Origin: Pseudomonadota bacterium
Lineage (GTDB): Bacteria > Pseudomonadota > Gammaproteobacteria > Burkholderiales > Thiobacillaceae
DNA: 48,749 bases
Assembly: GCA_030684775.1 (NCBI GenBank)
Contig: JAUXXW010000052.1
Coordinates: 1 to 48,749, forward strand
Direction of reading: 5' to 3'
Made by a program: the position numbers and the translations under genes. The notes under the pieces were generated by a model that worked only from the letters and a program-made list of their open reading frames with translations, ran no database searches and had not been told where the DNA came from. Below, in pieces: positions 1-48,749 of the stretch. Numbering within the stretch: the first letter of the stretch is position 1; every line of letters begins with the position of its first letter.

Positions 1-1
1 C

Positions 2-142
2 TATTTGAAAATCTACAACCATCACATCCCACAAAGGGCTTTGCACCATCAAACCCCCATACAGGCGCTGAAAAAGTGGCAGGCGGATAAGCCCGAATTA
101 TTCGTCAAGCGCGTTTACAAACAGGCGGGACTTGACAGCTAA
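2..142 (+). CDS. Transposase C-terminus, IS481-like (partial, cut by window edge)
   Basis: The open frame enters from the left edge and runs 46 codons to a TAA at 140-142. The peptide has the YNHHIPQxALHHxTPIQALKxW pattern followed by a KRVY-x-x-AGLDS ending. This is typical of the C-terminal tail after the DDE integrase core of IS481-like transposases. Only the tail is visible, so catalytic residues cannot be checked. It marks the end of an insertion sequence whose left part lies outside the window. I could not place the right terminal inverted repeat with confidence; it should lie within roughly the next 150 bases. Confidence 0.7.
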   Translation, partial: YLKIYNHHIPQRALHHQTPIQALKKWQADKPELFVKRVYKQAGLDS

Positions 143-305
143 CGCTGCGGACGACGCACTTGATTTGGGTCAGATACACGGATTTCAGGCAACCCGCGTC
201 ATCAGTGTCAGTCAGGGTGGCGCGTCGGATATGACATACTCGCGGACGATTGAATTTCTCAACGGTCAGTATTATCAATATTTGACTTTACATAACTTGC
301 CCTAA
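143..305 (+). other. Short orphan reading frame between IS end and methyltransferase
   Basis: An open frame without a start codon of its own ends in TAA at 303-305. Its last part reads like real protein (TIEFLNGQYYQYLTLHNLP). It may be the 3' remnant of a gene interrupted by the insertion sequence on its left, or chance. I do not recognise a family. Apart from this the 170 bases hold no gene, and no clear Shine-Dalgarno sequence precedes the ATG at 313. Confidence 0.25.
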
Positions 306-312
306 AGTTTTT

Positions 313-1479
313 ATGCCCCCCGTAAGCAAAATATCGATTTTTTTATCCGCGCTTGAAGAAAGCCTGCGTGACGGCAGCTTCGTGAAACTCTCTTTGGCTG
401 ATTACAAGGGTCCGGAAGACCAGCTTAAAAACATCCTTGTCCGGAAAGTTCAGATCAAGCGCGAGGAAAAACTCAGCTTTACTTATCGCTATAAAACGCG
501 CGACATCGTGAAGAATTACTCCCTTCCAGAGGGCATTTCCCGGATACACGAGTCTTTTTCCGACGGTTTTAATGTTGCGACGCTTTTTACCAACGTATTC
601 GATCTCTCGCTGGCAAATAAATCTTTAAAAAAGAAAGCACCGAGTCATACAGCGCCGGCATCATCAGGTCACGACCGAGACAAAAAACGGTTGATTGGAA
701 CAAAAAACAAAGCCTATCTACACGCCCTGAACATTACCGACGCTCAGGGCGAGGTCTTCAAAAGCGCGCAAGACAAATACCGCCAGATCAACAGGTATGT
801 CGAAATACTAAGCAGCCTCATTCAAGGCATCGCACCAGACCGCCTGAAAAAAATCGTAGACATGGGCTCGGGCAAGGGCTATCTGACCTTTGCCCTCTAC
901 GATTATCTGATCGAAAAGGACCTGCACCCTGAGGTAATCGGGGTCGAATATCGTGCCGACCTAGTGGCGCTATGCAACCGGATCGCAGTAGATGCACAGT
1001 TTACCGGCCTGCATTTTTCCCAGGGTTCCATCGCCGATTACGATTGCACCGATGCGAATATCCTGATCGCGCTTCACGCCTGCGACACGGCAACCGATGA
1101 TGCAATTTACAAAGGCATCACGGCGGGCGCGGAACTGATTGTGGTTGCTCCCTGCTGTCACAAACAGATTCGGCGCGAAATCGAGAAATCCAGAACGCAC
1201 AACGACCTGGATTTTCTAATGAAGCACGGGATTTTTGTCGAGCGCCAGGCCGAGATGGTGACGGATGGCCTCCGCGCCCTGATTCTTGAGTATTTCGGCT
1301 ATACGACCAAAGTTTTTGAATTTATTTCGGACGCCCACACGCCAAAGAATGTCCTGATTGTCGGCACAAGGAATAAAAATCCCCCGTCGTCCGACCCCGC
1401 CATTTTAGAAAGCATCAAGGCCGCCAAAGTCTATTTCGGAATCGAAACTCACCACCTGGAAAAAATACTGGGGCTGTAG
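313..1479 (+). CDS. SAM-dependent methyltransferase, Methyltransf_32 (METTL25/RRNAD1-like)
   Basis: A 388-residue protein. The N-terminal 115 residues are a poorly conserved segment rich in charged residues. A class I Rossmann methyltransferase follows, with motif I DMGSGKGYLTFAL near residue 182, an acidic motif GVEYRADL near 210, LIALHACDTATDDAI near 252 and VAPCCHKQ near 275. The GSGKGY / ALHACD / PCCHKQ combination is characteristic of the family that includes eukaryotic METTL25 and RRNAD1. The substrate of bacterial members is unknown to me. Base composition is clearly lower in GC (about half) than the rest of the window, and it lies beside an insertion-sequence remnant, so recent acquisition is likely. 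It is convergent with the small ORF at 1449-1574, overlapping it tail to tail. Confidence 0.8.
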   Translation: MPPVSKISIFLSALEESLRDGSFVKLSLADYKGPEDQLKNILVRKVQIKREEKLSFTYRYKTRDIVKNYSLPEGISRIHESFSDGFNVATLFTNVFDLSLANKSLKKKAPSHTAPASSGHDRDKKRLIGTKNKAYLHALNITDAQGEVFKSAQDKYRQINRYVEILSSLIQGIAPDRLKKIVDMGSGKGYLTFALYDYLIEKDLHPEVIGVEYRADLVALCNRIAVDAQFTGLHFSQGSIADYDCTDANILIALHACDTATDDAIYKGITAGAELIVVAPCCHKQIRREIEKSRTHNDLDFLMKHGIFVERQAEMVTDGLRALILEYFGYTTKVFEFISDAHTPKNVLIVGTRNKNPPSSDPAILESIKAAKVYFGIETHHLEKILGL

Positions 1480-1574
1480 CCGTTGTATTCCGCGCAGTTG
1501 GCGCAATCGGTGCGTTTCGCGTTCTTGTAACGCCGGCATTCTTGCCGGACAGGCCGCCGCCACACCCGCCTCAT
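1449..1574 (-). CDS. Small Cys-rich protein directly behind nnrS
   Basis: A 41-codon frame begins with ATG immediately after the nnrS stop codon (TAGATG). It encodes a basic peptide with C-x-x-x-Y-K near residues 13-17 and D-C-A-N-C-A-E-Y-N-G-Y near 23-33, that is, Cys13, Cys24 and Cys27. The CxxC pair and conserved-looking ending suggest a small metal-binding or redox peptide translated by coupling to nnrS. It overlaps the last 31 bases of the opposing methyltransferase gene. I do not recognise a family. The call rests on start-stop spacing and composition only. Confidence 0.45.
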   Translation of the reverse strand: MRRVWRRPVRQECRRYKNAKRTDCANCAEYNGYSPSIFSRW

Positions 1575-2768
1575 CTACCCCGGCTTGCCGTCCGCGCGCG
1601 GACGCCAGTACAGCGGCGCATACTTCCAGGCCCACACACCGAAGGCGAGCAGCCACAAACCGCCTGCCAGGGTGACCAGCAGTGTCGGCAGCGCCGGCAC
1701 CAGGTCCGGCAAAATGCGCGACAACGCCACCCCTTGCACCAACCAGAACAATCCCCAGGTCGCGCCATCGGCTTCCAGTTTGCGGCCGGAATGGCCCAGG
1801 CTGACGCGCGAAGCCATGCCGATCAGCATGCTGGAGAAAAAGCCGATGCCCAATGCGTGCAGCGGCGCATGGCCGGCGTTCCAGGCCAGCCCGGCGTAGC
1901 GCGCCAGACTGTCACCGGCGTAGAGCAGCAGTGACAGGCCCAACCACAGAAAGGCGATATGCAGCATGGAAAGCAGGCGCACTTGCCGCGCACCACGCGC
2001 CACACCCCAGCGAGTTGCAAACCAGAACACCATGATCGCCATGGGCAGATCCACCAGCCAGAGCAGTTCGCGCCGTTCCATGACTTCCAGCGCCCCATGC
2101 ACAAGGCAGCCGGCAAGCAAGCCCCAGAGTGGGCCATAGGGGCGGACCATCACATAGTTGGGCACGATGCGACTGGTGAACCAGGGAATCATGCGATGGC
2201 AGACCGTCAGGAAGGTGGGCACCAGAAAACCCCAGATGCCGATGGCTTCGGCCATACGCAAAGCCTCGGGGAAATCCCATCCGGCCCAGAGCAGGAACAA
2301 CGCATTTCCAAGCAGGCCCAGAGCAGCCGCACCGGTGACGATGGCGGGGTGCAGCTTGTCCTGCGGCGGCGCCCCGGTCAGGGTGCGCAACAATGCCCAC
2401 ACCGCCACCCCCCAGCCGGCCAGATGCAGCACCAGCCCCGGCAGCACCAGGCCGGCGTAGATCGGCAACATACCCAGCGCCATGAGCACCCCGCTCGCCA
2501 CATAAGCAGGTTTGGGTATGGCCGGCCCATTCAACCAGTTGGGTGCGGCAGTGAAGAGAAAGCCGAAGATGAAGAACGGGAAGAAGCCATACAGCATCCA
2601 CCAGATATGCAACGCCGGCCCCGGCAAGCTACCCAGCCCCGAGCCGCCGGCGCGCCTGCTTTCCATGTCGAGCAACCACCAGAGCATGACCAGCACCCCT
2701 TGCAGGGCACCGGGAAGAAACATCACACGATGTGACGCGGCGGTGTAGGTAGACCAGAAACGGGACAT
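1575..2768 (-). CDS. nnrS: NnrS family membrane protein (nitric oxide stress)
   Basis: A 397-residue, very hydrophobic protein with about a dozen predicted membrane segments, the usual NnrS size. Family hallmarks visible are the N-terminal H-R-V-M-F-L-P-G-A near residue 13, WMLYGFFPFFIFGFLFTA near 57-75, the central CHRMIPWF, and the C-terminal HALGIGFFSSMLIGMASRVSLGHSGR. The conserved histidines are thought to bind haem or metal. Known members protect against nitric oxide and nitrosative stress and are controlled by NO-sensing CRP/FNR-family regulators. The perfect FNR-type box 56 bases upstream fits this. No denitrification genes are in the window, so the NO source is not shown. The start is the first ATG after the box. 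Confidence 0.9.
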   Translation of the reverse strand: MSRFWSTYTAASHRVMFLPGALQGVLVMLWWLLDMESRRAGGSGLGSLPGPALHIWWMLYGFFPFFIFGFLFTAAPNWLNGPAIPKPAYVASGVLMALGMLPIYAGLVLPGLVLHLAGWGVAVWALLRTLTGAPPQDKLHPAIVTGAAALGLLGNALFLLWAGWDFPEALRMAEAIGIWGFLVPTFLTVCHRMIPWFTSRIVPNYVMVRPYGPLWGLLAGCLVHGALEVMERRELLWLVDLPMAIMVFWFATRWGVARGARQVRLLSMLHIAFLWLGLSLLLYAGDSLARYAGLAWNAGHAPLHALGIGFFSSMLIGMASRVSLGHSGRKLEADGATWGLFWLVQGVALSRILPDLVPALPTLLVTLAGGLWLLAFGVWAWKYAPLYWRPRADGKPG

Positions 2769-2823
2769 GGCAACGGGGCGCTATAAGGGGGGTGGAGTGT
2801 CGGCGTGGCGAGAAGGAATGGCA

Positions 2824-2837
2824 TTGATGGACATCAA
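2824..2837 (-). promoter_or_regulatory. FNR/Anr/Dnr-type operator upstream of nnrS
   Basis: TTGATGGACATCAA is a perfect match to the TTGAT-N4-ATCAA consensus bound by FNR/Anr and the NO-responsive Dnr/NnrR proteins. Its centre lies about 62 bases before the nnrS start codon, which suits an activating site. A possible -10 element (TTATAG on the minus strand) lies near 2782-2787. Which regulator binds cannot be told from the sequence. Confidence 0.75.
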
Positions 2838-2911
2838 GGTGGTGACGCTTCCCTTTGTCGAAAAAGCGCTTTTCGCGTTAACGGGTGATGTGACAGAAAG
2901 CGCATGAGGGG

Positions 2912-3018
2912 GTGGCCTCCCCCTTTTCCAAAGGGGGAATGGGGTGGATTTTGCGATGTCTGCCTGGGCAGGCGCCTCAGAAATCCCCCCTACCCCCCTT
3001 TGATAAAGGGGGGAACCA
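2912..3018. repeat. C5T3 hairpin element, copy 1 (inverted relative to copy 2)
   Basis: A roughly 107-base element has two short hairpins of the type CCCCCTTT-n-AAAGGGGG at its ends, bounded by GTGGCCTCC and GGAACCAC, with a conserved GGATTT/AAATCC core. Reverse-complemented, it aligns along its whole length with 23018-23118. It fills most of the intergenic space between nnrS and cheZ and ends about 15 bases before the cheZ stop. Bases 2838-2911 beside it hold nothing I recognise. Confidence 0.85.
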
Positions 3019-3032
3019 CTGCGCCAACCGCA

Positions 3033-3548
3033 TCACCCGAACAGGTCATCCACTTCGTCCTGTGACACAACGGCTGCCGGCGCCACCACCGGACCGGCCA
3101 GCAGGCCGGGGTCGGGTTCGTCTTCGACCAGCAGGTGAACCAGGCTGTCTTCCATTTTCTGCACCAGCGCCATGAGCTTGTTGATTACCTGGCCCACCAG
3201 ATCCTGAAACGCCTGTGCCTGAATGATCTCGCTGGCATCGGCGCTGCTCAGCGTGTGTTCCGCCTGCAAACTCGCCAGAAAAGCGCGTATCTCGGGGGAA
3301 CGGGTCTTGCCCACCAGTTCCGCGGCCCGTGCCTTCTGGGCACGCAGGCGGTCGGCTATCGCTTCCGCCGCATTCAAGGTCTGGCCGGCGGATTGCTCGG
3401 TCAACGCGGAGATGTAACGCAGACGGTCGCGCGCGTTGCTCACCACATTGGTTTGCGGCATGTCCTGATCGCCGATGTCGAGCAGCGTGGCACGCAGTTC
3501 TTCCACCATGCCGACAAGGTCGTGGCGCAGATGTTCGAGGTTGTTCAT
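3033..3548 (-). CDS. cheZ: Chemotaxis phosphatase CheZ
   Basis: A 171-residue protein that dephosphorylates CheY-P in flagellar chemotaxis. The helical-bundle core carries QAFQDLVGQVINKL at about 112-125, which matches the CheZ active-site helix. Asp116 and Gln120 correspond to the E. coli catalytic pair Asp143/Gln147. The C-terminus ends SQDEVDDLFG, resembling the CheY-binding peptide of CheZ, after a Pro/Ala-rich linker. It is shorter than E. coli CheZ (214). A strong GGAGGAGA ribosome site precedes the ATG. No cheY or other chemotaxis gene is in the window; it stands alone downstream of gnd on the same strand. Confidence 0.88.
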   Translation of the reverse strand: MNNLEHLRHDLVGMVEELRATLLDIGDQDMPQTNVVSNARDRLRYISALTEQSAGQTLNAAEAIADRLRAQKARAAELVGKTRSPEIRAFLASLQAEHTLSSADASEIIQAQAFQDLVGQVINKLMALVQKMEDSLVHLLVEDEPDPGLLAGPVVAPAAVVSQDEVDDLFG

Positions 3549-3638
3549 CCAGTCTCTCCTCCGGGGATGGGGTCTTATCGGCAGGCCGGGCGAATTCTGT
3601 TGCCTTCACTCACCGGCCGACCGTTTCCACTTTTACAT

Positions 3639-3664
3639 GCTGGGCACACCACGCTTTGCCCAGC
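3639..3664. repeat. Degenerate single REP-like hairpin
   Basis: GCTGGGCA-loop-TGCCCAGC forms an 8-bp stem whose loop resembles that of the GTAG-TTGGGC elements elsewhere in the window. The flanking GTAG is missing. It lies between the gnd stop and cheZ and may act as a weak terminator. Confidence 0.5.
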
Positions 3665-3688
3665 CGCCTCGGTCGGAGGTAGCGGCGG

Positions 3689-4606
3689 TCAGGACTCGTT
3701 CTTGACCGCATGCCCACCAAATCCCTTGCGCATCATCGCCAGCATCTGATTGGCGAAATCGCCCTTGCCCTGGCTGGCGAAACGGCTCATCAGGGCCAGC
3801 GTCATCACCGGCGTGGGCACGCCCAGGCTGATGGATTCCAGCGCGGTCCAGCGGCCTTCACCGGAATCGGCGACCAGGGGGGCGATGCCATCGAGCTTCT
3901 GATCGGTTTTCAGGAAATCGGCGGACAGGTCGAGCAGCCAGGAGCGCACCACGGAGCTGTGGCGCCAGAGTTCGGCGACGGCGGCGATGTCGAGGTCGAA
4001 TTCGCTTTTCGCCCGCATCAGCGCGAAGCCCTCGGCCAGTGCCTGCATCATTCCGTATTCGATGCCGTTGTGGACCATCTTGGTGAAGTGGCCGGCGCCC
4101 ACCGGGCCGGCGTGCAGCCAGCCGCTGTCCGGCGTCGGCGCCAGCGCTTGCAGGAAGGGGGTCAGGCGCGCGAGATCGTCGTCGCCGCCGCCCGCCATCA
4201 GGCAATAGCCGTTGGCGAGGCCCCAGACACCGCCGGAAACGCCGACATCGACAAAACGCAGGCCGAGGCCATGCAGATGTTCGGCACGGCCTTGCGCGTC
4301 CTGGTAGTAGCCGTTGGCGCCATCCACCAGCAGGTCGCCGGGCTCAAGCAACGGCGCGAGTTCGTGGATCGCCGCCTCGGTGGCTTCGCCCGCCGGCAAC
4401 ATCAACCAGACGATGCGCGGCGCGGCAAGGCCCGACACCATGTCTTCCAGGCCGCGGCAGGCTTGCACGTTGCTTTCTGAAGCCGCCAGCGCTTCGGCGA
4501 CCGCGAAATTGCGGTTGTGGGCCAGTACCCGCACTCCGGCGCGAGCAAAACGCCGCGCCATGTTGCCGCCCATGCGGCCAAGTCCGTAAAGCCCGATTTC
4601 AAGCAT
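3689..4606 (-). CDS. gnd: 6-phosphogluconate dehydrogenase, short (decarboxylating) form
   Basis: 305 residues from the ATG at 4606, chosen because GGGAG lies just upstream and the protein then begins MLEIGLYGLGRMG, the Rossmann NADP/NAD-binding start. Other family marks are FVDVGVSGG (substrate loop), LMAGGGDD, and KMVHNGIEYGMMQALAEG carrying the catalytic Lys and Asn. It converts 6-phosphogluconate to ribulose 5-phosphate with release of CO2. Short forms of about 300 residues are a distinct subfamily from the 470-residue enteric Gnd. It is divergent from glgA. Confidence 0.9.
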   Translation of the reverse strand: MLEIGLYGLGRMGGNMARRFARAGVRVLAHNRNFAVAEALAASESNVQACRGLEDMVSGLAAPRIVWLMLPAGEATEAAIHELAPLLEPGDLLVDGANGYYQDAQGRAEHLHGLGLRFVDVGVSGGVWGLANGYCLMAGGGDDDLARLTPFLQALAPTPDSGWLHAGPVGAGHFTKMVHNGIEYGMMQALAEGFALMRAKSEFDLDIAAVAELWRHSSVVRSWLLDLSADFLKTDQKLDGIAPLVADSGEGRWTALESISLGVPTPVMTLALMSRFASQGKGDFANQMLAMMRKGFGGHAVKNES

Positions 4607-4695
4607 GTGACACTCCCAGGGAAACAAGATGGACAAACGCGCTCATCCTACGTCGCCGCGACGCCCGCCGCGAACTCATATCTCGAACAGCCCGC

Positions 4696-4814
4696 GTAGG
4701 ATGCGATTACCGAAGGGTATAAGCAGGGACTTGGCCGCCGTCTTTTGGCGGCTTAGTCCTTCGCTTAGGGGTTTTATCAGGGGCTTCATCAGAGCGCGGC
4801 GACCCGCATCCTAC
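4696..4814. repeat. GTAG-type palindromic element (GATGCG family), copy 1
   Basis: The element begins GTAGGATGCG and ends CGCATCCTAC, the two-REP arrangement of a BIME. The inside holds GATTACCGAAGGGTA, shared with 24852-24954, plus a 56-base stretch (4723-4778) found with one mismatch, reverse-complemented, inside the MITE at 43554-43609. It occupies the divergent gnd/glgA intergenic region (4607-4934). The remaining bases there hold no gene; an AAGGA ribosome site for glgA is visible at its end. Confidence 0.85.
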
Positions 4815-4934
4815 AGCTCTTCAAGCGGGCGCCGCTTTCCGGTAGGGTTGCCGGGAAACCGGATTATTTCTTTTCTGACCATCGCGGGCGTGGCAGTTCG
4901 TCCCGCGAGTGGGCTTCCTACTCAAGGACTTTCC

Positions 4935-6359
4935 ATGCACATCCTGTTCGCCACTTCCGAAGCCCGGCCATTGATCAAGACCGGCGGGCTGGCCGATGTA
5001 TCCGGCGCGCTCCCCGTCGCCTTGCGCGCGATCGGTCTCGACTGCCGTCTGTTGCTTCCCGGTTACCCGGCCGTGCTGGCCGGCGTGAAGGACGCCAAGC
5101 CCGTGTGCATGCTGAACGGGCTGCCGGACGACACCGTGGCCACCCTGCTGGAAGCCACCATGCCCGACAGTGAGGTGCCCCTCTACATCCTCGATGCCCC
5201 GGAATTGTTTCAACGCCCAGGCGGCCCCTATCAGGACGTGGCGGGCCACGATCACCCCGATAACGTCCTGCGTTTTGCCGTGTTCTCCAAGGCCGCCGCC
5301 CTCCTCGCTTCAAGCGACTCACCGTTAGCCTGGCGCCCGGACGTGCTCCATTGCAACGACTGGCAAACCGGCCTGGCCCCGGCTTATCTGCGCCTTGCCG
5401 GGGAAAAGACGCCGAGCATCATGACCGTGCACAACCTGGCCTATCAGGGCATCTTCCCGCCCGCCGAGCTGCTCACGGTGGGGCTGCCGCCGGAAAGTTT
5501 CGCGGTCGAGGGCGTCGAGTATTACGGCAATCTTTCCTTCCTCAAGGCCGGCCTCTATTACGCCGACCGACTCACCACGGTCTCACCGACCTATGCCGAA
5601 GAAATCCGCCAACCCGCGCTGGGCATGGGCTTGCAGGGGCTGCTGACCTCGCGCGGCGATGATCTGGTCGGCATCCTCAACGGCATCGACAGCGGTGAAT
5701 GGAACCCCACGGCCGATCACTACCTGCCCTGCAAATTTTCCTCACGCGCGCTCGCGGGAAAGAAGGACTGCAAGTTGAAGTTGCAACAGGACCTCAACCT
5801 GGAGCCCGGCCGCAACGCCCCGCTATTCGGGATCATCGCCCGCCTGGCGCAGCAGAAAGGCCTCGACCTGATCCTCGCGGTGGCCGATGGCATCCTCCAC
5901 CGGGGCGGACAGATCGCCCTGCTGGGCACCGGCGAAAAAGCCCTGGAAGCGGCTTTCCGCGATCTCGGCGCACAACACCCAGGCCGGGTCGCGGCGGTGA
6001 TCGGCTATGACGAAGGCCTGTCGCACCGCATCGAGGCCGGGGCCGACATCTTCCTGATGCCCTCACGCTTCGAGCCCTGCGGCCTCAACCAGCTCTACAG
6101 CCTGCGCTACGGCACGGTGCCCATCGTCCACGCCACCGGCGGCCTGCAAGACACCGTGGAAGATGGCGTCACCGGCTTCGTCTTCCACGAACCCACCCCG
6201 CACGCCCTCTGGTTGGCCGTCGACCGCGCGCTGACCACCTACGCCGACACGAAGGCGTGGCAACGCATGATGCGCGCCGGCATGAAGCGCGATTTCAGTT
6301 GGGAGAAAAGCGCGCGGGAATATGAATCGCTTTATCGGGAGTTGCTGAAACCCGCGTAG
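4935..6359 (+). CDS. glgA: Glycogen (starch) synthase
   Basis: 474 residues, the length of bacterial GlgA (E. coli 477). It transfers glucose from ADP-glucose to a growing alpha-1,4-glucan. The N-terminal KTGGLADVSGALP (Lys15) is the GT5 ADP-glucose binding motif. VLHCNDWQTGLAP and MTVHNLAYQG follow. The C-terminal GT-B half has FGIIARLAQQKGLDL, PSRFEPCGLNQLYSLRYGT and HATGGLQDTV. The ATG at 4935 is chosen over the open frame upstream because it is preceded by AAGGA and gives the canonical MHILFATSEA start. The TAG stop is the TAG of a GTAG repeat that begins at 6356. No other glycogen gene is nearby. Confidence 0.96.
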   Translation: MHILFATSEARPLIKTGGLADVSGALPVALRAIGLDCRLLLPGYPAVLAGVKDAKPVCMLNGLPDDTVATLLEATMPDSEVPLYILDAPELFQRPGGPYQDVAGHDHPDNVLRFAVFSKAAALLASSDSPLAWRPDVLHCNDWQTGLAPAYLRLAGEKTPSIMTVHNLAYQGIFPPAELLTVGLPPESFAVEGVEYYGNLSFLKAGLYYADRLTTVSPTYAEEIRQPALGMGLQGLLTSRGDDLVGILNGIDSGEWNPTADHYLPCKFSSRALAGKKDCKLKLQQDLNLEPGRNAPLFGIIARLAQQKGLDLILAVADGILHRGGQIALLGTGEKALEAAFRDLGAQHPGRVAAVIGYDEGLSHRIEAGADIFLMPSRFEPCGLNQLYSLRYGTVPIVHATGGLQDTVEDGVTGFVFHEPTPHALWLAVDRALTTYADTKAWQRMMRAGMKRDFSWEKSAREYESLYRELLKPA

Positions 6360-6429
6360 GTTGGGCAAAGCGAAGCGTGCCCAACATTCTTGGCGGCGTT
6401 GGGCACGCCTACGGCTTTGCCCAACCTAC
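6356..6429. repeat. GTAG-TTGGGC palindromic element, copy 1
   Basis: Two inverted REP-like units: GTAGGTTGGGC...GCCCAACA and its reverse complement ending GCCCAACCTAC, separated by a short spacer. It lies between convergent glgA and the PIN gene, and both genes take their TAG stop codon from it (6357-6359 and, on the minus strand, 6426-6428). The hairpins could serve as a bidirectional terminator. Confidence 0.9.
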
Positions 6430-6833
6430 ATGACCAGCTTGAAACGCTTGCGGCCGGGTAGCCGCCAGGTCTCGAAGTCGCGGCGGTCCAACGTCCAGAT
6501 TTGGCTGTAGCCGGTGGCAAGCGCGGCAACCACCAGCGAGGCGTCGGCCAGATCCATCGGCTGATCGGCGTAGCGCTCGATCCAGTCCACCGCGCGCACG
6601 AGTTCATCGCGGCCCAGAGGAAATAGCTCCAGCCCGCCGTTGTCGATCCAGCGATACAAAGGAAGCGTCGCCTCGACCGAGGGCGCCAGGTGGGAAAACT
6701 CGGTCAGCACCGCCCAGGTGGTGAGCAGGCGGCCACGATAGTTCTTCAGGAAAGTCTTGCTGGCTTCATGAAACTTGTCGCGCTTGTCGGACAAGGCCAC
6801 CAGCGGCCCGGTATCCACCAGGATGGTGGTCAT
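6426..6833 (-). CDS. PIN-domain toxin (VapC-like ribonuclease)
   Basis: 135 residues from ATG at 6833, where the protein begins MTTILVDTGPLVALSDKRD with the first conserved PIN aspartate. A mid-region TEFSHL acidic residue and the C-terminal DLADASLVVAA and WTLDRRDF segments provide the other acidic residues of the PIN active site. Family members are ribonucleases acting as toxins. The start overlaps the upstream antitoxin stop by 4 bases (ATGA), indicating translational coupling. The stop codon lies inside the palindromic repeat. Confidence 0.87.
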   Translation of the reverse strand: MTTILVDTGPLVALSDKRDKFHEASKTFLKNYRGRLLTTWAVLTEFSHLAPSVEATLPLYRWIDNGGLELFPLGRDELVRAVDWIERYADQPMDLADASLVVAALATGYSQIWTLDRRDFETWRLPGRKRFKLVM

Positions 6834-7096
6834 GCGCGACCGTGTTTGGCCGCATGTTTGGCAACCATCGCCGCGCGCGCCCGTTCCTTGTAACTGCCCG
6901 CCGTCTCGCCCCCTTCGACACAACCGATAAACCCCGCCGCTTCGGCACGCTCGAACGGCGTGGCTTCCGACTCGGCCAGGCTGAACCGCTGTTCCAGCAG
7001 TTCGATGATGACTTCCGACTTGCTGCGCTGGGTTTCCACGCAATAAGCCGCCAGCGCCTGTTCGACGCGATTGGGTAAACGGACGCTGGTGGTCAT
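6830..7096 (-). CDS. Ribbon-helix-helix (CopG-like) antitoxin
   Basis: 88 residues. The N-terminal MTTSVRLPNRVEQAL strand-helix, followed by RSKSEVIIELLEQ, is a typical ribbon-helix-helix DNA-binding domain. The charged C-terminal tail (EAAGFIGCVEGG...KHAAKHGRA) would bind the toxin. AAGGAG lies seven bases before the ATG. It partners the PIN gene that overlaps its 3' end, and probably represses its own promoter through the palindrome at 7120-7137. Confidence 0.85.
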   Translation of the reverse strand: MTTSVRLPNRVEQALAAYCVETQRSKSEVIIELLEQRFSLAESEATPFERAEAAGFIGCVEGGETAGSYKERARAAMVAKHAAKHGRA

Positions 7097-7119
7097 GCAC
7101 GGCTCCTTGCTTGTGGATT

Positions 7120-7137
7120 TGTATTAACGGTAATACA
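7120..7137. promoter_or_regulatory. Perfect palindrome, likely antitoxin operator
   Basis: TGTATTA-ACGG-TAATACA has 7-bp arms and a 4-base spacer and lies 24 bases before the antitoxin start codon. It is AT-rich in a GC-rich setting, as expected for a promoter/operator bound by a dimeric ribbon-helix-helix repressor. Repressor identity is inferred from position only. Confidence 0.65.
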
Positions 7138-7157
7138 GGCCCAAGACAATGGCAAGC

Positions 7158-8687
<1,530 letters not shown>

Positions 8688-9443
8688 TTAGTGACGTAGT
8701 TTATAGCCGGACTTGAGCATCGCCAAAGTCAGAAGTGAAAGCAACAGGACGAAGGGCATGACCACGGCCAGCCCCAGCCAGGGGTCGACATCGCCCTGGC
8801 CGAAGAAGCCATAGCGAAAACCGTCGATCATGTAGAAAACCGGATTGAAGTGGGACACGCCCTGCCAGAACGGCGACAGGGAATGGATGGAAAAGAACAC
8901 GCCGGACAGGAAGGTGAGCGGCATGATGATGAAGTTCTGCACGGCGGCAAGGTTGTCGAACTGGTTCGCCCAGATGCCCGCCAGGATGCCCATGCAGGCG
9001 AACACGGTGCCGGAGGCCAGCGCGAAAGCCAATATCCAGAGAGGATGGCGCATTTCAATATCCGCAAAGGCCAGGCCGACCAGCAATACACCCAAGCCCA
9101 CCGCGAATCCGCGTACCAGCGCCGCGATCAGGTAGGCGAGAAAAAACTCCAGATAGGACAGCGGCGGCAGCAGGACAAATACGATGTTGCCGGTGATCTT
9201 GGACTGGATCAGCGACGATGAACTGTTCGCGAAAGCATTCTGCAATATCGACATCATGATCAGACCGGGCATCAGGAACGCGGTGTAGTGCACGCCGGGG
9301 TAGACCTGAACATGGTCTTCCAGCACATGCGAGAAGATCAGCAGATACAACAGAGCGGTGAGCACCGGCGCCCCCACGGTCTGCACCAGCACCTTCCAGA
9401 AACGCAGGATTTCCTTGTAGAGCAGGGTGCGGAAGCCGCTCAT
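8688..9443 (-). CDS. ABC-2 type transporter permease (YadH-like)
   Basis: 251 residues with six predicted membrane spans, of the ABC2_membrane family. It starts SGFRTLLYKEILRFWKV and contains MPGLIMMSILQNAFANSSSSLIQSKITGN and PLTFLSGVFFSIHSL, all typical of the YadH/NodJ branch. It pairs with the ATPase at 9556-10461. The substrate is unknown, but insertion in an mla-murA operon suggests an envelope lipid or glycan. A palindromic repeat separates it from the ATPase gene, yet the genes are co-directional and probably co-transcribed. Confidence 0.9.
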   Translation of the reverse strand: MSGFRTLLYKEILRFWKVLVQTVGAPVLTALLYLLIFSHVLEDHVQVYPGVHYTAFLMPGLIMMSILQNAFANSSSSLIQSKITGNIVFVLLPPLSYLEFFLAYLIAALVRGFAVGLGVLLVGLAFADIEMRHPLWILAFALASGTVFACMGILAGIWANQFDNLAAVQNFIIMPLTFLSGVFFSIHSLSPFWQGVSHFNPVFYMIDGFRYGFFGQGDVDPWLGLAVVMPFVLLLSLLTLAMLKSGYKLRH

Positions 9444-9455
9444 GGCATGAATCCC

Positions 9456-9528
9456 GTAGGTTGGGCAAAGCGCAGCGTGCCCAACATCGCAACGGTTTGT
9501 TGGGCACGCTGCGCTTTGCCCAACCTAC
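9456..9528. repeat. GTAG-TTGGGC palindromic element, copy 2
   Basis: Two inverted GTAG/TTGGGC hairpin units lie between the ABC ATPase stop and the permease start, 13 bases upstream of the permease ATG. This interrupts an operon junction. The hairpins may lower downstream expression or stabilise upstream mRNA. Confidence 0.9.
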
Positions 9529-9555
9529 GTTTCGCGCGGGAATGACGGAAGCGGT

Positions 9556-10461
<906 letters not shown>

Positions 10462-10473
10462 GGAATCAGGGAG

Positions 10474-10746
10474 TTAAATCTGCTCGTCGACGCCGTAGAG
10501 CTTGGCGAGGCTGGCAAGGCTTTCCGGAATATTGCGGAACTCGATGGCGCTACCGGCCGCTTCGGCGCGGCGGCGCAAGGACAACATCAGACTGAGGGCG
10601 GAAGAATCAAGATGGCCGACGCCGGCCAAATCGAATGCCGTCACCCCCTGTTTCAGGGCGGCTTCCCCCTCGGCCAGGCACTGGCTGGCGTTGGCCAGGG
10701 TCAGATCGCCATCGAGCACGGCCACGCTGGCATCCACACGCATCAT
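10474..10746 (-). CDS. mlaB: STAS-domain protein MlaB
   Basis: 90 residues forming a single STAS domain: DGDLTLANA, FDLAGVGHLDSSALSLMLSLRRRAE, then IEFRNIPESLASLAKLYGV. In the Mla system MlaB binds the MlaF ATPase and is needed for stability and activity of the MlaFEDB complex in the inner membrane. Two adjacent ATGs exist (10746 and 10743). The gene follows mlaC by 7 bases. Confidence 0.88.
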   Translation of the reverse strand: MMRVDASVAVLDGDLTLANASQCLAEGEAALKQGVTAFDLAGVGHLDSSALSLMLSLRRRAEAAGSAIEFRNIPESLASLAKLYGVDEQI

Positions 10747-10753
10747 GGGAGTC

Positions 10754-11365
10754 TCAGGGCCGGTTGTTGCGGCGTTCGAGCGCGGCGATCAGGCCATCGA
10801 CACCGCCCCTGCGCACTTCGGAATTGAACGAATTGCGGTAGACCGTCACCAGGCTGACGTTGTCGACGATGACATCGAACACCTTCCAGCCGTTGTTGTC
10901 GGTCTTTTCGAGACGGTAATCGATGGGAATGGGCGGCGCGCCGGGCTTGCTCACTTCGGTACTGACGGTGACGTCGCCATCCCCGGGAGAGGCGCGGAAC
11001 GGTTTGAACTCGATCTTGTAGTCCGCCACGCTGGTCAGAGAAGAGGCGTAGGTGCGAACCAGCATGCTGCGAAACTGATCGGTCAGCTTTTCCTGCTGTT
11101 CCGGCGTCGCCCTGGGCCAGTGCTTGGCAACGGCCAACTGGGTCATGTGCTTGAAATTGAACAAGGGCAGGATTTTCTGCTCGACCAGCGCGTTGACCTT
11201 CGCGGCATTGCCATTGGCGATGTCCTTGTCCTGGCGGACGATGCGCAACACGTCGTTGGTGACGTTCCGGGCCAGGGCATCGGGACCCAATTCGGACGCC
11301 TGTACGGAGACGGAGAGGCAGCCGGCGGCGAATATGAGAATGAAGGGTTTCAGCAAGTGGTACAT
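10754..11365 (-). CDS. mlaC: Periplasmic phospholipid-binding protein MlaC
   Basis: 203 residues from ATG at 11365, chosen because AGGA lies upstream and the protein then begins with a clear signal peptide (MYHLLKPFILIFAAG, cleavage near VQAS). The Ttg2D/MlaC domain follows, with VTNDVLRIVR, ILPLFNFKHMTQLAVAKHW, LTDQFRSMLVRTYASSL and the ending LVTVYRNSFNSEVRRGGVDGLIAAL. MlaC shuttles phospholipid between the outer-membrane MlaA complex and MlaFEDB. No mlaA is in the window. The 122 bases to mlaD (11366-11487) hold no gene I can support. Confidence 0.93.
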   Translation of the reverse strand: MYHLLKPFILIFAAGCLSVSVQASELGPDALARNVTNDVLRIVRQDKDIANGNAAKVNALVEQKILPLFNFKHMTQLAVAKHWPRATPEQQEKLTDQFRSMLVRTYASSLTSVADYKIEFKPFRASPGDGDVTVSTEVSKPGAPPIPIDYRLEKTDNNGWKVFDVIVDNVSLVTVYRNSFNSEVRRGGVDGLIAALERRNNRP

Positions 11366-11487
11366 GGCGAGTCCTGGAAATCGAAACGGTTTTACTGTGC
11401 GGGTCGGGAGGCCCAATGGTCAAGCGTATGTTCCTACTGGCAGCACTTGGCATTCATGGTATGCGCCCTTGCCATAGGTGCGTGCTC

Positions 11488-11967
11488 TTACTTCGGTTCG
11501 GTGGCTTTCGGCGCTTCTTCCGATTTGTTGAAGAGGAACTGGCCGATCAGGTTCTCCAGAACCACGGCGCCCTGGGTGAGTTTCAGCGCATCGCCTTCTT
11601 CCAGCATTTTTTCTTCTCCGCCCGCTTCCAGGGCGATGTATTGCTCACCCAGCAGGCCGGAAGTCATGATGGAGGCGCTGCTGTCCTTGGGAAACTTGTA
11701 ACGGGTATCCAGCTTCAGCGAAACCGATGCTTCATACATCGTTGAATCAAAGCCAATCTCGGAGACACGCCCCACCACCACGCCGGCGCTCTTGATCGGC
11801 GCTCGTGCCTTGAGGCCGCCGATATTATCGAACGAGGCCTTCACCGTGTAGGTCGAGGCGCTGTCGAAGCTACCCATGTTTCCCACCCTGAGAGCCAGAA
11901 ACAGGATGGCGGCGATGCCGGCCACCACGAAGATGCCTACCCAGAGGTCTAGAGTTGCGCGCTGCAT
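11488..11967 (-). CDS. mlaD: MCE-domain protein MlaD
   Basis: 159 residues. One N-terminal membrane anchor (LWVGIFVVAGIAAILFLAL) is followed by a single MCE domain (about 39-115) with YTVKASFDNIGGLKARAPIKSAGV and ASIMTSGLLGEQYIALEAGG. Hexameric MlaD forms the periplasmic ring of the inner-membrane lipid transporter. It lies 3 bases downstream of mlaE. Confidence 0.94.
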   Translation of the reverse strand: MQRATLDLWVGIFVVAGIAAILFLALRVGNMGSFDSASTYTVKASFDNIGGLKARAPIKSAGVVVGRVSEIGFDSTMYEASVSLKLDTRYKFPKDSSASIMTSGLLGEQYIALEAGGEEKMLEEGDALKLTQGAVVLENLIGQFLFNKSEEAPKATEPK

Positions 11968-11970
11968 GAA

Positions 11971-12762
11971 TCAGACTCCACGGAACATGAATGCGGTCAG
12001 GATGAAATCCAGGGCCAGAATGGCCAGGGAAGAAGTCACCACGGTGCGCGTGGTGGCACGGGAGACGCCTTCCGCCGTCGGCGGCGCGTCGTAGCCTTCG
12101 AACAGCGCGATGGCGGTCACGGCCACACCGAATACCACGCTTTTTAGGACGCCATTGAGAACGTCTTCGCGGAAATCGACGGCGGCCTGCATCTGCGACC
12201 AGAACGCGCCTTCGTCAACGCCGATCAGCACCACGCCGACCAGATAGCCGCCCAGAATGCCCATCGCCGAAAACAGGGCCGCCAGAATCGGCATGGAAAT
12301 CACCGCGCCCCAGAACCGCGGCGCCACCACGCGGGCGACCGGGTCTACCGCCATCATCTCCATCGCCGCCAACTGCTCGGTGGCCTTCATCAGGCCGATC
12401 TCCGCCGTGATGGCCGAACCGGCGCGGCTGGCGAACAACAGCGCGGCAACCACCGGCCCCAACTCGCGCACCAGCGAAAGTGCAACCAGGACGCCCAGGG
12501 CTTCCTCGGAACCGTAGGTCTGCAAGGTTTCATAGCCTTGCAGGCCCAGCACCATGCCGACGAACAGGCCGGAGACCAGGATGATGATCAGCGAGAGCAC
12601 CCCCGCGCTGTATATCTCGCGAATGATTAGATGGAAGCGGCGGAAACTCTGCCCGGATTGCAGCAGGATCATCAGGAAGAAGCGTGTCGCCACCCCCATG
12701 CGCCAGATGCTGTCGATCACACGGGCGCCGATGCCGCGCAGGCTGTCGAGCAGACCATTCAT
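11971..12762 (-). CDS. mlaE: Phospholipid ABC transporter permease MlaE
   Basis: 263 residues, a MlaE-family permease with five or six hydrophobic spans. Family motifs include GMVLGLQGYETLQTYGSEEALG, LVRELGPVVAALLFASRAGSAITAEIGLM and the C-terminal VSRATTRTVVTSSLAILALDFILTA. Its start overlaps the mlaF stop by 4 bases. It is the transmembrane core of MlaFEDB, which maintains outer-membrane lipid asymmetry. Confidence 0.95.
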   Translation of the reverse strand: MNGLLDSLRGIGARVIDSIWRMGVATRFFLMILLQSGQSFRRFHLIIREIYSAGVLSLIIILVSGLFVGMVLGLQGYETLQTYGSEEALGVLVALSLVRELGPVVAALLFASRAGSAITAEIGLMKATEQLAAMEMMAVDPVARVVAPRFWGAVISMPILAALFSAMGILGGYLVGVVLIGVDEGAFWSQMQAAVDFREDVLNGVLKSVVFGVAVTAIALFEGYDAPPTAEGVSRATTRTVVTSSLAILALDFILTAFMFRGV

Positions 12763-13559
12763 GCGGCAAGCTCCAGTTCATCGGCATAGGGAGGCGCCGG
12801 GTAATGGAAGGGAACCGGCCCGTTTTCCTCGCCATGCACGAACTGGTGCACGAAGGGCTCGGTCGAGGCACGCAGTTCATCAGGGGTGCCTTGCGCGGCG
12901 ATCACGCCCTCGGAAACGAAATAAACGTAATCCACCATGCGCAGGGACTCCTGGATGTCATGGGTAACGACGATGGAAGTCACCCCCAAGGTATCGGTGA
13001 GACGCCGGATCAGGTTGCCGGTGACGCCCAGGGAAATCGGGTCGAGGCCGGCGAACGGCTCGTCATAAAGAATCAAACTCGGCTCCAGGGCTATCGCGCG
13101 CGCCAGAGCCACACGGCGCGCCATGCCGCCGGAAAGTTCCGAGGGCATCAAATCATGTGCTCCGCGCAAACCCACCGCGTTCAGCTTCATCAACACCAGG
13201 TCACGCACCATTTCTTCCGGCAAATCGGAGTGTTCTCGGAGTGGGAACGCCACATTGTCGAATACCGACATATCGGTAAACAGGGCGCCGAACTGGAACA
13301 ACATGCCCATGCGCCGACGCAGTTGATACAAGGCGTCCCGGTCCAGGCCGCTCATGTCGACACCATCCACCTTGAGCACGCCACTGGTCGGCTTGAGCGA
13401 ACCGCCGATCAGGCGCAACAACGTGGTCTTGCCCCCTCCGGATATACCCATGATGGCGATGACCTGCCCGCGCCGGGCGGTCAGGTCGATGCCCTTGAGC
13501 ACCAGCCGCTTGCCATAGGCGAAGGACAGATCGTGGATTTCGATGAGATTGTCTGACAC
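12759..13559 (-). CDS. mlaF: Phospholipid ABC transporter ATPase MlaF
   Basis: 266 residues. Walker A GISGGGKTT is at about 38-46, the signature LSGGMARRVALARA, Walker B LILYDEPFAGLDPIS, and the switch histidine in VVTHDIQESL. The DEPFAGLDPIS wording and the C-terminal tail are typical of MlaF. It energises MlaE. It is the first mla gene of the operon; the 67 bases upstream to the DUF72-like gene could hold a promoter, but I see no strong one. Confidence 0.95.
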   Translation of the reverse strand: MSDNLIEIHDLSFAYGKRLVLKGIDLTARRGQVIAIMGISGGGKTTLLRLIGGSLKPTSGVLKVDGVDMSGLDRDALYQLRRRMGMLFQFGALFTDMSVFDNVAFPLREHSDLPEEMVRDLVLMKLNAVGLRGAHDLMPSELSGGMARRVALARAIALEPSLILYDEPFAGLDPISLGVTGNLIRRLTDTLGVTSIVVTHDIQESLRMVDYVYFVSEGVIAAQGTPDELRASTEPFVHQFVHGEENGPVPFHYPAPPYADELELAA

Positions 13560-13626
13560 GGGGAGAAACGGGTTTCTTGTTTATTGAGAACCGACGCGCG
13601 GCATTCTATGGCCTGGGCCACATGGT

Positions 13627-14070
13627 TCAAAGCCCCATCAGTTGCAACAGCGTGCGTACTCGCTCGACCTGCCCCAGATCGCCATCGCGGCTGAGCAGGT
13701 AAAGCGGTGCTTCACCGTCTGGTGGCGCGAGTTCCTCGGCAAGCGTTTTCAGCAAAGTCTGGCGGTCGAACCAGAGCAATCGGGGATCATCCCGCCGGAT
13801 TCCTCGCGCCCGCCCCGCCAAGGCATCAGGCAGTTCATCCTGGCGCGCGCCTTCCAGCAAGAATAAAAAATGTTCGTGAGTATCGGCGGCCCATGCCTCA
13901 TAGGCGGCCGCGTCGGCCGGGCGCCAGGCCGACCCGGCCAGAAATACACAATCGAACTGGGTGTTGTAATAGGTCAGACGCCACGCTTCCGGCATGTCCG
14001 AGGGATAGAACGCATCGGACCATGCCGGCCAATTCCAGCCGTCGGCCCCGAGAGTAACGGGTTGTTTCAT
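13627..14070 (-). CDS. DUF72/YecE-like protein, short form
   Basis: 147 residues from ATG at 14070. The start LGADGWNWPAWSDAFYPSDMPEAWRLTYYNTQFDCVFL resembles the first strand-helix of DUF72 (YecE) proteins, which begin GTSGWxYxxW...FYP and are TIM-barrel-like. The protein is about half the length of YecE and ends with an acidic region, so it may be a truncated or divergent relative. A TATAAT lies 8 bases upstream of the ATG (14078-14083, minus strand), suggesting a very short or absent leader. It lies directly upstream of the mla operon in the same direction. Confidence 0.6.
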   Translation of the reverse strand: MKQPVTLGADGWNWPAWSDAFYPSDMPEAWRLTYYNTQFDCVFLAGSAWRPADAAAYEAWAADTHEHFLFLLEGARQDELPDALAGRARGIRRDDPRLLWFDRQTLLKTLAEELAPPDGEAPLYLLSRDGDLGQVERVRTLLQLMGL

Positions 14071-14149
14071 CCGCCCGATTATAGGGAGCCCCCCTATGTC
14101 GCGGAAACACAACAACTGAAAGCCGCCGATAAAGCAAAGTTATGAGAGC

Positions 14150-14179
14150 TTGGAGTACATCAGGATATGTTGATATTCT
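14150..14179 (+). promoter_or_regulatory. Candidate sigma-70 promoter for the repeat-protein gene
   Basis: TTGGAG and TATTCT are spaced by 18 bases in an unusually AT-rich stretch. They would give a start near 14186 and a leader of about 60 bases ending in AAGGAG before ATG 14246. Confidence 0.35.
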
Positions 14180-14245
14180 GTTTTCGCCGAGTTGTTCACC
14201 CCCACTTGTTGTCCCGGTTTTCCCAATTACCTCAAGGAGATTGCT

Positions 14246-15049
14246 ATGAAAATTAAATCCCTCGTCGCCGCCCTGCTGGTCTGCGCCGCACCCGCCGCTT
14301 TCGCTGACACCACCGCCAAACAGGTCCCGCAGACCCCGGAACAGTGGCTGGCCCGCATGACCGACATGACCCAGAACATGTCCGCCTACAAGGACCCGAA
14401 GGTGTTCATCCCCTGGCTGAACGCCGTCACCGAACCCGGTTTCTACACCACCATGGGCAACAACATGATGGAGCCGGGCAGCTGGCTGAACATGATGAAC
14501 TCCATGACCCAGCCTGGCGCCTACACCAACGTGGCCGCTTTTGCTGATCCGAACGTCTACATGAAGTGGCTGGCCGCTTCCATGGACCCCAACTTCTACA
14601 CCGCCGCGCTGACCCAACTGACTGATCCGGGCAAGCTGATGCGCTGGGCCATGTCCCCGCTGGACCCCAAAGTCTTGCAAATGGTCATGAATAGCGTCAA
14701 CCCCAACGTGTACATGAAGTGGATGTTGTCCCCCATGGACCCCCGCGCCCTTCAGCTCATGATGGCTCCGATGAACCCCAACCTGTACATGGGCTGGGCT
14801 GGCGCCACTTTGAACCCGGGTTCTTACGGTGACATGTGGAAAGGTTTCATGACCCCGGGCGCCACCACCGCGCTGCCGACCCTGCCGGCTCTGCCGACCT
14901 TCCCCACCTTCTCTGCTCCTGCTGCCGGCGCTCCCGCTCCGTTCGACCTGAACGCCTTGAACCAGTTGTTCCAGGTTCCGGCCGGCCAGCCCTTCGCTTT
15001 CCCGTTCCCGACCGCGCCGGCTGCTCCCGCTGCCGCTCCCGCCAAGTAA
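14246..15049 (+). CDS. Secreted protein with about twelve 13-residue tandem repeats
   Basis: 267 residues from ATG 14246 (AAGGAG upstream) with a clean signal peptide (MKIKSLVAALLVCAAPAAFA). Residues about 48-208 consist of twelve units of 12-14 residues, each opening with Asp/Asn/Thr/Glu-Pro-(Asn/Gly/Lys/Arg), then a Tyr/Leu/Phe, then Trp/Met, and ending in Met/Leu/Val. Examples are DPNVYMKWLAASM, NPNVYMKWMLSPM and NPNLYMGWAGATL. Many Met residues are present and no Cys. The C-terminal 60 residues are Pro/Ala-rich low complexity around FDLNALNQLFQVP. Regular helix-turn units, perhaps a small solenoid or membrane-surface structure, are plausible. I do not recognise a characterised family. A strong terminator follows, which with the strong ribosome site suggests high expression as a single gene. 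Confidence 0.85.
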   Translation: MKIKSLVAALLVCAAPAAFADTTAKQVPQTPEQWLARMTDMTQNMSAYKDPKVFIPWLNAVTEPGFYTTMGNNMMEPGSWLNMMNSMTQPGAYTNVAAFADPNVYMKWLAASMDPNFYTAALTQLTDPGKLMRWAMSPLDPKVLQMVMNSVNPNVYMKWMLSPMDPRALQLMMAPMNPNLYMGWAGATLNPGSYGDMWKGFMTPGATTALPTLPALPTFPTFSAPAAGAPAPFDLNALNQLFQVPAGQPFAFPFPTAPAAPAAAPAK

Positions 15050-15069
15050 TACGGGCTTGCGTCAAGAAG

Positions 15070-15097
15070 AACGGCTGCTTCGGCAGCCGTTTTTTTT
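15070..15097 (+). terminator. Strong intrinsic terminator
   Basis: A 9-bp stem AACGGCTGC/GCAGCCGTT with a TTCG tetraloop is followed by a T tract. It ends the repeat-protein transcript 20 bases after its stop codon. Confidence 0.93.
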
Positions 15098-15172
15098 GCT
15101 TATGGCGCACTGGAACGCCAACCGGGAACTGGATCACATATATTGGGATGGCGTCTTTATGGAGAACCCATC

Positions 15173-15472
15173 ATGAAAAAACCAATCAAGCTGTTGTTGC
15201 TGGCCGTGCTGCTGTATTCCGGCGCCTTGTTCGCCGCGACGGATAACACGGCGGCCAACACCGTCTCCCTGTCGCCGACAAGCTCGTCCCTATTGCAAGA
15301 AGCCTGCCCCGCGTCGAGCGGTCAACGCATCGACACCGCCCAGGTCAGCCAGAGCGATTGCTGCAAGGGCCACAAAGGCGTTTGCGGTTGCCGCGCCGGC
15401 AAGATCGTCTGTTGCGACAACACGGCCAGCACGAACTGCACCTGCCATTCGGACTGGGGCGTGGCGAACTGA
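15173..15472 (+). CDS. Small secreted Cys-rich protein
   Basis: 99 residues from ATG 15173 (GGAGA upstream). The signal peptide MKKPIKLLLLAVLLYSGALFAA is followed by a Thr/Ser-rich spacer and a compact Cys-rich end with nine cysteines: CCKGHKGVCGC, GKIVCCD and NCTCH. This CC-x2-H-x-GVCGC pattern recurs in small exported proteins of proteobacteria; I know of no assigned function. Disulphide-stabilised or metal-binding roles are both possible. The triple 27-bp repeat begins 1 base after its stop codon. Confidence 0.75.
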   Translation: MKKPIKLLLLAVLLYSGALFAATDNTAANTVSLSPTSSSLLQEACPASSGQRIDTAQVSQSDCCKGHKGVCGCRAGKIVCCDNTASTNCTCHSDWGVAN

Positions 15473-15473
15473 G

Positions 15474-15553
15474 CCTTCGCGGACACGGTCCGCTCCTACC
15501 CCTTCGCGGACACGGTACGCTCCTACCCCTTCGCGGACACGGTCCGCTCCTAC
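15474..15553. repeat. Three tandem REP units (GTAG-GAGCGG family)
   Basis: Three head-to-tail copies of a 27-base unit start at 15474, 15501 and 15528. On the minus strand each reads GTAGGAGCGGACCGTGTCCG then CGAAGG, a GTAG followed by a GCGGAC-n3-GTCCGC hairpin. The middle copy has one mismatch in the stem. The layout matches GTAG REP sequences. The first minus-strand GTAG supplies the stop codon of the cyclase gene. Confidence 0.92.
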
Positions 15554-17274
15554 TTGCTCAACGCCACCCAGGCGCCCTCCCAGTCCGGCGCCGGCGGGGT
15601 TTCCCGGAATGTCTGTATGCGCGCCAGGAACACCGCGCTGGGCGGGTCTTCCGGCACCTGTTCCAGGCATTGCCGGAAGGCGGCTTCGGCGGCGTCCCAT
15701 TCCTGTTCGCGGTAGTGCAGCAAGCCCGATTCGAACGCCGCCACGCCGGCTTCCCAGCCCGGCGCCAGATCGGCGCGCAATCCGAGCAGTTCGTACACCC
15801 GAATCGGCTCTTGTTTGCCGGCCACACGCAGGGTGTCGATCTCGCGGAAGGCCAGGGTGTCGCCGGCCAGGCGCCGGGTTTCCGCGCTGACCAGGATGCG
15901 GGTGCCGTAGAACTTGTTGGCCTGTTCCAGGCGCGAGGCGAGGTTCACGGTATCGCCGATCACCGTATAGCCGCGCGCGGTATCGGAACCGATATTCCCC
16001 ACCGTGACTTCGCCGCTGGCGATGCCCATGCGCACGTTCACCGTGGGCAGGCCGTAGCGCACGCCGATCAGATTGGGCAAGTCGGCGCGGAACGCTTCCA
16101 TGCGCGCCATCTGGTCCAGGGCGGCCAGGCAGCAGAGTTCGGCGTGGTCGTTTTCGCCGGTGAAGGGGGGGCCCCAGAAGGCCATCACCGAATCACCGAT
16201 GTACTTGTCGATGATGCCCTGGCGGGCGCGGATGACTTCCGACATCAGGGAAAAATAGCGGTTCAGGAAGCGCACCGCCGTATCCGGCGTCAGCCCTTCG
16301 CACATCTGGGTGAAACCGGCGAGATCGGAGAAGAACACACTCATCAACTGGCGCTGGCCGCCCTCGGCGGGCAGGCGGTTATCGAGCAGGCCACGGACGA
16401 TGCGCGGGTCGACATACTGGCCGAAGGTGGCCTTGATACGCTCCTTCTCGCGCAGGCCGACCACCATATGGTTGAAGGAATCCGCCAGCACCGCCAGTTC
16501 ATCGCGCGTCCGCACCAGAATTTCCACGCCCAGATCACCTCGCTCCACCGCCTGGGTGCCGCCCAGCAGACGCAGGATGGGGGCGACCAGGGAACGGGTG
16601 ACCAAGGTGGCGAAGATCAGCCCGAGCAGGGTGGCGAGTCCGGTGATGATCCAGTTCAGGCGCACCGCGCGCGCCTGTTCCGCCTTGGCCTGGGCGGCGG
16701 TGTCCTGGGTGAGTTTGTTGAGCAGATCGATGACTTTCTGGATTTCGCCATCGAGCGCGTCCTTGTCGCGCAATAACGATTCGCGCACTCGTTGCGCGGA
16801 GCGTTGCGTGCCCTCCGCCGCCTCGATCTGAAATAGCCGGAAGGTACGGTGAAAGTTCTGCCGCGCGCTCTGGACGCCGGGCAACTGCCGCCCCAGCACA
16901 GCCAGGGTGACACGGTCGAGTTCGATGTCGCGAGTGGCCTCAGCCTCCTTCAGCAGGTTCAGCGAGGAATCGATGATCTGATCTGCGTTGATGCCGCGCG
17001 CGTCGAAATCCTGGTTTTCCTTGTCGAGAAACACCTGATCCGGAACCGCCGCGCCCATCCCGCCGATGACCCGCTCCATGTGCACCATCTGCTGGCGCAC
17101 CAGAATTTCCACGCTGGCCACCATCTGCTGCAAGGGCAGGTAGGTGTCGGACAGCGCGCGCACCTGGTTGTGCAACTGGCGCAGGTTGAACACCGAAAAC
17201 CAGGTCACCACCACCATCAGGAGCAGCAGAGCCAGGGTGATGCTGAAGATTTTCAGACTAATAGGGCGGCGCAT
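15550..17274 (-). CDS. Membrane-bound class III adenylate cyclase with HAMP domain
   Basis: 574 residues from ATG 17274, which places a membrane segment at the N-terminus (about 7-29). A periplasmic sensor region rich in helices (30-205), a second span (206-227) and a HAMP domain (228-281) follow. The catalytic domain has metal ligands Asp317 (FFSDLAGFT) and Asp361, purine-selecting Lys357 (DKYIGDS) and Thr437 (GYTVIGD), and transition-state Asn444 and Arg448 (NLASRLE). All key residues are present, so it should make cAMP. A TPR-like tail (about 503-555) follows. The TAG stop lies in the REP array. A GTAG element sits 14 bases before the ATG and no good ribosome site is visible, so translation may be weak or the start may differ. 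Confidence 0.88.
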   Translation of the reverse strand: MRRPISLKIFSITLALLLLMVVVTWFSVFNLRQLHNQVRALSDTYLPLQQMVASVEILVRQQMVHMERVIGGMGAAVPDQVFLDKENQDFDARGINADQIIDSSLNLLKEAEATRDIELDRVTLAVLGRQLPGVQSARQNFHRTFRLFQIEAAEGTQRSAQRVRESLLRDKDALDGEIQKVIDLLNKLTQDTAAQAKAEQARAVRLNWIITGLATLLGLIFATLVTRSLVAPILRLLGGTQAVERGDLGVEILVRTRDELAVLADSFNHMVVGLREKERIKATFGQYVDPRIVRGLLDNRLPAEGGQRQLMSVFFSDLAGFTQMCEGLTPDTAVRFLNRYFSLMSEVIRARQGIIDKYIGDSVMAFWGPPFTGENDHAELCCLAALDQMARMEAFRADLPNLIGVRYGLPTVNVRMGIASGEVTVGNIGSDTARGYTVIGDTVNLASRLEQANKFYGTRILVSAETRRLAGDTLAFREIDTLRVAGKQEPIRVYELLGLRADLAPGWEAGVAAFESGLLHYREQEWDAAEAAFRQCLEQVPEDPPSAVFLARIQTFRETPPAPDWEGAWVALSK

Positions 17275-17287
17275 GGGCGTGAGCAAG

Positions 17288-17363
17288 GTAGGTTGGGCAA
17301 AGCGAAGCGTGCCCAACATTGCACGCACGGGTTGTTGGGCACGCTTCGCTTTGCCCAACCTAC
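17288..17363. repeat. GTAG-TTGGGC palindromic element, copy 3
   Basis: An inverted pair of GTAG/TTGGGC hairpins fills half of the 150-base divergent region between the cyclase and the ABC-F gene. It would lie in the 5' untranslated region or promoter of the cyclase. Confidence 0.9.
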
Positions 17364-17424
17364 GAGCACTCGACCTATCCGTCAACCACTGGTTATTGCC
17401 GGGTTTCAGGGATAATCCCGCGCC

Positions 17425-19428
17425 ATGATCCGACTACAGAAACTCACCCTCATACGCGGCACCAAGCCTTTGCTGGAAGCTGCCGATCTCACTCTCAATC
17501 CCGGCGAAAAAGTCGGCCTCATCGGCGCCAATGGTTCCGGCAAATCCAGTCTGTTCGCCTTGCTGCGGGGCGAACTGCAACCCGACGGTGGCGATGTCGA
17601 CTTTCCCGCCGCCTGGCGCATCGCCCATGTGGCGCAGGAAACCCCGGCCCTCGACCGCACCGCGCTGGACTACGCCGTCGACGGCGATACCACGCTGCGC
17701 CGCCTGGAAAGCCAACTGGCCGAGGCCGAAGCCGCCCATGACGGGCACCGCATCGGCGAACTGCATACCGCACTGGCCGACGCCGACGCTTACACCGTGC
17801 GCTCGCGCGGCGAGACCCTGCTCACCGGCCTCGGCTTCAGCCACGCCCAGATGAGCCAGTCGGTCGCCAGTTTTTCCGGCGGCTGGCGCATGCGGCTGAA
17901 CCTGGCGCAGGCGCTGATGTGTCCTTCCGACCTGTTATTGCTCGACGAGCCCACCAACCACCTCGACCTCGACGCCATCCTCTGGCTGGAAGACTGGCTG
18001 AAACGCTATCCCGGCACGCTGATCATCATTTCCCACGACCGCGATTTTCTCGACGGCGTGGTCAACGTCATCGCCCACCTCGCCGACAAGAAGATCAAGC
18101 GCTACGGCGGCAACTACTCCACCTTCGAAAAGCAACGCTCCCTCGACCTCGCCCTCGGCCAGGCCACGTTCGAGAAGCAATCGCGCGAACGCGCCCACCT
18201 GCAATCCTTCATCGACCGCTTCAAGGCCAAGGCCAGCAAGGCCAAACAGGCGCAATCGCGGATGAAAATGCTGGCGAAGATGGAGGATCTCGCGCCCATC
18301 CACGCCGCCGCTTCCTTCAGCTTCGAGTTCCGCGAACCGGAGCGGGCGCCGAATCCGCTGCTGACGCTGGAAGACGTGGTGGCGGGGTATCGCCCGGAGG
18401 AACCCGTAGCCCGGATGCAGCGTGAGCGGAATCCGGGGCCTTTGGACGCGCCATCCCCGGATTCCGCTCGCGCTGCATCCGGGCTACCTGATGGCGTGGT
18501 CATACTAAAAAACCTCAATCTCACCCTTCAGGCCGGCCAACGCATCGGCCTGCTTGGCGTCAACGGCGCCGGTAAATCGACCCTGATCAAGACCCTGGTC
18601 GGCGATCTGCCGCCGCTCTCCGGCGAAGCCAGCCAGGGCAAGGGGCTGTCGATCGGCTACTTCGCCCAGCATCAGGTGGAAATGCTGCGCCACGACCAGA
18701 GCCCGCTCTGGCACCTGGCCAAGATCGCGCCCCAGGTGCGGGAACAGGAACTGCGCAACTTCCTCGGCGGTTTCAACTTCGTCGGCGAAATGGCCTCGGC
18801 CTGCATCGCCCCTTTCTCCGGTGGCGAAAAAGCGCGCCTGGCCCTGGCCCTGATCGTCTGGCAGCGCCCCAACCTGTTGTTGCTCGACGAGCCCACCAAC
18901 CACCTCGACCTGGAAACCCGTGAAGCGCTCACCGTGGCGCTGGCCCAGTTCGAAGGCACCCTGGTGCTGGTCTCGCACGACCGCCATCTGCTGCGCGCCA
19001 CCACCGAGGAATTCCTGATCGTCGCCAACGGGGGGCTGGAACCCTTCGATGGCGACCTCGACGACTACCGCGACTGGTTGTTCAAAACCAAGCTGGGCAA
19101 GCCGGTGGCGCAGGAATCCGCTGCGGCCACACCGGCGGTGGACCGCAAGGAACAGAAACGCCAGGAGGCCGAAGCGAGGCAGCGCCTGTCCACGCAAAAA
19201 AAACCCGTCGAAACCCGGATCAAACGCCTGGAAGAACAGATGGAGCGGCGCAACGCGCGCCGCGCGGAACTGGAAACCCTGCTTACCGACCCCGCCCTCT
19301 ACGGCGAGGCCCGCAAGGAAGACCTCAAAGCCCGTCTGTTCGAGCAAGCCACCCTGGTCAAGGAACTGGAACAACTCGAAGTCGAATGGCTGGAACAGCA
19401 GGAAGTGCTGGAAGGCATGGGTGCCTGA
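17425..19428 (+). CDS. yheS: ABC-F family ATPase, YheS type
   Basis: 667 residues. Two ABC domains are joined by the ABC-F arm/linker and there are no membrane segments. The first Walker A GANGSGKS is at about 34-41, signature FSGGWRMRLNLAQAL, Walker B LLLLDEPTNHLDLDA. The second Walker A GVNGAGKS is at about 379-386 and signature FSGGEKARLAL. The second LLLLDEPTNHLDL follows. The wording throughout (PAWRIAHVAQETPAL, KAKQAQSRMKML) matches E. coli YheS, a ribosome-associated ABC-F protein. A charged coiled-coil tail ends the protein. A REP element of 82 bases lies inside the frame (residues about 328-355) and adds a stretch YheS lacks, just before the second ABC domain. The frame remains open. 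Confidence 0.93.
   Translation: MIRLQKLTLIRGTKPLLEAADLTLNPGEKVGLIGANGSGKSSLFALLRGELQPDGGDVDFPAAWRIAHVAQETPALDRTALDYAVDGDTTLRRLESQLAEAEAAHDGHRIGELHTALADADAYTVRSRGETLLTGLGFSHAQMSQSVASFSGGWRMRLNLAQALMCPSDLLLLDEPTNHLDLDAILWLEDWLKRYPGTLIIISHDRDFLDGVVNVIAHLADKKIKRYGGNYSTFEKQRSLDLALGQATFEKQSRERAHLQSFIDRFKAKASKAKQAQSRMKMLAKMEDLAPIHAAASFSFEFREPERAPNPLLTLEDVVAGYRPEEPVARMQRERNPGPLDAPSPDSARAASGLPDGVVILKNLNLTLQAGQRIGLLGVNGAGKSTLIKTLVGDLPPLSGEASQGKGLSIGYFAQHQVEMLRHDQSPLWHLAKIAPQVREQELRNFLGGFNFVGEMASACIAPFSGGEKARLALALIVWQRPNLLLLDEPTNHLDLETREALTVALAQFEGTLVLVSHDRHLLRATTEEFLIVANGGLEPFDGDLDDYRDWLFKTKLGKPVAQESAAATPAVDRKEQKRQEAEARQRLSTQKKPVETRIKRLEEQMERRNARRAELETLLTDPALYGEARKEDLKARLFEQATLVKELEQLEVEWLEQQEVLEGMGA
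18406..18487. repeat. GTAG-CCCGGAT palindromic element inside yheS
   Basis: GTAGCCCGGATGCAGC at the left and GCTGCATCCGGGCTAC at the right, with inner ATCCGGGG/CCCCGGAT arms, form the same two-hairpin element seen at 36769-36849. Here it is embedded in frame in coding sequence and is translated as about 28 residues (PVARMQRERN...ASGLPD). Confidence 0.93.
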
Positions 19429-19439
19429 GGAAGACCGAA

Positions 19440-19512
19440 GTAGCTTGGGCAAAGCGCAGCGTACCCAACATGGCGGCGGTTCGTTGGGCACGCTGCGCTT
19501 TGCCCAACCTAC
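19440..19512. repeat. GTAG-TTGGGC palindromic element, copy 4
   Basis: An inverted pair (one arm begins GTAGCTTGGGC, slightly diverged) 11 bases after the yheS stop and 57 bases before the cupin gene. Possibly transcript-terminating or mRNA-stabilising. Confidence 0.88.
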
Positions 19513-19569
19513 GTCACTCATCGCCTTCCTGCGCGAGGTATTCGCCACCACCGCCAAGGGAACCCCGCC

Positions 19570-19938
19570 ATGACCATCATCCACAGCCGACTCGCCGAAG
19601 TGCCGGCTTATGTCACGAAAGACGGCTCCAGCATCCGCGAACTGATGCACCCCGCCGTGCATGGCAATGCCCGGCAAAGCCTGGCCGAAGCCAGCGTTCC
19701 GCCCGGTGGCGCCACGCTGTTGCACCGGCATCACGAAAGCGAAGAGTTGTATTTCATCGTATCCGGCACCGGCCGCATGACCCTGGGCGATGAAGAATTC
19801 GCCATCGCCCCCGGCGACACCCTCCTCATTCCGCCCGGTACCCCGCATTGCCTGCGCAACGACGGCGGCGAAACCTTGCGTCTGCTCTGCGCCTGCGCCC
19901 CGGCCTATCGCCATGAAGACACGGAAACGCTGGAGTGA
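19570..19938 (+). CDS. Cupin-2 domain protein
   Basis: 122 residues forming one cupin barrel. Motif 1 HRHHESEELYFIVSGTGRM carries the metal-binding His/His/Glu set. Motif 2 is PGDTLLIPPGTPHCLRN with the fourth ligand His. The N-terminus reads SSIRELMHPAVHGNARQSLAEASVPPGG. Such stand-alone cupins bind a divalent metal and range from isomerases to sensors; the substrate cannot be deduced. AAGGGAA precedes the ATG. It is probably a separate unit from rnfA, which has its own candidate promoter. Confidence 0.85.
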   Translation: MTIIHSRLAEVPAYVTKDGSSIRELMHPAVHGNARQSLAEASVPPGGATLLHRHHESEELYFIVSGTGRMTLGDEEFAIAPGDTLLIPPGTPHCLRNDGGETLRLLCACAPAYRHEDTETLE

Positions 19939-19981
19939 TGGGATGAAAAACCGGCGCGTGGTGGCTGCATGACTGGCAGGG

Positions 19982-20011
19982 TTGTTGCCAGCCTTGGCGC
20001 GGGGCGATAAT
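19982..20011 (+). promoter_or_regulatory. Candidate promoter of the rnf operon
   Basis: TTGTTG, an 18-base spacer and GATAAT lie just before rnfA. Transcription would begin near 20018, leaving a leader of about 19 bases. No Shine-Dalgarno sequence is visible before the rnfA ATG. Confidence 0.4.
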
Positions 20012-20036
20012 CGCGCCCGCCGCACGCCCCGCCTAA

Positions 20037-20612
20037 ATGGAAAACTACCTGCTCATCCTCATCGCCACGGTGTTCGTGAACAACATCGTGATGTCCAAGA
20101 TTTTGGGCCTGTGCCCATTCATGGGCGTGTCGCGCAAGCTGGAAACAGCCATCGGCATGGGCGCGGCCACTACCTTCGTGCTGACCCTGGCTTCCGGCAC
20201 CAGTTATCTGATCGACACCTATCTGCTCGGCCACGATCTCGCTTATCTGCGCACCTTGTCGTTCATCGTGGTGATCGCCGGCATCGTCGGCTTCACCGAG
20301 ATGTTCATCAAGAAGACCTCGCCGGTGCTGTTCCGCGTGCTCGGCATCTACCTGCCGCTCATTACCACCAACTGCGCGGTGCTGGGCATTCCGCTGCTGA
20401 ACGTGATGGAACAGCACAACTTCATGGAATCCCTGTTTTTCGGCATGGGCGGCGCGCTCGGCTTCACCCTGGTGCTGGTGCTGTTCGCCGCCATGCGCGA
20501 GCGACTGGAAGCGGCGGAGGTGCCGAAGCCGTTCAAGGGCACTTCCATCGCCATGATTACGGCCGGCCTGATGAGTCTGGCGTTCATGGGGTTCGCGGGG
20601 TTAATCAAGTGA
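20037..20612 (+). CDS. rnfA: Rnf electron transport complex subunit A
   Basis: 191 residues, six membrane spans, near the size of E. coli RnfA/RsxA (193). Conserved stretches are [43 protein letters not shown] and [16 protein letters not shown]. RnfA and RnfE are paralogous membrane subunits that hold a [2Fe-2S] cluster between them through the conserved LGLCP and TTNC cysteines, both present here. First gene of rnfABCDGE, an ion-coupled ferredoxin/NADH oxidoreductase of the inner membrane. Confidence 0.96.
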
Positions 20613-20638
20613 CTCTGCGTTGCCGCCCGCAATGCGGA

Positions 20639-20701
20639 GTCATCCCGGCGAAGGCCGGTATCCAGCGCGTATCTCTGGATGCCGGCTTGCGCCGGCATGA
20701 C
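20639..20701. repeat. GTCATCCCGG-type palindromic element in rnfA-rnfB junction
   Basis: GTCATCCCGGCGAAGGCCGG at the left and its imperfect inverse CCGGCTTGCGCCGGCATGAC at the right form a 63-base inverted repeat with ATCCAG/CTGGAT inner arms. It ends 5 bases before the rnfB ATG, leaving no room for a normal ribosome site. A similar GTCATTCCCGCG sequence type is widespread in proteobacterial genomes. Confidence 0.85.
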
Positions 20702-20706
20702 ACCTG

Positions 20707-21255
20707 ATGCTGTCCGCGATCCTGGTGATGGCGGGCATCGGCCTGGTGCTGGGCGCCATCCTCGGCTGGGCGTCGATCAAATTCCGGGTGGAAGACGACC
20801 CCCTGGTGGAAAAGATCGACGCCGTCCTGCCGCAGACTCAGTGCGGCCAGTGCGGCTTTCCCGGCTGCAAACCCTATGCGGAAGCCATCGCCCGTGGCGA
20901 GGCGGATATCAACAAGTGCCCACCGGGCGGCGAGGAAGGCGTCAAACATTTGGCGGAACTGCTCGGCGTCGAACCCAAGCCGCTGGGCGAGGGCCTGGAG
21001 CCGAAACCGAAAGCGGTGGCGGTGATCGATGAAAACACCTGCATCGGCTGCACCCTGTGTATCCAGGCCTGTCCGGTGGATGCCATCGTCGGCGCCGCCA
21101 AGCAAATGCATGTCATCGTCGCCAGCCAGTGCACCGGCTGCGAACTCTGTTTGCCCCCTTGCCCGGTCGACTGCATCCACATGGAAGTCATCAAGGAAGA
21201 CGTGGCCACCTGGAAGTGGCGTTACCCGATCCACACGATGAAGCAAGTGGAATGA
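20707..21255 (+). CDS. rnfB: Rnf complex Fe-S subunit B
   Basis: 182 residues. An N-terminal membrane anchor (3-23) is followed by an FeS domain with Cys46, Cys49, Cys54 and Cys71 ([11 protein letters not shown]...NKC). Two ferredoxin-type [4Fe-4S] motifs follow, [12 protein letters not shown] and [12 protein letters not shown]. It passes electrons between the soluble donor/acceptor and the membrane subunits. [10 protein letters not shown] is the proper start by comparison with known RnfB, even though the preceding repeat leaves no Shine-Dalgarno sequence. The stop overlaps the rnfC ATG by 4 bases (ATGA). Confidence 0.95.
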
Positions 21256-22937
21256 CCCGCAAACTCTTCACCTTCAACGGCGGCGTCCACCCCGAGGGCC
21301 ACAAGGACGTATCCAACGCCACGCCAATCGCCAACCTGCCGCTGTTGCCGCGCTATGTGGTGCCGCTGCGGCAGCACATCGGCACACCCGCGCGGGCGCT
21401 GGTACAGGTGGGCGACACGGTGCTGCGCGGGCAGATGATCGGCGCGGCGGAAGGGTATGTCTCCACCGCCGTGCACGCGCCCACTTCCGGCCGCGTCGTC
21501 GCGCTGGAACCGCATGAGGTACCGCATCCATCCGGGTTGGCCGATATGTGCGTGGTGATCGAGTCGGATGGACTCGATCAAGCGGTCGAATTCCAGCCCC
21601 TGGACTGGCGCAATCTCGATCCTTCCGCGCTGCGCAACCGCATTCGCGACCTGGGCCTGGCCGGCCTCGGCGGCGCGGTGTTCCCCAGTTTCATCAAACT
21701 GAATCCGGAAGGCGGCGGCATCGACACCCTGATACTCAACGGCGCCGAGTGCGAGCCCTGGATTACCTGCGACGACCGTTTGATGCGCGAGCGCGCGGCC
21801 GAAATTCTGCAAGGGGTGGCGGTCATGCGCCACATGTTGGGCGCCCGCGAGGTGCTGATCGGCATCGAGGACAACAAGCCGGAAGCCATTGCCGCCATGC
21901 GGGCGGCCGCCGCCGGCGAAGCGGAAGTGATCGCCGAGGTTGTGTCCATTCGCACCCTGTACCCGACCGGCGGCGGCAAGCAACTCACCTATATCCTCAC
22001 CGGCCGCGAGACCCCCACCGGCGGCCGCTCCACCGATGTCGGCGCGCAGGTATTCAACATCGGCACCGCCTATGCCCTTTACCGCGCAGTCGCCCTGGGC
22101 GAACCCATGCTTTCCCGGGTGGTCACCGTCACCGGCCACGTCGCCGCGCCCGGCAATTACGAAGCGCGCCTGGGCACGCCGGTAGCGGACCTGTTGCAGG
22201 CGGCGGGCGGCGCCCTGCCCGGCTCGGTCGGCAAACTGGTGGGTGGCCCGATGATGGGGTTCGAGTTGGAAAACGACGCGGAAGACAACGCCGCGCCTCT
22301 GACCAAGGCGGTGAACTGCATCATCGTCAAACATCCCGACCTGTTCCCGGCCAAGCCCTCCGCCCTGCCCTGCATCCGCTGCGGCGCCTGCGCGCGCGCC
22401 TGCCCGGCCGATCTGCAACCGTTCGAGATGTACTGGTTCTCGCGCGCCAAAGACTTCGGCAAGGCGCAGAGCTACGACCTGTTCGACTGCATCGAATGCG
22501 GCTGCTGTTCCTTCGTCTGCCCCAGCCACATTCCACTGGTGGATTTCTTCCGCTTCGCCAAGAGCGAAATCTGGGAACGCGAGCGCCACAAGCACGACGC
22601 CGATCAGGCACGCACGCGGCACGAGTTCAAGGATTTCCGCCTGGAGCGGGAAAAGAAGGAGAAAGCGGAAAAACTCGCCGCCAAGGTCGCCGAAAACAAG
22701 GCCAGGGATGCCGCCACGGCGGCGGCCATCGCGGGTAACGCGGAAAGCGCCGACCCGGAAGCCGAACGCAAGAAAGCCATTCTGCAAGCCGCCCTGGATC
22801 GCGCGAAAAAAGCCAAGGAAAGCATCGCGCCACAGAACACCGATAACCTGTCCCCCGCTGTGGCAAAGCAGATCGAGGAGATCGAGGCGCGCCGCACCCA
22901 GGCGGACACTCGTCCGGAACACGAGGAAGGCAAATGA
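21252..22937 (+). CDS. rnfC: Rnf complex subunit C (NADH/flavin and Fe-S)
   Basis: 561 residues. The N-terminal domain ([12 protein letters not shown]...APTSGRVV) leads into the NADH/FMN-binding core with [19 protein letters not shown] and [28 protein letters not shown]. Two [4Fe-4S] motifs follow, [17 protein letters not shown] and [18 protein letters not shown]. The last 110 residues are a charged Ala/Lys/Glu-rich tail, shorter than the repeat tail of E. coli RnfC (740 residues in total). The ATG at 21252 overlaps rnfB. Confidence 0.96.
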
Positions 22938-23017
22938 CCGTGGCATCGCGGCGCCCCCTCAACCCGCACTCCCACGAAGTGCATGTTCCTTTGTTAAGTG
23001 GTGATGCGGCTGGAGCG

Positions 23018-23118
23018 GTGGTTCCCCCCTTTCTCAAAGGGGGGATTTCTGAGTCGGCTGCTCAGGCAAACGTCGCCAAATCCCCCTCATTCCCCCTTTG
23101 GGAAAGGGGGAGGCCACC
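23018..23118. repeat. C5T3 hairpin element, copy 2, in rnfC-rnfD junction
   Basis: About 100 bases bounded by GTGGTTCC and GGCCACC with CCCCCTTT/AAAGGGGG hairpins at both ends. Homologous over its length to 2912-3018 in opposite orientation. It separates rnfC (ends 22937) from rnfD (starts 23166). The flanking bases 22938-23017 and 23119-23165 contain no gene. Confidence 0.88.
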
Positions 23119-23165
23119 CCGGCCAGCGCCCCAGCAACAGGCGGTAACACACAGATGACCCACGC

Positions 23166-24203
23166 ATGAACGGCTCCCCCTACCTCCTGCGCGAGAACAA
23201 CTCCGTCACCGTGGTGATGCTGAAGGTGCTCGCCGCGCTGATTCCCGGCGTGATCGCCCATGTCTGGTTCTTCGGCCCCGGCATCGTGGTCAGCTTGCTG
23301 CTGTGCGGTGCCTTCGCCATCGGCTTCGAGACGCTTGTCCTGCTGATGCGCGGCATGCCTCTGAAACCCTTCCTGACCGACGGCTCGGTGCTGGTCACCG
23401 CCTGTCTGCTGGCCCTGGCCCTGCCCACCCTGGCACCCTGGTGGCTCTATCTGGCCGGCGTATTTTTCGCCGTGGTGGTGGCCAAACACCTCTACGGCGG
23501 CCTGGGACAGAACCTGTTCAACCCGGCGATGGTGGGTTATGCCGTGCTGATCGTCAGTTTCCCGGTCACCATGACGCAATGGGCCGCCCCCTACGGCGTC
23601 GCCCACGCCATCCCTGATCTGTGGGAAGCCTTCGATCTGGTGTTTGCCGGCGCCGGCGCCATCAGCCCGGATGCCTACACTTCCGCCACCGTGCTGGACA
23701 CCTGGAAGACCCAGGTACGTCTGGGCAAGGACGCCGCCGACATCCTCGGGCAACCGATCTTCGGCTGGGCCGGCGGACGCGGCCAGGAAATCGTCGCCTC
23801 GATGTACCTGGCCGGTGGGCTGCTGCTGGTCGCCAACCGCCTCACCACCTGGCACATCCCCTTCGCCTTCCTGGCCGGCATCGCCGCCACAGCCGGCGCG
23901 CTGCATCTGCTCGACCCGTCGCGCCATGCCGACCCGCTGTTCCACCTACTTTCCGGCGGCGCCATGCTGGGCGCATTCTTCATCGCCACCGACCCGGTCA
24001 CCGCCGCCAGCACGCCACTGGGCAAATTGATCTACGCCAGCCTGGCCGGCTTCCTCACCGTCATCATCCGCACCTACGGCGGTTATCCCGATGGGGTCGC
24101 CTTCGCCATCCTGCTGATGAATGTGGCCGTGCCGTTCATCGACGCCTATACGCAACCCCGCGTGTTCGGCCACAAACACGGCGGCAAGCGGGGGCAGGCA
24201 TGA
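23166..24203 (+). CDS. rnfD: Rnf complex membrane flavoprotein D
   Basis: 345 residues with about nine to ten membrane spans. The flavin attachment motif is SAT at 173-175 (AYTSATVLDTW); Thr175 should carry covalent FMN. Other family marks are KHLYGGLGQNLFNPAMVGYA, FIATDPVTAASTPLG and IIRTYGGYPDGVAFAILLMN. The sequence is preceded by a palindromic element and has only a weak ribosome site, unlike the overlapping rnfB-rnfC junction. Confidence 0.95.
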   Translation: MNGSPYLLRENNSVTVVMLKVLAALIPGVIAHVWFFGPGIVVSLLLCGAFAIGFETLVLLMRGMPLKPFLTDGSVLVTACLLALALPTLAPWWLYLAGVFFAVVVAKHLYGGLGQNLFNPAMVGYAVLIVSFPVTMTQWAAPYGVAHAIPDLWEAFDLVFAGAGAISPDAYTSATVLDTWKTQVRLGKDAADILGQPIFGWAGGRGQEIVASMYLAGGLLLVANRLTTWHIPFAFLAGIAATAGALHLLDPSRHADPLFHLLSGGAMLGAFFIATDPVTAASTPLGKLIYASLAGFLTVIIRTYGGYPDGVAFAILLMNVAVPFIDAYTQPRVFGHKHGGKRGQA

Positions 24204-24213
24204 GGACTTGGCC

Positions 24214-24843
24214 ATGACCCCGGCGATCCGCGAAACGCTCTCCACCGCGTTGACCCTGCTGGTGTTTTCCGTGGTCGGCGCCGGCCTGCTGTCCGGGGCC
24301 TACACCCTCACCCGCCCGGCCATCGAAGCCAGCGAACTGGCGGAAAAACTGGCCCTGATTGCGCAGACCCTGCCGCCCGGCAGCTTCGACAACGACCTGG
24401 TGGGCGACGCCCGCCCCCTGCCGGTCGACGCTTTGCTCGGCCTGAAGCGGCCGGGGCTGTCCTACGTCGCGCGGAAAGCGGGCAACACGACTGCGGTGGT
24501 GCTGGAAGCCGCCGCCCCCGACGGCTATGCCGGCGAAATCCGCCTGCTGGTCGGCATCCACGCCGATGGCCGCATCGCCGGCGTGCGCGTAACCGCGCAC
24601 CGGGAAACGCCCGGCCTGGGCGACACCATCGAAATCGCCAAGAACCGCTGGATCACCCAGTTCGACGGCCACAGCCTGGGCGACACCCCGGACAAGGATT
24701 GGCAAGTGCGCAAGGATGGCGGTCGCTTCGACTATATGGCCGGCGCCACCATCACCCCGCGCGCCGTGGTCAAGGCCACGCACAAGGCGCTGCAATACTT
24801 CGCGGCGCACCGAGACGAACTGCTGCAAGGAACGCAGCCATGA
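24214..24843 (+). CDS. rnfG: Rnf complex flavoprotein G
   Basis: 209 residues from ATG 24214. One N-terminal span (about 10-31) is followed by a periplasmic FMN-binding domain. AGAT at 176-179 (YMAGATITPRAV) is the flavinylation motif with Thr179 as acceptor. HRETPGLGDTIEIAKNRWITQF is the conserved partner segment. An ApbE-type flavin transferase, needed for attachment, is not in the window. Starts 10 bases after rnfD. Confidence 0.94.
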   Translation: MTPAIRETLSTALTLLVFSVVGAGLLSGAYTLTRPAIEASELAEKLALIAQTLPPGSFDNDLVGDARPLPVDALLGLKRPGLSYVARKAGNTTAVVLEAAAPDGYAGEIRLLVGIHADGRIAGVRVTAHRETPGLGDTIEIAKNRWITQFDGHSLGDTPDKDWQVRKDGGRFDYMAGATITPRAVVKATHKALQYFAAHRDELLQGTQP

Positions 24844-24851
24844 ACGAAACC

Positions 24852-24954
24852 GTAGGATGTGGTTACCGAAGGGTAGGGGCTTCATCAGAGGGTGTGAACC
24901 GCATCAACCACGCCACCAAGGACGATGCGGTTCGCTTCGCTCACCACATCCTAC
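24852..24954. repeat. GTAG-GATGYG palindromic element, copy 2, in rnfG-rnfE junction
   Basis: Begins GTAGGATGTGGTTACCGAAG and ends CACCACATCCTAC, the two-hairpin GTAG arrangement of 4696-4814. An ATG overlapping the rnfG stop (24840) opens a 42-codon frame that runs through the element and stops shortly after the rnfE ATG. This may be the original rnfE start left stranded by the insertion. Confidence 0.88.
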
Positions 24955-24964
24955 TGGAGACACC

Positions 24965-25609
24965 ATGATGTTCAGCCAGGAAGCCCGCGACATCATCTAC
25001 AACGGCCTGTGGAAGCAGAACCCCGGCATCATCCAGTTGCTCGGCCTCTGCCCGCTGCTGGCGATCAGCAACAACGTGGTCAACGCCCTCTCGCTGGGCC
25101 TGGCCACCACCCTGGTGATGGCGGTGGCGAGCGGTTCGGTGGCGGTGATCCGCAACGTCATTCCGCATGAAATCCGCATCCCGGCCTTCGTGCTCATCAT
25201 CGCCGCGCTGGTCACCGTGGTGGAACTGGCCATGCACGCCTGGATGCATGCCCTGTACATCGTTCTGGGCGTGTTCATTCCGCTCATCACCACCAACTGC
25301 ATCGTTCTCGCCCGGGTCGAAGCCTTCGCTTCGAAACGTTCCACCGCCCACTCCATGCTCGACGCCACCATGATGGGCCTCGGCCTCACCGGCGTGCTGG
25401 TGGCGTTGGGCGGCATGCGCGAGATAGTCGGCAAGGGCACCCTGTTTTCCGGCATCGACCTGGCGCTGGGACCGATGGCGAAGGGCTGGGTCATCCCGGT
25501 GATACCGGACTACCAAGGCCTCCTCATCGCCATCCTTCCCCCCGGCGCCTTCATCGGCCTGGGTCTCCTCATCGCCCTGCGCAACGTGTTGCAGGAGCGG
25601 GGAAACTGA
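24965..25609 (+). CDS. rnfE: Rnf electron transport complex subunit E
   Basis: 214 residues with six spans, paralogous to RnfA. Conserved DIIYNGLWKQNPGIIQLLGLCPLLAISNN and VFIPLITTNCIVLAR hold the two cysteines for the RnfA/E [2Fe-2S] centre. GGMREIVGKGTLFSG follows. Two adjacent ATGs (24965, 24968) follow GGAG that lies just beyond the right end of the repeat. Last gene of the operon; the nth gene that often follows rnfE is absent and a strong terminator is found instead. Confidence 0.95.
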   Translation: MMFSQEARDIIYNGLWKQNPGIIQLLGLCPLLAISNNVVNALSLGLATTLVMAVASGSVAVIRNVIPHEIRIPAFVLIIAALVTVVELAMHAWMHALYIVLGVFIPLITTNCIVLARVEAFASKRSTAHSMLDATMMGLGLTGVLVALGGMREIVGKGTLFSGIDLALGPMAKGWVIPVIPDYQGLLIAILPPGAFIGLGLLIALRNVLQERGN

Positions 25610-25616
25610 GTTTCCA

Positions 25617-25668
25617 CACACCCCCAACACAAAGGGCCGCAACTGCGGCCCTTTGTGTTGGGGGTGTG
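25617..25668. terminator. Bidirectional terminator between rnfE and cysS
   Basis: A perfect 25-bp stem (25617-25641 with 25644-25668) and a two-base loop between convergent genes. The core is CAAAGGGCCGCA/TGCGGCCCTTTG. The inner A3/T3 run is inside the stem and there is no long T tract, so it is partly cruciform-like, but its position fits termination in both directions. Confidence 0.85.
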
Positions 25669-25691
25669 GCCTCAGCGTCTGGCCGCTGTGC

Positions 25692-27116
25692 TTACTCCCG
25701 TCGCCAGGTCGTCCCCTGTGCCCCGTCTTCCAGCACGATGCCGGCGGCTTTGAGTTCGTCGCGGATGGCGTCGGAGCGTTTGAAATCTTTGCCTTTGCGG
25801 GCGGCGAGGCGTTCGTCGATCAGGGCCTGGATGCGTTCGGGAGGGTAGTCGCCAGCGTCACCGGGGCCGGCCTGCATGAAGGCTTCCGGGTCGCGCTGCA
25901 ACAGGCCGAGGACGCCGCCCAGGGCTTTCAGCAGCCCGGCACGGGTGGGGTCGCGGCTCTTGTTCACTTCGGCAGCGAGGTCGAAGAGAACAGCCATGGC
26001 TTCCGGGGTGTTGAAGTCGTCGTCCATCGCGGCGCGGAAACGCGCGGGCAGCGGGTCGTTCCAGTCGATTGCCTCACCAAGCCCCCTCACCCCCGGCCCC
26101 TCTCCCGCCCGCGGGAGAGGGGAGACGGGCACTACGCCGCGCAGCGCGGTGTAGAGCCGGGACAACGCGGCGCGGGCGTCGTCGAGGTGATGGTCCGAGT
26201 AGTTGAGCGGGCTGCGGTAGTGGGCGCGCAGGATGAAGAAGCGCACCACTTCGGCGTCATATTTTTCCAGCACTTCGCGGATGGTGAAGAAGTTGCCCAG
26301 GCTCTTGGACATCTTTTCGTCGTCGACGCGGACGAAACCGTTGTGCAGCCAGTAGTTGACGAATTTGCAGTCATGCGCGCCCTCGGACTGGGCGATTTCG
26401 TTTTCGTGGTGTGGAAACTGCAAATCCTGGCCGCCGCCGTGGATGTCGAAATGCGCGCCGAGGAGGTCGCTGCCCATGACCGAGCATTCGATATGCCAGC
26501 CGGGCCGTCCTTCGCCCCAGGGCGAGGGCCAGGCGGGCTCATTCGGCTTGGCGGCTTTCCACAACACGAAGTCCATTGGATCGCGCTTGTACGGGTCGAT
26601 CTCGACCCGCTCACCGGCGCGCAGGTCTTCCAGTGTCTTGCCGGAGAGCTGGCCGTAAGTCGGGAAGCTGTTCACCGCGTAATAGACATCGCCGTTACTT
26701 GCGGCATAGGCATGATCGCGGTCGATCAGGGTCTGAATCATGGTCAGCATCTTGCCGACATATTCCGTCGCGCGCGGCTCGTGGTCGGGCGGCAGCACGC
26801 TCAAGCGCCGCTCGTCTTCGTGCATGGCATCGATGAAACGTTGGGTGAGCGCGGTGAAGGCTTCGCCGTTATCGAAGGCGCGCTTGATGATCTTGTCGTC
26901 GATGTCGGTGACGTTGCGCACATAGTTCACGTCATAGCCGGAAGCGCGCAGCCAGCGGGTGATCATGTCGAACACCACCAGCACGCGAGCATGGCCGAGG
27001 TGGCAGTAGTCGTACACGGTCATGCCGCAGACATACATGCTCACCTGGCCGGGGGTGATGGGGACGAAGACTTCTTTCTTGCGGGTGAGGGTGTTGTGTA
27101 GGGTTAGTTGGGTCAT
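25692..27116 (-). CDS. cysS: Cysteinyl-tRNA synthetase
   Basis: 474 residues (E. coli 461). The class I HIGH box appears as HLGH in [10 protein letters not shown], and KMSKS as [11 protein letters not shown]. The zinc site is formed by Cys30 in [10 protein letters not shown], the Cys of GWHIECSVM and the HHENE motif. A repeat-derived peptide [13 protein letters not shown] sits at about 333-345 between the catalytic core and the C-terminal helical domain, in frame and absent from typical CysRS. Convergent with rnfE. Confidence 0.96.
26082..26123. repeat. CCTCTCCC-type palindromic element inside cysS
   Basis: CCCCTCTCCCGC and GCGGGAGAGGGG arms flanked by CCCTCACCCCCGG form a hairpin within cysS and encode [13 protein letters not shown] on the minus strand. 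A related element lies in gloB at 37989-38024. Confidence 0.8.
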
Positions 27117-27153
27117 GGGGATGAATGAGCAGTGGGTGAGGGCCGGTTCGGGT

Positions 27154-27561
27154 CTAGGAAGCCACGGCCCAATTTTCCAGCAATAGACCGGGAACGCGCT
27201 CGAATTCCCGCAGGTTATTGGTCACCAGGGTCAAGCCCTGGCTGCGTGCTTGTGCGGCGATATGGAGGTCATTGACGCCGATGCAGCGCCCTTCCCGTTC
27301 CAGCGCGGCGCGAATGGCGCCGTAATGCCAGGCGGTTTCGCCAGCGTAAGGAAGCACGGCGAGACGACTGAGAAAATCCTCCACCACGACCAGATTGCGT
27401 TCCGGGAACTGGCTTTTTTCCACGCCATGCGCCAATTCCGCCACCGTGATGGCGGACACGGCCATATGCCCCTGGTGGCGGTTGAAGACTTCCAGCAATT
27501 CCAGAGGGCGACGCTTGATCACATAGATGACGATGTTGGTGTCGAGCAGATACTTGAGCAC
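27154..27561 (-). CDS. vapC: VapC-type PIN-domain toxin
   Basis: 135 residues. [19 protein letters not shown] carries the first catalytic Asp, [12 protein letters not shown] the Glu, and [11 protein letters not shown] and [15 protein letters not shown] the remaining active-site region. This wording matches the VapC branch that cleaves initiator tRNA(fMet) in enterics; the substrate here is not proven. Preceded 3 bases upstream by the vapB gene. It starts about 37 bases from the cysS start region on the same strand. Confidence 0.92.
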
Positions 27562-27564
27562 GGC

Positions 27565-27798
27565 CTACAACGCCTCCCGCGCTTCCTGCTCCTGGCCGGC
27601 GCGTTCGGGCAGGAAGTCGTCGCTCACCTTTCCCGTCTGGAGAAAGAAGCTGTCCCAGGCCCGCTCGGCGGGCGCGATGATGCGTTCCTGTCCCAGCACG
27701 CGAACCTCCACCTTCTTGATGGAATCCGGAAAGCGAGCTTCCGCCGGCAGGCGCACGGCCTGGGTGCGGTTGTTGGTGAATACGGTGCTGGTGGTCAT
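27565..27798 (-). CDS. vapB: VapB-type AbrB-fold antitoxin
   Basis: 77 residues. MTTSTVFTNNRTQAVRLPAEARFP is the swapped-hairpin AbrB-like DNA-binding start. VEVRVLGQERIIAP and DDFLPERAGQEQEAREAL form the toxin-binding tail. It likely represses its own promoter; upstream on the minus strand GTATAT occurs twice with 7 bases between (27813-27831), a candidate operator. GAGG precedes the ATG. Confidence 0.9.
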   Translation of the reverse strand: MTTSTVFTNNRTQAVRLPAEARFPDSIKKVEVRVLGQERIIAPAERAWDSFFLQTGKVSDDFLPERAGQEQEAREAL

Positions 27799-27938
27799 GG
27801 ATGCCTCATGCGATATACGTGCGCAATATACACAGCGCGAGCCGCCCAGTCACGCGCGGGATCAGCCCCCCCAGATCGCCCCCCTGACACCGCCCCCCTC
27901 GTTCCCACGCCGGAGCTTTGGTGCCAGATCGTGCTTGG

Positions 27939-27963
27939 TTCGGCCCGCAAGCGGGCCTCCTAC
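27939..27963. repeat. Single REP unit (GTAG-GAGGCCCGC)
   Basis: On the minus strand GTAGGAGGCCCGCTTGCGGG then CCGAA: a GTAG followed by a GGCCCGC/GCGGGCC hairpin, related to the array at 15474-15553. It lies 5 bases past the glnS stop and could end its transcript. The neighbouring bases 27839-27938 are C-rich and contain no gene. Confidence 0.8.
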
Positions 27964-27967
27964 CAAG

Positions 27968-29641
27968 TTACTTCGTCCAGGAGTCCTTCAGCGTCACCGT
28001 GCGGTTGAACGCCAGGCGTTCGCCGGAGGGGTGGCCGATACGGTGGTCGTAGCGGTCGGCGCAGAAGTAGCCGAGGCGCTCGAACTGGTAGCGGGTTTCC
28101 GGTTCGGCTTGAGCGACGCAGGCTTCGGCCCAGCCGTTCACTACTTTCAGGGAAGCCGGGTTGAGGAATTCCAGGAAGTCGCGGTCTTTGTGGCTGTCCG
28201 GTTCCGCGTCGAGGAACAGGCGGTCATACAGGCGCGCTTCGATCGCCAGGGCGTGGGCGGCGGACAGCCAGTGGATGACGCCCTTCACCTTGCGGCCGAC
28301 GGGGTTCTTGCCCAGGGTTTCGTGGTCGATGGAACAGCGCAATTCGATGACGTTGCCGGCGGCCTCCTTCACCACTTCTTCGCACTTGATGACGTAGGAG
28401 TAGCGCAGGCGCACTTCGCCGCCGGGGGTGAGACGCTGCCAGCCGGCGGGCGGGTTTTCGGAAAAATCGTCTTGCTCGATCCAGATTTCGCGGCTGATCG
28501 GCACTTCGCGCTCGCCGAATTCCGGATGGTTGGGGTGGAAGCCGGCGCTACGCGCGGCGGTCACGCCTTCCTGATAGTTGCTCAGCACGACCTTGAGCGG
28601 GTTGAGCACGGCCATCACGCGCGGCACACGGGCTTCCAGGTCTTCGCGGATGCAGCCTTCCAGCACGGCCATGTCGATCACGTTGTCGCTCTTGGAGATG
28701 CCGATGCGGCGGGCGAATTCGCGGATGCCGGCGGGGGTGTAGCCGCGCCGACGCATGCCGTGGATGGTGGGCATACGTGGATCGTCCCAACCATCGACAT
28801 GGTTTTGCGTCACCAACTGGTTGAGCTTTCTCTTGCTGGTAACGGTGTAGTGCAGTTCCAGGCGCGAGAACTCGATCTGGCGCGGGTGCGCAGGCACCGA
28901 GAGTTGATCCAGCACCCAGTCGTAGAGCGGGCGGTGATCTTCGAATTCCAGAGTGCACAGGGAATGGGTGATGCGCTCCAGTGCGTCCGAAATACAGTGG
29001 GTGTAGTCGTACATCGGGTAGATGCACCACGCATCGCCGGTGCGGATGTGGTGCGCGCGCTTGATCCGGTAGATCACCGGGTCGCGCATGTTGATATTGG
29101 GGCTGGCCATGTCGATCTTGGCGCGCAGGGTGCGTGAGCCATCGGCGAATTCGCCCGCCTTCATGCGCCGGAACAGGTCGAGGTTTTCCGCCGGGGTACG
29201 GCTGCGACAGGGGCTTGCCCGCCCCGGCTGGGTCAGGGTGCCGCGATATTCGCGCATTTCCTCGGGCGTCAGGTCATCGACATAGGCCAGGCCCTTGCCG
29301 ATCAATTCTTCCGCGTAGTCATACAGCGCCTGGAAATAATCGGAGGCCCAGCGCACACCCTCGTTCCACTCGAAGCCGAGCCAGCGCACGTCTTCCTGGA
29401 TGGCGTTGGCGTATTCCTTGGTCTCTTTTTCCGGGTTGGTGTCGTCGAAGCGCAGGTTGCAGGTGCCCTGGTAATCAAGGGCCAGGCCGAAGTTCAGGCA
29501 GATCGACTTGGCGTGGCCGATGTGCAAATAGCCATTGGGTTCGGGTGGGAAGCGGGTAGCGATGGCGGCATGTTTGCCGCTGGCCAGATCGGCTTCGATG
29601 ATGGAACGGATGAAATGCTGAACCGGTGCGGGATCGCTCAT
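27968..29641 (-). CDS. glnS: Glutaminyl-tRNA synthetase
   Basis: 557 residues from ATG 29641 (E. coli 554). Class I motifs are [14 protein letters not shown] near residue 33 and the KMSKS equivalent [56 protein letters not shown] and the C-terminal anticodon-binding beta-barrels are all present. The start is fixed by the family N-terminus [23 protein letters not shown]. It is divergent from the TPR gene. Confidence 0.97.
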
Positions 29642-29678
29642 GGCTTGATCGGAAGGGGGGAAAGGCGGGGGAGGAGTT

Positions 29679-29706
29679 TTGAAATGTGCCCTGCGGGGGC
29701 TAGAAT
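29679..29706 (+). promoter_or_regulatory. Sigma-70 promoter for the TPR/transpeptidase operon
   Basis: TTGAAA, a 16-base spacer and TAGAAT. It would start transcription near 29713, about 50 bases before ATG 29764. Confidence 0.6.
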
Positions 29707-29763
29707 TCGCGCGGTCTGGAGGCTCTCTCCACCACCTGCAAAACCGCGAAAAGCTTAGCACAC

Positions 29764-30783
29764 ATGGTCACATCCCGTTTCTCCCGCGTCTTACCCATCG
29801 CCATCCTTTTTGCCTGGCTTCCCGCCGCTGCCGCGCCCAATGTCCAGGACGCCAACCAGGCTTTCCGGCAAGGCAACAATCCCGCCGCGCTGGAGAAGGT
29901 CAACTCCTTCCTGGCGGCCAATCCGAAAGATGCCCAGGGGCGTTTCCTCAAGGGTCTGATCCTCACCGAACTGAATCGCTACAACGACGCGGTGAAGGTC
30001 TTTTCCGACCTCACCGAGGATTACCCGGAATTGCCCGAGCCCTACAACAACCTGGCCGTGCTCTATGCCGCGCAGGCCCAGTACGACCGCGCCAAGAACA
30101 GCCTGGAAATGGCCATCCGCACGCATCCCAGCTATGCCACCGCGCATGAAAACCTGGGCGACATCTACGCCAAGATGGCCTCGCAGTCCTACGACAAGGC
30201 CTTGCAACTGGACAAGTCGAACACTTCGGCGCTGACCAAGCTGGCGATGATCCGCGACCTGTTCAGCCCGGCACAGATGCTGGATGCGGGCAAGAGCAAG
30301 GCGCCCGCCAAGGCCGGCGCCGCGAAAACCGGCCAACTCGCGCAGGCCGCCGCCGCACCCGTCAAAGTCGAAGAGGCCGCCAAACCTCAGGCCGTACCGG
30401 TCGAGACGGGCAAGCCCGCTGAAGTGGCCGCCGTGGCCGCCGTGGCAATTGACCCCAGCGCGGAGATCGAACGCACCGTCCATGCCTGGGCCGAGGCATG
30501 GAGCCAGCGTGATCCCGAAGCCTACCTGGCCTTCTACGGCAAGGATTTCAAGGTACCGGGCGGCGGTGATCGCGCGGAATGGGAAACCGAGCGAAAAACC
30601 CGAGTCACCCGCCCTGAATTCATCAAGGTGGACCTGGACCGAATCAGGATCAACCTGCAAGGTGACTCCGCCAGAGTCAGTTTCACCCAGAGCTACACCT
30701 CCAACACCTATAAAGACAAGGGCAAGAAAACCCTGATCCTGGAAAAACAGGATGACGCCTGGAAAATCGTCGAGGAGCGTTGA
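29764..30783 (+). CDS. Secreted TPR protein with C-terminal NTF2-like domain
   Basis: 339 residues. Signal peptide ([17 protein letters not shown]), then three to four TPR units (about 27-165), a Pro/Ala/Lys-rich linker (165-225) and a C-terminal domain (about 235-339) starting [20 protein letters not shown] and ending [17 protein letters not shown]. This last part is NTF2/SnoaL-like, of the kind named Cds6 when joined to L,D-transpeptidases. The next gene has a related domain at its C-terminus. The stop overlaps the beginning of that gene's leader, indicating an operon. Function is probably periplasmic, in cell-wall remodelling. Confidence 0.82.
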
Positions 30784-30788
30784 AGCAC

Positions 30789-32042
30789 ATGGGCAAATGG
30801 CTATCCACTCTCGCGCTGGTTCTGCTGACCGGACTGCCCGGTCTGGCCGGAGCCAACAGCGAGTTGCCCATCCTGGTGGCCAGCGCGGATACGACGCGCT
30901 ATCTGCCCTCACCCGATGGTCTGATCGCCAAAACGCTCCAGGACATCCGCAGCAATCGCCTCGATGAGGCCTTGCGGGAAGTCAACCGGGTCATCTCGCT
31001 GCGCCCCGATTTCAAGCTTGCCCACCTGATTAAGGGCGATCTGCTGATGGCGCGCTCGCGCCCGCTTTCCGGCATCGGCACGATGACGTCCCGCTCGGCG
31101 ACTTCCGCGCAATCGCTGTCCGATCTGCGCGATGAAGCGCGCGTGCGCCTGCTGCGTTATATCGACCAGCCCGACCCGGCACTCTTGCCCCGCCAGATAC
31201 TGCAACTCGCGTCCGGGCAGAAATACGCCCTCCTCGCCGATGCCTCGCGCGCGCGCCTCTATCTGTTCGAGAACGTGGATGGCGAACCGCGCCTGAAGGC
31301 CGATTACTACATGACCATCGGCAAGAACGGCACCGACAAGCGCGTGGAAGGCGACAAGCGCACGCCGATGGGCATCTATCAAATCGCCAAGCAACTGCCC
31401 AGCAAAGGCCTCGCCGACCTCTATGGCGCGGGCGCCTTTCCGCTGGATTACCCGAACGAATGGGATCGCACCCAGCGGCGCGGCGGCCACGGCATCTGGC
31501 TGCACGGCGTGCCTTCCGACACTTATAGCCGCCCTCCCCGCTCCAGCGACGGCTGCGTGGTGGTGACCAATCCCGATCTAAAGGAACTCAGCCGCTGGGT
31601 GCAGCCCGGCGCCACGCCGGTCGTGCTGGCCGAACGCACCGACTGGATCGACCGCGACGCCTGGGAACAGGCCAGAAACGACCTGCTGGCGCAACTCCAG
31701 TCCTGGCAAGCAAGCTGGCAGGAACGCGAAGCGGATCGTTTCCTGGGCCATTACGCCAGTGACTTCCTGAATGGCGAAGGCCGCGCCTGGTCGGAAAACA
31801 AACGCCGCAACATCACCGACAAAGCCTGGATCAAGGTGGGACTGGAAGATGTCGGCCTGTTCCTTTATCCAGGCACTGAAGACGGCAAACCCATGGCCTA
31901 TGCCGAATTCACCCAGCGCTACAGCAGCGACCGCCTTTCCAGCGTCAGCCGCAAACGCCTGTATTGGCAACAGGACGCTGGCCATTGGCGCATCGTCATG
32001 GAAAGAACCTCGGAATTACCCACCCGACTCGCGCAACGCTGA
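30789..32042 (+). CDS. L,D-transpeptidase (YkuD) with TPR-like and NTF2-like domains
   Basis: 417 residues from ATG 30789, which follows GAGGAG by 11 bases (a TTG at 30780 is the other possible start). Signal peptide, a helical TPR-like segment (about 45-120), then the YkuD catalytic domain (about 145-285) with GTDKRVEGDKRTPMGIY and the active-site stretch HGIWLHGVPSDTYSRPPRSSDGCVVV, containing the catalytic Cys of SDGC. A C-terminal NTF2-like domain (about 300-405) resembles that of the preceding protein. Such enzymes make 3-3 crosslinks or attach proteins to peptidoglycan in the periplasm. Confidence 0.9.
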   Translation: MGKWLSTLALVLLTGLPGLAGANSELPILVASADTTRYLPSPDGLIAKTLQDIRSNRLDEALREVNRVISLRPDFKLAHLIKGDLLMARSRPLSGIGTMTSRSATSAQSLSDLRDEARVRLLRYIDQPDPALLPRQILQLASGQKYALLADASRARLYLFENVDGEPRLKADYYMTIGKNGTDKRVEGDKRTPMGIYQIAKQLPSKGLADLYGAGAFPLDYPNEWDRTQRRGGHGIWLHGVPSDTYSRPPRSSDGCVVVTNPDLKELSRWVQPGATPVVLAERTDWIDRDAWEQARNDLLAQLQSWQASWQEREADRFLGHYASDFLNGEGRAWSENKRRNITDKAWIKVGLEDVGLFLYPGTEDGKPMAYAEFTQRYSSDRLSSVSRKRLYWQQDAGHWRIVMERTSELPTRLAQR

Positions 32043-32046
32043 CCCT

Positions 32047-32655
32047 ATGCTGACCCTGACCCGCATCATCCTGGCTTTTTGCCTGCTCTCTTTTACCGCC
32101 GTGAGCTTCGCGGCAACGAAATCCACCTCCTCCAAGAAACCCAAACGAGCCCACACCATGATCAAACTGCAAACCAACTTCGGCCCCATCACCCTGGAAC
32201 TGGACGCAAAAGCCGCCCCCGAGACGGTCGCCAACTTCGTGCAATACGTGCGCGACGGCCACTACAACGGCACTATTTTTCACCGTGTGATCGACGGATT
32301 CATGATCCAGGGCGGCGGCTTCACCGCCGACATGGAACAGAAAGACACCCGCGCGCCAATCAAGAACGAAGCCGACAACGGCCTCAAGAACGTCGCCTAC
32401 AGCATCGCCATGGCGCGCACCCCCAACCCCGATTCCGCCAGCAGCCAGTTCTTCATCAACCTCTCGAACAACGAATTCCTCAACTTCCGCGAGCCTTCCG
32501 CCCAGGGCTACGGCTATTGCGTGTTCGGCCGCGTCAGCGAAGGCCAGGACACCGTCGACCGCATCCGCAAGGTTCGCACCGGCATGCGCGCCGGCCACCA
32601 GGATGTGCCGGTGGACAACGTCATCATCGAATCGGCCGAGGTTGTGGAGGGCTGA
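32047..32655 (+). CDS. Cyclophilin-type peptidyl-prolyl isomerase, exported
   Basis: 202 residues from ATG 32047. A signal peptide (MLTLTRIILAFCLLSFTAVSFAA) precedes a PpiB-like cyclophilin domain: MIKLQTNFGPITLELD, FHRVIDGFMIQGGGF, MARTPNPDSASSQFFINL and FGRVSEGQDTVDRI. The conserved Arg of FHRV, Gln-Gly-Gly and FFIN are intact. An internal ATG at 32158 would give a cytosolic form of the usual 165 residues. The longer start is preferred because of the signal peptide and close packing behind the transpeptidase, but either or both may be used. Confidence 0.9.
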   Translation: MLTLTRIILAFCLLSFTAVSFAATKSTSSKKPKRAHTMIKLQTNFGPITLELDAKAAPETVANFVQYVRDGHYNGTIFHRVIDGFMIQGGGFTADMEQKDTRAPIKNEADNGLKNVAYSIAMARTPNPDSASSQFFINLSNNEFLNFREPSAQGYGYCVFGRVSEGQDTVDRIRKVRTGMRAGHQDVPVDNVIIESAEVVEG

Positions 32656-32663
32656 ACACCGCC

Positions 32664-33401
32664 ATGTCACAAGTGGCTTCGGCCACCCTGTTTCTTTCCG
32701 ATCTACACCTCACCCCGGAACGCCCCGGCCCCGCCGAGTCGTTCCGGCGCTTTCTCGACCAGAAAGCGATCCACGCCGAAGCCCTCTACCTCCTGGGCGA
32801 TCTGTTCGAGGCCTGGGTGGGTGACGATGACCTTGCCCTGCCCTTCCACACCGAGATCGCCGCGGACCTGAAGCGGGTCTCGAAGAGCGGCGTCCCCGTC
32901 TACTTCCTGCCCGGCAACCGCGACTTCCTCGTCGGCCCCGATCTGGCCCGCGCCGCCGGCCTGATCCTGCTGGAAGACCCTACCCTCATCGACCTGTATG
33001 GCACCGCCACCCTGCTCGCGCATGGCGACGCCTGGTGCACGGACGATGCGCACTATCAGGCGTTGCGCGCACAGATACGGGAACCGGCCTGGCGCGCCGA
33101 CTTCCTCGACAAACCCCTGGCGGAGCGCCACGCCATCGCCTCCGCCCTGCGTGAGCGCAGCGAACTGGCCAAGGCCGGAAAACGCCCGGAAATCATGGAT
33201 GTAAACCCGGAGGCGATTGCAGCGGCATTCCGCCGGCATGGCGTCAGCCGTATCATCCACGGCCACACCCACCGACCCGCGCGCCATAGCCACAACATCG
33301 ATGGCCACCCTCGCGAGCGTTGGGTGCTGCCGGACTGGTACGATCTGTCCGGTGGCTATCTCGCTTGTGATGACACGGGTTGCCATGCCGAGGCGTGGTA
33401 A
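32664..33401 (+). CDS. lpxH: UDP-2,3-diacylglucosamine diphosphatase LpxH
   Basis: 245 residues (E. coli 240). A calcineurin-like metallophosphoesterase with LFLSDLHL, YLLGDLFEAWVGDD, LPGNRDFLVG, LAHGDAWCTDD and IIHGHTHRPARH, the complete set of metal ligands. It makes lipid X in lipid A synthesis. EAWVGDD and the lid region AKAGKRPEIMDVNPEAI distinguish LpxH from other phosphoesterases. It lies 8 bases after the cyclophilin gene, as in many proteobacteria where ppiB and lpxH are adjacent. Confidence 0.95.
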   Translation: MSQVASATLFLSDLHLTPERPGPAESFRRFLDQKAIHAEALYLLGDLFEAWVGDDDLALPFHTEIAADLKRVSKSGVPVYFLPGNRDFLVGPDLARAAGLILLEDPTLIDLYGTATLLAHGDAWCTDDAHYQALRAQIREPAWRADFLDKPLAERHAIASALRERSELAKAGKRPEIMDVNPEAIAAAFRRHGVSRIIHGHTHRPARHSHNIDGHPRERWVLPDWYDLSGGYLACDDTGCHAEAW

Positions 33402-33565
33402 CCACTGTGTGGCGACAATGCCCCTTTGTTGCAATATCCCTTGAGGCAAATCAACAACATGGGGAACCCATACAGCCCAGACGGGTCATCTTGAGGCACT
33501 ATGTCCGACTTACTCCGACAGCAGTCGATAACGCGTCGGGCAACCGATTTTTCAAGGACGGCCAC

Positions 33566-34645
33566 ATGAAAGCATTACCTCAACTCCTGAGCGGCCTACT
33601 CATCGCCTCCGTAGCGTTACTAAACAGTAGCGCGGCCTTGAGCAGCGATGCGCGTTCTAACGAAGAACTGACCAAGTCCTCAGCCGGCACCACCCACAAG
33701 CAAGCCAAGAAATCGCTCAGAAGAGCGAAAACCGCGCAGAAAAAGACCAGGAAATATCACAGCCAGGCAAAACCAGTCGCCCAGGCACCCGCCGGCGTAG
33801 AACTACCGGTCGTTGCCGAGAATGCCTATCTGCCCAGCTCGACCGCCCCCGTCGTCGCGAAAGCGAATATGCCCGCCGCGGCCACCGCCATCACCACCCC
33901 CATCACGGTCGTCACCCCGCCAGTAGTAGCCGCCGCCAGCGTGGCGACGGCCGGCGCACAAGATTCCGATACGCCCAAGGCGACAACCGCCACGCCGACC
34001 GCTCCGTTGGTCTTGGCCAAATCACTGACGCTGACGTCCACCGTGGCCGGCGTCCCGGCCGTTGCCCAGACAGCCCCGGTGGTCGCTCAGAAGGCCCCAT
34101 CCAGCAACCCCTGGAATACCGGGGGCGCCGCCGGCGCACAAGCTCAATCGCGGAAGGCCGACACGATCATCGCGAGATCACAAAACCCCTACCTGGCCTA
34201 CAACGCGGCCTACAACACGACCTACAGCCAGCCGTTTACCGCATTCAACCCGGTCGAAAGTCTTAGCCTGCTGTTGAGTGGCCTGATGTTTTCCCTGCCC
34301 TCGCTGCCTTCGGCCAGCCAGCCCGGCCTGGCGTCATTCAATCAAACACCCGCCACGCCCAACGCGGCGGCGGCCGCCGATCTTGGCCAGATGTTCAACA
34401 GTTTGAGGGATTTCCTGCCCGCCCCCCACCTGCCTTCACCGGACATAGACATCCTCCCGAGCATCACGAAGGTCTATCCGACCGGTGAAAGGCCACTGTA
34501 TGTTCTGACGTTCAAATGCCCCACCGAACTGGTCGGCATCACCCCGCCTCCGACCAAAGCGCTGCGTTGGCTGATCTCCAGTGGCATGGAAGCCGTCAAC
34601 AGCACCAATCTGCTCTCCTTCAGCATGCAGCAGGTTTGCCAGTAA
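33566..34645 (+). CDS. Secreted low-complexity protein, unknown
   Basis: 359 residues from ATG 33566 (AAGGA upstream). Signal peptide (MKALPQLLSGLLIASVALLN, cut near SSAALSSDA), a basic Lys/Arg-rich patch (about 45-75) and a long Ala/Thr/Val/Pro-rich region (80-220). A more ordered end has repeated Tyr/Asn (NPYLAYNAAYNTTYSQPFTAFNPVESLSLLLSG) and a C-terminal segment with two Cys (LTFKCPTELVG and MQQVCQ). I do not recognise it. Envelope- or surface-attached is the best guess. The 164 bases upstream contain no gene. Confidence 0.7.
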   Translation: MKALPQLLSGLLIASVALLNSSAALSSDARSNEELTKSSAGTTHKQAKKSLRRAKTAQKKTRKYHSQAKPVAQAPAGVELPVVAENAYLPSSTAPVVAKANMPAAATAITTPITVVTPPVVAAASVATAGAQDSDTPKATTATPTAPLVLAKSLTLTSTVAGVPAVAQTAPVVAQKAPSSNPWNTGGAAGAQAQSRKADTIIARSQNPYLAYNAAYNTTYSQPFTAFNPVESLSLLLSGLMFSLPSLPSASQPGLASFNQTPATPNAAAAADLGQMFNSLRDFLPAPHLPSPDIDILPSITKVYPTGERPLYVLTFKCPTELVGITPPPTKALRWLISSGMEAVNSTNLLSFSMQQVCQ

Positions 34646-34818
34646 CGCCGTCCGCACCTCAATACCGGGTATCGCGAAGTGTCGTTTCCAGGTTGAACCA
34701 GGTGTTCGACGCAAGCATGTTCGAAGTCCATTCACCCTGAGTTTGCCTCGGGGGGAATGTGGGCTTCGGCGGCATCAGGCCGAACGCATTTCGCCCGGTT
34801 GCCGCCGTGATGGCCGGT

Positions 34819-35298
34819 CTATTCGGAATTGCGCGCAATCTCCCGCAACAGCCCTTCCGCCGCGTCTTCCACCATATCCAACACCTGCTCGAACCCTTTG
34901 CCGCCACCGTAGTACGGGTCCGGCACATTGAGGTTGGGAAAACGGCCGCTGAACGCCAGATAGAGCCTCACCTTGTGCTTGAACTGCTCCGGGCAACGCT
35001 GCAGCAGGTTGTGCAGGTTGTCACGATCCATCGCCAGTACATAGTCGAACGATGCGAAATCCTGGTCACTGACCTGGCGCCCACGTAGCGAGGAGAGATC
35101 GTAGCCGCGGCTCAGCGCGGTTTTCCGCGCGCGCGGATCCGGCGCGCTGCCGACGTGATAGCCATGGGTGCCGGCGGAATCGATGTCGATCTGTTTCTCC
35201 AAACCCGCTTTTTTAACTTTGTCGCGAAATACGCCTTCCGCAGTGGGTGATCGGCAGATATTGCCCATGCAGACAAACAACACGCTGGTCTTGCTCAT
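34819..35298 (-). CDS. Low-molecular-weight protein tyrosine phosphatase
   Basis: 159 residues. The P-loop CMGNICRSP (Cys10 to Arg16) is close to the N-terminus, and the general-acid Asp lies in VPDPYYGGGKGF near residue 125. DSAGTHGYHVGSAPDPRA and FDYVLAMDRDNLHNL complete the family pattern. It dephosphorylates phosphotyrosine; in bacteria often the partner of a polysaccharide tyrosine kinase, but none is here. The stretch 34646-34818 between it and the secreted protein is without a gene. Confidence 0.93.
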   Translation of the reverse strand: MSKTSVLFVCMGNICRSPTAEGVFRDKVKKAGLEKQIDIDSAGTHGYHVGSAPDPRARKTALSRGYDLSSLRGRQVSDQDFASFDYVLAMDRDNLHNLLQRCPEQFKHKVRLYLAFSGRFPNLNVPDPYYGGGKGFEQVLDMVEDAAEGLLREIARNSE

Positions 35299-35360
35299 AT
35301 GTCTTTCGGTAGGTTGAACGAAGGTGCTGGATTATCCTGGAAACCTCAGTTGACCGCTCC

Positions 35361-35603
35361 TTAGCCCTCGTGAGGCCGCATGGATGCTGGCGTTATCGCC
35401 TCCGATGGCGCCCACCAATCGGGTGATGCCGCTACGCGGTCGATCACGCTGATGGCGTTTGGGGCATCCTGGATGGGTTGCGCCAGACGGCTGGCGGTCA
35501 GCACCACGGGTACTTCACCGATGAAATCGGCTTCACTCAGCTCCTTTGCCGCGCAGGGAACCGCCACGAGAACGGCAAATAGTGGAAATAGCGGCTTCAC
35601 CAT
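35361..35603 (-). pseudogene. TonB-dependent receptor, 5' remnant
   Basis: 80 codons beginning ATGGTGAAG, overlapping the dnaQ stop by 7 bases. The protein has a signal peptide (MVKPLFPLFAVLVAVPCAA) and then the start of a plug domain, ADFIGEVPVVLTASRLAQPI followed by QDAPNAISVIDR, the classic opening of BtuB/FepA-like receptors. After VIDR the similarity stops abruptly; 24 unrelated codons follow to a TAA. A full receptor is 600-750 residues, so this is a deletion remnant. It was probably co-transcribed with rnhA-dnaQ. Confidence 0.8.
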
Positions 35604-36274
35604 GCCGGCGCTTCCCCGCACTCCTTGACCATACCCTCCAGATAAGCCGCATGCGACGCGCATTCCGCAACATCCGCGCGCAACACCTTGAGCACGCCGC
35701 GCCGCACCAGGGTGGCGGCCTCGGTTTGAGCCGGGGTGGCGATGTCGATGCCCAGGGTCTCCTGGCCACGGGTCATCGCCAAATACACCTCGGCGAGCAA
35801 TTGCGCGTCGAGCAGGGCGCCGTGGAAGGCGCGCCCGGAGTTGTCCACTTCGTAGCGCCGGCACAGCGCGTCCAGATTGTTCTTCTGGCCGGGGTGCAAG
35901 CCCTTGGCCATCTTCAGGGTATCCAGCACCGTGCAGTAACGCTTGACCGGCCCGTCTTTCAGTTTCGCCAGTTCGGCATTGAGAAAACCCACGTCGAACG
36001 GTGCGTTGTGGATGACCAGTTCGGCATCGCGCACAAATTCCAGGAACTCCGGCGCGATGTCGGCGAAACGCGGCTTGTCGGCCAGAAATTCGTTGGTCAG
36101 GCCATGCACCGCCATCGCGCCCGCGTCGATCTCGCGTTGCGGGTTGAGGTAGACATGGTAGGTAGCGCCGGTAGGCTGCCGATTGACGATCTCCAGAGCG
36201 CCGATCTCGATCACTCGATGCCCCTGCGCCGGGTCCAGGCCCGTGGTTTCGGTATCCAGCACGATCTGGCGCAT
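35597..36274 (-). CDS. dnaQ: DNA polymerase III epsilon subunit (3'-5' proofreading exonuclease)
   Basis: 225 residues (E. coli 243). DEDDh exonuclease: Asp7/Glu9 in VLDTETTGLD, Asp in NAPFDVGFLN, and His/Asp in FHGALLDAQLLAEVYL. The C-terminal 40 residues differ from the E. coli clamp-binding tail. The start codon shares one base with the rnhA stop (TGATG), so the two are coupled, while its stop overlaps the start of a TonB-receptor remnant. Confidence 0.95.
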   Translation of the reverse strand: MRQIVLDTETTGLDPAQGHRVIEIGALEIVNRQPTGATYHVYLNPQREIDAGAMAVHGLTNEFLADKPRFADIAPEFLEFVRDAELVIHNAPFDVGFLNAELAKLKDGPVKRYCTVLDTLKMAKGLHPGQKNNLDALCRRYEVDNSGRAFHGALLDAQLLAEVYLAMTRGQETLGIDIATPAQTEAATLVRRGVLKVLRADVAECASHAAYLEGMVKECGEAPAW

Positions 36275-36729
36275 CAGTTCTTCCCCTGCAAAGCGATCTG
36301 CACGCCTTCGTTGGCCAGCTCGTCGGCGCGTTCATTTTCCGGGTGGCCGGCATGGCCCTTGACCCAGAGCCATTCGATGCGGTGGCGCGCCGCCTGCTCG
36401 GACAACTCGCGCCATAAATCCTGGTTCTTCACCGCGCTGCCCCCCGCAGTCTTCCAGCCGCGCCGAATCCAGTTCGGCATCCACTCCGAGATGCCCTGCT
36501 GCACATATTTCGAGTCGGTATGCACGCGCACCTGGCAATGCCGGTTAAGCGTCTTCAAGCCCTCGATCACCGCTTGCAACTCCATGCGGTTGTTGGTGGT
36601 GTCGCGTGCGCCGCCACACAAGGTCTTTTCCACCTCGCCGAAACGTAGCAACACGCCCCAACCACCAACGCCGGGATTGCCCTTGCAGGCGCCGTCGCTA
36701 TAAAGATCCACAATTTTTTCTTCAGCCAT
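36274..36729 (-). CDS. rnhA: Ribonuclease HI
   Basis: 151 residues (E. coli 155). Catalytic acidic residues appear in [28 protein letters not shown], and [12 protein letters not shown], with the His/Asp end region [17 protein letters not shown]. It degrades the RNA of RNA-DNA hybrids. Its ATG lies in a 48-base direct repeat that recurs 141 bases upstream, on the far side of a GTAG element. Confidence 0.96.
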
Positions 36730-36764
36730 TTCTATTCAATGAGTTACGGGTTGAGCTGGCCCAG
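36717..36764. repeat. 48-base direct duplication flanking a GTAG element (partner 36858-36905)
   Basis: Bases 36717-36764 recur at 36858-36905 with three mismatches, on both sides of the palindromic element 36769-36849. Each copy holds an ATGGCTGAAGAA (minus strand), the rnhA start, and the end of the upstream methyltransferase frame. The duplication leaves rnhA and the methyltransferase each with an intact end. Confidence 0.9.
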
Positions 36765-36768
36765 ATTT

Positions 36769-36849
36769 GTAGCCCGGATGCAGCGCAGCGGAATCCGGGG
36801 AATCGCACCACGTAATGCCCCGGATTCCGCTGCGCTGCATCCGGGCTAC
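36769..36849. repeat. GTAG-CCCGGAT palindromic element, copy 2
   Basis: GTAGCCCGGATGCAGCGC at the left and its inverse ending GCATCCGGGCTAC at the right, with inner AATCCGGGG/CCCCGGATT arms. Same family as the copy inside yheS. It lies between rnhA and the methyltransferase gene. Confidence 0.95.
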
Positions 36850-36862
36850 CAGTTTGGTTTCT

Positions 36863-37567
36863 TCAGCCATCTTTGTTCAATGAGTTACGGGTTGAGCTGG
36901 CCCAGGTCGGGCGCGGTAGCCAGTGCCCTTCCCACTTGGGTGCGATCAGGCGCATGCCATGCACACGCTTCACGGCATGAATCTGATAAACACCGCCGCC
37001 CAGCGCCCACCAGCGGTCTCCGGCGGCTTCCAGAAACGCGAAGCGTTTGATCCAGGCGGCATGTTCAAAAGGAGGGACGTAGCAGGCCATGCGCCCGCCG
37101 GCCAACTCGAAGCCGAGCAGAGCCAGCCAATCCTTGAGGCGGGTGAGGTGAATGAAACGCCCACGCCAGGGCCAATCGGTCGCATGGCGATTGAAGCTGC
37201 GCCGCAAACCCCACAGGCTCAGCGGGTTGAAGCCGGTAATCAGCAAACGGCCTTCCGGGCGCAACACCCGCTCTGCCTCGCGCAGCACCTGGTGCGGGTG
37301 GACGGAGAATTCCAGGACATGCGGCAACGCCAGCAGATCCAGGCTCTGGCTGGCGATCGGCAATTGCTCCGGAAGACAGCGCAGTTCGCCTTCTTCCAAC
37401 CCGCCGCAAAAGCGATGCGGCATACGATTGGCGCGCAGGCATTCCACACCGCAGTGGCCGACCTGCATGGCGTTGAAGCCGAACAGATCGACGCTGACGG
37501 CGTCGAACCAGGCCTGTTCCCGCGCCAGCACGTATTGACCCAACTCGCTATCGAACCATGTCCGCAC
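36863..37567 (-). CDS. SAM-dependent methyltransferase, YafS-like
   Basis: 234 residues from GTG 37567, chosen because AGGA lies about 10 bases upstream and the N-terminus then matches YafS length (240); longer frames would run into gloB. It is a class I methyltransferase with a weak motif I region (GFNAMQVGHCG) and LPIASQSLDLLALPHVLEFSVHPHQVLREAERVLRPEGRLLITGFNPLSLWGLRR, typical of Methyltransf_11. The substrate is unknown. Position between gloB and rnhA is that of E. coli yafS. Its 3' end lies in the 48-base duplication, and its stop overlaps a relic copy of the rnhA start. Confidence 0.85.
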   Translation of the reverse strand: MRTWFDSELGQYVLAREQAWFDAVSVDLFGFNAMQVGHCGVECLRANRMPHRFCGGLEEGELRCLPEQLPIASQSLDLLALPHVLEFSVHPHQVLREAERVLRPEGRLLITGFNPLSLWGLRRSFNRHATDWPWRGRFIHLTRLKDWLALLGFELAGGRMACYVPPFEHAAWIKRFAFLEAAGDRWWALGGGVYQIHAVKRVHGMRLIAPKWEGHWLPRPTWASSTRNSLNKDG

Positions 37568-37606
37568 TGATTGACGTCCTGGAAAACCTGACGGGACAAT
37601 GCCCGC

Positions 37607-38497
37607 ATGAAAGTGACAGCCATCCCCGCGTTCCGGGACAACTATGTGTGGGCCATCCACGACGACCATTCGGCAATCCTGGTCGACCCCGGAGAAGCCG
37701 CGCCGATTTTAGCTTGGCTTGAGCGATGGCAACGTCATCCTGTCGCCATCCTGGTGACGCATCACCATGCCGATCATGTCGGCGGCATCCGCGAAATCAC
37801 CGCGCGGTATGCCATCCCCGTCTACGGCCCGGGCAATGAAACCATTCCCGGCAGGACACATCCGCTGCTGGGCGGGGAAACCGTCCAGATAAATGAACTC
37901 GGCCTCGCCTTCCAGGTGCTCGCCACGCCCGGCCACACCCTGGGCCATCTCTGTTACTTTCAAAGTCGCGCCAGCGACTCTCGACGCTCCCCTCTCCCTC
38001 TGGGTGAGGGGTTGGGGTTGAGGGAACCGTTCATGGCCGAGCACGAAACGTTCATGAACGGGGGCGGCCAGCCGGCTATGAACGGTTACGGCCACGGCGC
38101 CCTGTTCTGCGGCGACACCCTGTTTTCCTGCGGTTGCGGCCGCCTGTTCGAAGGCACGCCGGCGCAAATGCATGCCTCGCTCAGCCGCATCAAGGCGCTA
38201 CCGGCGGAGACCCTGGTCTACTGCGCGCACGAGTACACGCTGGAAAACCTTGATTTCGCCCTGGCGGTGGAACCGAACAATCCCGCCCTGCAAACCCGTC
38301 TGGCGGAAGTGCGTGGCCTGCGCGGGCAGGGAATACCCAGTCTGCCGGTCAGTTTGAGCACGGAAATCGCCACCAACCCCTTCCTGCGTTTTGATGAACC
38401 GAGCGTGATTGTTGCGGCAGCGCAACATGCCGAACACCCCGTCCAACCCGGCCTGGAGGCCTTCACCACGGTGCGAGCCTGGCGAGATGGCTACTGA
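37607..38497 (+). CDS. gloB: Hydroxyacylglutathione hydrolase (glyoxalase II)
   Basis: 296 residues, about 40 longer than usual (250-258). Metallo-beta-lactamase fold with THHHADH at 51-57, PGHTLGH at 108-114 and CGDTLFSCGCGRLFEG at 168-182. The C-terminal HAGH-type half has YCAHEYTLENLDFA and PSLPVSLSTEIATNPFLR. It hydrolyses S-lactoylglutathione to lactate and glutathione. The extra residues, about 120-161, include SPLPLGEGLGLRE from a palindromic repeat and lie on a loop between two metal-ligand motifs. Divergent from the methyltransferase with only 39 bases between them. Confidence 0.95.
   Translation: MKVTAIPAFRDNYVWAIHDDHSAILVDPGEAAPILAWLERWQRHPVAILVTHHHADHVGGIREITARYAIPVYGPGNETIPGRTHPLLGGETVQINELGLAFQVLATPGHTLGHLCYFQSRASDSRRSPLPLGEGLGLREPFMAEHETFMNGGGQPAMNGYGHGALFCGDTLFSCGCGRLFEGTPAQMHASLSRIKALPAETLVYCAHEYTLENLDFALAVEPNNPALQTRLAEVRGLRGQGIPSLPVSLSTEIATNPFLRFDEPSVIVAAAQHAEHPVQPGLEAFTTVRAWRDGY
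37989..38024. repeat. CCTCTCCC-type element inside gloB
   Basis: CCCCTCTCCCTCTGGGTGAG followed by GGGTTGGGGTTGAGGG resembles the cysS insert (SPLPxGEGxGxR peptide in both) and forms an imperfect hairpin. Read in frame by gloB. Confidence 0.75.
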
Positions 38498-38545
38498 GCG
38501 CATTCCCCCGTCGCATCCCTTTTTCAATCAGAACAGCCACTTGCA

Positions 38546-38574
38546 TTGAGCCCCCCGGCCCTGGCCGGTAAAAT
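38546..38574 (+). promoter_or_regulatory. Sigma-70 promoter of mltD
   Basis: TTGAGC, exactly 17 bases, then TAAAAT. The start would be near 38581, leaving a leader of about 73 bases before the mltD ATG. The rest of 38498-38653 holds no gene. Confidence 0.6.
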
Positions 38575-38653
38575 GCGGTCTCGTTCAAGGTTCTGCGACT
38601 CGTGCCGATATAGGCCTGGTGCCTTGTCGCCCGACCCTTAACCGCCCCACCCC

Positions 38654-39961
38654 ATGCCCCCGAACCGACGTTTACTCCCCCTCATTTTCCTTTTCCTCGG
38701 CCTGGCCGCGTCCGTGGCGCCGGCACTTGCCGAGACTGGAAATCAAACCCCGGCCCTGAAGGTCAGCTATGCCTTGTCCGCCCCTCCCGTGGAGCAACAG
38801 GGCGTTCTCTGGCGACGTATCCGGTCCGGCTTCAGCCTGGGCGAATCCAACCCCGCCCTCACCCGCGTGCACGAAGAATGGTTCCGCAAGCACCCAAGCT
38901 ACCTCGAACGAGGCGCCGAGCGCAGCCGCCTGTATCTCTATTTCATCGTCGAGGAAGTGGAAAAGCGCGGCATACCGATGGAGATCGCCCTGCTGCCCAT
39001 GATCGAGTCGGCCTATAACCCGCTGGCGTTGTCGCCGATGAAAGCCTCCGGCCTCTGGCAGTTCATCCCCTCCACCGGCAAGGTCTACGGCCTCAAACAA
39101 AATGCCTGGTATGACGGCCGCCGCGACGTGCTCACCGCCACCCGCGCCGCGCTCGATCATCTGGAAGACCTACACGCCAAATTCGGCGACTGGGAATTGG
39201 CGCTGGCCGCCTACAACTGCGGCGAAGGCTGCGTGGCGCGCGCGCAGTCGCGTCGGAAAGGCAAGTCCACCGACTACGCCAGCCTGAAACTCCCCACGGA
39301 AACCCGCCACTACGTTCCCAAACTGATCGCCGTGCGCAACATCGTGCTCGATCCGCAACGTTTCGACATCGCTCTGCAAGAAGTGGCCAACGAACCTTAT
39401 TTCATGCAGGTCAAGCTGAGCCAGCCGATGGAAGCAAAACAGGCCGCGCGCCTGGCGGACATGAACCTGGACGAATTTCTTTCCCTCAACCCCGGCTTTC
39501 AGCGCCGCGTCATCCACACCGACACACGCGGCGTCATGCTGCTGCCCACCGAGCGTGTGGAGACCTTCCAGTTCAACCTGCACCGCCAAGGCGTGGACAA
39601 GCTCAGCCTGCGCTCCTACCAGGCGAAACGCGGAGAAAGCGCCAGCAAGATCGCCGACCAATTCGGCGTGACGCCGGACTGGCTGAAGGTACACAACCCG
39701 GTCAAGTTCCATAAGGGCAAGGTTACCCAGGCACAGACCCTCCTGGTTCCCTCCAAAGTGAAAGTGGCCGGCACCCCGAAAATCCAATCCGCAGCCAAGG
39801 CAAAACGTCCGAGCATGCGCACCCACACCGTGCGCCGTGGCGACACCCTGGATCAGGTCGCCAAGCTATACAGCGTGCGGGTTACCGACATTCGCCGCTG
39901 GAATGAGGCGGCCGAGCCTCTCCAGCCCGGCGCCACCCTGGAAATTCCACTTTCCGGCTGA
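38654..39961 (+). CDS. mltD: Membrane-bound lytic murein transglycosylase D
   Basis: 435 residues. Signal peptide (about 1-26; no obvious lipobox Cys, unlike the E. coli lipoprotein). A Slt catalytic domain (about 105-225) follows with catalytic Glu118 in LLPMIESAYNPLALSPMKASGLWQF and LALAAYNCGEG. LysM modules lie near 320-365 (SYQAKRGESASKIADQFGV) and 392-434 (THTVRRGDTLDQVAKLYSV). It cleaves peptidoglycan strands to 1,6-anhydromuropeptides. It neighbours gloB as in E. coli. Convergent with the YhaN-like gene. Confidence 0.94.
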   Translation: MPPNRRLLPLIFLFLGLAASVAPALAETGNQTPALKVSYALSAPPVEQQGVLWRRIRSGFSLGESNPALTRVHEEWFRKHPSYLERGAERSRLYLYFIVEEVEKRGIPMEIALLPMIESAYNPLALSPMKASGLWQFIPSTGKVYGLKQNAWYDGRRDVLTATRAALDHLEDLHAKFGDWELALAAYNCGEGCVARAQSRRKGKSTDYASLKLPTETRHYVPKLIAVRNIVLDPQRFDIALQEVANEPYFMQVKLSQPMEAKQAARLADMNLDEFLSLNPGFQRRVIHTDTRGVMLLPTERVETFQFNLHRQGVDKLSLRSYQAKRGESASKIADQFGVTPDWLKVHNPVKFHKGKVTQAQTLLVPSKVKVAGTPKIQSAAKAKRPSMRTHTVRRGDTLDQVAKLYSVRVTDIRRWNEAAEPLQPGATLEIPLSG

Positions 39962-40002
39962 CCGCCGAATACCTCGCCGGCGGGCGATGCCTCGGACCGT
40001 GG

Positions 40003-43000
40003 CTACGCGAAACTTCCCTTGATTTCATGCAGGCACACGGCATCCGCTGGCAGGGTTTCGCGAGCCAGGTCGATCAGATGCCGATGGTGGGTGAACAGCA
40101 ACACCTGCGTGGTTCCGGCGAGATCGCGCAGCAGGGGCAGGATGGCGCGGGTGCGGTCGTCGTCGAAGGTAATCAGGAGATCGTCGAGGATGAGCGGCAT
40201 GGGCTCGTGGTTGGTCTGGTGCAATTCGATGGCGGCCAGGCGTAGCGCGAGAAAGAGCTGATCACGGGTGCCTTCGCTCATGCCCTCCACCGGCACGGCC
40301 ACCCCCTCTTTCATGCCGACCAGAACGGGGATGTCGTCTTCCGCATAGGTGGTGCCGAGGCTGTTGAAACTGCCGCCGGTCATCCGCTGGAACAAGGCCC
40401 CCGCCTTGACCAGCAGCGGCCCCTGATTGCGCGCGCGGAAGACCTCTATCTGGGCCTTCAGGAACTGGATGGCGAGACGCAGGCGCAGGTAACGGGCGGC
40501 GTCCCGACGCACCGTGGCGACGGCGTGGCGGGCGGTCTGCAAGTATTCGGCGGCTTCGGCGCCGCTGGTTTCCAGATGCGTTTTTGCATCTTCCGAGCGC
40601 GTCAGATTCTGGATGGCCTGTTCGCGCCGCGCTTCCCGATCCCGGATGCGGTCGGCCAGGTCTTCCCGTTCCGTCGCCAGGGTTTCACCGTCTTCTCCAC
40701 ACACACGCTCGATGAAGCTGTCCAGTGTCTCGCCGCGCGCCTGCACATGCAGAGCGGCGCGCAGACTGTCCTGGTCGGCGAGCAGCCGCCGGCGAATGGC
40801 AAGGTTGGCCAGCAGGCTTTGCAGGGCATTCATATCCGCCACCCCGGCCTGAACCAGCAGTGCCGTCAGGTCGTGGCGGGCCATTTCCGCGTCCTGTTCC
40901 ACGCGGGGTAGCTCGGCCGTCAGTTGCTCCAGGTCTTCTTCGACCAGGCTGCGTCGGGTTTGCAGGGCGCGGGCTTGGGAAAGTGTGTCTCCCAGGGCAT
41001 TGACCTGGATTTCGGCGCCGGCGTCTGTGGAAATCCCCCCTTCCCCCCCTTTGGCAAAGGGGGGGACTGTTACCGCCACCACGAGCGCCCGAGCCTGGCG
41101 CTCATAGGCCGCCAGCGCATTGTGCCGTTCCGTCAGCGCGGTACTCAGACGGGTCCAGGCATCGTATCGCGTGACCAGTTCGAGGCGGGCGTCGAGCAGG
41201 TGCAGGGCGGTTTCCGGACGATGTTCGCCTCCGTGCCGGTTATCGCGCCAGCGGGTTTGTGCCTGAACCAGCGTGCTTTCGATCTGTGGCCGTTGCCGCG
41301 CCAAAACTTCGGTTTCGCGCTGCAATTCAGATAAATCGGCCTCCAGGGCGCGGCGCTCGCCCAACACCTGGTCGGCGGCGCGCAGGCGGCGTTCCGCCAG
41401 CTCACGCAGTTCCGGCAAGCCGCCGTCGACGCCGTCCAGCAAGGGGCGCAGCAGGGCTTCGGCGGCGATGATGTCCCGCCGGGCGGCCTGAACTTGGTCG
41501 CGCAGGTCGCGCCAGGCTTCGTGGCGGCCACGGAATTCCAGCCATTGTTCACGCCATTCCAGCATTTCCGCGGGGCTGGAGGCGGCCAGGCCGCTGGCTT
41601 GCCAGAGCGCGTTCCAGTCGCGCAGCCAGGTCTGGCGGGCGTGGTCCAGGCGCAGCCTTTCTTCCTGTTGTTCCTGGTGGGTGGCTTCGCCTTCCCGGAT
41701 TTGCCAACGCAGTTCTTCCGCCTGGGCGACGGCATCCGCCTCTTCGCGCAAGCGGTCGGCCAGGGCATCGGCTTGCCGCACGGCGACCGGGTAGGACTCG
41801 GCCAGGGGGGCATCATCCCAGGCTTGTTCCGGGGCGCCTTCGCGCCAGCAGGCCAGCACCTGTCGCCAGCCATCGTCACGATGCGCGCGTGCCTGGGCAA
41901 GATCGTCGTGTGTAGGCAGGATGCCGCGTGCCTCCAAGCGTTCCAGCTTGGTCTTCATCTCGCGCAGGCTTTTCGCCGTTTTCCGCACCGCTTCGTCCAG
42001 TTGCCGCGCGCGCGTCGCCAGATCGGCGGCGGCGGCGTCGAACTCGCGCAGCCGCGAAGCGGCGGGCAACGCCAGGGCATAGGCCGCGGCCGGGTCGGCG
42101 GGCGCGCCGACCAACAATGGCTGTTGGCTCGCCAGACGCCGGGACAGGTTTTCCAGCGCGGCCTCCTTGCCGGCCAGGTCGAACGCGGCGGCGGGCGCGG
42201 CGACCGCCTGAGCCTCGCGTAACGCGAAGGCATCGGTTTGTGGCAGCAAGGCCAGACGGGCGCGCGTCTTTTCGAGTTCGGCGGCAAGTCGCGCGGCCGC
42301 GAGCCGCTGTTCCTCTCCCGCCCGTTCGGCGTCCACCAGGGCGGTGGCGGCCTCGCGCAGCGCCAGTTCTTCGGCGAGGGGAATACGCAAATCGGCGATG
42401 TCGGCGGGTTCCGCGTGCAATCCAAGGCGCAACAGACCGGCACGCAAGCCGGCTTCCACTTGTTCAGCCTCCGCCCTGTCCACCGAAAGCGCGTCGCGGC
42501 CCTGCCTGTAGACGGCAAGGCCCTCCGCCAGGGCAACGATTTCGGCCGCGTGGGCAAGCACCTCCGCGCGCGGCGTGAGGGTATCGCGACGGGTGGTCAG
42601 ATCGCCGATGCGCTGTTTCAGGCTCTCAAGCGTCCGTTCGGTCTGAACGAGCCTGTTCTGGGCGGCTTCCACCTCCTTCGCGAAGTCGTCGGACAGGGCC
42701 GGCAGCCGCGGCAGTTCACCGAGGCGCGCTTCCGTTTCGCGCAACCGGCCCAGCGTGGGCAGCGCGTCCAGGCAACGGCCCAGCCAATCCTGGCGGCCAC
42801 GCAGGGTGTGCAGTTCGGCATCCAGCTCGTGCTTTGCGCGCCGCGCGTCTTCGAGCTCGCGCAGAGTGATTTCCCAGGTTTCCGGCTTGACCCGGGTCTG
42901 CTTGCTGTTGCGCAGGGCCTCGTCGTGGATGTCCAGCGCGGGGCGGATGCTGGCGTTTTTCCAGGCTTTGCCATCGAACAGCTTGCGTGCTTCTTCGTTC

Positions 43001-43494
43001 AAGCCCTCCAGCACGCGATGAACCGGCGTGCCGGCCAGGCTGGCCGAGAACAGCGCCTGGCCGAGATCGCCCTTGCCTTGCAACAGGTCGTGGGCGCCCT
43101 GGCGCAGTTCATCCGAGCCGAGGCCGAACATGGTGGTGAAAAAAGTTCGATCCACCGGGCCGAGGAAGGGGGCCAGGGCGTCGTCCGGCAGCGCCTGCCC
43201 CGCCGCGTCGAGCAGGGTGTTGCGCAGCCCCTTGCGCCGCTGCGCGACGATACGCCGGCCGGACTGGTTCTCGATTTCGGCGCTGATGCGCAGGTCCTTG
43301 TAATCGTGCAGGAAATTGTCCGGCGTCTGGGTATGGATGCCGTAGAGCAGATCGCGGATGGCACGCAGCAGGGAGCTTTTTCCCGCTTCGTTGCGACCGT
43401 AGATCAGGTGGAAATCGGCGCCGCCGGAGGAAAACTCCAGCGCCAGATCGGTGAACGGGCCGTAGGCGGGGATGGCGAGGCGGCGGAATCTCAT
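40003..43494 (-). CDS. YhaN-like SMC/AAA ATPase, partner of the YhaO-like nuclease
   Basis: 1163 residues. N-terminal half-ATPase MRFRRLAIPAYGPFTDLALEF with Walker A GRNEAGKSS at about 34-42 and LRAIRDLLYGI. Long coiled coils (about 210-1010) follow. The C-terminal half has GGSFNSLG, the signature MSEGTRDQLFLALRLAAIEL and Walker B MPLILDDLLITFDDDR plus HHRHLIDLA. This is SbcC/Rad50-like organisation of the AAA_27/YhaN class; with the downstream-strand Mre11-like protein it should process DNA ends. A 226-bp MITE separates it from its partner. A C5T3 repeat is translated in frame at about 808-821 (VPPFAKGGEGGIS) inside the coiled coil. Confidence 0.9.
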   Translation of the reverse strand: MRFRRLAIPAYGPFTDLALEFSSGGADFHLIYGRNEAGKSSLLRAIRDLLYGIHTQTPDNFLHDYKDLRISAEIENQSGRRIVAQRRKGLRNTLLDAAGQALPDDALAPFLGPVDRTFFTTMFGLGSDELRQGAHDLLQGKGDLGQALFSASLAGTPVHRVLEGLNEEARKLFDGKAWKNASIRPALDIHDEALRNSKQTRVKPETWEITLRELEDARRAKHELDAELHTLRGRQDWLGRCLDALPTLGRLRETEARLGELPRLPALSDDFAKEVEAAQNRLVQTERTLESLKQRIGDLTTRRDTLTPRAEVLAHAAEIVALAEGLAVYRQGRDALSVDRAEAEQVEAGLRAGLLRLGLHAEPADIADLRIPLAEELALREAATALVDAERAGEEQRLAAARLAAELEKTRARLALLPQTDAFALREAQAVAAPAAAFDLAGKEAALENLSRRLASQQPLLVGAPADPAAAYALALPAASRLREFDAAAADLATRARQLDEAVRKTAKSLREMKTKLERLEARGILPTHDDLAQARAHRDDGWRQVLACWREGAPEQAWDDAPLAESYPVAVRQADALADRLREEADAVAQAEELRWQIREGEATHQEQQEERLRLDHARQTWLRDWNALWQASGLAASSPAEMLEWREQWLEFRGRHEAWRDLRDQVQAARRDIIAAEALLRPLLDGVDGGLPELRELAERRLRAADQVLGERRALEADLSELQRETEVLARQRPQIESTLVQAQTRWRDNRHGGEHRPETALHLLDARLELVTRYDAWTRLSTALTERHNALAAYERQARALVVAVTVPPFAKGGEGGISTDAGAEIQVNALGDTLSQARALQTRRSLVEEDLEQLTAELPRVEQDAEMARHDLTALLVQAGVADMNALQSLLANLAIRRRLLADQDSLRAALHVQARGETLDSFIERVCGEDGETLATEREDLADRIRDREARREQAIQNLTRSEDAKTHLETSGAEAAEYLQTARHAVATVRRDAARYLRLRLAIQFLKAQIEVFRARNQGPLLVKAGALFQRMTGGSFNSLGTTYAEDDIPVLVGMKEGVAVPVEGMSEGTRDQLFLALRLAAIELHQTNHEPMPLILDDLLITFDDDRTRAILPLLRDLAGTTQVLLFTHHRHLIDLARETLPADAVCLHEIKGSFA
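41031..41066. repeat. C5T3 hairpin, partial copy inside the YhaN-like gene
   Basis: One end of the C5T3 element (CCCCCCTTTGGCAAAGGGGG with an adjoining AAATCCCCCC) embedded in coding sequence and read on the minus strand as PPFAKGGEGGI. Related to 2912-3018 and 23018-23118. Confidence 0.85.
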
Positions 43495-43507
43495 GCGCGG
43501 CCTATGC

Positions 43508-43733
43508 CTAGTGTTGCGAACCAGAAATAACGAAACATGAAACGGCGTCTTTTGATGAAACCCCTAAGCGAAGGACTAAGCCGCCAAAAGACGGCGGCCA
43601 AGTCCCTGCTTTTTCCGCCATGCGTCGTTGCAGCCCCTTGCCGTATACCCCATACGGCAGCGGGTCTGCGCCTAGCCTGGCAAAAAAATCCATCCGTTTC
43701 ATTTGTTCCGCTATTTCTGGTTCGCAACACTAG
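43508..43733. mobile_element. 226-bp MITE with 22-bp perfect terminal inverted repeats
   Basis: Ends are CTAGTGTTGCGAACCAGAAA then TA, and the exact inverse. Both outermost bases are CTAG, which is self-complementary and may be a 4-bp target duplication. Inside are a TGCCGTAT-n5-ATACGGCA hairpin (43639-43659) and a 56-base segment shared with the GTAG element at 4723-4778. No transposase is encoded. It lies between the YhaO-like and YhaN-like genes, supplies the TAG stop codon of the former and ends 14 bases before the start of the latter. Confidence 0.9.
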
Positions 43734-44968
43734 TGGCGCTCCAGCGCGGAGAGCAGGATGCCGCGCACGTCATCGAGCAGGTCGGCGCGCTGTTGCGGGG
43801 CCAGTTCCGCCTCGACGCCTTCACGCAATTCCGGCGTCAGGATTTTCAGCAGATCGCGCACTTCACCGGGCAAGGCCAGTTCGCCGGCGGCGGCCTGATC
43901 CAGGGTTTCCAGGACGATGCGGGTCAGTTCGTCGCGCGCGGCGAGATCAGCCAGACTCTGACGCGGCGAGGTGCGGACTTCGACGTTTTCGATCCAGATG
44001 CCGTCCGGCACACGCTGCGCCTGGTTGATGCACTCGGCGCGCAGGCCCGGCAGATCGCGCTTGAGGGCACTGTGCAGATTCGTGGCGCCGACGAGAACGA
44101 TGCGCGCGGCGAGTAGACGATCTTCCGCGGCGGAAGCGGCCCGACGCAGTTCATCGCCGATACGGGCATGAACGGTTTCCAGCGCGTCCACATCGGCGAT
44201 GTCCAGTTCCAGCCGCGCCCAGCGCGCCACGTCGAGGGCGCGGAATTCGGCCGCCATCACCTCCAGGTCGTCGCTCACCGTCACCAGCCGGCAGCCACGG
44301 GCGCCGGGTTCGCGGATGTGGCGACCCTGGAGGTTGCCGGGATAGACCACCCAGGGATCGCGCGCGAGCACCTGGGGTTGATGCACATGGCCCAGCGCCC
44401 AGTACTGGTAGCCCTTGCCGGCCAGATCGGCCAGGGAACAGGGCGCATAGGGATCATGGCCGGGGGCGCCGGTGAGGCTGGTATGCAGAAGGCCGATATT
44501 GAAGCAGCCCGGCAACGGCGACGGGTATTCGAGGGCCAGATTCTCCGGCACGGCGCGTTGCGGGAAACCGCGCCCGTGGATGGCGACGGGCAGGCCCTCC
44601 ACCTTTTTGCTTTCCGCCACGCGCGTGGAAAAGACATGCACGTTATCCGGCGGGGTGAGGTGCAGGGTCAGCACCGAAGTCGCATCGTGGTTGCCGGCAA
44701 CCATGTAGACCGGAATCCCCGCCGCCCCCAGGCGCGCCATCTGCCGGGTGAAAAACAGGCCGGTGCTGAAATCCTTCCAGTCGCCGTCGTAGATATCGCC
44801 GGCCAGGAGCAGGAAATCCACCTTTTCATCCAGCGCCAGGCGCACCAGATTCTCGAACGCCGCCCGCGTCGCCCCGCGCAAGGCGGCGACCGGCGCGCCG
44901 TCATAGGCGTCCAGCCCTTCGAGCGGGCTGTCGATATGCGTGTCGGCGGCGTGGAGGAAGCGGAACAA
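43730..44968 (-). CDS. YhaO-like DNA repair exonuclease (Mre11/SbcD family)
   Basis: 412 residues. A calcineurin-like phosphoesterase with LHAADTHIDSPL, LLLAGDIYDGDW, MVAGNHDATS, LLHTSL and WALGHVHQPQVL, the full metal set of Mre11-type nucleases, then a C-terminal capping region. YPGNLQGRHIRE is the conserved segment after the last His. The first codon appears to be TTG (44966-44968); no ATG fits, and the upstream vapC stop lies 2 bases before it. The TAG stop at 43730-43732 is inside the MITE. It forms a nuclease-ATPase pair with the YhaN-like gene. Confidence 0.9.
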   Translation of the reverse strand: MFRFLHAADTHIDSPLEGLDAYDGAPVAALRGATRAAFENLVRLALDEKVDFLLLAGDIYDGDWKDFSTGLFFTRQMARLGAAGIPVYMVAGNHDATSVLTLHLTPPDNVHVFSTRVAESKKVEGLPVAIHGRGFPQRAVPENLALEYPSPLPGCFNIGLLHTSLTGAPGHDPYAPCSLADLAGKGYQYWALGHVHQPQVLARDPWVVYPGNLQGRHIREPGARGCRLVTVSDDLEVMAAEFRALDVARWARLELDIADVDALETVHARIGDELRRAASAAEDRLLAARIVLVGATNLHSALKRDLPGLRAECINQAQRVPDGIWIENVEVRTSPRQSLADLAARDELTRIVLETLDQAAAGELALPGEVRDLLKILTPELREGVEAELAPQQRADLLDDVRGILLSALERH

Positions 44969-44970
44969 GG

Positions 44971-45381
44971 TCAGATGGAATCGGCACGCAGCCAGTTCTC
45001 GACCTTGAGGCCGGGAATGCGGGAGAACTCCGAGATGTTGTCTGTGACTACGGTCAGGTCGTGGGCCAAGGCAACGGCCGCGATTTGCAGGTCGTAAGGG
45101 CCGACAGGCTTGCCCTCTCGGGCCAGCGTGGCGCGAATCTCGCCAAAAAGCCGTGTTGCCTCTCCAGAGAAGGGCAGGCTCGGAAGCCAGGACAACAAAG
45201 TGAGCAATGCCTCACGGTTTTCCTCCTGCCTCTTGCTCTTGTACACGCCAAACCACAATTCGGCCTCCACCGGCGCGCAAAGCTGCAACTCGGCGCGCCC
45301 CACCCGGCGCGCCTGGCCCATCACAGCGGAATTGCCCTTCATGACCGCGATCACCGCATTGGTATCCAGGAGGAAAGGCAT
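44971..45381 (-). CDS. vapC: VapC-like PIN-domain toxin
   Basis: 136 residues. MPFLLDTNAVIAVMKGN (first Asp), PVEAELWFGVYKSKR (Glu), PYDLQIAAVALAHDLTVVTDNISEFSRIPGL (C-terminal acidic residues). A ribonuclease toxin paired with the small gene that overlaps its start. It ends 2 bases before the TTG of the YhaO-like gene, so both may be co-transcribed. Confidence 0.92.
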   Translation of the reverse strand: MPFLLDTNAVIAVMKGNSAVMGQARRVGRAELQLCAPVEAELWFGVYKSKRQEENREALLTLLSWLPSLPFSGEATRLFGEIRATLAREGKPVGPYDLQIAAVALAHDLTVVTDNISEFSRIPGLKVENWLRADSI

Positions 45382-45614
45382 CAGTCGAATTCCTGCCTGG
45401 GAGTATCGACCCCCAGGTCGTCACCGCCGATGTCATCCGGAAAATCGTCACCCAGCGTTCCCGCCACGGCGGCAAGGAATGCCTCGGTATCGCCGCCCTT
45501 TTCGGGTTCCTGGTTATAGCGATGCTCCAGAAACTCGATGAAATCCAGTGTCTCCCTTTGCAAAGAGGGCGACAGTGTCTGGATACGGGTCTGGATGGCT
45601 TCGGCGAGTGTCAT
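45381..45614 (-). CDS. VapB-like antitoxin, DUF2281 type
   Basis: 77 residues. MTLAEAIQTRIQTLSPSLQRETLDFIEFLEHRY is the short helical DUF2281-like module found in antitoxins. The remainder is very acidic (GDDFPDDIGGDDLGVDTP). AGGAGA precedes the ATG. Its stop and the toxin's start share one base (TGATG). Confidence 0.85.
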   Translation of the reverse strand: MTLAEAIQTRIQTLSPSLQRETLDFIEFLEHRYNQEPEKGGDTEAFLAAVAGTLGDDFPDDIGGDDLGVDTPRQEFD

Positions 45615-45636
45615 GGCTGTTCTCCTCTATCCCTCG

Positions 45637-47079
45637 TTACAGTATCCCCGCCGCGTAATCCGCCAGGCGCGAGCGCTCACCGCGCGCCAGGGTGATGTGG
45701 CCGCCGTGTTCCCAACCCTTGAAGCGGTCCACCACGTAGGTGATACCGGAACTCCCTTCGGTCAGGTAGGGCGTGTCGATCTGCGCGATGTTGCCCAGGC
45801 AGACCACCTTGGTGCCGGGGCCGGCGCGGGTGATGAGGGTCTTCATCTGCTTGGAGGTGAGGTTCTGCGCTTCGTCGATTATCAGGAATTTGTTCATGAA
45901 GGTGCGCCCACGCATGAAGTTGAGCGATTTCACCTTGATGCGGCTGCGCACCAGATCTTGCGTGGCCGCCCTGCCCCACTCGCCGGCTTCCTCGTCGGGC
46001 TTGTTGAGCACGTCCAGGTTGTCTTCCAGGGCGCCCATCCAGGGGGTCATCTTTTCTTCCTCGGTGCCGGGCAGGAAGCCGATGTCTTCGCCCACCGGGA
46101 TGGTGACGCGGGTCATGATGATCTCGCTGTAGGTCTTGGTTTCCAGTATCTGGGTGAGACCGGCGGCGAGTGTGAGCAGGGTCTTGCCGGTGCCGGCCTG
46201 GCCGAGCAGGGAAACGAAGTCGATCTCCGGGTCCATCAACAGGTTGAGGGCGAAGTTCTGCTCGCGGTTGCGCGCGGTGATGCCCCAGACGTTGTTCTTG
46301 TGGTGGGAATAATCCTTCACGGTTTCCAGGGTGGCGGTCTTGCCGGCCACCGCGATGACCTTGGCCTGGAACGGGTTGGCGCCCTCCTGCCAGACGAATT
46401 GGTTGACCAGGAAGCTGGGCACCAGGGGGCCGGTCAGGCGGTAGTAGGAGCGGTCTTCCTTCTGCCAGGACTCCATGCCCTTGCCATGCTTGTCCCAGAA
46501 GTCGGCCGGCAATTCGGTGACGCCGCTATAGAGCAGGTCGGTGTCTTCCAGCACCTTGTCGTTGAAGTAATCCTCGGCGGGGATTCCCAGCGCGCGCGCC
46601 TTGATGCGCATGTTGATGTCTTTCGACACCAGGATGACCTGGCGCGCTGGCTGCTGTTCCTGCAGATAGGAGACGATGCCGAGGATCTGGTTGTCCACCT
46701 TGCTGAAGGGCAGCAAGGCGGCGATGTCGCTGGTGATCGTTTGGGTCTGTAGAAACAGGCGGCCGGTGGCGGCCTTGTGGCTGTGCTCGGCGAGGGAAAT
46801 CCCGTCCTTGATGTCGAGTTCGGAAGGGCTGACGATTTCTTCCAGGAAGCGGGTGACCTGGCGGGCGTTGCGCGCAACCTCGGTCATGCCCTTCTTGTTG
46901 TGGTCGAGCTCTTCCAGGGTGGCGATCGGCAGATAGATGTCGTGTTCCTGGAAGCGGTAGAGACAGGTGGGATCGTGCAACAGCACGTTGGTGTCGAGAA
47001 CGAACAACTTGGTCGGCGCCGCTTTCTTGGCCGTGGCGGGCTTGCGTGTCTGCTTCGTCGTGCCGGTCTTGCTCACCAT
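45637..47079 (-). CDS. PIN-PhoH fusion ATPase (PhoH2 type)
   Basis: 480 residues from ATG 47079 (GGAGAG upstream). A basic Thr/Lys/Ala-rich N-tail leads to a PIN domain (about 25-160) with KLFVLDTNVLLHDP and ILVSKDINMRIKARALGI. A PhoH P-loop domain (about 245-475) follows with LLGQAGTGKT, FLIIDEAQNLTSKQMKTLITRAG and VCLGNIAQIDTPYL. PhoH2 proteins couple sequence-specific RNase to ATP-driven RNA unwinding. Downstream of bcp by 29 bases. Confidence 0.92.
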   Translation of the reverse strand: MVSKTGTTKQTRKPATAKKAAPTKLFVLDTNVLLHDPTCLYRFQEHDIYLPIATLEELDHNKKGMTEVARNARQVTRFLEEIVSPSELDIKDGISLAEHSHKAATGRLFLQTQTITSDIAALLPFSKVDNQILGIVSYLQEQQPARQVILVSKDINMRIKARALGIPAEDYFNDKVLEDTDLLYSGVTELPADFWDKHGKGMESWQKEDRSYYRLTGPLVPSFLVNQFVWQEGANPFQAKVIAVAGKTATLETVKDYSHHKNNVWGITARNREQNFALNLLMDPEIDFVSLLGQAGTGKTLLTLAAGLTQILETKTYSEIIMTRVTIPVGEDIGFLPGTEEEKMTPWMGALEDNLDVLNKPDEEAGEWGRAATQDLVRSRIKVKSLNFMRGRTFMNKFLIIDEAQNLTSKQMKTLITRAGPGTKVVCLGNIAQIDTPYLTEGSSGITYVVDRFKGWEHGGHITLARGERSRLADYAAGIL

Positions 47080-47108
47080 CTGGGTCTCTCCAGTTAGCCG
47101 TTGGGAAA

Positions 47109-47564
47109 TTACAGGGTACGCACGAATTCCAGCACTTCCTGGGCATGACCAGGCACTTTCACGCCACGCCATGCTTTCGCGACCGTGCCATCCGGCGCGA
47201 TCACGAAGGTGCTGCGTTCGATACCGCGCACCTGATTGCCATACATGTTTTTCAGTTTCATGACACCGAACGCTTCGCAGGCCAGTTCATCCGGGTCGGC
47301 GATGAGGTCGAAGGTAAACGCCTCCTTGGCCTTGAAGCCCTCGTGCGACTCCACGCTGTCGCGCGAGAGGCCGAAGACTTCCCATCCCAGCGCCTGGAAC
47401 AGGGCATGGAGATCGCGGAAATCCTGGCCTTCCGTGGTGCAGCCGGACGTGTTGTCCTTGGGATAAAAATAAAGGACGACACCGCGCCCTTTGAAATCAC
47501 TGAGTCTGACGTTCTTGCCACCGGTGGCGGCAAGGTCGAAATCAAGGGCTGCGGGCTGATCCAT
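47109..47564 (-). CDS. bcp: Thiol peroxidase Bcp (PrxQ peroxiredoxin)
   Basis: 151 residues. The peroxidatic Cys is Cys42 in YPKDNTSGCTTEGQDF. The resolving Cys five residues later found in many PrxQ proteins is replaced (GCTTEGQ). Another Cys in ADPDELACEAFGV (near 95) may serve, as in the other Bcp subgroup, or it may be a 1-Cys type. STFVIAPDGTVAKAW is the conserved C-terminal strand. It reduces hydroperoxides. Confidence 0.93.
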   Translation of the reverse strand: MDQPAALDFDLAATGGKNVRLSDFKGRGVVLYFYPKDNTSGCTTEGQDFRDLHALFQALGWEVFGLSRDSVESHEGFKAKEAFTFDLIADPDELACEAFGVMKLKNMYGNQVRGIERSTFVIAPDGTVAKAWRGVKVPGHAQEVLEFVRTL

Positions 47565-47625
47565 CGGGTTCTCGTTGAAAAGGGGTCGGGGCCATTATCC
47601 GGAGGCCCGGGAAGCGCGGCAACCA

Positions 47626-47769
47626 GCAGACGGCGCGTCGATTCCCAATCCGCGTGAGCAGGACGCGTTGCCGGCCATCCTGGATGGCGCGGATGATGCG
47701 GTAATCGCCCACGCGGCAGCGCCAGAAATCACCCAGCGGTCCCGTCAGCGGTTTCCCCGTATCACGACG
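47626..47769 (-). pseudogene. RelE/ParE-type toxin fragment
   Basis: A 48-codon stretch reads RRDTGKPLTGPLGDFWRCRV followed by GDYRIIRAIQDGRQRVLLTR and IGNRRAVC. It matches the C-terminal half of RelE/ParE toxins (GKPLxG...WRxRxGDYRII...VxxIGxRxxVY). An in-frame TAG directly precedes it (47770-47772) and the normal Tyr-stop end is replaced by read-through into the bcp start. The N-terminal half is absent, so it is a relic. No intact antitoxin partner is seen; bases 47773-47855 hold only short frames. Confidence 0.75.
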
Positions 47770-47855
47770 CTATTGAAGTGATGCCATGTCGGGTTTCGCG
47801 GTGGGCGGCGAGCACTTCGACCAGCGGGTCGGAGCACATACCCGGCCCTCCGGAC

Positions 47856-48260
47856 TTACAACCCCGCCAGAAATTCGGCCACCGTCTGAACCAGCAAGCC
47901 CTCCGCCTTGTCGCGGTCGTTCATCAAAAAACCGAAATCGCGAATATCGCCTGTGAGCAGCACATCGGCCTTGCAGGCGAGCGCCGCCTGGTAGATCGGA
48001 CAGCCCTTGGCGGGCAGACCGGGCGGGCAATCGCACTCCCGCGTGGCTGACGCCAGATGAAAATCCCGCGTCAAGGTTTCCAGGCGTTCCAGACGATCAG
48101 GGTATTTACGAGCGATGTTGCGGCGCGCTTCTTCCACGGCATAGGAACTGGAAACCACCCGCCAGAGCCCGGCCTGGCCAAGTTCCATGACCAGCGCAGC
48201 CTTGCCGTTCGAGTTGTGCGCCGCTGTGAACAGGATGTTCGCATCCAGAAACAGTCGCAT
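47856..48260 (-). CDS. PIN-domain protein, solitary
   Basis: 134 residues. MRLFLDANILFTAAHN carries the first conserved Asp, YAVEEARRNIARK the Glu, and LLTGDIRDFGFLMND the last acidic pair. A Cys-rich insert (CDCPPGLPAKGCP) before the final helix is unusual for VapC toxins and may bind metal. No intact antitoxin gene flanks it. Upstream are GTAG repeats and a fragment of open frame (48396-48553). It may be a toxin that has lost its partner or a PIN nuclease with another role. Confidence 0.8.
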   Translation of the reverse strand: MRLFLDANILFTAAHNSNGKAALVMELGQAGLWRVVSSSYAVEEARRNIARKYPDRLERLETLTRDFHLASATRECDCPPGLPAKGCPIYQAALACKADVLLTGDIRDFGFLMNDRDKAEGLLVQTVAEFLAGL

Positions 48261-48278
48261 TACTTGGCTTGCAGTGCC

Positions 48279-48364
48279 GTAGGGCGGAAAAGCAGCCTCA
48301 TCGCGCCTTCCGCCAAGGATTGTCGGAAGGCGCCGGCATGAAGACGCCGGCTTTTCCGACCTAC
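48279..48364. repeat. GTAG-GGCGGAA palindromic element, copy 1
   Basis: GTAGGGCGGAAAAGC...CTTCCGCC at the left and TCGGAAGG...CTTTTCCGACCTAC at the right: two hairpins each preceded by GTAG on its own strand. It is 86 bases long and differs from 48652-48737 at a single base. Lies 18 bases upstream of the solitary PIN gene. Confidence 0.93.
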
Positions 48365-48370
48365 GGGCTG

Positions 48371-48399
48371 TTGGGCACGCTGCGCTTTGCCCAACCTAC
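48371..48399. repeat. Single GTAG-TTGGGC REP unit
   Basis: TTGGGCACGCTGCGCTTTGC then CCAACCTAC: half of the TTGGGC element, opening with GTAG on the minus strand. It supplies the stop codon of the open frame at 48396-48553. Confidence 0.88.
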
Positions 48400-48553
48400 G
48401 CCACTGGCGCCGGATTGATTGCCAGCGCGTCATGGATCGCCTTCAAGCCGGGCTCCGCCAGCGTGCTTTTGCGCACGTGGATCGTCCGCCCGTCACGACG
48501 CCGCAAGCTGGTGGTGACGCGACGCTGAACGCCTAGCGTTTGCCGCAGTAGAC
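48396..48553 (-). other. Open frame fragment between repeats
   Basis: A frame of about 50 codons without a clear start lies between two TTGGGC elements. It reads VTTSLRRRDGRTIHVRKSTL then AEPGLKAIHDALAINPAPVA, with its TAG supplied by the repeat. The composition looks protein-like. It could be the end of a lost gene, perhaps the antitoxin of the PIN gene or a transposase tail. I cannot name it. Confidence 0.3.
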
Positions 48554-48626
48554 GTAGGTTGGGCAAAGCGCAGCGTGCCCAACATGGCGACGGGTTGTTG
48601 GGCACGCAGCGCTTTGCCCAACCTAC
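48554..48626. repeat. GTAG-TTGGGC palindromic element, copy 5
   Basis: Full inverted pair of GTAG/TTGGGC hairpins in the repeat-rich right end of the window. Bases 48627-48651 between it and the next element hold nothing recognisable. Confidence 0.9.
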
Positions 48627-48651
48627 GCCACTTCATGCCGGTGGCTTAATC

Positions 48652-48737
48652 GTAGGGCGGAAAAGCAGCCTCATCGCGCCTTCCGCCAGGGTTTGTCGGA
48701 AGGCGCCGGCATGAAGACGCCGGCTTTTCCGACCTAC
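48652..48737. repeat. GTAG-GGCGGAA palindromic element, copy 2
   Basis: 86 bases in the same orientation as 48279-48364, with one difference in 86 bases, which implies recent spread or gene conversion. Twelve bases remain to the window end. Confidence 0.93.
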
Positions 48738-48749
48738 GGGTTCACTCGT

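Follow-up and report, generated by a model that had tools for sequence, protein, structure and literature searches.

In-frame palindromic repeats in conserved genes of a betaproteobacterium related to Thiobacillus, and a YheS loop occupied by different repeat families

The window, by which we mean the whole 48,749-nt stretch of DNA analysed, belongs to a genome of 3.85 Mb in 227 contigs, here called G000. Four of its genes, encoding the ABC-F ATPase YheS, cysteinyl-tRNA synthetase (CysRS), hydroxyacylglutathione hydrolase (GloB) and a YhaN-like ATPase, each carry an in-frame, repeat-derived segment without counterpart in close relatives (Table 1). An earlier note on this DNA had placed repeats of three types at 18406-18487 in YheS, 26082-26123 in CysRS, in GloB and at 41031-41066 in the YhaN-like protein, with the frame open in each host. 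The repeats were found at these places with the frames open, and they are indeed of three types, namely type A in YheS, type C in CysRS and GloB, and type D in the YhaN-like gene. The extent of one of them had to be corrected: the GloB segment was described as 36 nt or 12 residues (37989-38024), whereas the insert spans about 129 nt or 43 residues. Alignment furthermore found that the segments are not common to distant orthologues.

Table 1 Genes and repeats in the window discussed in the text
Feature	Position	Strand	Remarks
Type D copy	2980..3013		
Type B GTAG REPIN	9453..9534		between ORFs
Type B GTAG REPIN	17288..17363		upstream part of an ORF with uncertain start
yheS	17425..19428	+	ABC-F ATPase, 667 aa; ABC-F NCBIfam model above cut-off; PRK10636 best, below cut-off; best PDB match 9vvi (YheS)
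Type A GTAG-tagged REPIN in yheS	18406..18487	+	inverted pair, GTAG plus imperfect palindrome; in frame; peptide VARMQRERNPGPLDAPSPDSARAASGL
Type B GTAG REPIN	19437..19518		directly past yheS stop
cysS	25692..27116	-	cysteinyl-tRNA synthetase, 474 aa; TIGR00435 569 bits, cut-off 340
Type C repeat in cysS	26078..26126	-	
Second type A REPIN copy	36769..36849		between ORFs
gloB	37607..38497	+	hydroxyacylglutathione hydrolase, 296 aa; TIGR03413 306 bits, cut-off 201
129-nt insert in gloB	37960..38088	+	type C element (about 37963-38027) and ~60-nt tail
YhaN-like ATPase gene	40003..43494	-	1163 aa; name from the earlier note
Type D repeat in YhaN-like gene	41031..41066	-	peptide VPPFAKGGEGGIS
Type B GTAG REPIN	48551..48632		

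At least five families of small palindromic repeats are present in G000: two GTAG-tagged REPIN types (A and B), a CGTC-type family, and types C and D. In types A and B, GTAG stands at one end of an imperfect palindrome (18406 GTAGCCCGG...; GTAGGTTGGGC...), and the units form inverted pairs. A BLAST search of G000 with the YheS repeat gave 35 matches, both strands of one place often being counted separately. Type C consists of the core CCCTCACCCC N1-4 CCCTCTCCC plus a hairpin; the flank composition of 90 units revealed neither a GTAG nor a CGTC tag. Type D is defined by AAATCCCCCC..CCCCCCTTTG plus a hairpin, with the tail AAATCCCCCCTNN ahead of the palindrome, and its other end is seen in a few copies only. 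The families are no product of chance: G000 holds 263 matches to type D (at most 3 mismatches) and 51 to the exact type C core, with 0 in the controls; an earlier 22-base type C pattern allowing up to 3 mismatches was noisy, with 7 matches compared to 4 in the control. The exact type C core was found in 18 of the 23 genomes of the genus, where all 23 together gave 1 control match, and in 35 of the 143 genomes of the class sample, with up to 65 copies; many of the genomes compared are fragmented assemblies.

The window contains further repeated DNA. Between 36717 and 36905 the two copies of a 48-bp direct repeat, 94% identical to each other, bracket the second type A REPIN in the manner of an unusually long flanking duplication. 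At 15474-15554, three 27-bp units with 96-100% identity follow one another in tandem. Within 48278-48740 a type B REPIN is enclosed by two 90-bp copies, 98% alike, of a further palindromic repeat (CGTAGGGCGGAAAAGC). A CGTC-like repeat region at 20606-20706 faces a gap at the aligned place in a near relative (L031), pointing to gain or loss there. An Rfam search of the window at gathering thresholds gave no match.

The 82-bp REPIN in yheS is a complete inverted pair of GTAG-tagged palindromes with 33-nt arms that are 97% complementary. Its RNA is calculated to fold with -76.7 kcal/mol (z -13.8), and 0 of 200 shuffled sequences folded as well. The insert is located in the loop near the AGY tyrosine, ahead of the second ABC domain; this tyrosine is presumably the adenine-stacking A-loop residue. 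The loop between AGY and the next strand has roughly 0-15 aa in most of 110 aligned loci, some of which are the same sequence counted both as genome and under a contig name; E. coli YheS lacks the segment. Depending on the lineage, this one loop holds a repeat of the GTAG, the CGTC or the type C kind: a GTAG REPIN is present in G000 and its near relative G010, type C in G019, G022, G014, G020 and G011, and CGTC-tagged repeats, with both the tag and a short palindrome, in G021 and G029. Long loops were also seen in G003 (L009) and, at greater distance, in L011 and L013. A tree calculated from 33 of the 110 alignment rows, with the loop removed, requires at least seven changes of loop state with G003 left out of the count; good support was obtained for 14 of its 30 inner branches, and the two outgroup rows did not come together. 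In this tree the sister of G019, which has type C, is G016, whose loop is empty; loss or recombination thus also occurs. Thiobacillus, Hydrogenophilales and further betaproteobacterial records are among the nearest named YheS loci.

Likeness in the middle of the spacer suggests that the inserts of G019 and G022 share common descent. The shared spacer ends were dropped as proof of a single type C insertion because the same ends recur in other type C pairs, and decay of the YheS hairpin between G000 and G010 was likewise dropped, as one base pair was gained and one lost. Between these two genomes the 27 codons of the insert show 2 amino-acid changes and no synonymous one, compared with 98 synonymous and 17 amino-acid changes in the 631 codons of the rest of yheS, a contrast that rests on few events. 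In the AlphaFold model of YheS (mean pLDDT 82, pTM 0.44) residues 326-356 have pLDDT below 50 and lie between the strands 313-322 and 358-368. In the YheS of a Thiobacillus record, a type A unit is found near the C-terminal linker (L033:11595-11621), in the same frame (PVARM) as in the window insert.

In CysRS, the type C insert follows RLYTALRG; the part of the E. coli protein (1li5) that aligns at this point is shorter and matches poorly. Among 30 aligned loci the insert is absent in G010, over which the net gain is ~15 aa, and in G019 and G005 this linker is occupied by different segments, in part repeat-like. The GloB insert was found in G000 only among 30 GloB loci, being absent in G010, and its ~60-nt tail had no match elsewhere in the loci compared. 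Residues 127-161 of the AlphaFold GloB model (mean pLDDT 87) are below 50 and lie between the strands 115-119 and 165-169. Both inserts, in YheS and in GloB, are thus predicted as disordered segments between two strands. The earlier note had assigned the peptides to linkers, loops or a coiled coil, and this placement agrees with the models for YheS and GloB; for CysRS, it is the alignment that points to a linker. The YhaN-like protein gave no NCBIfam match at 1e-10 and was matched in only 12 of 49 genomes. Its insert is common to G000 and G010, and G019 has a longer repeat-like segment there (15 loci). From G000 to G010 the insert shows 1 synonymous and 2 amino-acid changes in 13 codons and the rest of the gene 101 and 123 in 1139 codons, so that insert and gene show no contrast. 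As isolated RNAs, the CysRS and YhaN segments fold unexceptionally (38 and 32 of 200 shuffles as good), thus copy number and not fold energy is the mark of these repeats; for the GloB segment 2 of 200 shuffles were as good.

How far repeats have entered coding genes was estimated in 426 kb of G000, made up of the window and 20 stretches; the latter come from contigs already known to bear repeats, so that the sample is non-random and counts may run high. A mismatch scan gave 109 repeat clusters, 14 of them in coding ORFs by script and 15 with DapF, which is cut by a locus edge. The reversed control produced matches for type C only (10 compared to 16 real ones), and because the type C census with up to 3 mismatches is this noisy, we relied on the exact core. 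Twelve in-gene clusters are fairly solid: those in YheS, CysRS, GloB, YhaN and DapF, three on L243, of which one near the ORF start (L243:9613) is less sure, and those in GshB (L244), in a weakly OppA-like protein (L247), in a PAS-domain histidine kinase (L249) and in HemF (L252). The in-gene call at L248:5264 is weak (3 mismatches). Two type B clusters are doubtful as genic, the one at 19440-19512 since it directly follows the yheS stop with an ORF on the other strand, and L235:2260-2332 since it lies near the end of a 188-aa ORF. Outside the window 8 of these fairly solid clusters were counted in 378 kb, which scales to very roughly 80 in a whole genome. Counted from stop to stop, ORFs cover up to ~82% of the sample, yet few clusters fall within them; genes are thus strongly avoided. 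By the loose calls, including the doubtful ones, 8 of 13 type C clusters are genic vs 2 of 52 of type B (Fisher p 1e-5); by the exact core, the type C share is 28 of 90. For type D, 3 of 30 exact loci lie within genes and keep the frame (a DppD-DppF-like fusion, NifJ and NirB), 5 of the 30 lying within ~500 bases of a contig end, where they can hardly be judged.

Across the genus, 28 of 90 distinct exact type C units are in frame inside coding ORFs, 27 by script and one at L306. As the genic test requires an open frame, frame-breaking copies were sought separately among 17 further units with both flanks coding on one strand; the remaining 46 have one coding flank (32), none (11) or flanks on opposite strands (3). 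One of the 17, at L306, lies in an intact ORF of the Pfam TsaD family, 15 lie between ORFs with different Pfam matches, and at L333 one flanking side has no Pfam match, so that 0 of the 17 candidates proved to be one gene cut in two. Of the in-frame ORFs found by script, 26 of 27 were scanned with NCBIfam; 4 had no match at 1e-10, Pfam named three of these (L263 stayed unnamed), and some other ORFs have partial or weak matches only. The hosts include ValRS, AcnA, PolA, MetH, dihydrolipoyl dehydrogenase, AroA, KdsB, GcvPA, pyruvate:ferredoxin oxidoreductase (in G019 and G022, and in G000 by L209), Cas10/Csm1, HsdM, a UbiH-type hydroxylase and DabA, some being orthologues hit in two genomes. In several proteins the HMM match exceeds the profile positions, by 55 residues in RsmE, 65 in ValRS, 46 in PolA, 32 in GshB and 22 in HemF. 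The DabA family match at L307:2-3499 exceeds its profile positions by ~270 residues and encloses a type C unit; perhaps several inserts are involved. A gene of the TsaD family, which we take to be TsaB, has a type C segment in G000 (L232:1256-1909) and in G022 (L306:1574-2533), apparently at the same place. In G125, a distant genome of the same class (GC 53% in the sample), 1 of 23 type C units is genic, and weakly so; landing in genes is thus not a property of the repeat alone.

The inserts are derived insertions with an open frame and repeat identity, as empty sites exist in close relatives for all four window genes, and in YheS the insertion is recurrent. The explanation that we consider best, and hold with high confidence, is insertion of repeats filtered by frame, stops and loop tolerance, followed by translation and drift. 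Small palindromic families would spread as mobile or copied elements, and copies within genes would survive only if they are free of stops, preserve the frame and are located in turns or linkers. The surviving inserts are probably translated, as extra disordered segments, would be close to neutral and would then drift. With few tolerant loops per protein, the same loop can be hit again by unrelated repeats in other lineages, as in YheS and perhaps in the CysRS linker; in NifJ and in the TsaB-like protein, the segments may each go back to a single old insertion. A RAYT transposase is a plausible mover of the GTAG types. G000 has 6 matches to Y1_Tnp genes of the RAYT family, 5 of them over the cut-off, and the flanks of these six loci contain a type B unit in L229, a type B unit with 1 mismatch in L231 and no type A unit. 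No clear target-site duplication was seen in the pairs of filled and empty sites. A protein at L234:1354-1944, below the Pfam cut-off, has the look of a RAYT transposase, with what we take to be RAYT motifs; a GTAGGATGTGG-type repeat, also present in the window at 24852-24954, may adjoin its gene.

Several other explanations were weighed. That the segments are ancestral loops or GC-rich low complexity mimicking repeats is scarcely credible: C-rich coding sequence does yield chance matches to loose type C patterns (control 10 vs 16 and 4 vs 7), but the exact core gave 51 matches in G000 with none in the control and a single control match in 23 genomes, while ancestral loops are refuted by the alignments of the four window genes, with empty sites in sisters. 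Assembly errors joining repeats into genes appear highly improbable. The division of G000 into 227 contigs would allow such errors, and both the GloB insert and this form of the CysRS insert occur in G000 only (30 loci each); against this, different assemblies have diverged inserts at the same place of YheS (G000 and G010, G019 and G022) and likewise of NifJ (G000, G019 and G022), and the frames stay open. Very unlikely, too, is that the inserts escape translation, being cut from the RNA or hopped by the ribosome at the hairpin. The extreme stability of the YheS hairpin and the many conserved enzymes among the hosts would fit such removal, which would need no open frame; yet 28 intragenic type C units are in frame (27 of them picked by open frame), none of the 17 candidates proved frame-breaking, and the other three repeats of the window fold ordinarily or modestly.

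A use for the inserts that is kept by selection, either as linkers or as mRNA hairpins slowing the ribosome at domain borders, is in our view unlikely. Inserts do lie between domains in YheS, the DppD-DppF-like fusion and NifJ, where at L309 the PorA-like match ends at 399, the PorC-like match starts at 471 and the unit occupies 404-412; the same YheS loop recurs, and type C shows a weak preference among its open frames (Monte Carlo p ~0.04). Selection for use is opposed by the patchy presence with empty sister alleles, by the lack of a synonymous excess in the YheS insert (0 vs 2) and by the interchangeable repeat families at the YheS site. We give a similarly low chance to the idea that certain loops are true landing sites, to which unrelated palindromes are steered or in which they are kept due to a useful mRNA hairpin during translation; if it were true, the genus would use interchangeable repeats as renewable linkers and ribosome pauses. 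Insertion with subsequent filtering and drift remains our preferred reading.

A literature search with five type C and type D strings found no paper, most subscription journals being outside the search, and we know of no sequence likeness between the present repeats and Correia or ERIC elements. In-frame REPs in proteins, outside Rickettsia too, are already known as a kind. In the parts available to us, Di Nocera et al. 2013 (PMC3733652) describe numerous bacterial genes that contain GTAG or CGTC REPs in frame, suggest linkers or loops, list DNA polymerase I and tRNA synthetases among conserved hosts, and note that recB of two Xanthomonas species has different REPs at nearly the same site. The repeats described here are likewise palindromic, in many cases paired as inverted dimers, and lie in frame in conserved genes; unlike the REPs presented there, type C has neither tag, and the end of type D is seen in part. 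Compared with what that source gives in these parts, we add one loop with three kinds of repeats within one bacterial family, with empty sister alleles and a tree. With GTAG-tagged palindromes paired in inverted orientation and Y1_Tnp genes in the genome, types A and B are like the REPINs of the REPIN/RAYT study, which by the portion consulted covered extragenic space (PMC3116915), whereas one REPIN here is inside yheS.

The earlier note had likened the inserts to Rickettsia palindromic elements (RPE). The accessible sections of PMC2229807 describe RPE as Rickettsia-specific elements of 105-146 bp, inserted in frame in conserved proteins in 19 reading frames, with a translated, active guanylate kinase among them. 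The likeness holds for in-frame inserts in conserved proteins that are absent in orthologues, as seen for the window genes. Here, families that look unrelated, a GTAG REPIN and two others, act in a betaproteobacterium related to Thiobacillus and not in a Rickettsia; the comparison may therefore be taken as analogy, not as membership. The same sections mention the 107-bp Correia and the ERIC elements, small mobile repeats whose open frames are fused to ORFs; as described there, this in-frame fusion of small repeats is similar to ours.

In conclusion, what looks new are two apparently untagged families, the scale within the genus and the repeatedly hit YheS loop. As the filled and empty sister alleles show, short palindromic repeats can add segments to conserved enzymes in considerable number in bacteria other than Rickettsia too, and one loop can receive insertions repeatedly. 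Such inserts would amount to a natural list of the places at which universal proteins tolerate insertions, and they would allow a test of whether REP-like repeats in proteins are merely tolerated or contribute.
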